Below, piece after piece: positions 1 to 64,000 of a DNA stretch of 64,000 bases. This stretch comes from Scenedesmus sp. ARA3. Its lineage: Eukaryota > Chlorophyta > Chlorophyceae > Sphaeropleales > Scenedesmaceae. The position numbers and the translations under genes were made by a program. The notes under the pieces are model-generated. The model ran no database searches. It saw only the letters and a list, made by a program, of their open reading frames with translations, and was not told the origin of the DNA. Numbering within the stretch: the stretch's first letter is position 1; the number at the start of each line of letters is the position of its first letter. The stretch lies in the NCBI GenBank assembly GCA_004335835.1, contig RWJK01001684.1, positions 34,085 through 98,084 on the forward strand. Reading direction: 5' to 3'.

Positions 1-225
1 TAATTAACAGGTCAGTGACATGTCGGTGGGCGGTGGATGCCGTAGGTGTCCACGTGGATGGACAGCGGCTCAGCCACACCCATGGCGTACGACACCTGTT
101 ACAAAACAGTAAAGTAACAAGAAAGTGACATAAGTAACAGGTCAGTGACAGTCGGTGAGCGGGTGGATGTCTTGGTTGTCCACGTGGATGGACAGCGGCT
201 CAGCCACACCGATGGCGTACGACAC
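1..225 (-). repeat. Truncated SAMS exon-head copies with acceptor
   Basis: Two copies, 130 bp apart, of acceptor plus the start of the [15 protein letters not shown] exon, beginning at 225 and at 95. Both run into the same non-homologous tail (CACTGACCTGTTA on the minus strand), so neither is the full exon, which must lie outside the window. One copy reads Ile and the other Met in SYAI/SYAM. Confidence 0.75.
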
Positions 226-2077
226 CTGTTACATGACAGGCAAGTAACAAGCAAGTTTAACAGATATGCAGCTTTGTGAGCAGGTCCTTCAGTGGTGGGT
301 GGCACAGGCAAAGAAGCATGGCAAGTACCAGGTCCTTGGGCGATAAGGTGGTGCTACTGCACATCATGCACCTTCCAGTGCTTCCAAACCCTGTGCTGCC
401 CGCAGCTGCACGCGCACAGGCCCCGTCCCTGCAATTCCTACTCATTCCCTCACCTGCACCAGGCAGCGGCGGGCCAGGCCTGCAGCCACCACTGACTTGG
501 CTGCCTGGCGGGCGATGTATGCGCCGGACCTGTCCACCTTGGTGGGGTCCTTGCCGCTGAATGCACCGCCACCGTGTGCGCCCCAGCCACTGCAACACAA
601 GCAGGAACAAACAACAGAAACAACAAGATAAGTAAGTGGCAGCCCCAGCAGCTAGCGGCAATCTGTAGGACATCAGCCGCATAGCAAAAAGCATGCAGGC
701 ATCCGCATCGCACAATGCACTTCCGGCGTGAGTCTGAGCAGGCAATGCTGGTTCATTGCGGCTTGACCTGCAGCTGAACACTCTGCTGCTGCTGCTGCTG
801 AGACCGCCCACACAACCAGCCTTCATGCGCCCTTTGCTGCTGGACAACCGCTGTTGCCGCTGGTTTGCTGCATTGCTGCTGCTACTGCCGCGCGCACCCG
901 TAGGTGTCGATGATGATCTTGCGGCCAGTCAGGCCGGCGTCGCCGTGGGGGCCACCGATCACAAAGCGGCCTGCAAAGTGACACAGCAGCACAGCAGCAC
1001 AACGCGAACATGAGTAAGGACCAACAAGCACCAAAATGCAGCGCGTCAGCCTGTTATCACATGCCTGGCGGTAGCAGTGTGCCAGTGGCATGCAGCACCC
1101 TATACGTCAATAAACATCAATCAATTAGCATGTTCTTCTTCCAAAACACAGTAACATACTCAGCGGAGGGGTTGAGGTGGAAGATGGTCTGCTCGTCCAG
1201 GTACTTCTCCGGCACCACGGGCTTCATCACATCCCACATATGTCGCATCATGTCACATAACAGCCACAATAACAACAAAGTAACAACAAGTGATACTCAC
1301 CGGAGGGGTTGAGGTGGAAGATGGTCTGCTCGTCCAGGTACTTCTCCGGCACCACAGGCTTGATCACGTGCTCCATCAGCTCCTTGTGGATGGTCTCGTT
1401 GCTCACGTCAGGGTTGTGCTGCGTGGAGATGAGGATGGTGTGCACGCGCACAGGCACCACGGCGCCGCCCTCCTTCTTGTACTCCACAGTCACCTGGAGA
1501 AGCAGAAAAAGCAGCAGCAGCAGCAGCAGCAGCGTTACACAGTGCACAGGCACCACGGCGCCGCCCTCCCTCTTGTACTCCACAGTCACCTGGCGCAAAG
1601 GCAGCAGCAGCAGCATAACATCAAAACAAAACCAGTTACACCTGCATCAGCCGTCGAAGCGCAGCCAGGGGCAGGTGCTTTTCTTGCGCCTCTTCCATGA
1701 GCCAAAAACCACCAGAACAGGACATTTGACAACAAAGCACCAACCACCTGCTGCTTGGCGTCAGCGCACAGCAGCACGCAACGGCATATCTATAGCTTCA
1801 ACTTCATACCAAAGAACATAGCATACATCTGGGTCCTGCCGTCTGGGCACAGCCAGCCGCATGCACCGTTGTTGCGGACCTCGGTCAGCCGACAACCAAC
1901 ACAACAGAACATTGACAACAACGCACACACACACCCGCTTCAAGACGTCTGCACGAGGCCAGGGGCGCATCCCTGGCTACATTTTGGAGCCCAGGCACAG
2001 CGCTGACAAGGCACACCACGTGCTGTTGCCAAACAAGCGCTAAGCACACAAGATATTGCACACACAGCACAATTCGC

Positions 2078-2108
<31 letters not shown>

Positions 2109-4242
2109 CGCATGTGCCATTCTTGCGGACCTCCGTCAGCCGACAACCAGCACAACATAACATTGGCAACAAAGCACACACCACCCGCTTCATGGCGTCT
2201 GCACGAGGCCAGGGGCGCATCCCTGGCTACATTTTTGAGCCCAGGCACAGCGCTGACAAGGCACACCACGTGCTGTTGCTGTTGCCAAACAAGCGCTAAG
2301 CACACAAGATACTGCACACACAGTACAATTCGCACCTGTCTTGCCGTCTGGGCGCAGCCAGCCGCATGTGCCGTTCTTGCGGACCTCCGTCAGCCGACAA
2401 CCAACACAGCAGAGCATTGACAACAACGCACACACCACCCACTTCAAGACGTCTGCATGAGGCCAGGGGCACATTCCTGGCTACATTTTTGAGCCCAGGC
2501 ACAGCGCTGACGAGGCACACACACCCGGCTGCTACCAGAAAGCCAGAACACTGCACAAATGCAATCCTCAACCACGCACCTGGGTCTTGCCGTCTGGGCG
2601 CAGCCAGCCGCATGTGCCGTTCTTGCGGACCTCCGTCAGCCTGTAGCCGATCTTGGTGGCCAGCACGTGAGTCAGCGGCATCAGCTCATCTGTCTCGTCG
2701 CAGGCGTAGCCAAACATGTGGCCCTGGTCACCTGCATGCATGCACAGTGATGCGTGGTGAGACTTTGTGTGAATGTGTGTTGCATTTGTGCGTGGGCAGC
2801 GTCGGCTCATCTGTCTCATCGTAGGCATAGCCGAACATGTGGCCCTGGTCACCTGCGGCAAGATAGTGCGCAGTGGCACAGTGTGAGGATGCTTTGAGTT
2901 GCGTGCGTCAGCAGCATCAGCTCAGCGTCCCGTCGATTTCATGGCTCAACATGTGGCCCTGGCCGCATGTTGAGTACAGCATGCACGCACAGGCAAGGAT
3001 ATGCTGCGGGGTTGTGCATATGCTGTATACGCGAGGGGAGGCGGCAGCGACTTCCTGCTCATAAGCATCACACAAGCCGGCTGGCACAGAGCGTCACAGT
3101 ATGTGTGCAGATCCACAGGTTTATGGCTGCACCTTGCTGCTTCGAAGGCTTTTGAGTGCAAATGAGCGGAACTGTGGCCTTTATAGCGGGCGTGATCTGG
3201 ATGATTGCACTGCGAGATTGAAGGCGAGATGCAAGGAAACTACAGCTGTTTGTTCCTGGCGTCAAAGGGCCTTCATTGTCAAAGACGAAATGCAAATGCA
3301 TGCAACTACTGCTGCACACATAACAGCACGCGGGTGCTGCAGCTGCTGCGTTCATACCAGAATTCACGCTGCTGCGCCAGCAGCAACTTTTCAGCTCCTG
3401 CAAGGGCCATTGCCATGTGCTGTCCTGCACACTGTTGCTGTAGCTGCTGTCCTGCAAGCTGCTGCTGTCCTGCAAGCCCCACACACCTGCACCGGTCTCC
3501 TCCAGGGTCTTGGTGCCCATGCCGTGCACGCCCTGGCCAATGTCAGGGGACTGCTCCTCGATGTGCACCAGCACCTTGCAGGTGTCTGCATCCAGGCCCA
3601 CGTCCTCGGAAGTGAAGCCGATGCCCTTGCAGGTCTTGCGCACAATCTCCTCGTAGTTGACCTTAGCCTTGGTGGTGATTTCACCGAAGACCATCACCAT
3701 GCCGGTCTTGGTGGCAGTCTCGCAGGCCACCTACGATTCCGAATGCAATATAGATTGATAAGAGGGCTGCAGGGCGCACGCTGCTGTGCTAGCGGTTCGA
3801 AGCTGCGACTGTTCTAGCGCAGCACACTCTGGGAGCTGGATTCCTGACAAAGGCTGCTGCGCACCTTGGAGAGGGGATCCTGCTCCAGGCATGCGTCCAG
3901 AATGGCATCGGACACCTGCGTCGGGGATCAGCAGGCAGGGGCGAGAAGCACCCGGTCAGCTGCAGTGCGTGCCAGGCGCCCAAACAGGCGTAGGTAGCGG
4001 TTGAGCTGGCCAAGAAGCATAATGCATGTCGCAAAGAAACATTTGCAATCGGTGTGATGAAGGATTGCAACTGCTGCTGCCAGTGCGTGCTCTGGACGAG
4101 GGCCACGCCCCCATGCTCAGCCCCACTGCTGCTGCTCTATGGGAATCTAGCGCGCCCGCACCTGATCGCACAGCTTATCAGGGTGTCCCTCATTCACAGA
4201 CTCTGAGGTAAACAGGAAGTTGTCGCCGTGCAGGTTGGCCAT
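1..4242 (-). CDS. SAMS: S-adenosylmethionine synthetase (partial, 3' end outside window)
   Basis: Makes S-adenosylmethionine from methionine and ATP, a cytosolic enzyme of methyl-donor metabolism. Exons in transcript order with matching phases: 4242-4162, 3915-3865, 3730-3487, 2731-2580, 1493-1301, 970-898 and 589-454. The last exon(s) lie left of base 1; only truncated copies of the next exon head (225 and 95 downwards) are inside. Family signatures seen: N-terminal [17 protein letters not shown] across the exon 3/4 junction, [17 protein letters not shown], the [16 protein letters not shown] phosphate-binding loop, then [13 protein letters not shown] at 4242-4240 gives the usual plant/algal N terminus. 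The introns carry truncated copies of exon ends (see repeats), so automatic gene models will probably be wrong here. Family assignment is secure; the C terminus cannot be seen. Confidence 0.95.
1160..1593 (-). repeat. SAMS exon 5 flanked by truncated copies of both its ends
   Basis: The intact exon is 1493-1301. About 1548-1593 is a second copy of its acceptor and first 15 codons ([13 protein letters not shown]). About 1160-1230 is a second copy of its last 22 or so codons ([18 protein letters not shown]). Both copies sit in the adjacent introns. Confidence 0.8.
1827..2731 (-). repeat. SAMS exon 4 donor-side tandem array (three extra exon tails)
   Basis: The intact exon is 2731-2580. Its last 22-23 codons ([11 protein letters not shown]...DGKT) plus intron sequence recur at about 2335-2404, 2078-2149 and 1827-1898, spaced about 242, 257 and 251 bp. 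Intervening intron sequence (for example the segment with ACAAGGCACACCACGTGCTG) is also repeated. The tails have drifted by a few substitutions; two keep a GT directly after the CAG, and in the 1827 copy it reads AT. Confidence 0.85.
2806..2965 (-). repeat. SAMS exon 4 acceptor-side copies
   Basis: Upstream of intact exon 4, about 2806-2857 repeats its head ([16 protein letters not shown]) with an acceptor, and about 2930-2965 holds a more decayed third copy (ACATGTGGCCCTGG still recognisable). Exon 4 therefore has duplicated segments on both sides. Confidence 0.7.
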
Positions 4243-5607
4243 CTTGACTGACTGGTGAGAACGAAGAAGGAGAGGAGGGGCGGCTGTCTACAGACTATGT
4301 CTGCACTTGCACGCCTAAATGACCCAGGGCTAAAAGGTGATCGTAGGATGACGGGCTGGAGCCTATGGGGGAGCAGGACGCACACACTGCACCAGGAACT
4401 CTGCGGGTTCTGCGTTTCAAACGTGTGATTCCACGGCCCTTGGACAAAGCTCATATGCGTTCATGAGCGATGATTGTTTGACATTTTTATTCCTGTGTTG
4501 GCTCCTTGTCAACCAGCAGCAAGCACGTACACAGTTACGCGCCCAAATGAGGGCCAAAGCAATGACAGACCCCAGACCACAGCACTGCTTCGTCGCTGCA
4601 TTCTACGCGCCACCATGCATCACTTTCTCGTATGCATATACGCGTTATATATGCATGCACAGTTATTGTTGAGCTGAGGTGCAACCAATGCAAGGTGGCC
4701 TGCGCAAGAGTGAGAAAAGAATCAGGGATACCTGCTGCAATGCAAGGATACCTGAGGGTGCACCAACAGGCACATACGTTTCAAACATCTCGCTGTTGCA
4801 TGTCCCGATATTAACCAGCGGATAATCATGTGCAGGCACGATCAGGACGGCTGAAGGTGCGACTGGGACTTGCGTCCCAGCTGCATGCAGGCAACTAGCC
4901 TGCATGGTGGCAAGTTTGCTGCGTGGTGGTTGCACAGCGCTGGCGGTGACCGCCAGCGCTGTGCAACCACCACGCAGAGTTGGGCCTGTTGCATCATCTC
5001 AGTAACAGAAAACCCAGCGATCCCAGCATGCACATTTATACTAGTTTTTGCCACCCAGAAGTGGACAAGACCACAACCACCAATGGCACATTTCCTGCAA
5101 GCAGCCTACCAGACGATGATGGCCCAACAGCAGAATATCATGTCTCCCTGTTTGGAGTGCAAGCATCAAAAGAATGCATGCAAAGCTACGGCATTCAAGT
5201 TCAGACCATTTCACAGCATCACTCCATCCCTATCGTGCAGCAAAATCTTTGTCAGACTAGCCAGTCTGCCGTGCTTAAATAGTATTCAACACCCGTCTTC
5301 ACACACCTTTGTTGTTGCGGTTCAGCAGCAAATGCCAGCGGCCCTCAGCATTGGCTGCCAACGGCAGCTCACCACTGACACAGATTAGTTGCCCACATGT
5401 GATGCATCACAGCACAGAACATGTACAGCATTGATGTAGCTCATGACAGAGCTGTGGCTTCACAGCAAGTGCCAGACACCTACGGATTTGGGTTCAACGA
5501 TGCAAAAGCTGGGATATCCTATCCGTGTTAACGAAAACCGCCGCAGCCGCTGTTTGTTGGCGGCCCAACAAACATGCAGCTGCTTACCACGCAGTGTTAG
5601 CAGCGTG
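4243..5607. other. Intergenic stretch, SAMS 5' side
   Basis: I see no supported gene. It should hold the SAMS promoter and the 3' flank of the FAM47-like gene. The only distinct structure is the perfect palindrome at 4919-4977. Confidence 0.5.
4919..4977. repeat. Perfect 59-bp palindrome (29-bp arms, 1-nt centre)
   Basis: The left arm 4919-4947 (starts CTGCGTGGTGGTTGCACAGC) is the exact reverse complement of 4949-4977, with one base (4948) between. The symmetry stops at both ends. It could be a very young fold-back insertion, a replication product or an assembly artefact. Confidence 0.9.
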
Positions 5608-7061
5608 TCAACAGCGTGCAGGCCTTGGCGTGCCCAGGTGCTGCCTAGGTGAGCATGAACCTGCCCTGCTGCTGCACACACCACCACCACCATGTGCATT
5701 AACACCACCTCCACTGGTTGTGGCAGCAGCGGCACCAGCAGCTGAGCGAGGCGTCAATGTGTACGCAATGTTGCAGCAGACTGGCGCCAGCAGGCTGTTA
5801 GCATAAGGGCTCAAGCGTCCACTGGCAGCAGCTGCAGCAGCAGCAGCAGCTGCTCCCCCTGCACTGCTGCTGAGCCTCGTCGGCTGATTTTGATGCCTAG
5901 GTGACGCAGGCACTGCACCTGCTGCCAGCCAGCCACCTTGACTGCTGCTGCAGGTTTCAGCAGGGCTGTTAGCAGCGGCTGCGTGTTCAAGCCTAGGGGA
6001 CATTAGCCTGCCGCAGTCACTGGCACCGCGCTGCTGCTGCTGTTGCTGCTGCTGCATTTGGAAGTGGGGATGGCCCAGCAGGGGCAGCAGCGCCTGCTGC
6101 TGCTGCTGCTGCTGCTGCAGCTGTCCTGCTGCTCTTTTGGCTTCACTTATGCTGCCGCCGCAACCAGCACGGCCAGGAGCCCCACTACCACAAGCAACCC
6201 TGCTGCGCATGCAAGCAACAGCAACAGTGGCCGGCCGCAGCTGTAACGGCTGCCACGGTGAGGCCCTGTCAGCCGCACTGCTGCTACCAGCAACCGTCGC
6301 TGCCCTGGCACTCTTGCTGCCACTGCGATGGACGAAGCTGCGTGTGCTGCTGCTGCTGCCACCAGCAGCAGCTACCGCAGACGCCCTGGGCGTCCCGTGC
6401 AACACTGCTGGCCTGCTGCCGCTGCTGCTGCCGCTGCGGCTGCTGTTCCATCCAGGACTGCCCAACCTCTGCTGCTGCTGCTGCTGCTGGGCAGGGCTGC
6501 TGCTCCTGCAGCTCCCTAAGCCCCCTTCCCGCCCCGCAACGCCAGCCGCAACCGCTGCAACACCACCCCTGCTGCTGCTACTACTATTGCTAGCCGCGGA
6601 CTGCAGCGCTCCCCTGCCACCTGTCAGCAGCGCCTGCAGCAGCCGGAAGTCCTCGCTGCCTAGCCCGCAGTCGGGGTGGCAGGAGGCCTGCAGCTCATGC
6701 AGCTGCCTGCTGACCCGGTGCACCTCCGCAAGGTTCAGCTTGGGCACTGCTGCTGCTGCTGCTGCTGCTGGGGTTGGGGCTGCTGGTGCTGCTGCTGCTG
6801 GGTTTGTGGTTGTGGTTGCACCTGCACAAGGCTCTGCAGCAGGAGCTGCACGTGCAGGCATGCTGCTGCAGGCAGGGGCGCTTGGTTCACAAGGAGCAGC
6901 AGCACCAGCAGCTGCTGATTGCTGTTGATGTGGCTGCTGCAGTGGCGGCTGTGGCGTTTGCGGCAGCAGGTGCTCTGTGTCCTGCTGCTGCTGCTGCTGC
7001 TGCTGCTGCCGCTGCTGCTGCCTGCTAAGGCCTGCCTGCTCTGTAGTGTCGCTTGCACAGC

Positions 7062-7093
<32 letters not shown>

Positions 7094-9576
7094 GGGCTGC
7101 TGCTGCTACTGGTGCTGCAGTCTTCGCCATTTTGCTGCTCGGCAGGATCTCCCTGATGGTGCTGCTGCTCCGGCCGCATGCTTTGCCGGCTGTGCATCAG
7201 CTGCTGCTGCTGCTGCTGCTGCTTCATCTCCTGATGCCGCTTAGCCGCGAGCTTGATGTCTGCGTCTGTCGGCATTGGCAGCTTCTGAAGCGACACAGAC
7301 TCACGGTAGCCGTGTGCACGCATGAACTCTGCGCAGCAAGCAGCGGGCAGCATGCAGCAACACAAACTTGGATGCCTTACACGCAGTTGGATACAAACCA
7401 TGCGCGCTGCTTTATTATGCTGGTGTTTTGATTGCAAGAGCTGCTGTGTATAGGATCATGAAGGTTTCAATGTTTGTCATGGCTCAGCCACATCATGAAG
7501 CTCAGACACCTGCTGTTCTGTGTGTGGTGCATCCCGCAGGTCAAGGCTGTTGCTGCTTGCTGCGCTGCTCAAAGCTTACGCCACTGCGCGACACACTGCA
7601 ACAAGATTGTACGCGCCAGCATCACTATATACACCTCGGTGCACTTCAGCCGCACGCCTCTCTACCACCAGCAGCCCAGCACAGCGCAGCACAGCAGCCG
7701 CTGCCATAATTTCTTCGTTCTGGCCGCACCTTTGTAAGCCTTCAGCCCGTAGGTGCCCTTCACCTGCGCATTCAGCGCTGCCTGCTGCCGAGCCGCCTCA
7801 TGCAGCTGCCTGTAGTACTGCTGCACTGCTGCTGCAGCAGCTGCCTCAGCTCTTTCAGCCTCGCTCACTGCGGCTTCACTGCTCACTCCTGCACTACCAC
7901 TACCAGCAATAGCAGCAGCGCCTACGCCACCAGAGCCCGCATCTGCGCCTGCAGCTGCGCTTGCTGTATCACTGCTCAGTTGCCGCCGGACAGCCAAGCC
8001 TATGAAACTTGCAGATTCTGATTCTTCAGCGATGCCATCCAGGGCCCACGTGTTTGCAATCAGCAGCGCAGGATTGGCAGCAGCTGCTGCTGCCAGCTTG
8101 GCTGCCGAGCCAGCCCCTGAGCCCAGCCCTTCTACAATAGCTGCCAGCGCCTCTGCATCAACTGCTGCTGCTGCTGCGGAGGCGCCGGGCGCAGCAGCTG
8201 TGGGGTCCGCAAGCTGCTGCAGCTGCTGCGCAAAGCGCTGCTGCTCCTCAAGCTGCTGCAAGTGCTTGGACTCGCGCGACCTGGCGGAGGTGGCAGGATT
8301 AAAACACCAACATCTAACACATATAATAATACCCATTGAAGTGCTTTGATGCACGCATGTGTGATTCTCATCGTATCATCACAAGCAAACAGCAGTCCAC
8401 TGCCCAGAGCATCCAGCTAGCAGCTGCTGTACCACGGGCCCCTCACACAGCGTACAGATGTGCGCCCAGCTGCTGATGCCGTTGCTCACCATCATCACAA
8501 GCACACAGTGTTCTTTTCCACATTCTATAGCATCCAGGTACCTGCTGCCCTACCACAAACACCTCACACAGCATACATGTGCGCTTCAGCAGATTTCAAC
8601 ATGGTTTTCACTGCTCACCAGGTGCTGCCACGCTGCAGCGAGCTGTTGACATAGTCCCAGTCCCTCGTCTTCAGGTACCATGCTCCGTAGTGCTTTGCGC
8701 CGCTGCCGCTGCCGCTGCCACTGCTGCTGCTGGCACCTCCCCCGCAGCTCTGGCTCCTTGGGCTGTCCATGCAGCAGCTGCTCCTGGCTCCAGGTGCACT
8801 CACACTGCTGCTGCTGCTGCTGCTGCTGCCGCACACCAGGTCCATCCAGCTTCTGGAGTTGTTATCTGCTGGTCCGAGCGTGCTGCTGCGCCTGCTGACG
8901 CCACCACAGCTGCCGCCGGCAACTGAAGCGCGTACGGCACCCCAAGCACATGCCCCGTTGGCACTGTGCTGCTCGCTGCCGCCGCCGCTGCTGCTGCTCC
9001 TGCAGCTGCTGGTGTAGGCATCGTCAAAACATGACTCACGCTGCAGCACAGGCGATGCTGCGCTCCCATGCAACAGCCTGGACACCTGATATGCCCTGCT
9101 GGTCTGGCTGCCGCTTGCAGGAAAGCACATATCGCCAGCAGCAGCACTGCTGGGGGTCATCTGGCTGTCAGGGCCATACATTGTGCAGGTGTTGAGGGTG
9201 CTGTTGCCACCTGCAGGTTGTTGCCATACAGGGTCGATGAACAGTGCCCGGCTTTTGCGATGTGACGGGCTGCTGTTGCCGCTGCCTGCTGCTGCAGGCT
9301 CTGCACTGCCACCATCGCTAAAGGACACGCCCCGGGCTTCATGCCTATGGGCCGTGCTGCTGCTGTTGGTGCCGTCGCCATCAACTGCAATGAAGAAGCT
9401 GCTTGCTTGAGATGAGCAGCCAGCTGCTGCTGCACCGGAGCTGCTACTGCTGCTGATTAGATGAGCAGCAGATGCCGCAGCAGTGCCGGTTGACCCTCTT
9501 GGTGACCGTAGGATGCTGACAACCCCCTTGGTGCTTGCAGGAGAGTTGCTGCTGCTGCCTCCTCTGCCTGCTTGCA
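5608..9576 (-). CDS. FAM47-like protein with large low-complexity inserts (5' end unresolved)
   Basis: Three exons with matching phases: 9576-8619, 8280-7730 and 7328-5608; upstream exons were not found. Joined, they recreate the order of the FAM47 C-terminal region: KHYGAWYLKTRDWDYV at the end of the first exon, a charged stretch with Glu/Gln-rich helix (RESKHLQQLEEQQRFAQQL), then GTYGLKAYKEFMRAHGYRES across the last junction. The order and motifs match the vertebrate FAM47 pattern YGAWYL ... LHGTVAFKDFILSRGY. About 120 low-complexity residues split the middle, and more than 500 Gln/Ser/Ala-rich residues follow. Function is unknown; I infer only that it is a structural or cilium-associated type. 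The junctions support the domain call better than the overall sequence does. Confidence 0.65.
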
Positions 9577-11114
9577 CTGCACAGCAGTAGTCGGGTAAGG
9601 TTAGCTGAGGTTAGAGGCACAGTTTTTCGATGCGTAGGCATGATTAGGAGTATAGCATGGACGTATGCTGGGCTGCGGAAGTGCTGTGCTTTATGACTTC
9701 AATCCAGTTGGTGCTTACCACAGAGCTTCTGTCCATGCTGCGACATCAGGTGTCGCCCCAAGCTGCTAGCTGCCCTGCTGAGTGTGACACGCTGCCATGC
9801 TCTTGCTGCTCCAGTTTAGCATGGATTGACTCCTGCAAGACAGTCAGCCTGGTTTGGTAAGACCCCATGCATGAGGGGAGACACAAGCAAGAAAGGTGCA
9901 ACAGCAGTGGCACAGCAGTAGCAGCAGAGCTGAGCATGCCAGGCGCCGCGCCAGGTCATGTATGCGTGTTAGGACACAGATACTCACTGCAAGTGTCATG
10001 AGCTGGATATTCAGGGGTATGAAGGCAGGTGTCCAGCTTTGTACTCGCCTAGTAGGCAGGAGCTGCAGCGTGGTCCTTGCAGAGTGGTGCCATCGTACGC
10101 AGCATAGTTAAACAAAAAAACTAACGCTCAGCATTAATCAGATATCGAAGTCTATACAGAGTAGCGTCTGTTGCTGTGCTTCTGTCAACTCGGGCACGAG
10201 TTATGCCATTAGCTCAACTTCATACGTTAGCTGCCATACCGCCAAATTATGAGCGCAAGTGCTGTTTCTTCGCTGTGTGAATCATGAGTAGCACATGTTG
10301 CGTGCTTCAGCCACATAGCTTCGACGCTATCCCTCGTCCCCTAACCCCTACCTTCCCCCACACAAAGAAGCTGCACAGGGTTTCAACTTGAAACAACAGC
10401 TGGCCTGTCGTGGTGTCGTCCAAGTCTGAAATAATTGCACTAGGAGAAGAGCACGAACTGATCAAACACTTGCTGTGCTGTATTACGACCGTGGTGCTGC
10501 ACATTCAGCACATGCACCTGCAAACACCAAGCCTACCAGGAACATCAACCCATGCATCAACATCAACATCAACAGGAGCTGCTTCATCCGAGCTGCTGTG
10601 ACAGCAAGGCAGCGTCAATTGCAACGTACGCAGCATACAGCCAGTGCCACCCATATCGGGGTTGGGTGCAACCAAATTCCATGCATACACGACAAGTATT
10701 TATACGGGGCAGTCTATGCTGCAGCAACTCAGACGCTGCACAACCACCCTCACTGCGCTTGCACTGATTGCATGCAATGTCCGCTGCGCCAACAAGCTGC
10801 CCTCGGTGCAACTTCAATGCGCGTCTGAAACAGGGACCGTCAGAGACACATGCAGTTGGGATCCCACACGACAAAAGTACTCAATGAATACAACCCCAGG
10901 CACTCAAACCTGCCCAGAACGTGCCGGGCTCTACGTAACGCAACAGGACAAAACAAATGACATCGCCTATAAGCCCCGCACGCATAATAAAAAGGAATAA
11001 CCAACAGCCACCACAGCACAACACTGTGCCGTGCGCACTCCGGTGCTGCACAGTCACTGCTGCTGCCTGATAGGACGCGACAGCAGCACTTCCTGCAAGC
11101 ATCATCAACACGCC

Positions 11115-11264
11115 CTTGCCAGGCCCGCCTGCCAGAAATCAAACATGTCAGTGAGCCTGCGCATGCTGATGTGCTGAGTGGCATAGCCGGCAGCGTACTG
11201 GCACAGCTGCTTATTCATTTGCAGCAAACAGTGCCACTCGGCGGGCTGCCGTACGCGCTGCCTG
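11115..11264 (-). CDS. Orphan exon, unknown protein
   Basis: After a CTGCAG acceptor there is an open stretch with typical local codon use (CAG, CTG, GCC, TGG, AGC) encoding PAEWHCLLQMNKQLCQY and ISMRRLTDMFDFWQAG. It ends in GGGCGTGTTGA, where a GT donor or the stop may apply. It looks like a real helical-protein exon. I do not recognise the family and cannot connect it to other exons. Confidence 0.4.
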
Positions 11265-12768
11265 CAGGACAACACAAGGCAGCCCTGCAGCCCAATAACA
11301 ACTGATACTGCAACCGTGCTGCAACATACACAAGGCGTCAACACACTGCATAATATCATGCACATCAGGCGTCTGCAGGACACAACTGTGGTAGCCTCTT
11401 TTGAGACAAGGCAGGCAGCAAGACTGACACACACTGAAATGTTGGCAACACACACACGCAGGCGGGTCGTGATAAATTGCAGCACTTCCACATGCAAGGC
11501 AGCTGATCAATGCAATGTGATACAACTGCAGCAACTCCATTGAAGCCCCAAGCAGCCCCTAAGCAATGCTGACAGCGTCGATTTTCAGCCAGCACAGACA
11601 CGTGACATGGTTGCCATGCGCGCGGTTAAGCGTGTTTTGATAGAGATACATGGCCAAAACTGCTATATTTCCAGGTGCTCTGCATGCTGCTGCACATACA
11701 TGCGCTGTCAGTCACCCCTGCCCCCATGCTGACGAGTGGCAAAACCAGTGCTGCACATGCTGCGAATCGTGCACCGCAGCAGTTGGCAAGCACTGGCAGT
11801 CACGACGGCACTGCCCCGACAATGCACCACCCTTGTTTGTGAGTCAACACACTAGTTATTAAGTGCATGCCAGCAGCACACACCATCACACTGTGGCTTG
11901 CCACATCTTAGCACAGTGAGATGCCAGCCATCTGAGTAGCGTGGAGGGTAAATGTGCAATGCATGCAGTGCGCATTCATGCAGTGTGCAAGCCGGCATGC
12001 CGAAACCAGCACAGCGAGGCGAGACAAGGGTTGGTGTTGCAGCTTAAACATGCCTGTTTCTGGCCACCTGAGGTCATCTGTACAATGCATGCAGTGCACA
12101 TTGATGCAGTGTGCAAGGTGGCGAGGTTGTAGGCCAGTGTGCAAGCAGGCAAGGGTTCAAACCCATACAACCCCTAGAATGGCAGCTGCACATTGCAAAG
12201 ACACACATCCTGTTGCTGAGGTAAGGTTTGGTGTTGCAGCACAACCAAGCCGTTCAACTACACATGAGATCAGCAACAGCCGGTTAGTGATTGGTGGTTT
12301 GGTGTGCAAGATCTTGAGCTGCGCTGCTCACTTGCAACATGCAACCTCATACTAGTGGATCCACCCACCCACATGCAAGCATGGTCTTGCATACAACTAC
12401 GCCTGCCACAGCCACACACCCATTCAGTTGCTTTCTCTACATGGGCTGCAGCTGCAGCTGCTGCTACTGCTGCTGCTGCTGCTGCTGCTTTTTTCAACCA
12501 CCAACACCAGTCTGCATCTCCCAGTGCCACGAATGCCTGAGAAGCAGTACTGCAAACCCAGCCAAGCCCAACCCCAAAAAGAGTGCCCACCCAACACAAA
12601 CATACACGCACCTGGCGCAAGGCCAGCATGCAAACACAACAGAAGCATCACCCGCATACTACGGGGTTCTAACCCTGCTGCCAAACCGCCCATGCCCGAT
12701 CCAGCCCCCTGATATCCCGAGTCTCTGGCCCTTTGCCTGCATTGCAGCTCGCAGGAAACCCTGCACAG

Positions 12769-13100
12769 CATTGCACAGTCAGCATGGTTCTGCTGCCAGT
12801 CAAAGGCACAAACAAGAGCTGCTATAGGTGCCCATGCCCGAGCCAGACCACTGTGTCCCGGAGTCACTGACCATATCCTTTGCACTGCATTGCACAGTCA
12901 GCATGTTGTTGCCGCCAGTCAAAGGCACAAACAAGAGCTGCTATGGCACCTGCATGGCACAGTCAGTATGTTGCTGCCGCCCATGCCCCAGCCAGACCAG
13001 TGTGCCCCGGAGTCACTGGCCATATTCCTTTGCACTGCATTGCACAGTCAGCATGTTGCTGCCGCCAGTCAAAGGCACAAACAAGAGCTGCTATGGCACC
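12769..13100. repeat. Three-copy direct repeat, non-coding
   Basis: The unit containing GCATTGCACAGTCAGCATG and GTCAAAGGCACAAACAAGAG occurs at about 12769, 12890 and 13040 (steps 121 and 150 bp). A flanking segment (GCCCATGCCC.AGCCAGACCA) is repeated once, 150 bp apart. Confidence 0.85.
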
Positions 13101-14448
13101 TGCAGTGGCTGTTGCTGCCCGGCCCCGGCTCCAAAATGCCGAGGAGTCAAGCCCCTTCCATTCCAAGCTGCATCCAAAAGGCCAGAAGCTGCTGTACATG
13201 CATGCACTACAAAATACGTGCAGCAGTCATCTGCTGCATATTGCGTTTAGTGATTTTCTTAGGGTGACAGGCGTGCACTTATGAGTTCCAGGCTGCCCGC
13301 CTGTTCTGAAGCAGGCAGTCAAATGCACACAAACGGCACCAACAACCAAGGCAACCGCGGCAGTAGTGATACAGTACACCTGCGCTCTAACAAGCACAGT
13401 ACACATGCTGCAAACAGCCACGGTCCAACACACTGTTGGCCGGGCTCTGACCCAGACACAGCACGTGCACAGCAAAGCCGTAGTAACTGACCAACAACAG
13501 TAACTGACCAACAGTAACTGACCAACACTCAAAGCCTAACAGGCAGCATGCGCACATTTCTCAAGCTGTGCGCTGCGTGCTGTGTTTCTTTAGTGCTTCC
13601 CCAAAGTCTCAACATTGCAGACCACCTGACGGGTGTGCAGTTGTTGATACCTGACAGATTCATGTCGCAGTCTCAGCATATGCACTCGTGGCGCCTGGGG
13701 CGCTCTTTTCAACAGCACTTCCCAAAACAACTTCAATCGATGGAAGTGCAGCCACTTCCTACACATGCTTGCAGTTGGCGGCAGGGAAAGAGAGAGACCC
13801 CATCCGTCCCAATCAATCGCATGGCATGGCGCCAACCCAGTCCACATGCACATGCACAATCCATCCCACCCTGAACGAGTAGCACAAAGCTGCAAACATA
13901 CTCATACAAACACAGTCAGCGATGACACGCAGCGTAGCCACCACCAGTGCTTTGGGCGAGCGCCCGTCTGGGTACCGTTTGCTTCAAGATGCGTCCCTGC
14001 TGCTACTGCTGCTGTGATAGCTTGCAACAGAGCCGCTGCAGCAGCACACAGCGATACCCTACTACAGCCAAGCGCGCAGCACATCGCACAGCAGCAGCAG
14101 CATGGCCTTGCTGCCCTACATCAGCGTTAGTCATCCCACCTTAGACAGCAGTCGGAGCATCAATGCCAGTGCAGCGGCTTTGCCACCTTGCTGCTGTGCC
14201 GCATCACCTGCCTACTGCCCACTCTGCAGACGGACCAGGCATATGAGCGGCCTGACAATGTCCACACCATCTGGTCAGCACATGTGGACTGCTGGAATAG
14301 TTTACCGCTGCAGCTCCATTTCTGAGGAGCGCAGTGGCAGGGGAACATCATCAAGTAGCAGCCAGCCGCCATGCTGACACCCACGTGAGCGCTGCTGCTG
14401 CAGGAGTGCTGCTGTGGGTGATGCATCCGTGCTCAGCGCACATGTGAG

Positions 14449-14482
<34 letters not shown>

Positions 14483-14539
14483 ATCGGTGATGCAGCCGTA
14501 CTCAGCGCACATACAGGTGTTGCTGTCAGGGCCGCTGCT

Positions 14540-14763
14540 TACTTCAGCAGCCATGACCGCTTCCTTGTAACAGCTGCACGCAACTCCTTTGGCATCGCTG
14601 CTGCTGCTGCTGCTGCTGCCAGGGCTGCTACTTCATTAGCCAAGAAGGCTTCCTCACAACAGCAGCATGCGGCTCCTTCAACATTGCTGCTGCTGCTGCC
14701 AGGGCTGCTACTTCATTAGCCAAGAAGGCTTCCTCACAACAGCTGCAGGTGGCTCCTTGGGCA

Positions 14764-14790
<27 letters not shown>
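14540..14790 (-). repeat. Tandem copies of the kinase gene's 3' end
   Basis: The last codons of the kinase gene (AVVRKPSWLMK and stop) plus about 75 bp recur downstream: one close copy at about 14630-14698 and a diverged one at about 14540-14620. This duplication spans a stop codon instead of a splice site. Confidence 0.75.
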
Positions 14791-14796
<6 letters not shown>

Positions 14797-17700
14797 CATC
14801 TGCATCTACCAAGCCGCTGCAACCGCCGGCAGACACACTCGCCGCACCCGCGCCAGCGCTGCTGTTGCTGCTGCCGCCAGCACCGTCGCAATCCGCAGCG
14901 CATATCTCGCCGCTGCTGCAGCTGGTGTTCGGGCTTCCAGCAGCAGCAGCAGCAGCAGCGCCCTTTTCATCCCCTGCCTTAAACACCCGCCGCCACGACA
15001 AGCTCCACTTGCCATACAGCCCCTCAAGCTTCTTCGATTCCCATTTGCGCACATCGCTGCTGCTGCTGCTGCTGTCAGAGCCGCCGGCTGCTGCTGCTGC
15101 AGCTTCCTGGGACTCTACTGCTCGCTCCGCAATCGCGCGCTGCAGCCGTTCCGCAAGGGCTGCGCTCGGCGGCTCGCTGCGCGCGAGGCGCTGCAGCTCG
15201 GAGACAATCTCTGTGAAGGTGGGCCTGCGGAACGGAACGTTCCCAAGCGTTCCGAAGCGTTCCAAGACGTTCCAAACAGGTGAGCAGCAGCAGCAGGGCA
15301 TGCCAAGGTCAGAGCACTGCCTCATCCCATACAGAGGTTGTGTGGGTGTCATGCTCTACAGCATTGCGTGCCCCTGCTGCTGTTGCTGTGCAATCCAGGC
15401 GCTGCTTTGAGCTCTGGTACCATATGACTGGCACTCGCATTCATCACCGTGCTGTTGCAAGGGCCCTGTGCTCCATCTGACGCGCTTCCCTAGGCCAAAC
15501 AGACCACGCACATGCACAGCTCCCAATCGCATCCCCTCACTTGTCCTTTCAGCCATCACGAGCAACAACAACATAGCACAAGCAACAGCGCATCTGAGGC
15601 AAACAAAACCCAACTAAACACAACTGAATCAACTTCAGGACAGCGCACCGCATGTGTGGGTCGTGGCACCAGCACAGATCAGCCAGCTGCAGCAGGCCCT
15701 GCCAGTCCGGGTTGGCCTTCAGCTGCGGCGGCCAGGCTGGCCGCAGCTGCTTGTTGATCACGCAGTGGCCCAGCAGCGGCTGCGGCACGTCTGCAGAAAG
15801 AAGCGCGTTTTGTTTGTGTTGTGAGTACCAGCATATGTGCCGAGCAAGGAGGGGCAGCGCAGCTGCTTGTTAGATGGAAGGAAGCCACGCGGCTCCCTTC
15901 TATCTTTGTTGATCACACAGTGGCCAAGCAGCGGCTGCGGCACGTCTGCAGTGGGCACAATGAGGGAAACAAGAAAAAAGCTGTAATGTTGATCTATCTT
16001 TGTTTGTGACGTCGACAATGCGGCAGGCGGGCCGCAGCTGCTTGTTGATCACATAGTGGCCAAGCAGCGGCTGCGGCACGTCTGCAGAAAGAAGCGGGTT
16101 TTGTTCGTGTTGTGAGTACCAGCATATGTGCCGAGCAGAGAGGGGAAGAGCAGTATTGGTTGAATACGCAGTGGCCAAGCAGCGGCTGCGGCACGTCTGC
16201 AGAAAGATGCGTGTTTTGTGTGTGTTGTGAGTACCAGCATATGTGCCGAGCAAGGAGGGGCAGCGCAGCTGCTTGTTGATCACACAGTGGCCAAGCAGCG
16301 GCTGCGGCACGTCTGCAGTGCGCACAATGAGGGAAACAAGAAAAAGCTGTAATGTTGATCTATCTTTGTTTGTGACGTCGACAATGCAGCAGGCGGGCCG
16401 CAGCTGCTTGTTGATCACGCAGTGGCCGAGCAGCGGCTGCGGCACATTTGCAGGAAGGCAGCAGACCTGGTCTAATAGCTGACCAAGGTGATATACATAT
16501 ATATAATCCATTCAACAAAACCCAGGATTCTGGAAACTTTTGTGAAAAACAACCAATGTTCTAGTTAGTCTTGCCTCTAGTGAAACTCTCATCAAAGGAG
16601 GTCTTTGGCGAGTTCACTAGAGGCACTAGAGGCACAACTTAAGTAGAACATTAGCATTCTTCACAAAAGTACCCGTGATCCTAGTTTTGTGCAAGGGTCT
16701 CGAGAGGCATAGGCAAAACCAACATCACAATACCAAATCAGCGACAAACTTAACCTTCATGTACCAACCTGCAAAACGCTTGCTGTTTGTGGCCATATCC
16801 CACAAAAGCACGCTCACAAAACAAGAACAGCAACGCCATGCAGCAAAGAAGCAATGTATGGTCTCAGACCTTGTGTTCAACCTGTTGTGGCTCATGGTGC
16901 CCGGACCCACATGTAACTATCCTCTCTCAAATGTGCCAACCTGCGACGCGCTTGTTTTGGTTGCCAGCTCCCACCGCAGCATAACCCTAGAACAAGCTCG
17001 GCATTGCAATGCAATCAAAAAGCAGCACAACAACCTGCGAAGGGCTTGCTGTTGGTGGCCAGCTCCCACAGCAGCACACTCGTAATACAAGAACAGCAAC
17101 GCACTGCAACAGCAGAGACTACAACCCTCCAGCAAAGTTTATAGTCAAAGGCAAACAACACATTACAAACCGAATAATTGGTCAACCCCAACCGCAAAAA
17201 CTTCAACCAACCTGCAAAGGGCTTGCTGTTGGTGGCCAGCTCCCACAGCAGAACGCTCACGAAACAAGAGCAGCAACGCCATGCAGCAACAAAGCAGTGC
17301 ACCAGCCTGCAAAGACGGCTTGTTTTTGTTGCCAGCTCCCACAGAAGCACAACCCTAGAACACGCTCGGTATGCATTGCGACAACATAGTAGCACACCAA
17401 CCTGCAAAAGGCTTGCTGTTGGTGGCCAGCTCCCACAGCAGCACACTTGCAACACAAGAACAGCAACGCACTGCAACATCACCCTCAGCAAAGTCCAGAA
17501 CCACAGGCAAAGCCAATGTTACAACACCACATAATTGATGAACCATACTGCAAATAACAACCCCAACCCACCTGCGAAGGGCTTGCTGTTGGTGGCCAGC
17601 TCCCACAGCAACCTCACAAAACATGAACAACAACGCACTGCAACAGCAACGACTACAACCCTCAAGCAAAGCTGAGAGTAAAAGGCAAACAACAACATTT

Positions 17701-20700
17701 CAATCAGATAAGCCCAACCGCAAACAACAACCCCAACTCACCTGCAAAAGGCTTGCTGTTGGTGGCCAGCTCCCACAGCAGCAACCTCACAAAACAAGAA
17801 CAGCAACGCACTGCAACAGCAAAGACTACAAGCCTCCAGCAAAGTTGAGAGTCAAAGGCAGAGCCAACATTACAACACCAACATATTGATGAACCCAACC
17901 ATAAATGACAACCCCCACCAACCTGCAAAAGGCTTGCTGTTGGTGGCCAGCTCCCACAGCAGGATGCCGTATGCATACACGTCACTGGCCCTGCTGCAGC
18001 GCCCATGCATCAGCAGCTCCGGCGCCTGCAGCAGCAGCAGCAGCAGCAGCGGCAGCAGCAGCAGCAGCGGCAGCAGCAGCAGCAGAAGCAGCAGCAGAAG
18101 CAGCACAAGCAGCAGAAGCAGCAGCATAAAAGTATGAACAGATACTATACAGCACGCATGTGCAAATCGGGCAGGTAGCACAGCACAAACATGGGACTTG
18201 GCGTGTTGTGTTGGCTGGACTGTTGTACTGCCACTAGTCGGCTGGCCCCATCCAGAAAGGCTGTGCTTGGGGCCGGCAACATGCTGTGTTGTTGTTGGCT
18301 GTTGCGAGTGCTTTATGTCACCACATTGTGCACACAGCGCCATGCTCAAGCTGCCACAACTCAAGCATCGCAGCCCAGCACGCTCCATGCCTATGTGGCA
18401 AGCTGTTACGTAGGTGTGTGCAGGGTTGACAGGCAAAAGCTGGCTGAGCGCCTACCATGTGTGTGGGTGTGCCGCAGGCCTTGGTCATGTGCGTCGCCCC
18501 TGGGTCTAGCACAGTGCTAAGGCCAAAGTCAGACACCTGCGGCAGTATGCACAGTTGCGCCAACTCAGCGTCCTTGATTGTGCCTGTTACTTCAAAAGCG
18601 CTGATCGTCGACCCAGGAAAGCGTCGAAACGCACATCATGCGCTCGTTGATGGTGCGTGCATAACAGCAGGATTCAGCTCGCAACTGTTTGTGTGGCGCT
18701 GGTCAGGCAGCCGCAAAGGATGATACTGCTGCCGTGCAGGACGTCCATCAATAGCAGGAGCCAGCAGAGGTCATCATCATGCAACAGTGACACCAGGCAT
18801 TCTGAAAAGAATGCAGTGACGGCAGCTGCAAATGCCAAACCATCAGACAAACTGAGTTGAACCCACCTTGCCCGCCAGCTGCCCATGCTGTATAAGGCTC
18901 AGCCTGCTGACCCTGCTCCGTGCGCTGCCGCTGCCGCTGCTCTGCTGCACGCCCCTGCTGTCATCGGCATCGCCGCTGCCGCCGCTGCCGCCGCTGCTGC
19001 CTGCGTTGCTGCTGCTGTCGTAGTTGGTGCGCCTGCCGCTGCTGCTGGTGGCCGACATGTTGAGCTTTAACAAGACATTAGAGGCCTTCAGGTCGCTGTG
19101 CAGCACCTTGTTCTGCGGCAGGGAAAAATAGTAAAGCAGCAAGAACAATGGCAGCACGATCCTGTTGGTTCATAGCCGGCAGCAGAGCAGCACATTTGAG
19201 GCGTTGAGGTCGCAGCACCTTGTTCTGTAGTGCAAGACAAACAACACATGACATAACAATTAAGAAGTGTCAGCGCAGGATATTTGTTTTTGTGCACACT
19301 ACAGAAGACGTTTGCGGCTGCTGAGCACATCAGTCACAACAATGTCTCCCGTAACATGCAGCAAGCAAGCATACAAAACACTCGACCTACAACCAGCTGC
19401 AGCGCACACTGTGAGCAGCCAGCTGCAGAGCAAGAGGCAGCAACACGCGCACTGTTTGATATATCATGTGCTGCGCAGCTATAACCCAGCCAGATACCTA
19501 GAACAGGGCGCACGCTGCCACACGCACCTTTTGAAGGTACTGCATTGCACAGGCCACGTGCACTGTTCATGTGATGTGCTGCACAGCAGCCAACTCAGCC
19601 AGACAGGCGCATGCTGTGCTGCCACACGCACCTTATGAAGGTACTGCATTGCACAGGCCACGTGCAGTGCCAGGGCCAGCAGGGTGGGCTTGTGATTGAG
19701 CCCGGTGCTACGGTCCACCAGCAGGTGCGCGTTGAGCGCGTCACGCAGCGTGCCCTGCAAAACACAACACAATCAGGCAACTCAGTACCGCAAGGCAACT
19801 CAGTACCGCATATGACTGCTCAGGCGGTCTACCAGCAGGTGCTCGTTGAGCGCGTCGCGCACAGTGTCCTGCACGCAGAGAGACAGCAAGGCAACTCAGT
19901 ACTGCATATGACTGCTCAGGCGGTCCACCAGCAGGTGCGCGTTGAGCGCGTCACGCAGCGTGCCCTGCACAGGCACACAATCAGGCAACTCAGTACTGCA
20001 TACAACTGCTCAGGCGGTCTACCAGCAGGTGCGCGTTAAGCGCGTCACGCAGCGTGCCCTGCACGAACAGAGACAGCAAGGCAACTCAGCAGCCCACATC
20101 GCTGCACAGCAACATGGTGGAGCTTGCACTACAACCAAAGACGGCTGCATGCATGCAGGAGAGCTGCCCATGCAGTCAACCAGCAGGTGCGCGTTGAGCG
20201 CGTCACGCAGCGTGCCCTGCACATACACACACCAATAACAATGATGGCAACTCCTTGCGTACCGCATACCATTGCTCAGATATGGACAGAGTGTGAGACA
20301 CAGCTGCCTGTCCTTGCAGGGCTCGCAGCATTGCATATCATTTGAACATTATAATACCAAAGTGACGCATGGAGAGACACCATGACAAAGCAACGCCTAC
20401 TCCAGCCCTTGCACCAGACTAAGCCTGCTGATGCACCTTGTCGGGTGTCATGTCACAAATGTTACATAAACAATAAAAATATAACGCACCTGGTCGCAAT
20501 ACTCCTGGATGATCTGCATCTCCCAGGGCACCAGGTCAGGGTTGCTGCTGGCCACGCCTGCCTGCCTGTGGGCCTTAAAGGCAGGGTGCAGCGAGATGCT
20601 GTACACTGCCACCAGGTTGGGGTGGCACATGCTGCTGCCGATGGCGGCTTCCTGCATGATCACAAGTGATGTTGCGGGTAGGAAGCACTGGGTCAAAGCA

Positions 20701-23700
20701 AGTTGTCAAAAGAGTGTCAGGGTTGCACAGTGCCGTAACGGCTTGCTGCGGCTTGCAACAGGCATGCAACAAGGTAGCCAGTGATGCTCCAGCTTCTCCC
20801 TCAACCAGCATCTGCAGACAGATTGCAAGTGCGGGGTGCAGCGAGATGCTGTACACTGCCACCAGGTTGGGGTGGCACATGCTGCTGCCAATCGCGGCTT
20901 CCTGCATAACACAGCATGTATGAGAGGCGCAAAAAAAGTACGTAACGTTGGGTTAGGGCGAGTGAGTGAGTGAGCGGCAGGGTTGCGCAGTGCAGGGACG
21001 GCCTGCTGTGGCTTGCAACAGGCATGCAAAAAAGTAGCAAGTGATGCTCCAGCATCTGCAGACAGATTGCAAGTGCGGGCTGCAGCGAGATGCTGTACAC
21101 TGCAACAAGGTTGGGGTGGCACATGCTGCTGCCGATGGCAGCTTCCTGCATAACACAGCATGTATGAGAGGCAGTTAACACCAGGTTGAAACGAGTGTGG
21201 GCCNNNNNNNNNNNNNNNNNNNNNNNNNNNNNNNNNNNNNNNNNNNNNNNNNNCGAGATGCTGTACACTGCCACCAGGTTGGGGTGGCACATGCTGCTGC
21301 CGATGGCGGCTTCCTGTGCAATTAAACATGCATGACAGGCACAGAAAACGTAGGTAACGTTGGGTCAGGGCGAGTGAGTGAGTGAGCGGCAGGGTTGCAC
21401 AGTGCGGCGACGGCTTGCTGCGGCATACATAGAATACATTGCCAGCCGCTTCGCTTGAACGCTTGCATGCGATATGCATTTTGTCGAAAAGCTCCATGCA
21501 GCCTCTTCCTTTCCGGCTTCATTATGCACGCCGCACCTGCACAGCCATCTCCTCTGCAGGATTTATGTGTGCCTGCTTGCGCTGTCGCACGCAGCTCGCT
21601 GAGGCAGGGTCCTCCCACAGCACATTCACCAACCACCAGCTCAACAACCTCCAACTGCCACACCAGCCACTTCGCTGGCATGTTTACATGCATGCAAACT
21701 GCAATATCTCCGTCAACACGATGCATTCACAGCTGCATGTAGCCTGATTCTGTCAAGCTTCATGATGCACGCCGCACCTGCACAGCCATCTCCTCTGCAG
21801 GGTTGCTCAGCGCCTGCTTGCGCTGCCGCACGCAGCTCGCTGACGCGGGGTCCTCCCACAGAACAGCGCCCTGCATGCTGCCGCTCCGCCGCTCCGCAAC
21901 AGCAGCCAGCTTACTGCCGGGTGGGAGCTTGATGGCTTTGACCGCAACATCAGCCCCGTGCCAGGTGCCCCTGCAGCAACATGCCAATGTGGCAGTTGTT
22001 AACAAAGAGGTTGCTATTTGCATGTACGCGTGAGTTTTTAGTAGCGGCTTGCTGCCGGGTGGAAGCTTGATGGCTTTCACTGCCACATCAGCCCCGTGCC
22101 AGGTGCCCCTGCAATGCAGGTTGAGCAGTAAAGTGATGTCCAAATGTCTCTCAAATCGCATGTAGAGGTTGAGCATTCGATGTGGTTCAACAGCAACGTC
22201 AGCGCCATGCCAGGTGCCCCTGCAATGCATGAAGTGTTCAGCCTGTTGATGTCGTGGCTGGCTTGTATAGGTCCCTGGTGTGGCTTGGATTGCTTTGGAG
22301 AGCGATTGAAGTGCTGTCAAAGATAACAGATGGACCCACCTGTAAACCACACCAAAACCGCCTTGTCCAATGACCTCATGCAGCACCAGGTCAGTGCTGA
22401 CGTCATCATCCACATCAGCCTCATCACCAGCAGCACTGCCGGCCTCAACAGCAGCAGCAGCAGCAGCAGCAGCAGTGTCGCCGCCCGCTGAGCTGCTGCC
22501 AGCGCCCAAGCTAGCACTGCCTGTGCCGCTGCCAGCACCATTCAACTGCCTGCTGGATCCCCTCCTGCTGCTGCCACTCCCTGCCTCTTGCTGCTTCACC
22601 TGCATGCTGCTAGTGATGCGCGAATGGTGGATGCTGCGCACTTGATCACTGATCGCTGCAGTGAGCCGCTGGCCGCGATTGCTTTGCTGCAGGCCTTGAT
22701 CGCTCCCCGAGCCTGTCCTGCCATGTAGGGCCTCAAACATGCCATACACAGGCTCGTAAACCGGCTCAACAGCACAGCCGCCATTTGCAGGACTAGTATT
22801 GCCTGCTGCGCAGCCCCAATCTGGCACAATGTTGAAAGTTGAGCCGCCGTGTATGCCGGCGCCCTGGCAGCTAAGAGAGGCTTGATCTGAGATCAGCAGC
22901 AGCTGCTCCGGAGTTGGCAGCGGCAGCTGCGAGCTTGCGCGCTGCGAGCTGCTGCCGCCAGAGCCCACACTGCCTCCCACCACACCAGCAGCAGCAGCAG
23001 CATTCTGATCTGTTGCTCCGCTGCTGCCATGGTCGCTGTGTTCCCTATCTGCAGCTCCCTTGGACAATGAGTTGTAGCCGTTCGAATGCTTCGCTGCATT
23101 GTGCAGCGACGCGCCGGCCCGTGCGTGCCTGCGTGCCCGGATGTTCCAAGCCACAAACAATCCCGCTACCAGCAGCAGCACGCACGCCGCGACAGCGCTG
23201 AGTACAATGCCAGCAGCTGCACCTGGCGAGAGGTTGCCGCTGCCTTGCTGGCTACCGCTGGGCCCCACTTGCAGGATGCTGCCTTGGGCGGGGAAGAGGT
23301 AGGATTGAGGCATTGCTGCGCGCTGGTCAGGGTTTGGCAGCAGCAGTATGTCACTGCCGACGATGCCTGGCCCCTCGAATCTGCCGACATGGATGCAGCA
23401 GCTGCCGAGTGTTTGCGCGGCTGTCAGGTGCATCTCAGTGCCTGCAAGCAGAGGAAAGAACACTTGGTGATGACATAGTTGTGTGTCTGCAAAGGGCAGC
23501 AGCTGACACACAGCTGACGCCGCAAACAAGGCAGCGCAGCTGCTGGGAGTTGCACGCAACACGAAAGGCTCTGCCATTGTTCCGCTCCATGAAGTTGTGC
23601 AGTGCTGCCAACATCAATTGCCGCATATTCTGCAGACTCCAGACAAGCACCATTGATTGCGTACGGAAAAGCATGCGGACGCAGCGTGCCAGAGCAATAC

Positions 23701-26700
23701 CACCAAAACACTGCTACGCCTACGCACCGTCGTCCAGCTCTATGTGCACGTCCACGGGCTTGCCCATGCGGCGCCAAAGCTGGCAGACATGACACAACCC
23801 GCAAGCCTCTGCTATCTTTGCGCTCCACAGGACATTGCAGCACTGCCGACATCCTTTGCAATGCGCAGATGCCGCACAACGCTGCAATTTGAACCAGCAC
23901 CGCCATTTGGTTCAAACAAACATGCAAAAAAACGCAGACGAAGCACCAAAACAACATACAAGGCGCTACGCACCGTCGTCCAGCTCTACATATGCATGTC
24001 CACGGGCTTGCCCTGCTGGGGCCCCACAGCCGCCAGCAGCACATCATACTCCGGCTGCAGTCCTCATGCTCCGTTGGATCTGCAGCGCTGCTGACAACAT
24101 TTGCAATGCAGGGATGCCAAACGACTCGGCACACTTGACCAAGCTTCAGCGTCGCTTCAGTTTCATGTGCAGACATGGAAATATTAGTAAAGGAATTGCA
24201 AAACAGCAGTCCTTGAGCGAGTTGCCGCTCACCGTCGTCCAGCTCTATGTGCACGTCCACGGGTTTGCCCTGCTGCGGTGCCACAGCCGCCAGCAGCACA
24301 TCATACTCTGGCTGCGGCAGCAGCAACTGCACGCCCGTCATGTTCACGTAATTGGAGCGGTCCCTGCAGCAGCCACGCACACAGGGCAGGGCACTTAGTT
24401 TGGGCCAGCAGCAACTGCACGCCTGTCATGTTCACATAGTTAGAGCGGTCCCTGCAAGATCGGCGCACACAGGGCAGGGCACTTGATTAGTTTGGGCCAG
24501 CAGTTGCACGCCTGTCATGTTCACGTATTTGGAGCGGTCCCTGCAACACGATTCACATACACAGGGCAGGGCTGTTCAATTTTCGGGGCCAGCAGCAAGA
24601 TCACGGTGTGTCCGGCAAGACCTTCAAGTGGTGGGCTGAGTCACAGTGCTGCGCGTCACGTCACGAGTCACGATTTGGGGCCAGCAGCAGTATAATGGTG
24701 GGCTGAGCCAAGATGCTGCGCCTGCAGCCCTGTAGAGCAGCAGCCCTTCACACGCTGTGCAGTGCTGTAGATGCGCATGCACTGTGCCTCTCCTGCTTTT
24801 TCCAGCAACAAGGCTGTACACATGACAAGGATGAGAAACGCACTCTCGAGTCTCGAACAGCTCGACCACCTGCTTCACTTAATCATGCACTCCTCTAAAC
24901 CCCTGCAAGCCCTAAACCTCACCTGGTGACGCTCCACATGAGGATCGTCAACACATCAGGCGTGGGTTTACCATGGTTTCACCCTTTTTAAAGAACTGCA
25001 AGCCCTAAACCTCACCTGGTGACGCTCCACATGAGGACCGTCCACACATCAGGCGTAACCTGCGTAAGCGTGCCCCTGGACGCCAGCAGCTGCCGGCTCT
25101 GTTGCTGCAACCGCCTGCCCAGCCCTCCGCTAGCCGCCGCACCCGCCGCACCCGCTGCTGCTGCTGCTGTGTGGGGGCCCAGCAGCCGCCTGCCAAACCC
25201 TCCGCTAGCCGCACCCGCTGCTGCTGCTGCTGCTGCTGCTGTTGTGTGGGGCGCCAGCAGCCGCCTGCCAAAGCCATGAGTAGGGCGCCAGTGAAGGCTG
25301 GTGTTGCGGCCCCTTGCAGCCCCCGGCACGCCCCTCCCCTGCGGCAATCCCCTCAGCGTGAGGTCCCTGAAACTCGCGCAGGACCTCTCGCTGTCTAGAC
25401 CCTCGCTTTCCAGGTGGATGTAGTCTACAACGAATTGAAAATCGAGGATGGGGGCGTGGCCGAGCTTCAAGATGCGCAGCTCGACTGCATCTGCCATTGC
25501 TGATGTCATGTCGTCGCAGGGGGAGCCGCCCGGCAGCATGGTTTGATCGCTGCCGATAACCTTGGACAGCAGATCGGCCTGCAGCTGCAGATCGCCGGTG
25601 CTGCTGTTCAGATAGGTGCTGCAGCGCTTGTCGGTAAAAGGGCCGGCCATGCAACGGTCTGTTGCGCTGCGGCAGAGGTCTGAACCAAGGTAGGTGATGT
25701 TGTTCAGGATGAAGAAGGCCTTATTGCGCTCTGTAACAACGTTAGTAACGCCCTCGTGCTGCACGCTGAGCTGCGGTGCTGCGATGATCAGCAGGCTTCC
25801 TCGGACAACGCGGTCCAGTGTATTCATTGCGAGCTGCAGGGCACAAAAATAGGCGCAGGCGCGCAATCAGCGCAGCAAGTTGGAGCAGCGGTAAGGCGTT
25901 GCTGCATTGAGACATGCACACGCAGCCACTTGCAATAGCAGCCACTGTTTGCCATGCAAGGTCTCCGCAGCAGCTGCTGCCGCGCCTGCGAGCAGCGCAG
26001 TAGTGCGCTGCAGACACAATGCGGTGGCTAATTACGTGCGCTGGTTGCGCATAATGTGCTTTGATGCTGGCAGGGAAGCAATGCGCGCTGAGATTGTTGA
26101 CAGTGAGAGTGCATATTGCATGTAAGCAGTCGAACGGAGTGATCGCTGGGTGATTTAAAAGGAAATGGAGTAAGCAAGAGTACAGCGTTATTTTGCAGCT
26201 CACCTGCAGGGACACGTTAGTGTTACACATGCTGACAAGCGGCGAGCCCGCCTGCACCTCCAGCGCCGCCCCAAACACGGATGGGTCCAGCGCGTTGGTT
26301 GCAGGAATGTTCGGAAAAACCTGCGGACACCATAAGTGAATTCGATTCAGCAACTGATCATCATACGGTTTCCTATACGATCAAGCCACCATGGGTGCAG
26401 CGCAAGAGGAGCATGTATGCATGTAGAACGCTTTCTGCAAGAAAGAAGCAGGGTGTGCTGGCAGCTTGGGGCACTGCTTCTCTGATACACCGCAGCACCC
26501 ACACATCCTGCTTGCAGAGCAATTAGACAAGGGCAGCAGCAAGCCACGTCTGCGCGCTGCAAGAGCAGCATGTGTGGCATTGCAGCAAGTGCTACATCGG
26601 GAGTGCCCACAGGCGATGAGTATCTGGCCATGGGAAGAAATCCATGCGGTGAATGGGCAGCCAGTATATTCGAAATCCAAATTCATGTGGCGAGATGTGC

Positions 26701-29700
26701 TGCTGTGGCTTGCAGGAAACTACTTTCAAGCCGCACCAAGTGCTGGGAGGTGACCAGTGAGTCAGAGTTGATGACGACTCGGTTGACCACTTTTTGTGCC
26801 AGGGTGTTGTTGCCTATTACGTCAGCCTGCAATGCAGGCAGCAGGCAGGCAGAGCAGGGTGTTTGCAGGACCAACCAGGGGATTTGCAGGAGCAGCAGGG
26901 TGTTTGCAAGAAAAAACAGCGGAGTTTTTGCAGGAACAGCAGGGTGTTTGCAAGTACCCTATGAGCGGGATGCGGGGCTTCTGCTACGCTCGCAGTGTGT
27001 GTTGCTAGTGTACTTGCATGCTTTCGCATGCAATTTTTCCTCTGCCAACACACCTCCCAGACAGTTGTGCCCACGCCCGAGGCAAGCCAGCCTGCCTGGC
27101 TCTTGATGTCTTTGTCCTGAGCACTGAAGGCAAAACCTGCACAGCAGCAGCAGAAGCAGCATCCATTTGGTCACAGATTGCAGCTGGTACTGCACAGGAG
27201 ACTGCAGCTCCATAGTTACGGTGTAGTGTGCGCTGTGCTGCAGCTGCTGTGAACTGCTGACCAGCACCCATGCATGTGTGGTTGAATGCTGCGCTTGCAG
27301 GAGCCACAAGCAGGAGCCGGTTGCAAGCCAACTGCCAAACCGCCTTGCAATACGCAAAAAACATAAACATCAGCCACACCTGCACAACATTTTCTTCACT
27401 TCAGCCCATGCCTGACTAACTATTTGCTGGCTTGTGCCCGCCGACTGTCACAGCAAACATCAACAGATCAGCCACATCTGCACACATCCGCCACACCCAC
27501 TCTCACCCCAGTACTGCAGGAATTCCACCTCCCGCTGGGAGGCCACTACCAGGGTGCAGTTGTTGGTGCTGATGCGTGGCGAGTTCCTGCAAGGCAGCAG
27601 GCACACAGCACCTGAGTTCCTGCAAGCCTCAGCTGTCGTCTGTTGTGTGAGCCCAAGGGAGGCGTAATTCACTGGCTGATCACACAGCGACAGTTGTGCC
27701 ACATGTTCACATGTTAGTCTCCTACAAGACGTTACAGACTCCCCAGGCCTTGCAGCTGAGGCAGCTTGAGCAGCAGCAAGCCTGCGCTGTGCTGCATGCC
27801 ACATAGCACAGCAGCTGTAGTTGGCTGTGAGCCGCGATTGACTGCATGTGACAGCAGCAGTACGTGCAGAGAGCAAGGACCCACCTGTCCCAAAAGAAGA
27901 ACCACATGTTGATGCTTGCAACCAAGCTGAGGCCAGGCGTGCCGCTCTGAGCAGATAAGCTGCAACATGGCATCGTGCAGGCAGAACAGGGTCAAGCACA
28001 GAAAGGCAAGATGCAGCAGAAAGGCAAGATGCAGCAGAACCGGAATAGTTTGCGTTGGCGCAAAGGATGATGTGCTGCTCAAGAGCCAGTTGAGTGTGCA
28101 GCACAACTGCTGCAGGAGCTGTCTCAGACGCTGCTCGAGTGTGCAGTAACAATGCTGCAGCAGCTGTTCCACGCGCTGCTCGAGTGTGCAGTTCAACTGC
28201 TGCAGCAGCTGTCGCACTTGCTGCTTGAGTGTGCAGTGCAACTGCTGCAACAGCTGTCCCAGCAAGTTCCATCTGGTAAGCTTGCTGATGAAACTTCTGC
28301 AGCCCCACTAATGAACACAACCTGCGCACAGCTGCTGCTTCTCATAGCCCACCTGTTGCCTAGCCCCATGTTTTCAAGCACCAGCTCGTCAAACGTTACG
28401 TTTGACCACTGCCCGGTCAACGCCACCTGGTTGACCCTGCTGCCAAAGTCAACGCCGGTCAACGCCCCTGCTTGACCGGCCATGAACAGGGGGCGGTTGA
28501 TGCTCATCATCTCGCCTCCCTCTGGCAGCAGTTGCCCCCAGGAGATGTTGGTTGCTAGCAGCATATAAAAAGGCACAGGTGTGTCCAGCACCATGTAGGT
28601 TTCAAGCACTGCAACGAAGCTGCTGTTGGTTACGCCAAGGAGGTAGTTCACACCCCCCACCGCTGCTGCTGCTGCTGTTCTGGCTGGCGTTGGTGCAGCT
28701 GTTGCTGCTGCAGGCTTCAAAAAGATGCCCACACCGGCCATCTGAGCACCGCCAAGCTCCCCGGAAACAACTGCGAATGATGAGTTGTCCTGCAAGCACA
28801 TTTGCAGAGTCAGCTGTCAGCAATACAATGTGCCTGCCATGCAGTGTTGTGAGGGGATTGAGTGGAACAAGGATCTGTGCAGCTGCACAGCGAGGTGCTG
28901 CAGGCAGAACTGCTGCGTGGTAACTAACATGAAAGCCCTACGGCCCCTGTGCAGCCATTACAGTTGCTGCTGCAAGCATACACAACCGACATGCTGCCAT
29001 AGCTACAACACTGTTCAGGAGCAGCAGGTACAGCAGGCAGCATGCATTAATCAATTGCCGTATCAGCCTATGCTACTCCAGCTGCCGCACCGTGAACACG
29101 TCCAGGGACCAGTCTGCCACACGCTGCTGTATGCTGCTTTCACTGACAGCAGCGTCCAGCACAGCTGCGGCTTGCTGCATGTCCGCTGTTTCAAACAGGA
29201 AAATGACGTTAGTCATGCGCACGCCCCGGGGTACTGCCTGGCCAAACAGCGGCCGCAGCAGCAGCTGCTGAAGCGAGGCTCCCGGCTGCAGCCATGCCGA
29301 AGCAGGCACTAGCAGCTGCACGTCCCTCACTACTGCTTCAACCAGCGATCCTGCAAGCTCTGCGGCAGCAAGGCAGCAAGTAACGTGTTACTGTCTAAAC
29401 AGCCCATGCAAATCAATGCGAAGGCGAACTTTTGGTGTAGTAATGGTACAGTTTGTGCATGCAGTGACAGTGTGGTGTGATGCAGGAGCAACAAGGTGTA
29501 TGTTGTTGCCGCTGCTGCTGCTGCTGCTGCTGCTGCTCCTGCCACAGCTGCTGCTGTGCCATGCCACGCTTGTTCATGAGCAATACTGACAGCTATGCCT
29601 ACCTTCAAACGCGGGTGCAGTCTTTTGTTGGATGATCGCGCTGCTGGCGCCCTGTGAAGCTGAGAAGGGTGTCCCTCTCAGCAGAAGCCTGCTGTCTGGT

Positions 29701-29885
29701 TCAGTAGTCCCTAGCAAGGCGTCCCACGGCTGAATAACGCAGCCGTTGACCGAGCCCACATCAATAATAATGTCGTCCCTGGCTACTGTCTGGCCGGGGC
29801 AGGGCAGGAGAGCTGAGGCATGCAGGACCGGCAGCAGCAACAACAAGAGGACCGCCAGCTGCCGCGATCCGCCCAGCTTCCACAT
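14708..29885 (-). CDS. Receptor-like protein kinase, single-pass, TKL-type
   Basis: Exons: 29885-29603, 29350-29091, 28789-28353, 27959-27885, 27586-27507, 27136-27054, 26826-26737, 26320-26204, 25833-25016, 24363-24233, 23629-23512, 23441-22340, 21970-21778, 20651-20490, 19754-19632, 19112-18867, 18536-18456, 18025-17923, 15790-15649, 15224-14708. All phases match except 24233 to 23629, where a small exon is probably missing. The product, about 1720 residues, has a signal peptide (MWKLGGSRQLAVLLLLLLPV), an ectodomain of about 880 residues with several NxS/T sites that I do not recognise, a membrane helix near 23140-23217 followed by RARRH, then a kinase at about residues 1185-1565. Kinase motifs: GQGGFGVVY, VAVK, HSDLKASNVLL, DFG, APE, SDVYAYGILLWEL, RPTF. 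HRD reads HSD, so it is not an RD kinase. It should phosphorylate Ser/Thr substrates at the plasma membrane; the ligand is unknown. Confidence 0.85.
15649..16450 (-). repeat. Acceptor array of the penultimate kinase exon (five extra heads)
   Basis: The intact exon is 15790-15649. Its acceptor and first 15 or so codons (DVPQPLLGHCVINKQ) recur upstream in the intron near 15950, 16080, 16200, 16315 and 16450. Each keeps the AG and the stretch up to the Gln-Leu codons, then diverges. A second segment (GTGTTGTGAGTACCAGCATA) is co-duplicated between several copies. Confidence 0.85.
16513..16691. mobile_element. Fold-back (MITE-like) element in a kinase-gene intron
   Basis: An imperfect inverted repeat of about 75-80 bp per arm with a loop of about 20 bp. 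The left arm reads ACTTTTGTGAA ... AATGTTCTA ... TGCCTCTAGTGAA; the right arm carries the reverse complements in mirror order. It is more AT-rich than its surroundings. No protein and no clear target-site duplication is visible, so transposition is inferred from shape alone. Confidence 0.5.
16770..18025 (-). repeat. Donor array of the kinase APE exon (eight extra exon tails)
   Basis: The intact exon is 18025-17923. Its last 15 or so codons (LLWELATNSKPFAG) recur in the downstream intron at about 17751, 17581, 17411, 17318, 17221, 17044, 16950 and 16778. Steps are 181, 170, 170, 93, 97, 177, 94 and 172 bp, that is one or two units of roughly 90 bp. All copies keep GCAG|GT or a close variant. 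Divergence increases in the most distal copies (16950, 16778) and in the 17318 copy. Confidence 0.9.
19112..19232 (-). repeat. Truncated head copy of the kinase catalytic-loop exon
   Basis: About 19195-19232 repeats the acceptor and first codons (NKVLRPQRLK, decayed from NKVLHSDLKAS) of the exon that starts at 19112. Confidence 0.6.
19520..20225 (-). repeat. Arrays on both sides of kinase exon 19754-19632
   Basis: Four extra acceptor-plus-head copies (GTLRDALNAHLLVD) lie upstream in the transcript, ending near 19870, 19968, 20062 and 20222. One extra donor-side tail (HVACAMQYLQK) lies at about 19520-19565. The head copies keep CTGCAG|G or TGCAG|G acceptors. Confidence 0.85.
20490..21320 (-). 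repeat. Acceptor array of kinase exon 20651-20490, with an N gap
   Basis: Three extra copies of acceptor plus the first 22 or so codons (EAAIGSSMCHPNLVAVYS) end near 20905, 21149 and 21315. The intron spacer (GGGTTAGGGCGAGTGAGTGA type) is duplicated too. The 50-N gap 21204-21253 lies inside this array. Confidence 0.85.
21204..21253. other. Assembly gap of 50 N
   Basis: A run of 50 N lies between two near-identical repeat units, so copy number here is not reliable. Confidence 1.
21530..22230 (-). repeat. Arrays on both sides of the kinase VAVK exon
   Basis: The intact exon is 21970-21778. Two truncated heads (RGTWHGADVAV...) lie upstream, near 22030-22110 and 22170-22225. One truncated tail (ASASCVRQRKQA... 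then the donor) is at about 21531-21625. Confidence 0.8.
23720..24560 (-). repeat. Arrays on both sides of kinase ectodomain exon 24363-24233
   Basis: Donor-side tails (GKPVDVHIELDDG, then GTGCGT) recur at about 23965-24065 and 23728-23785. Acceptor-side heads (RSNYVNMTGVQLLL) recur at about 24405-24455 and 24490-24545, with further decayed traces (GGGGCCAGCAGCA) near 24580 and 24675. Confidence 0.8.
24905..24958 (-). repeat. Truncated tail copy of the exon ending at 25016
   Basis: A 94-bp tandem step repeats the last codons and the donor (TPDVLTILMWSVTR, then GTGAGG) of the large ectodomain exon. Confidence 0.75.
25090..25290 (-). repeat. In-frame intra-exon duplication (GRRLL repeats)
   Basis: Within the coding exon, a unit of about 26-28 residues (GFGRRLLAPHT plus a poly-Ala tract, then GFGRRLLGPHT, then GLGRRLQQQ) is repeated about three times. 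Here the duplication stays in frame, unlike the junction arrays. Confidence 0.8.
26857..26955. repeat. Short minisatellite in a kinase intron
   Basis: About five degenerate copies of a 20-24 bp unit (GCAGGGTGTTTGCAGGA type) lie just upstream, in transcript order, of the exon starting at 26826. Confidence 0.7.
28088..28262 (-). repeat. 45-bp tandem repeat in a kinase intron
   Basis: Four units start near 28091, 28136, 28181 and 28226, each exactly 45 bp (GAGTGTGCAGT ... CTGCAGCAGCTGT). The minus frame is open through all of them and would encode a 15-residue repeat (AAAAVELHTRAARGT type). It lies between exons 28353 and 27959. Confidence 0.8.
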
Positions 29886-31208
29886 ACTACCCGGTTACTA
29901 CGAGCATCGTTGCTGATATGCTGCTGTCGGGCCCGTGCGATACAGTCACCGCCCGGGATGAGCTGCAAGTATGTCGACACTAGCAACGCTTGTTTCTCAT
30001 GATCGTGGTTTCCAGAACAAGCAGAACAAGCATGATTGCTTCCATGGGCAAGGTCTCCACATGTTTGTGCTGTCTGTTCGTACACTGCCAGTGCTTGAAC
30101 CGCTGTCACCCTCAGCAATGCTGACACACTTCTGCTTGATTTCCGGGTCTGCAGCATTGCGCTGCAGGCGGGTATGCCATCACAAACAACGCTTGACAGG
30201 TGTCCAGTGCAATTCAACGTGGCACAGACAGGCACACGCAGCTTGTCCTGGGTGCATCTGCCCTGTACAGTACGTATTGCCAACAACATGAGGTGCACAT
30301 GCCATGACGGAGAAGCGCACATGGTCTGCCAACCTGTCCAGCCTTAAATTGCATGCTCCGGACCTCTCTCGGACAGTGAATGATACAATGAAACTGCATC
30401 TTATTTGCACTTCATTTGCTGCCAAATGCCTAGCAGACGCACCTGTGGAATAAGCCACTGAAGGCATGCAGGCTGCCGGGATGCATGCAAGTTCTGCATC
30501 TATGCAGACATTGTTTTAGAGGATAAATCTTGCCAACCTGTAGCGGAGTGCCCTGAGTATGATCTAATTACCGCCTCCCGCCCAGGCATTGTCAACCTGC
30601 AGGTCACCTCAAGTCCGTCACCATCAAGTTGACAGCTGTCACCAGGTGGCGCACGTACTGCGGGACTCAAGGTGCAACGGATAATAGAGTGTGTAAAATC
30701 TTTTGAGTTACGAAACGACGTTGCACTTTCACTGTTATTCGCGCTCATGATGCGCAGCTGCAGCAGGAACTGTTGCTAGCTGCACAGCGCCGCCTGGCGC
30801 TGCTGGTCTGCTCAGGCTCAGCACGGATCGCACAGTCCCCAAGGTGCATCGGATACGAGTGTAACCGCACTTCAGCGTATCACGTGCTTGGATAAGTGTT
30901 TGGCGTTCGGATCTCAAACAGCTTGGGGTTGTCACCTGGTGATGTGTGTTCTGAGTGGGTCGCACCAGCAAGTGGGTTTAGGTGCACATACAGTGACGAT
31001 AGTTGGTGCGAGCTTGATTTCCAATACTTAGTCTAACGTATGTCGGCGAACATTGCTTGTTCGCTTGCTGCATATTGGAAACCGAAGGCGGTCCTGCACT
31101 ACATTGACACGCAAGAAAGGAAGCTCCTCCACCTGCCATAAAAGTCCGATTATAGTTTAGTCGTAAAACAAGTGGAGGAACTAACGACGACGACATGAGC
31201 CGCTAGGA
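29886..31208. promoter_or_regulatory. Divergent intergenic region, kinase gene and 31209 gene
   Basis: About 1.3 kb between two divergent start codons, so it should contain both promoters. I see no clear TATA box or gene. A degenerate two-copy segment (AAGGTGCA.CGGATA) occurs near 30670 and 30840. Confidence 0.4.
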
Positions 31209-34200
31209 ATGCAGAAGAGCAGTAGCTATGGAGAGAAGTGCATGCCAGGTGAGAATGGACTCGACGAAGCGATTTTAGGTTTACTACAAGAACATGTAAA
31301 ACCACCACTCATTAGGGAGCTTGTTTCCTTGCCAGGGTGCAAAGAAAGTGTTTTCCCGGGTTGTCCCGCCAAGAACATTGCCCTGCCAACATCCAGCCCA
31401 AACAGCTCATGCACAAGTCAAACGGCCGTGCATTGTATCTTCTTCAGCGCAGGCGAGCTGCAGATTAACTCCAGGCAGGACGTCTTTCAAGCTGCAGCAG
31501 CATCCAGGCTGCAGCCAGGCAGCAGCACCCAACAGCAGGCACCCATAGCAGCACCCTGGGCAGGCTTCAGCGCTTCCGGGCGATTCTCACCAGATTCTGC
31601 GGCACCCAGCAGCAACACAGGCACACTCAGCAGCACTAACAGCAGAATCAGCAACAGCAGCAGGTCGCTCCACCCGCCAAGCAGCAGCAGCGCTGCATCC
31701 ATGGTCCACATTCCTGCAAGCCGCAGCAGCCCAATGCTGGCGGACTGCAATCATCAGCCTGTTATTGACACACGGGAGGTGCTTGGCCTGGCCCCTCCCA
31801 GCCCCCGCATGGTCTCACCACGCTCTGACACAGCAAGCAGAGTGGGCCTTGCAGGACAGAGCCTGGCCAGGGGCATGGCAGCTGCTCGCATCCTGGAGGC
31901 ACGGACCCCAGGCAGCAGGAGCTTTGCAACGCAGCGCAGCAACAGGTCACCCACCAACAGTGCCAGGGAGGGCTCAAGGTCTCCGCGAGAACGTAAGCGC
32001 ACAGCCCCCCTTGCGCATCAGCATCACTAATCGTGCTGTGGCTAGCAGCAGCAGGCTTCGCCCAGGCACAACCACTGCATCACAAATCGTATTGTCGCTG
32101 CACGAGCATCCACTGCTCAATCGGCACAGCATGGTGGTGTTACACATTGAACTAGCATCTGAACATCAGCGTTCCTGCAAACTTTGCCTGGTGCAGGGAG
32201 CCCGCCTAAGAGCCCCAGAGGTGCACATTTGGCGGACGGCTCGGCCAGCAGCAGCAGTTCATCACGCAACCTGCAGCTGCAGCCGTGGCAGATCAATGCA
32301 GAGCTCATCACCAGCAGTGTGGAGGAGTCAAGGAACAGCAAGCTGCGCACTGCGCCAGCAGGTGGCAAGGTGGGTAGAAGCAGCAGCAGTGTCAGCAGTG
32401 GGGCTACCACCATCGGCATACATGGCCTCACTCCACATATGTGCTCATAGACAACACATGGTGTGGTTGCTGCATGTGTTGCGCATGTTTGCAACGAATG
32501 TGCATCCATGCAATGTTACTTCTGCCTGTTTGTTAAAATTGCTGCCCATGATTTGTTGTGCTGCAACACAGTCCACCAAGGGTGAGGGGCTGCTCGGGGC
32601 GCCTGCAAAGGAGGCCACCGCAGTGACAACACCACATACAGCTGTGGCAGCTGACTGCAGTGTCAACAGCAGTACACCAGCCATCTCTACCAGCGGCGCA
32701 GCTGACATAGCTGCTGCAGAGCAAGCAGCAGCAGCAGCTGTTGGAGTCGACAGTGCAGCTGCGTCAGCCAGCAGAGACGGCAGCAACAACCTGCAGCAAC
32801 AGCAGGATGGACTTGCTAGGCTGAGCAAAGGCAGTGCTGCTGCAGCAGCAGCAGTTGGTGATCTGCAGGTCAATCAGCAGCAGCAGCAGCAGCCACAGCA
32901 GGGCGCAACCGGCGCAGCTCCGGACAGCTCCCCAGGCACCGCAGTCGACAGCTCATGTCAGCTGAGGGCAGCAGGGCTGCAGCAGTTGCCTGCAGGGGGC
33001 AGACAACCTCGCAAGGCAGCAAAGAAGAAGGGTGTGTTTGCGTGCTGCTTTGGGGGCGGAGCGCAGTCAGATGAGGAGAAAGAGCACAAGCCAGCAGCAG
33101 CGTCAGTCCCCAGGAGCGCAACGCCACCAGCAGCAGCACCAGCAGGGGCGGCAGCGCCTGCAGCGGCTGTGGCGCCACCTGTTGATGTTGCAACTGAGTT
33201 TGCGGTGGCAGCTGACGGGGCGCCAGGACTGCAGGAGCTGCCTCAGCAGCCATCAGCAGGTCCGCAAGTCAACGGCGCAGTAGCCGCAGCAGCTGCAGCA
33301 GGCCCAGCCCTCAGCATCAATAGCGGCAGCCGCAGCAGCGAGGTGTGGGGCCTAGCAGGGCAGCAGGAGGCCCAAGCACAGGAGTCAGCGGGTGCACCTG
33401 CTGCTGCTGCTGCTGCACATGGTAGTGCGGTACACCCAGACGAGCTCCAGCTTGCAGGAAAGGGGGTTAGGGCTGACAAGATGGAAGCCTGCAACGCTGT
33501 TGGAGCAGAGGACGCATTCAGCATCAAGGCACACCACTATGTGGTGAGTAGCAGGATTTCATGCCAAGCACTTCTTGGCTGTTGGTTGTCCGACATGTTG
33601 CTATTTTGGCGTTGCTTCTTACAGCATTTGCGGATGGTCATGTGCAGTGCTTGACTACTGCAGGCACAGCAGTGCACTCTATGCCATGCACAGCGCAAGT
33701 GTGCCATGGCATGCACTGACGCCCACATGGCACAGCCGCTGTGCCGCAATATTGTCACGCTGCTAGTAACAATGTCATATTGTTCTGTTGCTGCAGGGTG
33801 TGCCTAGCGACACCAGTGCCATCTCAGCATTTGTGTTTGGGCCTGCCGGGCTCCATGGCACGTATGCGCACAACCAATGCCCAAGCGACAGCTGCGGCTC
33901 CTCAGCGGGCGACTCCTCTTCCTATGCAGTGTCATGCAGCTCACTGGGTCCCTCATACGGGGGCACCAACAGGGCTGGTGCTGCTGTGTCGTCTGAAGCT
34001 GGGCAGCTTCAGCAGTATGGAGCTGCAGGGGGCGCTGGCGTGCTGACTCACCGCATGTCATCTGGGCGGCGGTTCAGCCGGCAGGGCTCAAGGATGCGGC
34101 AGACATCAAGTGAGTGCCAGAGCAGCTGCTTGGCTGACTTTTTTGGCATGGAGCAGACGCCGCGCAGATATGCTCCAGGGCGGCCACAGCCAACAGATTG

Positions 34201-37071
34201 TGAATATCCTATCAGATTGTGAATATCTTATCACTGATATTGCAGCAACTCCATCATACTATACTATATTGGCAACCTGGTCTTTCCTGCTGCTGCTGCA
34301 GAGAGCACCCGGGAGTCGCTTGATGGTGATGCGGGCAGTGCCGCCAAGTACCCTGTGCTCTTTGCGCCGCCGCCAGCCACTGCTGGCCCAATGGGACCCA
34401 CAGCTGCAGCACATGCAGCACCTGGCAGCAGCAGCAGCACGGCAGACTGGAGGCAGCCGCAGCTGCGCAGCGGCAGCCCAGGCGCCACCTTGGCCGGGCG
34501 CAGCACCGCAGCCAGCAGCAGCTCCCACAGAAGTGGCAGGAAGGGCCAGCGCCCATCCCTGCCTGCTGCTGCTGCTGCGCCGAAGGTCACGCCCTGGGCC
34601 AACCTGGAGCAGCAGATCAGCGAGCGGCAGAGCCTGCAGCAGCAGCAGCTGGAGAAGCAGCTGGCGGTGGAGCGGCGGCTGGCAGAGCAGCAGGCGCTGC
34701 TTAAGCAGCAGCTGGAGGCGCTGCGGCAGATGCGCTCGCGCAGCCCGTCGCCAATGCGCGGCACAAATCATAGCTCTGTTGCAACGTCTGGCGGCTGCTC
34801 ATCGGTGTATGGGCTGAACAGCAATAGTACATGTGGTGGCCGCAGTGCTGGATCCCGCAGCGGGTCGCCGAGCCACCACCGGCTTGGTGCCGGCAGCAGG
34901 GCTGGGCGCAGCCGCAGCCCGGCGCCAGGAGGCGGCAGCAGCGCTGCTGCTGTCGGCAGCTCTGTGGTGAATGTGGGGGACCTGCTGGGCTCTGCTGGCG
35001 CTGCGCAGCACAGCAGCAGGCATGTGACGCCACAGAGGAGCAGGAGGGATGATATGATGCCCAACCACCACCAGCAGCAGCAGCAGGATATGTTCTGCAT
35101 GCAGCAGCAGGGGCAGCCCATGGAGGGTGTTGCGCCCCTGGCAGCGGCAGGAAGCAAAAAGCAGCTGCGAGCTGCAGCAGAGAGTCTGCTGACTAGCCTG
35201 GAGCATGGGACGCCAATGTGCCCTGATGCTTTGGCAAGCCTGCTGGGCGCCTGCAATGACCCGGCTGCAGCCTCAGCAGCTGCCACACTGGCAGCAAGCA
35301 CAACAGCAGCGCAGGAGGTGGCAGCACTGCAGGGGCAGCCAGGGAGGACAGCAGCTGGGGTTGCAGCAGTGCTTGGATATGGTGGCTCTGCAAGTGCTAT
35401 GCCGGTTGGAATGCAGCTTGCAAGCCCGGCACAGGACGGCCGCACGCAGCAGCAGGTAGCTGCCGGCAGCAGCAGCAGCAGCAGCAGCAGCACACAGCCC
35501 AAGAAGAAGCCATTTGTGCTAGTACTTCCAGGGCATGACACAGCCACACCCAACCAGCAGCAGCAGCAGCAGCAGCAAGCCATTGCAAGGAGCAGCAGCA
35601 GGAGCACCGCCGGCGGCAGCGCTGGCAGCAGCACCTTCAAGATCCCCAAGGGCCTGCTCTCCCTGAGCTTCAAGAAGAAGAGCCCTAAACCGCCCAGCCA
35701 GCAGCGCCCTAAGACCTACCGCGCCTTCTACCGCCAGCCAGGCATGTCGCCCAAAGCTCCAGCTGTCAAGTACTCCAGCTTCAAGCTGTCTGCAAAGCTG
35801 CTGCACCCGAAGCTGCCTAACAGCCCGCGGCTGATGCTGATCAGCCCATCGAGCCGCTTCAACAGCCGCCGCATTTTGGCGGGCCTCAACAGCACGGCAG
35901 CGCAGCAGGCGGCTGCAGATGCAGACCCGGCACTGCCAGGTGTGGAGGGGTTTGGGGTTGAGGCGCTGGCAGCGATGAAGGATGCTTGCAGGGTCAACGC
36001 ACTGGCGGCAGCCGGCATGTTCAGGGGCACCAGCAGCAGCAGCGCGGGGTGGAGCTTGCGGACGCAGCAGAGCTTTGCAGTGAGTGGCGAGGTGAATGCA
36101 GACGCAGCAGATGAGGAGACGGCAGGGACGTCGGCGCCCAACCCGGCGGTGCTCTGCACGACAGATTCGACTGCGCAGCTGCACTGCGGCTTGGGTAGCG
36201 CATTGGCTGGCTTGGGCAGCGCTGCGGGAGCGGCAGCAGCGGCTGTTGCTGCTGCTGTGGCGCAGGCGCAAGCTGCTGCCTTGTCAAATAATACTGCAAG
36301 CCCAGCAGCAGGCAGAACTGGTGGTTCTCCAGCATCCTCCTCGCCACATACATCAGTCCCGGCGAGTCCCAAGCAGCCAGCCTCACCAGCAAGCCGTTCA
36401 GCAGCAGCAGCAGCAGCAGCAGGAAGGCGCCCCGGCAGTGCAAGCCCCAGCAAGCCACCTGCATATGTGCCTGTGAGACGTGCCACTGCAGATGTTGCCG
36501 GCCTGCAGCGCAGCAGCCCAGTGCAAGGCAGGACTGCAGGCAGCCAGGCGGCAGGCGCAGGCGGGGGCTATGGCAAGGGAGCAGCAGCAGCAGCCGGCAG
36601 CAGCAGCAGCAGCGTGGCAGGGCCGAGGCGTGCAACTGTGGATGCTGGGTCAAAGGGCTCACTGCACATGATGAGCCGCAACAGCTACTTGCAAGTGAGA
36701 GCCACACATGGCATCGGACACTTGGAACATGTGCAACCCCAGATATGCACAATGTGCATTACTGTTGTTTCAACTGCAAACTTTATATGGTCCTTATCTG
36801 GCCTTGCTGCACTGTTGTTGTCCGCTTTGCAGTTCTTGAAGCACGGCCCCCCTGACGCGGCAGGCGGCAAGGCTAGCGCAGCCAAGGGCGCCGCAAGCTC
36901 ACCGCCTGCAGCAACAGGCAAGGTTGCAGCAGATACAGCTGCGCTACAGCCCCAGCAGCAGCAGCAGGGGGCAGCTGCTGCTGAAGGGCTGCCGTCTCCG
37001 GCTTCTCCAGGGGCGCTGGCAGCAGCCAGCGGCAGCAACAGCTTCAGCCAGAGCCCAGCAGGAGGCTCCAA

Positions 37072-37103
<32 letters not shown>

Positions 37104-37862
37104 AGGCGGCAGCAAGGCAGGCTGCCTCACAGATTGCATCACTAGCGCTCAGCTCTATGCTTGGCAGGAGCAGCGGCAGGGACAGTTACGGCAGTGAGGG
37201 CGTGAGTGAGCTGGGAGGCACCCTGAGTGAGCTCGGCAGTGCTGGGGGCCAGGGTCTGTATGAGGGGCCATCCAGTGTTTGGAGTGCAGGGGGTGTAGGC
37301 AGTGAGGGTGGGACGCCGTCCGAGTATGCGGCGCGCTCGGCGGCAGCAGCAGCAGTGGCAGCGGTGTCTGCTGCTGCAGATGCCAGGGCTGCGGAGGCGC
37401 GTGCTGCGGCGGAGGCGGCACTGCTGGCGGCGGGTGTGCAGATGTCTGTGAGCATTGCGCCGCAGGCACATACGGTGACGCCTGTGTATGCTGACCGGGC
37501 TCCTGCAAACGGGCAGCAGGCGGCAACCGCAGGGCTGGGAGGTGTGGCGGTTCGTATGCCTGCTGGCAGCAGCAATGTGATGGGGGAGAGGGGCTTGCAG
37601 CAGGGGCAGCTTGGCACTCAGCTGGAGCAGCTGCGCTGGGAGAAGGCCCTGCAGGAGGAGCAGCAGCGCCAGCAGGAGCGCCATCTGCTGCAGCAGCTGC
37701 AGCAGCAGCAGCTCCAGCAACAGCAGCAACAGCAGCAGCTCCAGCAGCAGCTGCAGCAGCAGCAGCTGGACAGCCAGCAGCAGCAGCAGGCACTGATTCA
37801 GCAGCTGCAGCAGCTAGTGTTGCTCCAGCAGCAGCAGTCTGGCGCAGTGCCGCTGCAGGCAC

Positions 37863-37901
<39 letters not shown>

Positions 37902-38004
37902 TGCTGTCAGCTCCATCACTGGCATGGCAGCTGCAGCCTCAGCAGGTGCAGCAAATGCTGCCAGTGCAGCAACAGCAGCAGCCAGGATGGCAGGCGGCAT
38001 TCCT

Positions 38005-38057
<53 letters not shown>

Positions 38058-38164
38058 CAACCCCTCCTCTGAGCCCAAGCCAGCACCAGGGATCTTGGGG
38101 CAGGGCTGCTGCTGTGTCTCCATGCCAGCTTGGTAGCCCAGGTGCACCAGGGTTTGGGTGTTAA
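31209..38164 (+). CDS. Large Ser/Ala/Gln-rich protein, unknown function
   Basis: Seven exons with consistent phases: 31209-31248, 31453-31992, 32197-32369, 32572-33543, 33797-34109, 34302-36694 and 36833-38164, giving 1920 residues. It is mostly low complexity. Notable parts are a basic-cysteine motif KKKGVFACCFGGG (near 33025-33063), a Glu/Gln/Arg helix likely to form a coiled coil near 34600-34730 (LEKQLAVERRLAEQQ), a basic block near 35640-35880 with KSPKPPSQQRPKTYRAFYRQ, and a poly-Gln C terminus with 16 pure CAG codons near 38008-38055. There is no signal peptide, membrane helix or recognisable catalytic domain. A scaffold or regulatory role is possible but not shown. The first exon encodes only 13 codons before CCAG|GTGAGA. 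Confidence 0.8.
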
Positions 38165-39459
38165 GCAGCGCATTACTGCAGCAGTGGTAGTGGTTTAAAG
38201 CTGCACATGGTGTGACGTGATGGCATGCAGCAAATGTTTGGGTCGCTGGCAGAGCAGCAGCGTACATGTGTGTTCATGTGTTGCCACAGGCCTGAGGCCT
38301 GCAGGTGCTGCAGTGACAAGGTATGCAGCAGTCGCATGTTTTGAAAGGCAAGTGAAAATGCTTGACTGTGCGTATTGGCCAGAGGAACTAAGCCCAAATG
38401 TGGAGGCTTTGAACACGTGTGCTCAGTGTTGGGGTGTCAGTTTGTTGAAGCAGTTCGGGCACAGTCCGACTGAGTCTGTTTGACATGTGAGCTTCACCCA
38501 CTGACAGGTCTTGCGTCAGTGCAACCGGTTGGTCGTGCAACAGGAGAACCGTTCTGGACAGATTTGAGATCTTACAAGCAGGTCACTTGGGATCCCCTGC
38601 AATTGGCTTTGTTTGGTAGAACACATGGTGTAAATTCGTTCTTATAAATAGCCGGTCCATGCCTGAAGCAGATGAACAATCTGCACTAAAATTGCAACTA
38701 ACACGTTGCATTGACACTGCCCAGCTTGGCTGCACCTGCAACGCCTTTTTTGCCCACATAAAACTTCGAATGGCGGCCATGTGAGGACGGCAGCTGCACA
38801 GCAGGCAAGCTGAGCACAGCCACAACCGCCAGGTCCTCTGCTTCACGCCCTTGCTTACAAGCTCTGCCTCCTGCAAGACTACTCACCACAACATTTTACC
38901 TACATCTAGGTACAGTGCTGCAACACTGATGTTGCTGTCGATGCCCAGTACCGTAATGGGCAGTGGCACTGCCAGGCAAAAGCAAAGTGTTCACTGAGGT
39001 GGCACCTCAAAAATCGATGCAGGAGCCCGGATGCAGCTGATGCCAAGACACTTGCCGCATCATCATCAACTGCTTCGGCGTACAAGCGGTTGTTGGGCGT
39101 GTGTGAGGGCTGTCCTGTCATGTCTGCCCACCCCTCTTGATTTGATGCCGTCCAATGTAAGTGCCAGATGCAGCGGCTCGTTGAGCCAGCTCCAGGCTAA
39201 AAACAAATTTGCTTAGGGGACGTTTATCAGTTTTCAGGAACAGCCTGTGTGTATGTTATCCAGAGCCCCACACAAAAGCCCGTTGGTTGTCTCGACTTCC
39301 TTTCCTATCGCTTCGTCCCTCCTGCTGTCGCAGGGCTATACTGATTGGATGCGGATATCATTGTTCTGACTGAAAAATAAGCTTTCAAATAGCTTGTATG
39401 CTGGCTGGTCTGCAGCTGGCTGAGGCAGCTAGTTCAAGCATCGCTCTTAACCGAGGCAG
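38165..39459. other. Intergenic stretch
   Basis: No supported gene. It holds the 3' flank of the upstream gene and presumably the promoter of the gene starting at 39460. Confidence 0.45.
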
Positions 39460-41876
39460 ATGGTGCCTTGGGGTCGCCAGGTGAGACTAATGATGCCTCC
39501 CACGCAGCGGTGCGTTGCCTTGCAGTTGGAGCTGGCACAACCGATCGAAAATGGACTCTGCCAGCGAGCCTATGCTTCTTTCTATCTGGTGTGGCCGGCA
39601 GCACTGCTGCATGCATTATCATTGCGATAAGAACTGCAATTGTAAAACAAGGTGCTGTTTGCTACGCTCCTGATGCTGTGCCATCACTGTCCTGTGTGAG
39701 GAAACTGCTGCTGTGTAGGCAAACACCCCAATAGACTCGCTGTGCCTGCTGCGTGTCAACCGCAGGGAATTAAGCGTCAATCAAGCAAAGTTGGACCCGT
39801 TAACGTGCTGCAGACATATGCCCAGGGCCCTGCAGACATTGAGTTGTTCACAACTGACAGCTGCGCACCACTCAGCTACCTGTCATACAGTGAGCTGCTG
39901 CTAGCTTTCCCCAGCGGCAGCGTGCCCCAGCAGCCCTTTGACCTCAAGTCCGTGCAGTGGCAGCTTCAGTCAGCCACTGCTCCAGGCAGCAAGCGGCTGG
40001 TGCATCTTGCAGTGTTAGTGCCTGCAAGCAGCAGCGATCTCCTGCAGCCACCTGCGTGTGCTGCTTTGACATCTGGCCAGTTTGACCTGCAGCAGGACGC
40101 CAGCAAGGCTTTCCTGCAAGGCTACGAGCAGCAGCACAGCAACGCAGCCAACAGCCACTTCAACAGCATCAGCAAGCAGCAGCGCCCTCCGCGCAACGGC
40201 AGCATGGCAAGCAGCGGCGACGGCTCCGGCAACCACCACAAGCGGCAGCAGCTGCTCACGCAGAGCGACTACGAGCACTCTGGCGACGAGGGCGCTCTAC
40301 AGCAGTACCAGCACGGCAGCAGCGGCAGCCCTGGCAATGGCTTCTACGCCAATGGCAAGAGCAGCCAGCACTCACCGCAGAAGCAGCAGCACCAGCGCTC
40401 GCAGGACGGTGCCCAAGAGCACGAGCGGCGCAAGTTTACACGCAACATCTTGAATGCTAACAATAAGAAGGAGTCCCTTGAGCGCTACAAGGCAATCATC
40501 AGCCTCATAGAGTCCTGCAAGCGGCGCCTGGCAGCGCTGCCGCAGCTGCAGCAGCCAGGAGCCTCTCCTGCAAGCATTTCCTGGGGCTGCGAGCCGGCCT
40601 GCTCGCTGCTGCAGGCCGTGCTGGATGTGGGCGAGGCGCTGGCGAGCTTTGGCAACAGCCACTTCCCGGAGCACAGCAACGAGGGGCGTGCTGTTTTGGC
40701 GGGAGACTACCGCGCGCTGCTGCGGCAGTACCTCTCGCAGTTTGGGTTCATGTTTGCAGCGGCCACCAAGGAGCAGCTGCCGCACGACCTGCAGGTGTGT
40801 ACAGCAGCTGCTTAGCAGCTCTGCAATTGTTGCGTGTTGTGAAAAAGGCAGTCGTTTAGAAGCAATGTTGTGCAGAGTTGGCCGCCCCTTCGGGGGCGGC
40901 GCTGTGGTATCCTTGCACATACAGCAGCAGCAGCAGCAGCTGAACAGCATCTACTAGCGCACAGCACGGAGTAAACAACACCCTCATTCAAGCATGTGTC
41001 CTTTTCCATCTTTTTTAACCTGCAGGAGGAGGTGCAGTCTGTCGGCAGCCTGCTGGCCACCCGCTGTGAGGCATACGACCTGCTGTACGATCAGCTGGTG
41101 CGGCATGTCGGGCTGGAGGGCCGCGGCGGGCCTTCTACTGTTGTACTCAACCACAACAGCGCAGCTGCTAACCCGCACACTACTATTACTGCCAACCCCA
41201 CCAACACCACCACAGCCAGCTCCAGCAGCAAGGCCAAGGCGGTGAACAAGGGCCTGGGCGGCGCGGCAATTGCAGCAGCAGGGCTCGCAGGTAGGCGGCT
41301 GAATGAATGTGTGGTTGGGAGGATGGGTAGCTGCGGTTTGGTTGGACATGGGTGTGCGTAGTAGTGTGGCCCCAGTAACATGAGGTTCAGCATCTTGCTA
41401 CTGCTACTCTGCCACGCTCACAGCAGCGCAAGCAGTACGCACACAGATGTCAGGTATCCAATTTGGCTGTGCTGGCTGCCCTGCCTGCCTGCTTGCGCTG
41501 CTGACAATGATGTGCAGGGCTGCTGCTGGTGCGCATGATGCGCGGGGGTGGCGGTGGCGGCGGCGGCAGCCGCAGCAAGCGCGGCAGCAGCAGCAGCGCC
41601 GCAGCCGGCTCGTCTTCGCTTGCAGGCCAGCAGCAGCGGCTGCGCATCCCCAAGGGCAAGAACGGCCGCGAGCTGCTGCTGGTGAGCCAGCTGAGCGCCT
41701 GCGGGGACGAGATGCGGCGCGCAAAAGCAAATGAGGAGCTTCTGAAGGACGATTGGCGGCTGGGCCGGCAGGTGCGGCTGGCGTGGCCGCCCGGGCCGCC
41801 GCTGCCGCCTGGGTATGCTGAGCTGGCTCCGGATGCGTGCAATGTGAGCCAGCTGCTGCAGGAGATGTATGGCTGA
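39460..41876 (+). CDS. Unknown protein, 578 residues
   Basis: Five exons fit one frame with perfect phases: 39460-39480 (MVPWGRQ, then GTGAGA), 39526-39588, 39766-40794, 41026-41290 and 41518-41876. The N-terminal third is a compact, normally composed region (IENGLCQRAYASFYL, VLQTYAQGPADIELFTTDSC). Next come a Gln/His/Ser-rich linker, a helical region (ESLERYKAIISLIESCKRRL ... LLRQYLSQFGFMFAAATKEQ ... ATRCEAYDLLYDQLVRHVG), a glycine/serine hinge, and a C-terminal helical segment ending LLQEMYG. I do not recognise the family. The helical part looks conserved enough for profile searches. Confidence 0.75.
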
Positions 41877-44800
41877 GTGGCTCTGGGCGAGGTGGTGTGA
41901 GGCTGAGTGAGGCGGCTGTGTATTTGGTCTGTGTTGGATGGTGGTGTGGAGTGAGCAGCTGTGTTGGGGGTGATGTGCGTCTTGCAGGACAGCTGGGTGG
42001 TACACCTTGCTTGCATGCGGAGCTGTGGTAGTGGCGAGTTGTGTACGCAAGGTGGGCTGGCGCTGTGTCCGGATGGGCACTGCAGTGCTGGGCGGTGAGT
42101 GATTGGTGGCGTCGCTAGGCTGCGCATGGGGCGCAGTTGTATGGTCACCTTAATGGTGCTTTCAGTGTGCCAGATGGAGCCTGTGGGCAGTACTAGAGGT
42201 TGCGTTGCGTGTGAAAAGCATCTGCTGCGGGTGGTTATTGGCTTGCGCTTGGCAAGTCTGCAACACACACGCACGCATGCGGCTTATGCAGCTGGTGATG
42301 GTCAGCGGCAATTGGATATGCGCTGGGAGCACTTGCTGGTCGCTTCGAGGGTTGCTGTGTGTTGGCTGCTGCCTTCGCTGCTGCTTCGTGGTACCTGATC
42401 GGTGGGCAGCACATGGCACGGCATCACGCAAGCAAATGTGTGGGCATGGGTGGTCGAGATGGTGCTATGTTTGGTGGGTGTGTACATGTGTGTTGGGCAG
42501 CCTAGCGGGCAGAGATGTCACCAATGCAGATCAGCATCGGAGGGGTGGGGGGTAGGTCAGGACACGTTACTGCAGCGTGTGTGCTGCTTGCGGGTGCAGC
42601 TCCTTTTGTGGGCTGTGCTTTGCATTCATCAGCGTCAGGCACTGCTGTAAAGGCACCTTTACAATTGCTGCACCGATTGTTGCTTGCCTCATTGTTGGTG
42701 CTCATCCACAGTGTTTCAGCTGTCAGTAGGGTAGCTGGATAGTAGCACTGGGCCCATCGAGTGCATGTGCTGCTGCTGACTGGGAAAGGTTGCTTTGTGG
42801 GTATGCTCAGCATATGCAGAAGCTCTGCATGCCTTCACTGCTTGACTGATGGCGCACTTCAGCTAGGATGACGGTAGGCAGGTCAGGCGTAGATGACTGC
42901 TTTCAGGCTACATGTTTGGCTGCGTGTTGCTCATTTTGCGCACACACGATTTTGGTAGGCGCAACAGGGTATGTCAGGATGGAGCACTGTCTAGCGTGGG
43001 GCCACTAGTTTCCGGTCTGCTTTGATGTCGTGCTTGCCTCCAGTGAATGTGACGGCAGGCTGCATGCGCACACCTAATCATTTAAACCAGCTCATATGGT
43101 CAGGAAGTTGTTGAGTGCGTCTTGAGAGTCACAGGGTTGCAATTCGCACAGCCGCCGTGGATGTGCCTGGACGGCAATGCAATTACCTGCTTCAGGCTTG
43201 CTTGTGGCTGTTCTGAGGTGTATGTGTTTTATTCTTGGCTATGCAAATCTGCTGTTGGTGCACCAATACGTGATGTAAAATTGGACTCCAAGTTGAGATG
43301 GCATCTCCGCGTACCTGCACTCAGCCTCAAAAATACCGCCATGGACGCTGCAGTGTGTTTGTACGATCTGGTACAGCAGAGCATGCGTCGCCCTCCTGCA
43401 TGCAGTGTGCGCACACGTGCTCGCCATTGGCAGCCACACTGTGGCATGGCATGCCTTCCGAAGGCTGCGGCAGTATAACCTAGCCGTTGCTGCGGCCAAT
43501 CGCAATCCAACTGCCAGCTGACAATGATGAGGGTAACGTTACAGTGGTGTGTCTGAGCAGCTACACCGCCACAGACACCGGATGAAATTGAAGCTGACGG
43601 CCGCACAGCCCAAACTGTCACTCACAGACAAGTATTAACATGGAGTTTTCAGAGTTTTTTAGCATGCGACGCAGATGCTGGGCCATGTCAACCACGCTAC
43701 TGCATGTCACAGGGGACGAATGCAAAGAAGGTCAACAAGCCAGTAGCGCTACAACAGAGCTCACAACGCTCACACTTGAAGCAAGTGCCATCCGTGTCAC
43801 CTGAAATTAGCAATGGGTGAACATTGATATCCAGCCACAGTCAAAGCCACAGTCAAACCAAGCTATTGCTTTGATAGTGGCAATCCTGTCGAGCATGCAG
43901 CGCAGCACGTGCCCTGCACAGCAGCAGGCCGGCTGGTGCATGGCACTGCCACACTCTGCAGGACAGCAAACCCCTTAATCATGCAATCCACGGATCCTGA
44001 CCGTCACTGACAGAAGCACAACATGGGCAGCAGCAGCAGCAGCAGTGGCTTCATTGCACTGTCGACAGCAGCTATACAGATGCCCAACCATGCCGTATTG
44101 TGCCACACACTGTGCAAGGGGGTAGTGATATACAAGGCACAGGGCATACCAAACGACTATGGGACGCACGCACAGCTGCACAGGCAAGCAATATCTGATC
44201 CTGCACAGCTCTACGTGTATGTGTACAATGCCGCCGCAATCATTGCTAGTGCTGTAAACACACTGCAGCATGCTGATGTCCAAAGATACCAGATCCTTCA
44301 CCTCCGACATGTGCTGAGTCAGCAGCACATGCAGCTGGACCTACTGCAACAGCACCTGGCAATGGACAGCGGCTATAAGCAGGTGACCAGTCAAGCACGT
44401 GCATCCATGCCTCCACCTCCAAAAAGAAGGTCGGACACCTTTGGGATACCGCTGGTGGTCTGGCCACCGTGCTCGGCACCGCGACCTTTTTGGCAAGTTT
44501 GCAAACCCCAAGAAAACCCTACCTAGGCTGTCACAAATGACAGCGTTGTCAACTCCTATGCCGCTAAAAGAACCCTACGTGCTGCCTTACAGCCAGCCGC
44601 AACTCCGGCTGCTGGCAGCTTAAACGCCAAAATAACAGCCGTGTAACAGGCTTGTAACAAGCGAGCCAGATCAGGCGAGTCACCGGCAATCCCTGCTGAC
44701 CCGGTCAGGAGGGTGTGGCATGCTGCAGGAAGCAGCGCGTGAAGGCGCAGGCTTGTCAGTCTGGAGCTGTCATGTAACAACGTAACATAACAACTGCAAT

Positions 44801-45605
44801 GGGGTCAGAGCATTAGCGAGACAGTTATGTATGTCTGTCAAGGTGCGGCCATCAAAGCCATGCCGACACATCCAGAACTGCACTCAGAACTGACGCAATA
44901 CATACACACACAAAAGCACACCAACCCAGCAGGGAGTTGAACACAATACCATAATACGTGCTCTTGCTGAAGCAAGCAAGTTGTGTACAACCTGCTGCAG
45001 GGTAGCTAAATCATAGGCAGCCGCCCCCAGCAATGCAAGCAGCACCAATTGGCATGCATTTCTTCAGCTGCGAGAACACACCGCGCAAGCTGCAACATGC
45101 ATCAGCCGCCGCCGCCGCATGCCTTATATCACTACATATAACGCACAGCACAGCAGAAGCAGCACCGTTGAAGTTGGCTGAATCACACACGCCACACACA
45201 CATGTGTTCAAACGAAACCAACACAACACCTCTGCGCAAGCCTGCTTCATGATGATATCAGCGAGACTGCAGAGGTACAATGTTGCTGAATGTTATCACA
45301 CCACCTCAGCAGCACCTGTTCAACCTCAGCTGCCTCTCATATTGCCGCAACAACACAAGCAGCTGCGCCACACCCGCAAGCCGCTAAGCAGGCCTCCAAA
45401 CTTTGCAACCGGCTGCCTAGCTGCTGCGGTGCACAGTTCCTTTTGGCTGTGCAGACCTGCCTGATCCACTCTGCAGCAGAACCGACTACACCACCAGTCC
45501 TGCAGGATAGCTTGCTGCTGCTGCTGCTGCTGCTGCGCTGCACAGTCTCGTGTGGCTGTGCCTGTGGCGGCCTGCCTAATCCACTCTGCAGCAAAACTGA
45601 CTGCA
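41877..45605. other. 3.7-kb stretch with no supported gene
   Basis: Open frames here (longest 44023-44526, plus) lack splice support and convincing codon use. It separates the convergent 39460-41876 and RBR genes. Confidence 0.45.
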
Positions 45606-45640
45606 CTATGAGTCCTGCAGGATCACTTGCTGCTGCCTGC
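45460..45640 (-). repeat. Duplicated 3' end of the RBR gene
   Basis: A unit of about 120 bp around the RBR stop codon (CTGCCTAATCCACTCTGCAGCA to GTCCTGCAGGAT) is present twice, near 45460-45515 and 45570-45635. The stop is in the second copy at 45606-45608. Confidence 0.7.
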
Positions 45641-45659
45641 CAAACCTGCCTGCCTCACC

Positions 45660-45692
<33 letters not shown>

Positions 45693-48600
45693 CTGGGCCT
45701 GCGCAGCAGCATCACCTGCTGCTGCTGCTGCTGCTGTTTCTTCAGGCCCTGCCGGCGCTGCTGCACGTGCAGCAGCAGCAGCAGCTGCGGTTTGGCCACT
45801 GGTGTCCAGAGCCTGCATGAGGCTAGTCAAACCAGCAGGCGAGCCGAGCCCAGCAGACTGCTGCTGCTGCTGCAGATCTTGCAGCGGCTGCAGCGTGCCT
45901 TGCTTGCCAGCAGTGGCAGCAGGTCGAGGTGCAGCAGCAGCAGCAGCAGCAGCAGGGCTGCCAGTGCCTGAGCTGCTGCTGCTGCCGTTTGCTGCATACT
46001 GCTGGCCCATCACAGCAGCAGCAGCAGATGCAGGAACAGGCACATCATCCAGTTCCATAACCTCAGCAGCAGCAGCAGCAGCAGCAGCAGCGCCTGCTTG
46101 CTGCATGCGCTGCATACCGTTGCTGCTAGCAGCAGCAGCAACAGGCAATCCCTGATCCTGCTGCTGTCTTGCATCTGTCTGCCTGGCAGCTGCCACATCG
46201 CTCTCATACAACTGCTGCTGCTGCTGCTGCCGCTGGCCGTTTGCTGCTGCGGCAGCTGCACCAATGTGAGCAAGCTGAGCATCCCTCAGCTTGGGGTTGA
46301 GGTGGCCTGCTAAGCCCTGCTGATGCACGCCCACTATACCCTGCTGCTGAACCGCAGCTGTGCCTGATGGCCGGCTCAGTCTGCTAAGCCTGCTGGGGGC
46401 ACCGCCAGCAGCAGTAGCAAGCATTGACATCCCCGCTGCTGCCATAGCAGCAGCCTTACCGGCTGCGGGCCTTGGTCCATAGCCATACCCTGCTGCTGCT
46501 GCTGCCACGCCGCCGGCAGCATCATCACTGCTGCCCCTGAACCCGAAGCCCTGAGGTCCCTCCGGCCCAACCGAAGCAGCAAAACCGCCAGCAGGCAATC
46601 CCTCAAAACCCTGCATCGCTGGCATGCCATTACCGGCTGAACCGCCAAACCCGGCATGCTCTGTACCGCCTATACCTGCGGATCCTCCAAACCCTGACAT
46701 GCTGCTTAAACCGCTGCCGCCGGCACCGTTAAACCCCAGCCCCTCGACGCCGCCGCCGCCACCCACAAGACTCAGCGCCCTGTATGTGCTGGAGGTCCCA
46801 CCGCCAGCAGCAACAGCAGGCGCGCCGCCGCCGCTGCCTCCACCCCATCCCCGCTGCTGCTGCTGCTGCTGCTGCTGCTGTGCGGCATGCATTAGAGCAG
46901 TGAAGATCGGGGACTGTGACCCTGCCGGCTGTGCTGCTGCTGCATCGCTGGCTGCGGGCAGTTCGCCGCTGTTTTGCCGTCCAGATCGTGTGCCGTTGCT
47001 GCCGTTGCCTGATATTGCTGGCTGCTGCACGGTGGTTAGCAGGAAGCCCTTCATGACTGGCACAAACACCTGACAGCAGCAGCAGCGGCAGCAGCAGCAT
47101 GACATAGCACATGATGAGATGGCACATCAGGAAATCGCACATGATGAGATGGCGCATGATCAGATGGCACATTTAAGATGACACAGAGGACGATGACATA
47201 AGATGAGATGGCACATCAGGGTGCTGCCGCATAAGTCAGCGCTTGCTCACTGATATTAAACCAATACCACCAATGCCCCCTCCCCAAAAGCATGAGATGG
47301 AGGTGAGATGCACACAAAGAGCACAGCGCTGCTCACCGCGTTGTAGAAGGCGATGATGTCGCCCGTGGCCTGTGTGACCAGGCCCGGGTCGGTGCGCTGC
47401 AGCGCCACGCTGCGGAACGCCTCCTGGCGCGCGTGCGCCTGGCGCTTGTAGTGGCTGATGATCTCGCGGAACGTTATCTGCGGGCGTTACATAACAATGT
47501 GATAACATTGTCAGATCCAGAACCTGTCGCTGGTGATCAGATGTGCGGCAGATGCCATGATTGACAAGATGGCGATACGAAGCCATAGATCAGACCAGCA
47601 ACACACCAGGTATTTCAGAGCCTTCAGCACACATCCCTAAAACCGCACCTGGTGCAGCCAGTTGACCTTGCAGTAGCCGTACAGGCTGGCCAGCAGCAGC
47701 GTGTCAAAACTGCATTTGCACTGTAAACCACAACCCCCAGAACCCCAAACACCCAGCCTAAACCGCACCTGGTGCAGCCGGTTGACCTTGCAGTAGCCGT
47801 ACAGGCTGGCCAGCAGCAGCGTGTCCAGGTGGCGGCCGTAGAAGAGGTGCGTGTGGCAGTACAGCGCGTGGCCCAACACCTCGTGCACTGCTGCCAGCAC
47901 CTCCTCTCCCTCCATAGGCGAAAAGTCCAGCCCGTGGCTGCAGATAAACAACAGAAACAACAACAGCAGCAGGTCAGATGGGCTTTGTGTTGTTATGATG
48001 TGGTTTGGGGTGCGGCAGCAGGTGTCCCAGCACCTCGTGTACTGCTGCCAGCACCTCTTCACCCTCCATTGGGGAGAAGTGCAGCCCATGGTTGCAGGTA
48101 AAACACAAGATACACAACAGAATCAACGACAGCAGCAGGTCAGATGGGTTTCGTGTTGTTATGATGTGGTTTGGGGTGCGGCAGCAGGTGTCCCAGCACC
48201 TCATGTACTGCTGCCAGCACTTCTTCTCCTTCCATGGGTGAGAAGTCAAGGCCGTGGCTGCAAGTGGGGAGCGAATTAAACAAGGGCAGAAATGGGCGTG
48301 AAACAGACAGACAGGGTGCACGCAGTGGCGGCGCAGGCAGCAAAACACAGCAGAAGTCAGATGGGTGCTTGTTTTCCTTCAAGGTGTTTGTGGCCCAGCA
48401 CCTCATGTACTGCTACCAGCACCTCCTCACCCTCCATTGGGGAAAAGTCAAGCCCGTGGCTGAAAAAACAGCACAAGATACAAGACACAAACGACGGAAG
48501 CAGCAGGTCAGATGGGTTTCGTGTTGTTTTTGGTGTGTTGTGGTGCGTGACGGCTTATCCCAGCACCTCCTGCACTGCTGCCAGCACCAGGGTGCTCACC

Positions 48601-50128
48601 CTCCCAGCTGAGAGTCCAGACCGCGGCTGCAAAACAATGCACAAACAGAATGCAAGGGGCAGAGCTTACAGCACATGAGACAACTGTCCTCACCTGACAG
48701 CCACCAGCCTGAACGCCGCCAGCTTGAGCAGCTTGCGGCAGTGGTCGTGCAGCACCGCACTGGCTGCACAAACATATTCCACACTGTAATAAACACTGTT
48801 AAAACACTCACCTCACAGCCACCAGCCTGAATGCAGCCAGCTTGAGCAGCTTGCGGCAGTGGTCATGCAGCACCGCACTGGCTGCACAAACATATTCCAC
48901 ACTGTAATAAACACTGTTAAAACACTCACCTCACAGCCACCAGCCTGAANNNNGCCAGCTTGAGCAGCTTGCGGCAGTGGTCGTGCAGCACCGCACTGGC
49001 TGCACAAACATATTCCACACTGTAATAAACACTGTTAAAACACTCACCTCACAGCCACCAGCCTGAACGCCGCCAGCTTGAGCAGCTTGCGGCAGTGGTC
49101 GTGCAGCACCGCACTGGCTGCTCATACAACTTCTACACTGTTACAAACACTGTTATAACACTCACCTGACAGCCACCAGCCGGAACGCAGCCAGCTTCAG
49201 CAGCTTGCGGCAGTGGTCATGCAGCACTGCACGAGCCGATGCATCACCGCCAGGCGGCAGCGGCGAGCCAGGAGCACCGATCGCCCTTGGCAGAGGATGC
49301 TCGGGTTCAGCTGGAGCAAAGGCCTCTGCAGCATGCGGGTGTGAAGCCACACCACCGTCTGCTGCTCGCTGCCGCTTGGGCACTAGGTCAATGTTTGTGG
49401 CGTCTGCTGCTGCTGCTGCTGCTGAGGAGTCTTGCTCCATGGGTGCCGGTGAGCCACGAGAATCGGCAGCAGCAGCAGCAGCAGCCTCGCTGCCAGGTGT
49501 AGCACGCTTGCGCGAGCCTGCTGCTTGCTGCTGCTGCTTCTGATCCGTATCTTCTGCCTGCTGCTTGTCAGCAGCTGCCGCAGGTGCAGCTCCCTCTGCC
49601 ATGTTTGCATCCTGCTGCTCGGCAGAGGCAGCGGCATCACCTCCTGCAGACCCGCCAGATGCTGCCGGCTCGGCCGCGCCCTGCTGCTGCTGCTGGCCTG
49701 CTGCTGCTCGTGCCAGCCTGTAGAAGCTGCTGCCAGGGGCCCAGCCCAGGCTCTCCAAGATCTTCTCTTCCACCGTGAACATGTGGCGCTTGAGCTCCCT
49801 GCAACAATATTAGAAGAAGACAAAAGTCACAGTCATGAAAACATTTCAGGCTCTCCAGGATCTTCTCCTCAACAGTGAACATGTGGCGCTTCAGCTCCCT
49901 GCAACAAACCGCAAGGAAACATCATTATTCACTATGTTTCATTCTCTGAAACGTCAGGCTCTCCAGGATCCTCTCCTCCACGTTAAGCATGTGGCGCTTG
50001 AGCTCCCTGCAGTAGACAAACATCAACAAGTTCCCGATCAGCAACAACAATTCACTTGAGGAGAACAGGCCAGGCTCTGCAGGATCTTCTCTTCCACTGT
50101 AAACATGTGGCACTTGAGCTTCCTGTTT

Positions 50129-50164
<36 letters not shown>

Positions 50165-53100
50165 AATGTCCAATGACAAAAGGCCCAATAAATTGCTCAG
50201 GTCAGCGCCCAACTCAGCCCATAGCTAATCAACTCAACCACAACCCTGCTCGACTCACCTGGGCAGGCTCGGCACCGCCTTCACAAACGGCCCGATCATC
50301 TTGCTCAGGTCAAACGGCTCAACCCCAACCATACTTGATTCAACTCAGCACAACTTTGCAACCTACTCAACTCACCTTGGCAGGCTGGGCACCGCCTTGA
50401 CAAACGGTCCGATCATCTTGCTCAGGTCAAAGCGCTTCAGGCCCAGCTTTCCGGGAATAGCAGGGAAGGACAGCAGGCCCATGCGGTAGGCAGCCGCCAC
50501 CAGCTCGAAGCAGCTTTAATAACAATGGCCCGATCACTTGCACAACTCAGCACAGCCTATTCAACTCTAAGCAAACCCCGCTCAACTCAAACCCTCACCT
50601 GGGCAGGCTCGGCACTGCTTTCACAAACGGCCCGATCATCTTGCTCAGGTCAAAGGGCTTCAGCCCCAGCTTGCCAGGAATGGCAGGGAAGGACAGCAGC
50701 CCCATGCGGTAGGCAGCCGCCACCAGCTCGAAGCAGCAGGCCAGCAGGCACTGGTGGAAGGGCCAGCGCGTGAGCAGCGAGCAGGCTGCGGGCAGGCCTG
50801 CACGAGCCTCCTCGGCGCGTAGCATGGTGTCCAGCACATGCCAGTAGATCTTGATGCCCTGCATATGGGTGTGTTGAGTGTGTGTGCAGAGAGAGATGGC
50901 GGGGATGTGAGGGCAAGCAATGACAGGAGGGTTGTGATACAGGGGCCAGATGGTATGCAGTGCGCTGCGTTACCTTCAGCAGTGAAACAGCACGTACAGC
51001 ACACAATATGCATGCAACACACTGCACTCCCTGCAACAAACAGACAAGTAGCAGCAGCAGCAGCGCACCTCGTCCCGCCGCTCCTGCGCCACCCCCTGCT
51101 GCAGTTCAGGGAAGCCCAGCCGGCTCCCCGCGCCCGCAGCAGCGCCGACACCACCACCCAGAAACACCGCCGCAGCAGCCGCCGCCACCCTCTCGGACAA
51201 GATGCGGCCGGCATCTGCCCCTGCAGCATCCATGATGCGCTGCACTGTGCCAGGAGGCTGCAGGGCGAGCTCCTTCACTGTGTTTTTGAGCCAGGCCACT
51301 GACCCCATGGCTTGGCTGATAGGTGTGGCTGGCCCCGGATGGCCGAGTTGCATCAGCGGCAGCGGCGACTGCAGCCCAATCGACAGCGGCCGCCGCGCGG
51401 CAGCAGCAGCAGCAGCATTTGCGGCAGCAGGCGGCGCCAGCGGCGGCTTCGCAGGGTGCTGCTGCTGAGCGGGATGTGAATGTGAGGCGCTGCTGCTGCC
51501 AGCGCCTGCTGCTGCTGCTGCTGCTGCAGCGGCATGTGTGGCGGCTTGCGCGAGGCTGCTGAGGGTGCCGGGCCCACCGGCAGCAGCAGCAGCAGCAGCT
51601 TGGTGTGGCAGTGCTGCTGCTGCTGCATTGTCTGCGCCTGGCAGTGTGCGAGGGCTTGCGAGGCCTCCAAAGTCGTGCAGCAGGAAGTCTCGCTCGTCAA
51701 TCTCGCCCTGGGTTGCAAGGAATTTGGAGTAGGCCTCATCCAGGCTCAGCACCAGCTCCGACAGCTGCTGCGGCTTGCTGGTCAGGCCCTCCACGTACAG
51801 CCTGCAGCAGCAGCGGCAGCAGCAGCAGCAGCGCAATGCAGTTGAGCAGGGCAATCATACAGCAAGCCGAGCAGACAGACCAATGCGGCTTGCTGGTCAG
51901 GCCCTCCACGTACAGCCTGCAGCAGCAGCGGCAGCAGCAGCAGCAGCAGCGCAATGCAGTGAACTAGGGCAACCATACAGCAAGCCGAGCAGACAGACCA
52001 ATGTGGCTTGTAGGTCAGGCCCTCCAGGTACAGCATGCAGCAGCAGCAGATGAACATACCTCAAGCGGAGCTGACAGTGCAGTGCGGATTGTCATATCAC
52101 AACAACAAGGCGCATGTTTGCATGTACATGTGAGTGCAAGCACACAAATCCTCTCGGCATCATAGCACAGCACGACACATGAATCACAATGGAAGCTCCG
52201 TGATTCGCACTCGGCCGCACTCCCACCTGCAGCAGGTCTCCAGCTTGTCGGCCTGTGGGTGTGGCCGCCTCATACATTTTTTTCTCAACCAGCAGAAACA
52301 ACAGCCATCAACATCTAATGACCGCCCGCTCACCTGCAGCAGGTCTCCAGCTTGTCGGCCTGTGGGTGTGGCAGCGTTGCGGGCAGCGGCTGCGGCAGCC
52401 ATCCCAGCTGCGCCTGGCCCAGGCTGCCCCAGAAGGCGTCCTCTATCTGCGGCATCAGCGCCTGCACACAACAGACAACAGAAGGCGGGGCAGCAGCAGC
52501 AACAGCAGCAGCAGCCAAGGTGAGGCAACAGCAGGGCAGGCAGCAGCCAGGCTGCCCCAGAAGCGTCCTCTATCTGCGGCATCAGCGCCTGCAGGGCAGC
52601 AGCAGCAGCAGCTGAGGCAGCAGGCGCAGCAGCAGCAGCAGCAGCAGCAGATGAGGCAGCCGCAGCAGGTGGCAGCAGGGTAGGTAAGAGCAACCGTAGC
52701 AGGTGACATGGCCGCTGGCCTCAACGCCGCTGTCAGCCGCATATTACAACAAAAAAACACGATTCGCTGCCACAATTATGGAAGAAATTTGAATTACTTT
52801 GAATATGAATTCAAATTCAAACTCTGAAATGACAACCGCACCTATTTCTTGCCGTAGTCCACGCGTGCCTGAATGCACAGCGCCTTCAGCAGGCTGAACC
52901 TGCACTGGCCCTCTACATTTGTTACAAACCCCAAAATAACATAAAAACGACACCGCGTTTCAAATTCAAGCTTCAAAATGACAGCCGCACCTTTGCCTTG
53001 CCGTAGTCCACGCGCGCCTCAATGACAGCGCCTTTGAGCAGGCTGAAGCGCCCGCTCGCCCTGAACAATCGCCACAAACCCCACAATAACAGAAGTAACA

Positions 53101-56030
53101 ATGCATACAGTCATTCAAACTTCAAAATGACAGCCGCACCTTTGCCTTGCCGTAGTCAACGCGCGCCTCAATGCACAGCGCCTTGAGCAGGCTGAACCTG
53201 CCACTGGCCTCGATGGCAGTGGGTGAGCCAGACTGCAGGGCAGCCAGCTGCTGCTCGCAGGCTGAAGCGCTCACTGGATGCAACATGTGTCACAAAACCC
53301 CAAATCAACACAATCAAACCTGGTCTTTTCTGTGTTCTAAATACCAATCATCACATATTCAATGTCGCACCTTGTCTTTGCTGTGGTCCAAGCGCGCCTC
53401 AATGCACAGCGCCTTGCGCAGGCTAAACCTGCTGCTGGCCCTCTACATTTGTTACAACCCCAAAGTAACAAAAAGTGACACTGCTTACAAAATCAAATCC
53501 AAATTGACAGCCGCACCTTTGCCTTGCCGTAGTCAACGCGCGCCTCAATGCACAGCGCCTTGAGCAGGCTGAACCTGCCGCTGGCCTCAATGGCAGTGGG
53601 TGAGCCAGACTGCAGGGCAGCCAGCTGCTGCTCGCTGTAAGTGGTGCTGGCCAGCAGCAGCGCCAGCACACACACCAGCAGCTCCAGGCAGCTGCGGCAC
53701 GGCAACGCAGAAGCAACACCAAACAGCAAGCAGGCAGCAAGGTGCAGCACGGTCAGAGGTCCGCTGTGCTGGGTTTGGAGGTGGGTGCTGGCCAGCAGCA
53801 GCGCCAGCACACACACCAGCAGCTCCAGGCAGCTGCGGCACGGCAACGCAGAAGCAACACCAAACAGCAAGCAGGCAGCAAGGTGCAGCATGGTCAGAGG
53901 TCAGCTGTGCTGGGTTTGGAGGTAGGTGCTTGCCAGCACACACACCAGCAGCTCCAGGCAGCTGCAGCACGGCAGCAAGGGGGACAGAGGCAGTGTTCAG
54001 AAAGTGATACTGGTAGTAAGGAGGCAGCAAGGGCGAGCATCGTGCTGGGTTTAGCTGTGCTGGGGTGTGAGCGCGTGTGCTTGGCTGTGGCGGTGGCGTT
54101 TGCTTGCACTGCAACTGCACGTGATCAGCCGTCAATGTTTGAAAGCTGCTGCAAGGTACCCAAAGCATTGCTGCAGCGAACGAGTGCATTGAGGCTGAAG
54201 CCGAAATCACTGCTGCGGCCTTGCCATTGCCGCGGCCTGACTCGCTGCCGCTGCTGCGGCTGCATGTTGTGTAGCCTGCACTGCAACTGCATGCCCGCAA
54301 CTCCCTCCCTGTGGCTGCTGCTGCTGCTGCTGGCCCCTGCTTCTGCGCTTGCTGCAGACCGCTGCTCAACCAATGCTGCTGCTTCTCCTACCACAACCGT
54401 GCCATAGTGCGACTGCTGCTGCTGCTGCTGCTGCTTCAAATGCTGCTACTGCCTTAATTGCTGCGCCCGCTGCCACCGCTGCTGCCACCGCTGCTGCTGC
54501 TCCTGCTGCTGTTGCCGCTGCTGCTGGCCGCACCTGACAAGGTCTGGGAAGCCTGGCAGCAGCTGCGCCTTCACCACCAGGAAAGCCAGCCAGCCTGCGC
54601 GCAGCAGCGGCTGCTGCGGCTGGCTGCTGCTGCAGCTGCGCTGCACGTGCCAAAACAAGTCCTGCAAGCAATGCAAGCAGCAGACACAACATCAGATGAT
54701 CAGCCGCAGCAAGGACTCAAGTCAACCCACAAGTCAACCTATAGTTATGCATATGATGACGCATGAGATAGGGTGGGTCATATAGGGGCTGCGGTTTGGT
54801 GTCACGAGAGGATCAGGTGACAGGTGGTTGGCGTGGTTGGTGATATGATAGACAGTGCTGATCTGCGCAATGCCTCTGCTGCTGGTGCTGAAGGAGCTGC
54901 TACGCTGCTGCTGCTGCTGCCTCTACCGCACTGATCTGATATGCTGTCTCCTGTGCGTTGAGCCATTTGCTGCAGTGCTGGTTAGCTTTGAGCAGTGCTG
55001 ATCCTGTTGCACGCTGTGCTGCTGGTGCAATACATAAGGTTGCATTGTTGCTGCTGCTGCACTGCTATGATGATGCAATTATCCTTTGGCATCAAGCAAC
55101 CCGTTGCAGTGCTGCCTGTAGCTTCACCCATCACGTCAGGTGTCGATTGATCGAAGGATTCAATACAGCGCATGTGCGATTATGTGCTACTGCGGCTCGC
55201 GGGTCACCATACTTTACCCCCAATTACCACTGCTGCTGCATGCCACTGCTGCGTGCCCCTGCTGCAAGGCACGCACCTTGTACTTGTTGCTGATGTGCTG
55301 CAGCGAGACCAGCGTCTCCTGCCACTCCCGCAGCCGCAGCTGCTGCTCAATGTTGTCAGCTGCGCTGCCTGCTTGCTCCAGCAGCGTGGGCTTCAACTTG
55401 TTCAGCACCACAGGCAGTTCTTTGAAGAACGAAACCAGGCTGCAGACGGACAAACGGAAGCATTTAAAGAAAGTAACGTGATTGGCCAGGCGGACGGAGG
55501 GAATATGCAGGCATTTGCCGGGAACAGTCCACCGCTGGTGCTTTGCTGCTGCTGCAAATACACTTGCTGAGCTGCCGCTGGCCGGCTGGCTGCAGCATGT
55601 TCGAGGGCTTGAGATTCCGCTTGGCTAAACGCACTTGGTGTGGGATGTGCTGAGCAGCTCGCTCAGCGGCAGGCCTGCAGCAGGTGGCTCCCCCGCCCTG
55701 GCGCCATCAGCAGGCTGCTGCTCCGGCTCGCCCAGCAGGCCTGGAATGCTCTTAATCAGCCAGACAATGCATGGGCGCCAAACATCCTCGCCAGACTCCT
55801 GCGATCAGAGCCACAACGTTTGGCAGAGAGCGCGGGATGTGCTCGCACTAGTGCCACCGGCCAGCTCGCCGGCTGCTTACCACTGAAAGCGATGCCGAAG
55901 ATGGTGACTCAGACTCCAGAACGCGACAGCAGGCTTCATACACCGCTGTGGCGCGAGCTGCCTGGCCATCTCCCCCTCTCAGGCGGTCTTTTAGCAGCGA
56001 CAGCATATCAATCTGCTGCTGTGCAGCCAT
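45606..56030 (-). CDS. MAT3: Retinoblastoma-related protein (RBR/MAT3)
   Basis: Represses E2F/DP-driven cell-cycle genes; in green algae the orthologue couples division to cell size. Twelve exons, all phases consistent: 56030-55881, 55798-55635, 55439-55277, 54661-54534, 53691-53517, 52461-52334, 51801-51069, 50858-50599, 49798-49166, 47937-47769, 47477-47337, 47069-45606; about 1435 residues. The N-terminal domain shows SFFKELP and AGWLAFLVVKAQLLPGFPDL. Pocket A, about residues 455-690, shows WHVLDTMLRAEEARAGL, FELVAAAYRMG, FDLSKMIGPFV and ELKRHMFTVEEKILESLGW. Pocket B, about 830-960, shows RHLDTLLLASLYGYCKVN, FREIISHYKRQ and DIIAFYNAVFVP. A low-complexity spacer separates the pockets, and a tail of about 475 Ala/Gly/Gln-rich residues follows. 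It is longer than human RB1 (928 residues). Ten or so junctions carry duplicated segments, so gene predictors will add false exons. Confidence 0.95.
47640..48630 (-). repeat. Arrays on both sides of RBR pocket-B exon 47937-47769
   Basis: Four truncated heads (HGLDFSPMEGEEVLAAVHEV type) with acceptors end near 48097, 48261, 48464 and 48628. One truncated tail (TLLLASLYGYCKVNWLHQ and donor) is at about 47648-47705. The head copies share an intron spacer (AGCAGCAGGTCAGATGGG), so whole exon-intron units were copied. Confidence 0.9.
48691..49235 (-). repeat. 118-bp donor array of RBR exon 49798-49166
   Basis: The donor-side tail (CRKLLKLAAFRLVAV and donor) starts at 49163 in the intact exon, then at 49045, 48927, 48809 and 48691. 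All four steps are exactly 118 bp. The units are nearly identical. Four N at 48950-48953 replace four bases without changing the period. Confidence 0.95.
48950..48953. other. Four ambiguous bases (N) in a repeat unit
   Basis: Unlike a sized gap, these look like masked or unresolved bases, since the 118-bp period is preserved across them. Confidence 1.
49755..50125 (-). repeat. Acceptor array of RBR exon 49798-49166
   Basis: Three truncated heads (ELKRHMFTVEEKILES type) upstream of the intact exon end near 49900, 50008 and 50120. Two keep a TGCAG acceptor; the outermost has an acceptor made of a CTG repeat. Confidence 0.85.
50190..50645 (-). repeat. Donor array of RBR pocket-A exon 50858-50599
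   Basis: Tails of this exon (FDLSKMIGPFVKAVPSLPR, donor GTGAG) recur at about 50385-50515 (long copy, includes YRMGLLSFPAIPGKLGLK) and 50262-50322. A trace is near 50195-50210. Confidence 0.85.
51785..52045 (-). repeat. Acceptor array of RBR exon 51801-51069
   Basis: Two extra heads (LYVEGLTSKP) with CTG-repeat or TGCAG acceptors start near 51922 and 52038. The copied unit also carries the intron segment CAAGCCGAGCAGACAGACCA. Confidence 0.85.
52215..52610 (-). repeat. Arrays on both sides of RBR exon 52461-52334
   Basis: One tail copy (PTGRQAGDLLQ in the alternative frame; HPQADKLETCC in frame) is near 52225-52275, and one head copy (ALMPQIEDA) near 52555-52600. Confidence 0.75.
52840..53990 (-). 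repeat. Arrays on both sides of RBR exon 53691-53517
   Basis: Four donor-side tails (FSLLKALCIEARVDYGKAK type) occur near 53370-53445, 53149-53275, 52990-53060 and 52850-52915. They are clearly diverged, and the 53149 copy is longer than the others. Two acceptor-side heads (CLELLVCVLALLLAS) start near 53840 and 53965. Confidence 0.85.
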
Positions 56031-56436
56031 ATTGAAAGAAATGTGTCTAGGCACACAGATCAGCCAACATGGCAGGTGTACAATGAGCACCTCTGAGTAC
56101 TTGACAAGAGAGGGGCAAATAAACAAGCAAGAGAAAGCGCAAATGCTTGATCATGAAAGCGCATATTTTGACAGGGATATTGCAAGCCGGATCCTTGAAC
56201 TTGAACTTTTTTTGCCAAGCGGGCTTTTGTCACTCCAGGTCATGAGGGCCTCGGCTGTCGTATTTGACGCCTGGAAACTAATTCTACATGTCAAACGTAA
56301 CTGCATTTAGTTTATCGCCGAGTCTGTCAGCCGTCACGAAACGAAACACGTTCGGCAAAAAGGCACCAGAAGGGGACAAACATGCAAACACAGCTGTCGA
56401 TGCTTAGTGGGAGCTATAAACCTTCATTACACTGTG

Positions 56437-56467
<31 letters not shown>

Positions 56468-57069
56468 CAGCAGAGTTCGGCCATCTGTCCAGCGTGGCTG
56501 CATTGTAGTAAGGTACACGCAGCAGTCGCAGCTCGCTGTCGTTTGGATCCACAGAAAGAATGTAGATTGCTGGGCAGGCTGCCGGCAGGGCTGCTAGCTG
56601 CTGCTGACGGTGCTGCCGTCATCTCTGCTGAAGTGGCTAGCGCTGTGCTGCCTGTCCACCGCACCTATATCAAACAGAGTAACATGAGCTGCAGGTGTGA
56701 GTTTGACCAAGTAACAGTCAATAATATGTTTGAAATGGGTGCACCGTAGGGCGCAGCAAGTATCAGAAGCAGGGCCACGGGTGCCACCCCCTCCTCCTCC
56801 CCCACCCCCACCCCCACCCCAGACAAAGGCGGTGAGCTTTTACTTTTCAGATCTCACCTAAGTAACGCAGCCGCCAGCACCTGCAAGACGCAGCAGGACG
56901 TTTGTGGTGCTCTTTCTCTGCTGAGCACAGCAGCTGCAGGGCAGATGCTGCCATGTGCCGGCTGCGTCCTCCAAATGCATGTTGCAAATGCTTGTGTCTA
57001 CACCACTTGCTTCAAGACTCGCCTGTTTGGGACTAGCCTGCCTGATGACGGCTGCTGCTGCTGCTGCTG
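56031..57069. promoter_or_regulatory. Divergent intergenic region, RBR and small membrane protein
   Basis: About 1 kb between the RBR start and the plus-strand gene start. A CAG tract lies at 56442-56470 and a G-quadruplex-type tract at 56785-56820. No TATA box is obvious. Confidence 0.4.
56785..56820 (-). promoter_or_regulatory. G-quadruplex-type G tract
   Basis: On the minus strand the tract reads GGGGTGGGGGTGGGGGTGGG and then GGAGGAGGAGGGGG. That is at least four runs of four or five G with single-base loops, a textbook G-quadruplex motif, about 760 bp upstream of the RBR start codon. Function is inferred only. Confidence 0.6.
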
Positions 57070-57195
57070 ATGATGATGCTGCTGCTGCTGCTGCTGCTGC
57101 TGCAGGGCTGGCCCAAGCCCAACAGGCGTGACCTCATTGCAGCTGGCGTGGGCTCACTCATAGGAGGCGCAGCAATGTTCGTCTACGATACACGT

Positions 57196-57253
<58 letters not shown>

Positions 57254-57730
57254 GGCTGATGGGTGCGGGCTAACTGATGCAGAGTTGCCGTCTGGCTGGT
57301 GCAGGCAGCAGCTGCTAGTGGTGTCATTTGCTTGAGGGTGGTGAGGGGGAGCGTTGCCACAGCATTTAAACCATGTCGTGTAATTGCACAAAGCATTTCC
57401 AGGCAGCATGGGATATGTGATTAGGTAAGGCTATATGCTGACTCCAAGCACATGTAGCCTCACATGCTGCGTTGCCTGCCCGTTGCGCAGACAGCCTGCA
57501 GTTTGCTGACAGCTGCTCCGCATCCCTGCTGCCGCCGTTGCTGCTGCTGCTGCTGCTGTCACTTGTCATGTTACAAAGTTGTCATTAACAACTTGTATGA
57601 CGAGATCGATGATCTGGAAGATGAGCTGGAGCTGGCGGCTGAGGAAGCATATCTGACAGAGGCAGCGATCGAGGATGCTGACGCAGCAGATGCAGCAGGT
57701 GGCACCATGGAGGACCTGGAGAAAAAGTAA
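57070..57730 (+). CDS. Small membrane protein, 91 residues, unknown
   Basis: Two exons, 57070-57193 and 57579-57730, join in phase (C|TT gives Leu). After MMM and a poly-Leu run from CTG repeats comes GWPKPNRRDLIAAGVGSLIG, a probable membrane helix, then YDTLVINNLYDEIDDLEDEL and an acidic tail ending EDLEKK. The CTG repeat before GGCTGG could also be an acceptor, so an upstream first exon is possible and the start is uncertain. The intron begins GTGAG and immediately enters 17 pure CAG triplets. Function is unknown; a small organelle or endomembrane protein is plausible. Confidence 0.55.
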
Positions 57731-60700
57731 CAGCATAACATGTCAAAAATTATTATCAAAGGGTGACAGTGTGATGCGGTGGCTGAAAGTTACTGGACAG
57801 ATCTCAGGTTGCGGTCAGCAGGCGAGGAATGTGCTGCGTGGTGCGGCAGCAAGTGCCACGTGTGCAAGCAAGACAATAAGCTAGCAGCGTGCGTGCTGTT
57901 TCTGGTATGCGCCACTGCTGACTAAGCGAATGCAGCCGGCTGCAAGAGGTTGCAGACTTTGAGGGTATGAAGCGTCACAAAGTGATCACAAAACTGGGTT
58001 GCGTTGGCAGCTGCAGGTGTGACAAGTGCAGCAGCTGTCGCGAGTGTGCATGCCAGGATGGGCTGGCAAGCACTGCAGAAGCAGTTGCTGCTGCTTTTGA
58101 TGGTTGATAAAGACAGTTACAGCATGTGTGGCAAATGCAGCAAGCGAGCCTTGGAGCGCCTGCAGCAGCAGCCGATGGCAGACAGGGTCCTGCCAGCAAC
58201 AGTGGTAGGCAGTTACGCTCACCTGCAGGGTGGTGCTGGGCGCTGGCGCAGCAGGCATGGTTGAAGGGCTCGCTCGTGGCCATGCTGCATTCACCGATGG
58301 GGCTTGTCAGCGGGCTGATGTGTGTGAGATGTCAGGGGCAGCTGTCATGGTTCCTGGAGCTTGTGTGCTTTGCACGCTTGTGGCGCGCTGTTTGTGAACA
58401 GAAGGCACACTGAGCGTGCACTCGTGGCTGTGCGTTTCATGGCTGGGGTCTGCTTGGCTGTGTGCTGATGATACTGCAGCTCCTGGGCCAGGTCTAGGCC
58501 TTGTGCACGCCTGCGCTGTGTTGCAACTTGTTGTTGATGCTGAACAAAACAGCCTTGGGAACAGGGATTGCATATGTATTTGTCAGTGACTGGTCAGAGC
58601 TTGGCACCGTGCAGCACCAGCCCCGAGCACATACTTATCATCCTCATGTTAGCAGTTCAGCCATACCAACAGCGCCGTACCAGCACAGAGCCTGTTTTGG
58701 CACGTTGAGGCTAAACATGGGAGAGTGCCAGCGCATGGCGCGCACATGGTCCAGCATTCTCCGCGACCAATGCACAGCGACATGAGTTTGCACGTGTCAG
58801 GCTGTGGAGCCACTGAAGCGAATCACCTGTCAGTCTGAGTTTCATGCGAGAGTCAAACCGCAACCCAAGCTGTGGTGCAGGATGAACGGTTGCAGGAGAC
58901 AGCAGTGCATGCCTTGGGACGCAGTGTGATGCGGTTTAAGCTGGCATTACATGCAATGCCCACTGATGCATCACACATGTGGCACATTGTTATGTCAGCT
59001 GCTGCCCACAGCATCTGCACGCTGCCTCCGCAATGGCACCGCCTCTGGTATTGTATAGCCCAAAATACAATTTACTAGGCTGAGAGTACCAGGACATTAC
59101 GCGCATTTGCAATCTATGCCGCGGCGCTATCAACAACAACTTCACGTGGTGTTGAGGCATAATCAGACGGCCGGCTAAACAAGGAGTTACCCCTCAACCC
59201 TCACCCGCCAGCATGATGCACATCCTCCTTCCAGACAGGCCTCCTTCCACACAAGCCTCCTTGGACTCCTCAGGCACAAATGCTATCGTCTCTATTGGCA
59301 GTACCCATGACACGAGTCAGCTGTTGCCATGAGAGACTGGTCGCTTATTATATCCAGGTCCCCTCCAAGACCTGCTGAACCACACGATGCTTGAAAAGGC
59401 CATCAACGCCCGGGGCACAGCCAGGGGCACAGCCAGCAAGGTCTGCTGCAGGCCCCACTGACCAGCCTGGTAGCATGCGCAAAAAAAAGGATTCCATGCT
59501 CTACCAGCTGCTGAGCATGAGTACGTTCAGTAGGCTGCGCTGTCCTGCTGCGAGCCGCTGCTGCCGCTGTTTTGGCAGCACAACTGACAGCCAAATCCCA
59601 TTGTGGTACTGAGCACCACGTCTACAGCAATACAAGAAGCTCATCAATCCACAGCCCGAAAGGCAACCTATAATGGCATCATGCTGTCACCGATGAATGC
59701 AACACCCGTGTTGTGCCCCCTTGCATGCCGCCATATGCGATGTAGGCTGACCCATGGTCTGACGATAACTGCATGAAACCAAACAACGACGCCAACGCTA
59801 TCCTGCTGCAGTACCTCATGTGGAAGCCCACTAAGGCGCCATGCAAGCTCGCTTGCTTATGCAGCAGCCGCCAGCTGCAGCTGCAGGCACATGTGCCCTT
59901 GTTGAAGCGTGCTTCATGTCTAACAGCAGTGTGCGGCTGACCCAAATTCATCATCATAACCTGATCAGCCACAGCGACAACACCGATGGCCCCACACTGT
60001 GCTGGAGCTGGTGTATTCATACTGCCCTGCACAGCATTGCTGTTACAGCTGGCAATCAGCTACCTACACACCTACAGCTGCATGCGCCTACAACCTAGAA
60101 AGGTGCCACAATTCCCTGCATCAACTTGATGCGCAATCGTTCACTGTGTGGTATGCTGCTGCCCATCAATCGGTTCTCAGCTTCATGTTTAGCTGATATT
60201 TAGCTGATGTGTTATAGATGATCCCAGGGAGCACCAACACACACTCAACTGCGAGGCTCAACACCAATAATACCATACAAGGGATATCCTTTGCACCAAC
60301 ATTGCGCCTGGCCAACTCAATTGCCAAGGCAAGCCTGGCGCTGGTGGGACGCGTGGACTACCTGCACTAGCGTTTGTAACTATAGACTCAACTATGAAAG
60401 CTGAAGGTTCACCAGCATGCACCAACATGCCTCGAGTTCCTGATTGCCGCACCAACATGCACCAACATGCACCAACATGCCACAGGTTCCATGTACATAA
60501 GCACCATGAGCCAGCTGAGTGCTGTTGTGTGATCACACTGAGAAGTTCGTGCTTGAGGACGCACACCGTGAACGGACATGGACACCCACAGCAATGTACA
60601 TGCATACTGGCACTACATTGGTAATGCTGCAAGGTCAACTGGCTGCAGCTCAAGTTGTTGCACACGCTAATCAGCACGGCTGCACGAACACGCCTGCGGC

Positions 60701-60900
60701 TCGTGCCAAGGATGGCATCACTACCGCTGGTCTGGCCAGCTGGCCTGCCAAAAGCAGCCTCCACCACACATTGTGCGATTAGAACACAACGCAGGCGGCT
60801 TGAATCTCATACGTGCGGATTGCAATCCCGACATAGGCATGCGGTGTTGCGGAAGGTACATTAACTTGAAAGTGCGTGGCTTTCAAGCACATATGCTTGC
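57731..60900. other. Region with short coding-like remnants on both strands
   Basis: No complete gene. Plus-strand stretches with codon-like composition occur at 59660-59740 (YNGIMLSPMNATPVLCPL), 59785-59850 (NDANAILLQYLMWKPTKAP), 60090-60190, 60272-60365 (ISFAPTLRLANSIAKASLA) and 60545-60780, broken by stops or frame changes. They could be a decayed gene or mobile element. A minus reading of 60610-60760 is also open. I could not decide. Confidence 0.35.
60412..60485. repeat. Short CACCAACATG repeats
   Basis: The decamer CACCAACATG occurs four times, three of them in direct tandem at 60450-60480. Confidence 0.8.
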
Positions 60901-63164
60901 TCAACTCGGCAGCTCATACACAAACCACACACGTCGCAGTGTTGCACCGCCAAAGCCATCCCCGCTGCCGCACGGTTTGGATGCATCATCTGCGCACGGC
61001 GTGTAACAACCTAAGGACCCGTTGACTGTGATGTTCAGCAACGGCGCGGTGGTAGGCTCGGCACTGAAAGTGTAGCCGTAACCTGGTCAGCAGCAGGAGC
61101 GGTCAGGGCAGCAAGAACAGTGTGAGGGCACTGCAACCGGCAGCGGCACACATGCCATCTGGTGATAAGTGGCACACCCTGGGGCCGGGGGTGATGGCTG
61201 TGTTGCTGACCAGCACGCACACATTTTTATCCAAAAAAAATGAGAGAAGTGTGACACAACCACAGAGATGCAAGCAAAGCGCAGCTGAAAGCAGTGGTGG
61301 TTACGCGCAAGCATCTGCAGAGCTTAGAATATTCAGGCTCACAGGGACCGCTCAAAATTACCCTGTCGCACTCTCAGCTCACCGGTATCCCCAACGCGTG
61401 CAACCGCAAAGTACTTGGTTCCTTTCATGCGCGCAAAAGCTCCGGCTGTGGCGTAGTTTGCAGCAGTCTCATCTCCAAAGAACTCCTGCAGGTGCTCAAA
61501 CAGTGCGGCTCGTCAATGCACACATACAACATGGTGCTGCTGACAGTTGGCGAGCGAGGCAGTCGTTGCGCGGGCGCTGCCGATGACACTATCCACTAGT
61601 GCATGGCATACATGCATACATGCATGTGCATGCATTGCACGGTTCCTCATCCTTCCTCACAGTACCCTGGAACGCTCTGTGCAAGATACACCCAAGGTGA
61701 AGTGCACGCTGCAACGTGCACTGGCCCAGGTGATATTCTTGGTCCTTGCAGCCGTCACACGATTCAAATCTGTGGAGCAGCCATGGCCTCTGCTTGTGCC
61801 TCCTCACCAATACAACGTACAAGCTGCCGATGTATGGCAAACATCAGCAGCAGCAGCCCTAGCAGCAGGATAAGCACACCAGGGGCGCAGCTCACCTCAG
61901 AAGGATGGCCTTGCAGGAAAGCCGCCTGATCCGTCACACAGCCCCTAGGAATGGGGCCACCAGGCGGCACCAGCTGGTACAATGCAAACACCTGTCCAGC
62001 ACAGCATGACAGCATGACAGCATGTACGCCATGCAGCACAGCATGACAGCACAGCACAGCACAGCACAGCATGACAGCATGACAGCATGTACGCCATGCA
62101 GCACAGCATGACAGCATGACAGCATGGACGCCATGTGCTAGGCCCTGGCGGCAGGCTGATGCGCTGTGTTGCTTCAGCACAGTGGTGAAAGAGGCCTGCT
62201 GTTGGACTTCAAAGGCAGGAGCCACAGGCAGCGGCCTTGACTTGCAAGCAAGCAGCATGCAGAGCGTTGCCTTTCAGCTGACAAACAGTGCCTGAGCACT
62301 GCCGTGCGCTGCTGGCAGCCACAGTGAACTGACATGGGCTAGGCGACTCCTATGTACCAACTGAGTATTGACAGCGCTGTGCAGCATAAGTACATTTACA
62401 GCATCATGAGTGCACAGTGCAGCCAGGAACGTGGATAGGGATACATTGGACCAACATTGCAGGCAGACACAGTCCAACAAAGACGCCATTGAACGGCGTG
62501 AGCTGATCAGGTCGCATGCCGCTCACGTCTGGCTTATCTGCAGCACATGCAGACTCTGTAACCGGCCCCTTTTCTGTGGATCGAGCAAGGTCGCCCAAAA
62601 GAACGCAAACTCCGCCAATTCTGACTTGAAAGAGCGGGAACATATAGTCTTCAGAACCTGCTGCTATCTGCCAGCACCAATCTGTCGTGTCAGAAATGCT
62701 GGCAATAGCTACAGGGTCTCTCCGGAAGCAGCCCAGGTATGCTGGGGCTGCGTGCAAAACAAAAAAATTGCGGTGCAGCAGCGTATATAAGTTCAAATAC
62801 GAAAGGCTAAACAAACATGGTGGGGAAGGCCCAGTTGGTGCATGACATCTGGTTGGCGTCCTAACGCAGTCAGGGACCGGTGCTTGGCGCATTGAAGTTA
62901 GCGAGTGAAGCAGGATGCCGTGACAGATGGGTTGCATGTGTGAGCATTGCAGAAGAAGGATTGCATTCAAGCTGGCGAGTGACGCAGGATATCGTGACAG
63001 ATGGGTTGCATGTGTGAGCATTGCAGAAGAAGGTTTTCATACAGCAATGCACAACCCACCACCGCTAACCACACACCCATCAACACATCGTCTGATTCAC
63101 CTGGTTGTTTTGGAATGAAGTCAGCCACAAACATCTGCGCCGCGCTTTTGTTGCATTCCCACAG
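60901..63164 (-). CDS. WSC-like extracellular Cys-rich protein (5' end not found)
   Basis: Exons with matching phases where both ends are visible: 63164-63101, 62747 to about 62480 (3' end uncertain), 62240 to about 62130, 61991-61896, 61485-61383 and 61082-60901 (stop). The pieces read as repeated modules: APAYLGCFRRDPVAI with WCWQIAAG and FPLFQVRIGGVCVLLGD; SASACRQGLAH joined to VFALYQLVPPGGPIPRGCVTD; then YATAGAFARMKGTKYFAVARV, GCYTPCADDASKPCGSGD and WFVYEL. This resembles WSC carbohydrate-binding modules (GCF, conserved Cys, final VYEL) and suggests a cell-wall or secreted protein. A helix-like stretch directly after 61896 is intron, since GAG|GTGAGC precedes it. The fold call is by pattern only. 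Confidence 0.55.
61996..62135 (-). repeat. Minisatellite at a WSC-gene donor
   Basis: Repeats of CATGACAG and of a unit with ACGCCATGCAGCACAG (three times, first copy variant) fill the intron from the exon end to the next acceptor. The first unit overlaps the end of the exon, as in the junction arrays. Confidence 0.75.
62885..63040. repeat. 74-bp tandem duplication
   Basis: CGTGACAGATGGGTTGCATG... recurs exactly 74 bp apart (near 62919 and 62993), with the start of a third unit before it. It lies in the intron between exons 63101 and 62747. Confidence 0.85.
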
Positions 63165-63707
63165 CTGCACAGCAAACACACATGGCAGATGTGAGCCACA
63201 TGTCAGTTACTACACTGTTGTCACTCAGCTACACTATCGCTCCCTAGAGTGATAGACATGTGAGTGCTCAGAGCTCTGCTCTGACCTCACTATGCTTACG
63301 CCAGAAGACATTGTGTAGGTGGTTACAACAGTATGTTTGTGCGTGGGGCAACCAAAGCTAGCAATCGAGGCCGTTCTCAACCAATCTCATCAAGACATAG
63401 CAGCACAATGAATGGCAGGATGACAGTGCCATCGTCACCCACTCCCCACAACCATTAGACAAGCAGCACGCAGATCCAAACCAGCCAAAAAAATCTGCGA
63501 TTTTATTCGCTGCTTCAACATGCGCCGACACTGCCACCCAAGCTGCTGGTGGCAGGGCTGGGCCGGGCACATTGTGTCCTCAGGCTGGGCGGGATGACCA
63601 ATGAGCACTCCTGCAAGAAATGATCAAGCTTCACAACAGAACAGTGTTAGATTCACAACCATATTTACACCACATACACGCGCCAATGGTCACCACACCA
63701 TGACCAT
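63165..63707. other. Gap between WSC-like gene and recombinase fragment
   Basis: No supported gene. The missing 5' exons of the WSC-like gene may lie here or may have been separated by the recombinase-bearing element. Confidence 0.4.
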
Positions 63708-64000
63708 TCAACCTTGCTGCTGCTGGCGGGACGCCTGCAGCAGCTCTGCTGAGCTATGGTACAAGTACTGCCGCACTACATCCGACTTCCAGCGCCCCAT
63801 CACCATGATCTGCCGTACTGACACCCCTTGCTGCACCGCCCATGTGGCTCCGCCCCTGCGCAGCGAGTGCGCTGCATACAGATCCCAATCCTGCACCCCA
63901 ACCTTCTCCAGCGCCTTGCGCAGGCGCACGCCCACAGTGGTCTTGCGCAGGCGCTGCTGCTTGCCCTCGCGCGCAGTGAACACAGGCCCCACAGGGTCAC
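63708..64000 (-). CDS. Tyrosine recombinase C-terminal fragment (mobile element)
   Basis: The frame is open to the window edge and ends at a stop at 63708. It holds the C-terminal catalytic half of a tyrosine recombinase: AAHSLRRGGATWA supplies the His and second Arg of the HxxR box, MGRWKSD the His/Trp position, and VVRQYLYHS the candidate nucleophilic Tyr. In eukaryotes such enzymes come from DIRS-type retrotransposons, Cryptons or related YR elements. No frame damage is visible in this part. The N-terminal half and any partner genes are outside the window, so the element class cannot be decided. Confidence 0.8.
   Translation of the reverse strand, partial: DPVGPVFTAREGKQQRLRKTTVGVRLRKALEKVGVQDWDLYAAHSLRRGGATWAVQQGVSVRQIMVMGRWKSDVVRQYLYHSSAELLQASRQQQQG

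What the first reader, a model, noticed from the sequence alone, without database searches (positions are those of the whole stretch)
1..54000. Exon-intron junctions are selectively multiplied as tandem arrays in several genes
In the SAMS, receptor-kinase and RBR genes at least twenty junctions have one or more extra copies. Each unit carries part of an exon plus adjoining intron: either exon heads with their AG, lying 5' of the intact exon, or exon tails with their GT, lying 3' of it. That is exactly what repeated tandem duplication of a junction-spanning segment gives. Copies are diverged to different degrees, yet most splice sites are kept. Tandem duplication of splice-site-bearing segments is a recognised route to new introns, but this density and regularity is unusual. 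Inference: duplications inside exons are removed by selection unless in frame, while junction-spanning ones are hidden by splicing, so introns grow by junction copying and gain decoy or alternative splice sites.
Basis: partly seen in the sequence, partly recalled or inferred. Interest (0 to 1): 0.88.

Follow-up and report, generated by a model that had tools for sequence, protein, structure and literature searches.

The report
Exon-end copies crowd algal introns
In the genes looked at in this green alga about half of the introns carry extra copies of the end of the neighbouring exon together with its splice signal, and few repeats of any other kind, which suggests that exon ends keep being copied into the introns beside them.

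Summary
The genome is Tetradesmus obliquus or close kin. In 15 modelled genes 67 of 141 introns carry 173 extra exon ends beside their own exon (85 donor-side, 88 acceptor-side). Such introns are twice as long (median 561 against 287 nt). Repeat arrays are tied to exon ends: 93 include one, 1 does not, where random placement predicts 39-58% without. Exon parts stay about 91% identical, but similarity collapses at the splice site (0.93 at intron base 3, 0.44 at base 6), even around copies 95-100% identical. Junction-spanning duplication plus neutral decay does not predict that, and hiding by splicing protects intron-only repeats equally. Best reading: local duplication at junctions, then exon-anchored array turnover that refreshes exon-derived segments from the constrained exon while spacers decay. 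Copying bounded at birth by the splice site is the main rival. Nothing indicates use: differences look near neutral, offsets ignore frame, AG|GT is not enriched. Three genes (24 introns) have none. No RNA, reads or second strain were available.

The parts
2580..2731 (-). SAMS exon 4 (intact), source of both tail and head copies
   Evidence: gene model
1641..2395 (-). four extra tail copies of SAMS exon 4, donor site at 2333, 2079, 1828 (GT lost), 1640; matches of 86-87% run through the first spacers
2788..2967 (-). two extra head copies of SAMS exon 4 (copy exon starts 2967 and 2852), 5' of the intact exon
1301..1493 (-). SAMS exon 5 (intact)
1544..1589 (-). extra head copy of SAMS exon 5
1164..1230 (-). 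extra tail copy of SAMS exon 5, match 96% over 75 nt; its GT at 1163 reads CT
169..225 (-). extra head copy of the SAMS exon at 39-95
   Evidence: tandem repeat 1-256
51884..52034 (-). two extra head copies (starts 52034 and 51916) of RBR exon 51069-51801
50599..50858 (-). RBR exon 3 of the model (intact)
   Evidence: aligned to P0241
50258..50514 (-). two extra tail copies of RBR exon 3 (139 and 69 nt of exon; GT at 50375 and 50257)
49847..50122 (-). three extra head copies (starts 50122, 50006, 49898) of RBR exon 49166-49798
48694..49114 (-). four extra tail copies of RBR exon 49166-49798 in a 118-nt array (GT at 49047, 48929, 48811, 48693); holds N positions
48016..48624 (-). four extra head copies (starts 48624, 48459, 48257, 48091) of RBR exon 47769-47937
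47649..47705 (-). extra tail copy of RBR exon 47769-47937, one difference in 57 exon nt, flanks without detectable relation
16766..17962 (-). receptor-kinase exon tail (presumed intact about 17931-17959) followed by 8 extra copies, 7 of them ending in GCAG|GT
20608..21350 (-). receptor-kinase exon head: 3 extra copies 5' of the presumed intact one at about 20648
21934..22240 (-). receptor-kinase exon head: 2 extra copies 5' of the presumed intact one at about 21963
19700..20240 (-). receptor-kinase array of repeated acceptor plus exon-head segments

Best explanation
Each array starts with a local direct duplication over an exon-intron junction (offset of the nearest copy mostly 118-154 nt). 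Splicing hides it. From then on the real exon, which selection keeps unchanged, is a permanent matching partner. Slippage, unequal exchange or conversion between exon and copies makes the array grow into (exon end-spacer)n-exon end, shrink again, and in doing so renews the exon-derived segments. Spacers have no such master and decay. So exon ends with their splice signals persist in introns, similarity stops at the splice site, and intron-only duplications, which have no master, fade from view. Shown: the anatomy, the junction bias, the cliff at the splice site, arrays with near-identical spacers, and, in a small subset, exon parts less diverged than their spacers predict. Inferred: the refreshing process itself and the initiating event.
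For: 67 of 141 introns with copies. 93 arrays with an exon end against 1 without. Identity cliff at the splice site. Arrays of the form E-X-E-X-E with spacers up to 98% alike but an outer flank that was not matched. Among 42 nearest copies whose similarity stops within 14 nt, spacer and outer flank are still detectably related in 9 at p<0.05 (about 2 expected), so a true tandem duplication lies behind at least some. In those 9, exon parts differ at 43 of 565 sites where about 76 are expected from the spacer rate (p=8e-6). Flanks of the outermost acceptor copies still look like acceptors in the 39 of 48 where an AG was found, as common descent would leave them. The nearest copy is on average closer to the exon than the farthest (0.085 against 0.116 in 41 arrays, Wilcoxon p=0.047).
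Against: In 33 of 42 bounded cases no spacer relation is detectable at p<0.05, so the founding tandem duplication is unproven there; for one copy identical over 68 exon nt the 108-nt spacer has no second match in the assembly (that search skips common words). The near-far gradient fails a sign test (22 against 16, 3 ties, p=0.42). In arrays with closely similar spacers (divergence up to 0.15) exon parts are not less diverged than spacers (0.094 against 0.097 in 12 exon-copy pairs, 0.094 against 0.072 in 16 copy-copy pairs). The one search test rests on weak local alignments, and in three of the nine (RBR 2, CCT8 2, CCT1 7) the aligned stretches include other exon-derived pieces (and read from the sequences). 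Homology of 30-70 nt is short for recombination (general knowledge).
Confidence: 0.5

Rival explanations
1. Splice-site-bounded copying: one event copies 30-140 nt of exon end up to the splice signal into the adjacent intron (or inserts a new spacer with that stretch duplicated), for instance by template switching at splice-site-like microhomology, so the boundary at the splice site is made at birth.
For: Boundaries cluster at +3..+9 and -3..-6 even at 95-100% identity; intron base +4 is copied more often than chance (0.70 against 0.34) while +6 is nearer chance (0.44 against 0.31); no detectable flank relation in most bounded cases; intron-only equivalents are scarce.
Against: Some bounded cases keep spacer homology on both sides; many arrays repeat their spacers; I know of no DNA process that stops at splice sites; the one spacer searched has no source elsewhere in the assembly.
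Confidence: 0.25
2. One reading: ordinary tandem duplication of junction-spanning segments, kept because splicing hides them, followed by neutral decay.
For: Tandem arrays with repeated spacers in SAMS, RBR and others; single-copy differences are near the neutral mix (93 synonymous to 94 non-synonymous, added by hand from the table); where spacers are recognisable (divergence up to 0.25) exon to spacer divergence is 0.097 to 0.166 in 37 pairs, close to the neutral ratio.
Against: The cliff at the splice site and the scarcity of intron-only arrays, 1 of 94 where 39-58% are expected.
Confidence: 0.12
3. The copies are functional, as decoy or recursive splice sites, and selection keeps exon ends and signals.
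For: Splice dinucleotides are kept at 0.90-0.95 and flanks of outermost acceptor copies score near true acceptors; exon tails ending in CAG|GT could serve as dual-specific sites.
Against: Dinucleotides are kept no better than exon positions; AG-ending donors and GT-starting exons are not enriched among sites with copies (p=0.69, 0.71) and offsets are spread over all three frames; single-copy differences are near neutral; three genes have no copies.
Confidence: 0.09
4. Assembly artefact.
For: The window holds 54 Ns, some inside the RBR 118-nt array.
Against: Copies differ from one another and obey exon polarity; 12 of 15 genes, on 11 of 14 contigs, have them; most spacers are not repeated.
Confidence: 0.03

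Closest known systems
[quoted passage not shown] Gao and Lynch 2009 and Hellsten 2011 as cited in PMC4974935; the potato RdRp case itself)
   Same: Local direct duplication of sequence with splice signals; the potato case even copied an intron-exon structure (passages of PMC4974935 read).
   Different: Here, by the gene models, no new intron arises: copies pile up inside existing introns beside their own exon, in both polarities, at about half of the introns examined.
Dual-specific AG|GT splice sites and the UBC tandem array (PMC10809524, abstract and outline read)
   Same: Tandem repeats bounded by sites usable as donor or acceptor; many donor copies here end in CAG|GT.
   Different: Junctions with copies are not enriched for AG|GT, and the repeats are partial exons inside introns.
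Tandem repeats near intron-exon junctions in green algae (PMC3887541, passages read)
   Same: Repeats concentrate towards intron ends in Chlamydomonas and Volvox.
   Different: In the passages read the repeats are described by motif (such as GT/AC dinucleotides) and position; copies of the adjoining exon are not mentioned there. Here 30-140 nt of exon plus splice signal are copied.
Introner elements and transposon-derived introns (recalled; named in passages)
   Same: Could add intron sequence at many loci.
   Different: No shared element seen: 91 spacers match mainly their own locus among the 354 kb held, and the one spacer searched has a single match in the 87 Mb assembly.

Membership tests
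[quoted passage not shown]
   Copies lie beside existing splice sites; 11 of 43 donors with copies do not even end in AG
[quoted passage not shown]
   Homology-based models put the copies inside one intron per gap, but no RNA was available
Junction-spanning tandem duplication (reader) | Copy lies on the correct side of the intact exon with its splice site | tested here: met
   172 of 187 overlaps reach the matching end of the adjacent exon
Junction-spanning tandem duplication (reader) | Similarity continues into the intron across the whole unit | tested here: not met
   Cliff at the splice site on average; met only in the subset of arrays with repeated spacers
Introner or other mobile element | Inserted sequence shared among loci | tested here: not met
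   only 1 of 91 spacers was searched in the whole genome
Dual-specific splice-site array | Copies bounded by AG|GT | tested here: inconclusive
   32 of 43 donors with copies end in AG against 68 of 98 without, p=0.69
Dual-specific splice-site array | Sites are used in RNA | not testable with these tools
   no RNA data

The most novel reading that the evidence does not exclude
A copying process that recognises exon ends: it places 30-140 nt of exon, cut at the splice signal, into the adjacent intron at a typical offset of 118-154 nt, at both intron ends, and so has lengthened about half of the introns examined. The boundary would be made at birth, implying that splicing complexes, nascent RNA or splice-site microhomology guide DNA duplication.
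Probability: 0.25. Interest if true: 0.92.

Novelty: new variant of a known kind. Interest (0 to 1): 0.74.

Why it matters
It offers a genome in which intron lengthening leaves a legible record: each event carries a piece of a known exon. If exons act as master copies for repeats in their own introns, constraint on exons shapes intron length and decoy splice-site load. If copying is bounded by splice sites at birth, a link between splicing and DNA duplication would be directly testable in a culturable alga. It also matters in practice: decoy exon ends next to real ones can mislead gene prediction, and splicing here must ignore strong, near-identical sites about 120 nt away.

Tried and rejected
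Zero-length exons: with a weak intron penalty my aligner placed empty AG|GT exons at array units; a higher penalty removed them. Coding constraint on copies: the raw count over 170 copies looks synonymous-rich (494 to 350), but one exon change is counted in every copy; single-copy junctions, added by hand, give 93 to 94. Gradient of copy age: weak. Blind test of splice motifs at repeat ends in 15 kinase loci and window 8000-47000: uninformative (21 of 35 against a null of 0.546), because CAG is so common here. Second copy of an RBR stretch: only short repeat-type matches elsewhere in the assembly. Intron-only repeats at match level: one search merges nested matches into arrays, so I recounted single matches: of 239, 181 have an exon side, 44 compare two exon-derived copies, 13 lie partly or wholly in the span of exon-end arrays, 1 is free. 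Array counts by minimum identity: 93:1 (no limit), 66:4 (85%), 51:1 (90%), 23:1 (95%). Dropped before counting: 2 chaperonin-60 models (poor), locus L049 and the kinase loci (not modelled), 9 of 150 introns failing the splice-site filter. One search counts 44 donors, 49 acceptors and 68 introns under a looser rule; require the copy to lie wholly in the intron (43, 48, 67). The dinucleotide counts snap to the nearest GT or AG and are inflated; I rely instead.
Full report
What was checked. The window lies in an 87.3 Mb, 1567-contig assembly. A draft HSP70 from it is 100% identical (rounded) over 578 residues to a Tetradesmus obliquus record (P0131), and the RBR gene model aligns to residues 1-792 of a 794-residue T. 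obliquus protein (P0241); T. obliquus or close kin is therefore the source, strain unknown. A published table gives T. obliquus UTEX 393 57% GC and a mean intron of 462 nt, against 230-302 nt for the three other Sphaeropleales and Chlamydomonas listed (PMC5966456, passages read).

Gene models. I wrote a spliced protein-to-DNA aligner and modelled 17 genes: SAMS and RBR in the window, five HSP70 and ten chaperonin genes elsewhere. Two chaperonin-60 models were poor and dropped. The 15 kept genes have 150 introns, of which 141 pass a splice-site filter. Models for five of the eight kept chaperonins rest on a distant profile, two on a protein of another or unnamed organism, and several HSP70 models on a paralogue; none is checked against RNA.

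The observation. Counting copies that lie wholly inside an intron, 43 of 141 donors have 85 copies and 48 of 141 acceptors have 88; 67 of 141 introns carry at least one. Of 187 scored exon-intron overlaps (offsets up to 2500 nt), 172 are a tail copy downstream or a head copy upstream of the adjacent exon, 2 cover whole exons, 6 reach no exon end, 7 copies lie outside modelled introns, and none sits in a non-adjacent intron. One inverted match is found with the same settings. Introns with copies have a median of 561 nt, those without 287 nt (p=6e-14). The Pfam hit tables, which do not depend on my models, show partial repeats of the same polarity, read by eye and not exhaustively: C1492 and C1032 in the chaperonins, C272 and C1075 in HSP70, and C1086, a kinase outside the modelled set. 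Three genes with 24 introns have no copies.

Junction bias. Grouping repeats into arrays, 93 include an exon end and 1 does not; with a minimum identity of 85, 90 and 95% the counts are 66:4, 51:1 and 23:1. Random placement with the observed offsets gives 39% intron-only if introns are shortened by their arrays, 58% with present lengths. Because grouping can swallow nested repeats, I recounted single matches: of 239, 181 have an exon side, 44 compare two exon-derived copies, 13 lie partly or wholly within exon-end arrays, and 1 is free of them. Even if those 14 were all intron-only, they are 14 of 195 after leaving out copy-copy pairs. So hiding by splicing, which protects intron-only duplications equally, does not explain the bias by itself. 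A caveat: purely intronic copies decay on both sides, so they fade sooner.

The cliff. Against their source, copies keep 0.85-0.95 identity at the 20 exon positions next to the donor and 0.82-0.97 at those next to the acceptor, 0.94 and 0.95 at GT, 0.93 at +3, 0.70 at +4 (chance 0.34), 0.44 at +6 (chance 0.31) and about 0.35 from +10. On the acceptor side identity is 0.90-0.95 at -3 to -1, 0.74 at -4 (chance 0.68) and 0.45 at -6 (81 donor and 88 acceptor copies, no gaps allowed past the junction, so indels add to the drop further in). Many matches of 95-100% identity end at +3 to +9 or -3 to -6. For 84 copies whose match stops there, the 60 intron bases beyond rank only slightly above unrelated introns (mean rank 0.62 and 0.58). 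Comparing the full nearest spacer with the outer flank, 9 of 42 bounded cases show a relation at p<0.05 (about 2 expected), against 32 of 49 of the others.

What this says about mechanism. Plain tandem duplication with neutral decay predicts about one and a half to two times the exon divergence in the spacer; the collapse seen on average is far larger. In the 9 bounded cases with a detectable spacer relation, exon parts differ at 43 of 565 sites where about 76 are expected (p=8e-6; weak alignments, three with other exon-derived pieces inside). In arrays with recognisable spacers the ratio is near neutral (0.097 to 0.166), and with the closest spacers there is no difference. Arrays have the form exon end-spacer-exon end-spacer-exon end, with inner spacers up to 98% alike and an unmatched outer flank. 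I read this as array growth and shrinkage anchored on the exon, which renews exon-derived segments. The alternative, copying cut at the splice site at birth, remains open for the 33 bounded cases without detectable spacer homology. One such spacer, 108 nt beside a copy identical over 68 exon nt, has only its own match in the assembly.

Function. I found no support for use of the copies. Single-copy differences are 93 synonymous to 94 non-synonymous (added by hand), near the roughly 39-46% synonymous that I estimate for a neutral copy beside a constrained exon. Splice dinucleotides are kept no better than exon positions. AG-ending donors (32 of 43 against 68 of 98) and GT-starting exons (15 of 48 against 33 of 93) are not enriched, and offsets are spread over all three frames. 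Outermost acceptor copies keep acceptor-like flanks in the 39 of 48 where an AG was found (score 1.76 against -1.68 for other CAGs and 2.53 for true acceptors without copies), which common descent or function could both give.

Prior work. Nine searches of an open-access library listed no paper whose title or shown abstract start describes arrays of exon ends within introns; subscription papers are not covered. Nearest are intron gain by tandem duplication (passages of PMC4974935 and PMC3443670; only reference-list matches seen in PMC3488318), dual-specific splice sites (abstract of PMC10809524) and a survey of tandem repeats near junctions in algae (passages of PMC3887541). In the main text of the Scenedesmus 46B-D3 genome paper the word intron was not found (PMC7955037, term search).

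Limits. The sample is two gene families plus two window genes, not random. Copies were found by BLAST, which favours complex, conserved segments. No RNA, raw reads or second strain could be examined.

Noticed in passing
HSP70 loci G000:C1383 and G000:C74, chaperonin zeta locus G000:C837: These three genes have no exon-end copies in 24 modelled introns, while others of the same families have many; expression level or intron age might differ.
   Followed up: no
window 5608-7455, 34238-38164 and others: Long open frames rich in glutamine, serine and alanine runs from CAG/GCA-type repeats; one of 1308 residues at 34238-38164.
   Followed up: no
window 48694-49114: Short N runs lie inside the 118-nt RBR array, so that part of the assembly is uncertain.
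   Followed up: partly
L046 (C1032) 8468-9232: A donor-side array of about 107-nt units whose copies end in a strong AG|GT, so that a lenient aligner read zero-length exons there.
   Followed up: partly
window 52810-53258 and 53366-53635: Further repeated exon-like segments upstream of the start of the matched RBR protein; possibly more 5' exons with copies, not modelled.
   Followed up: no
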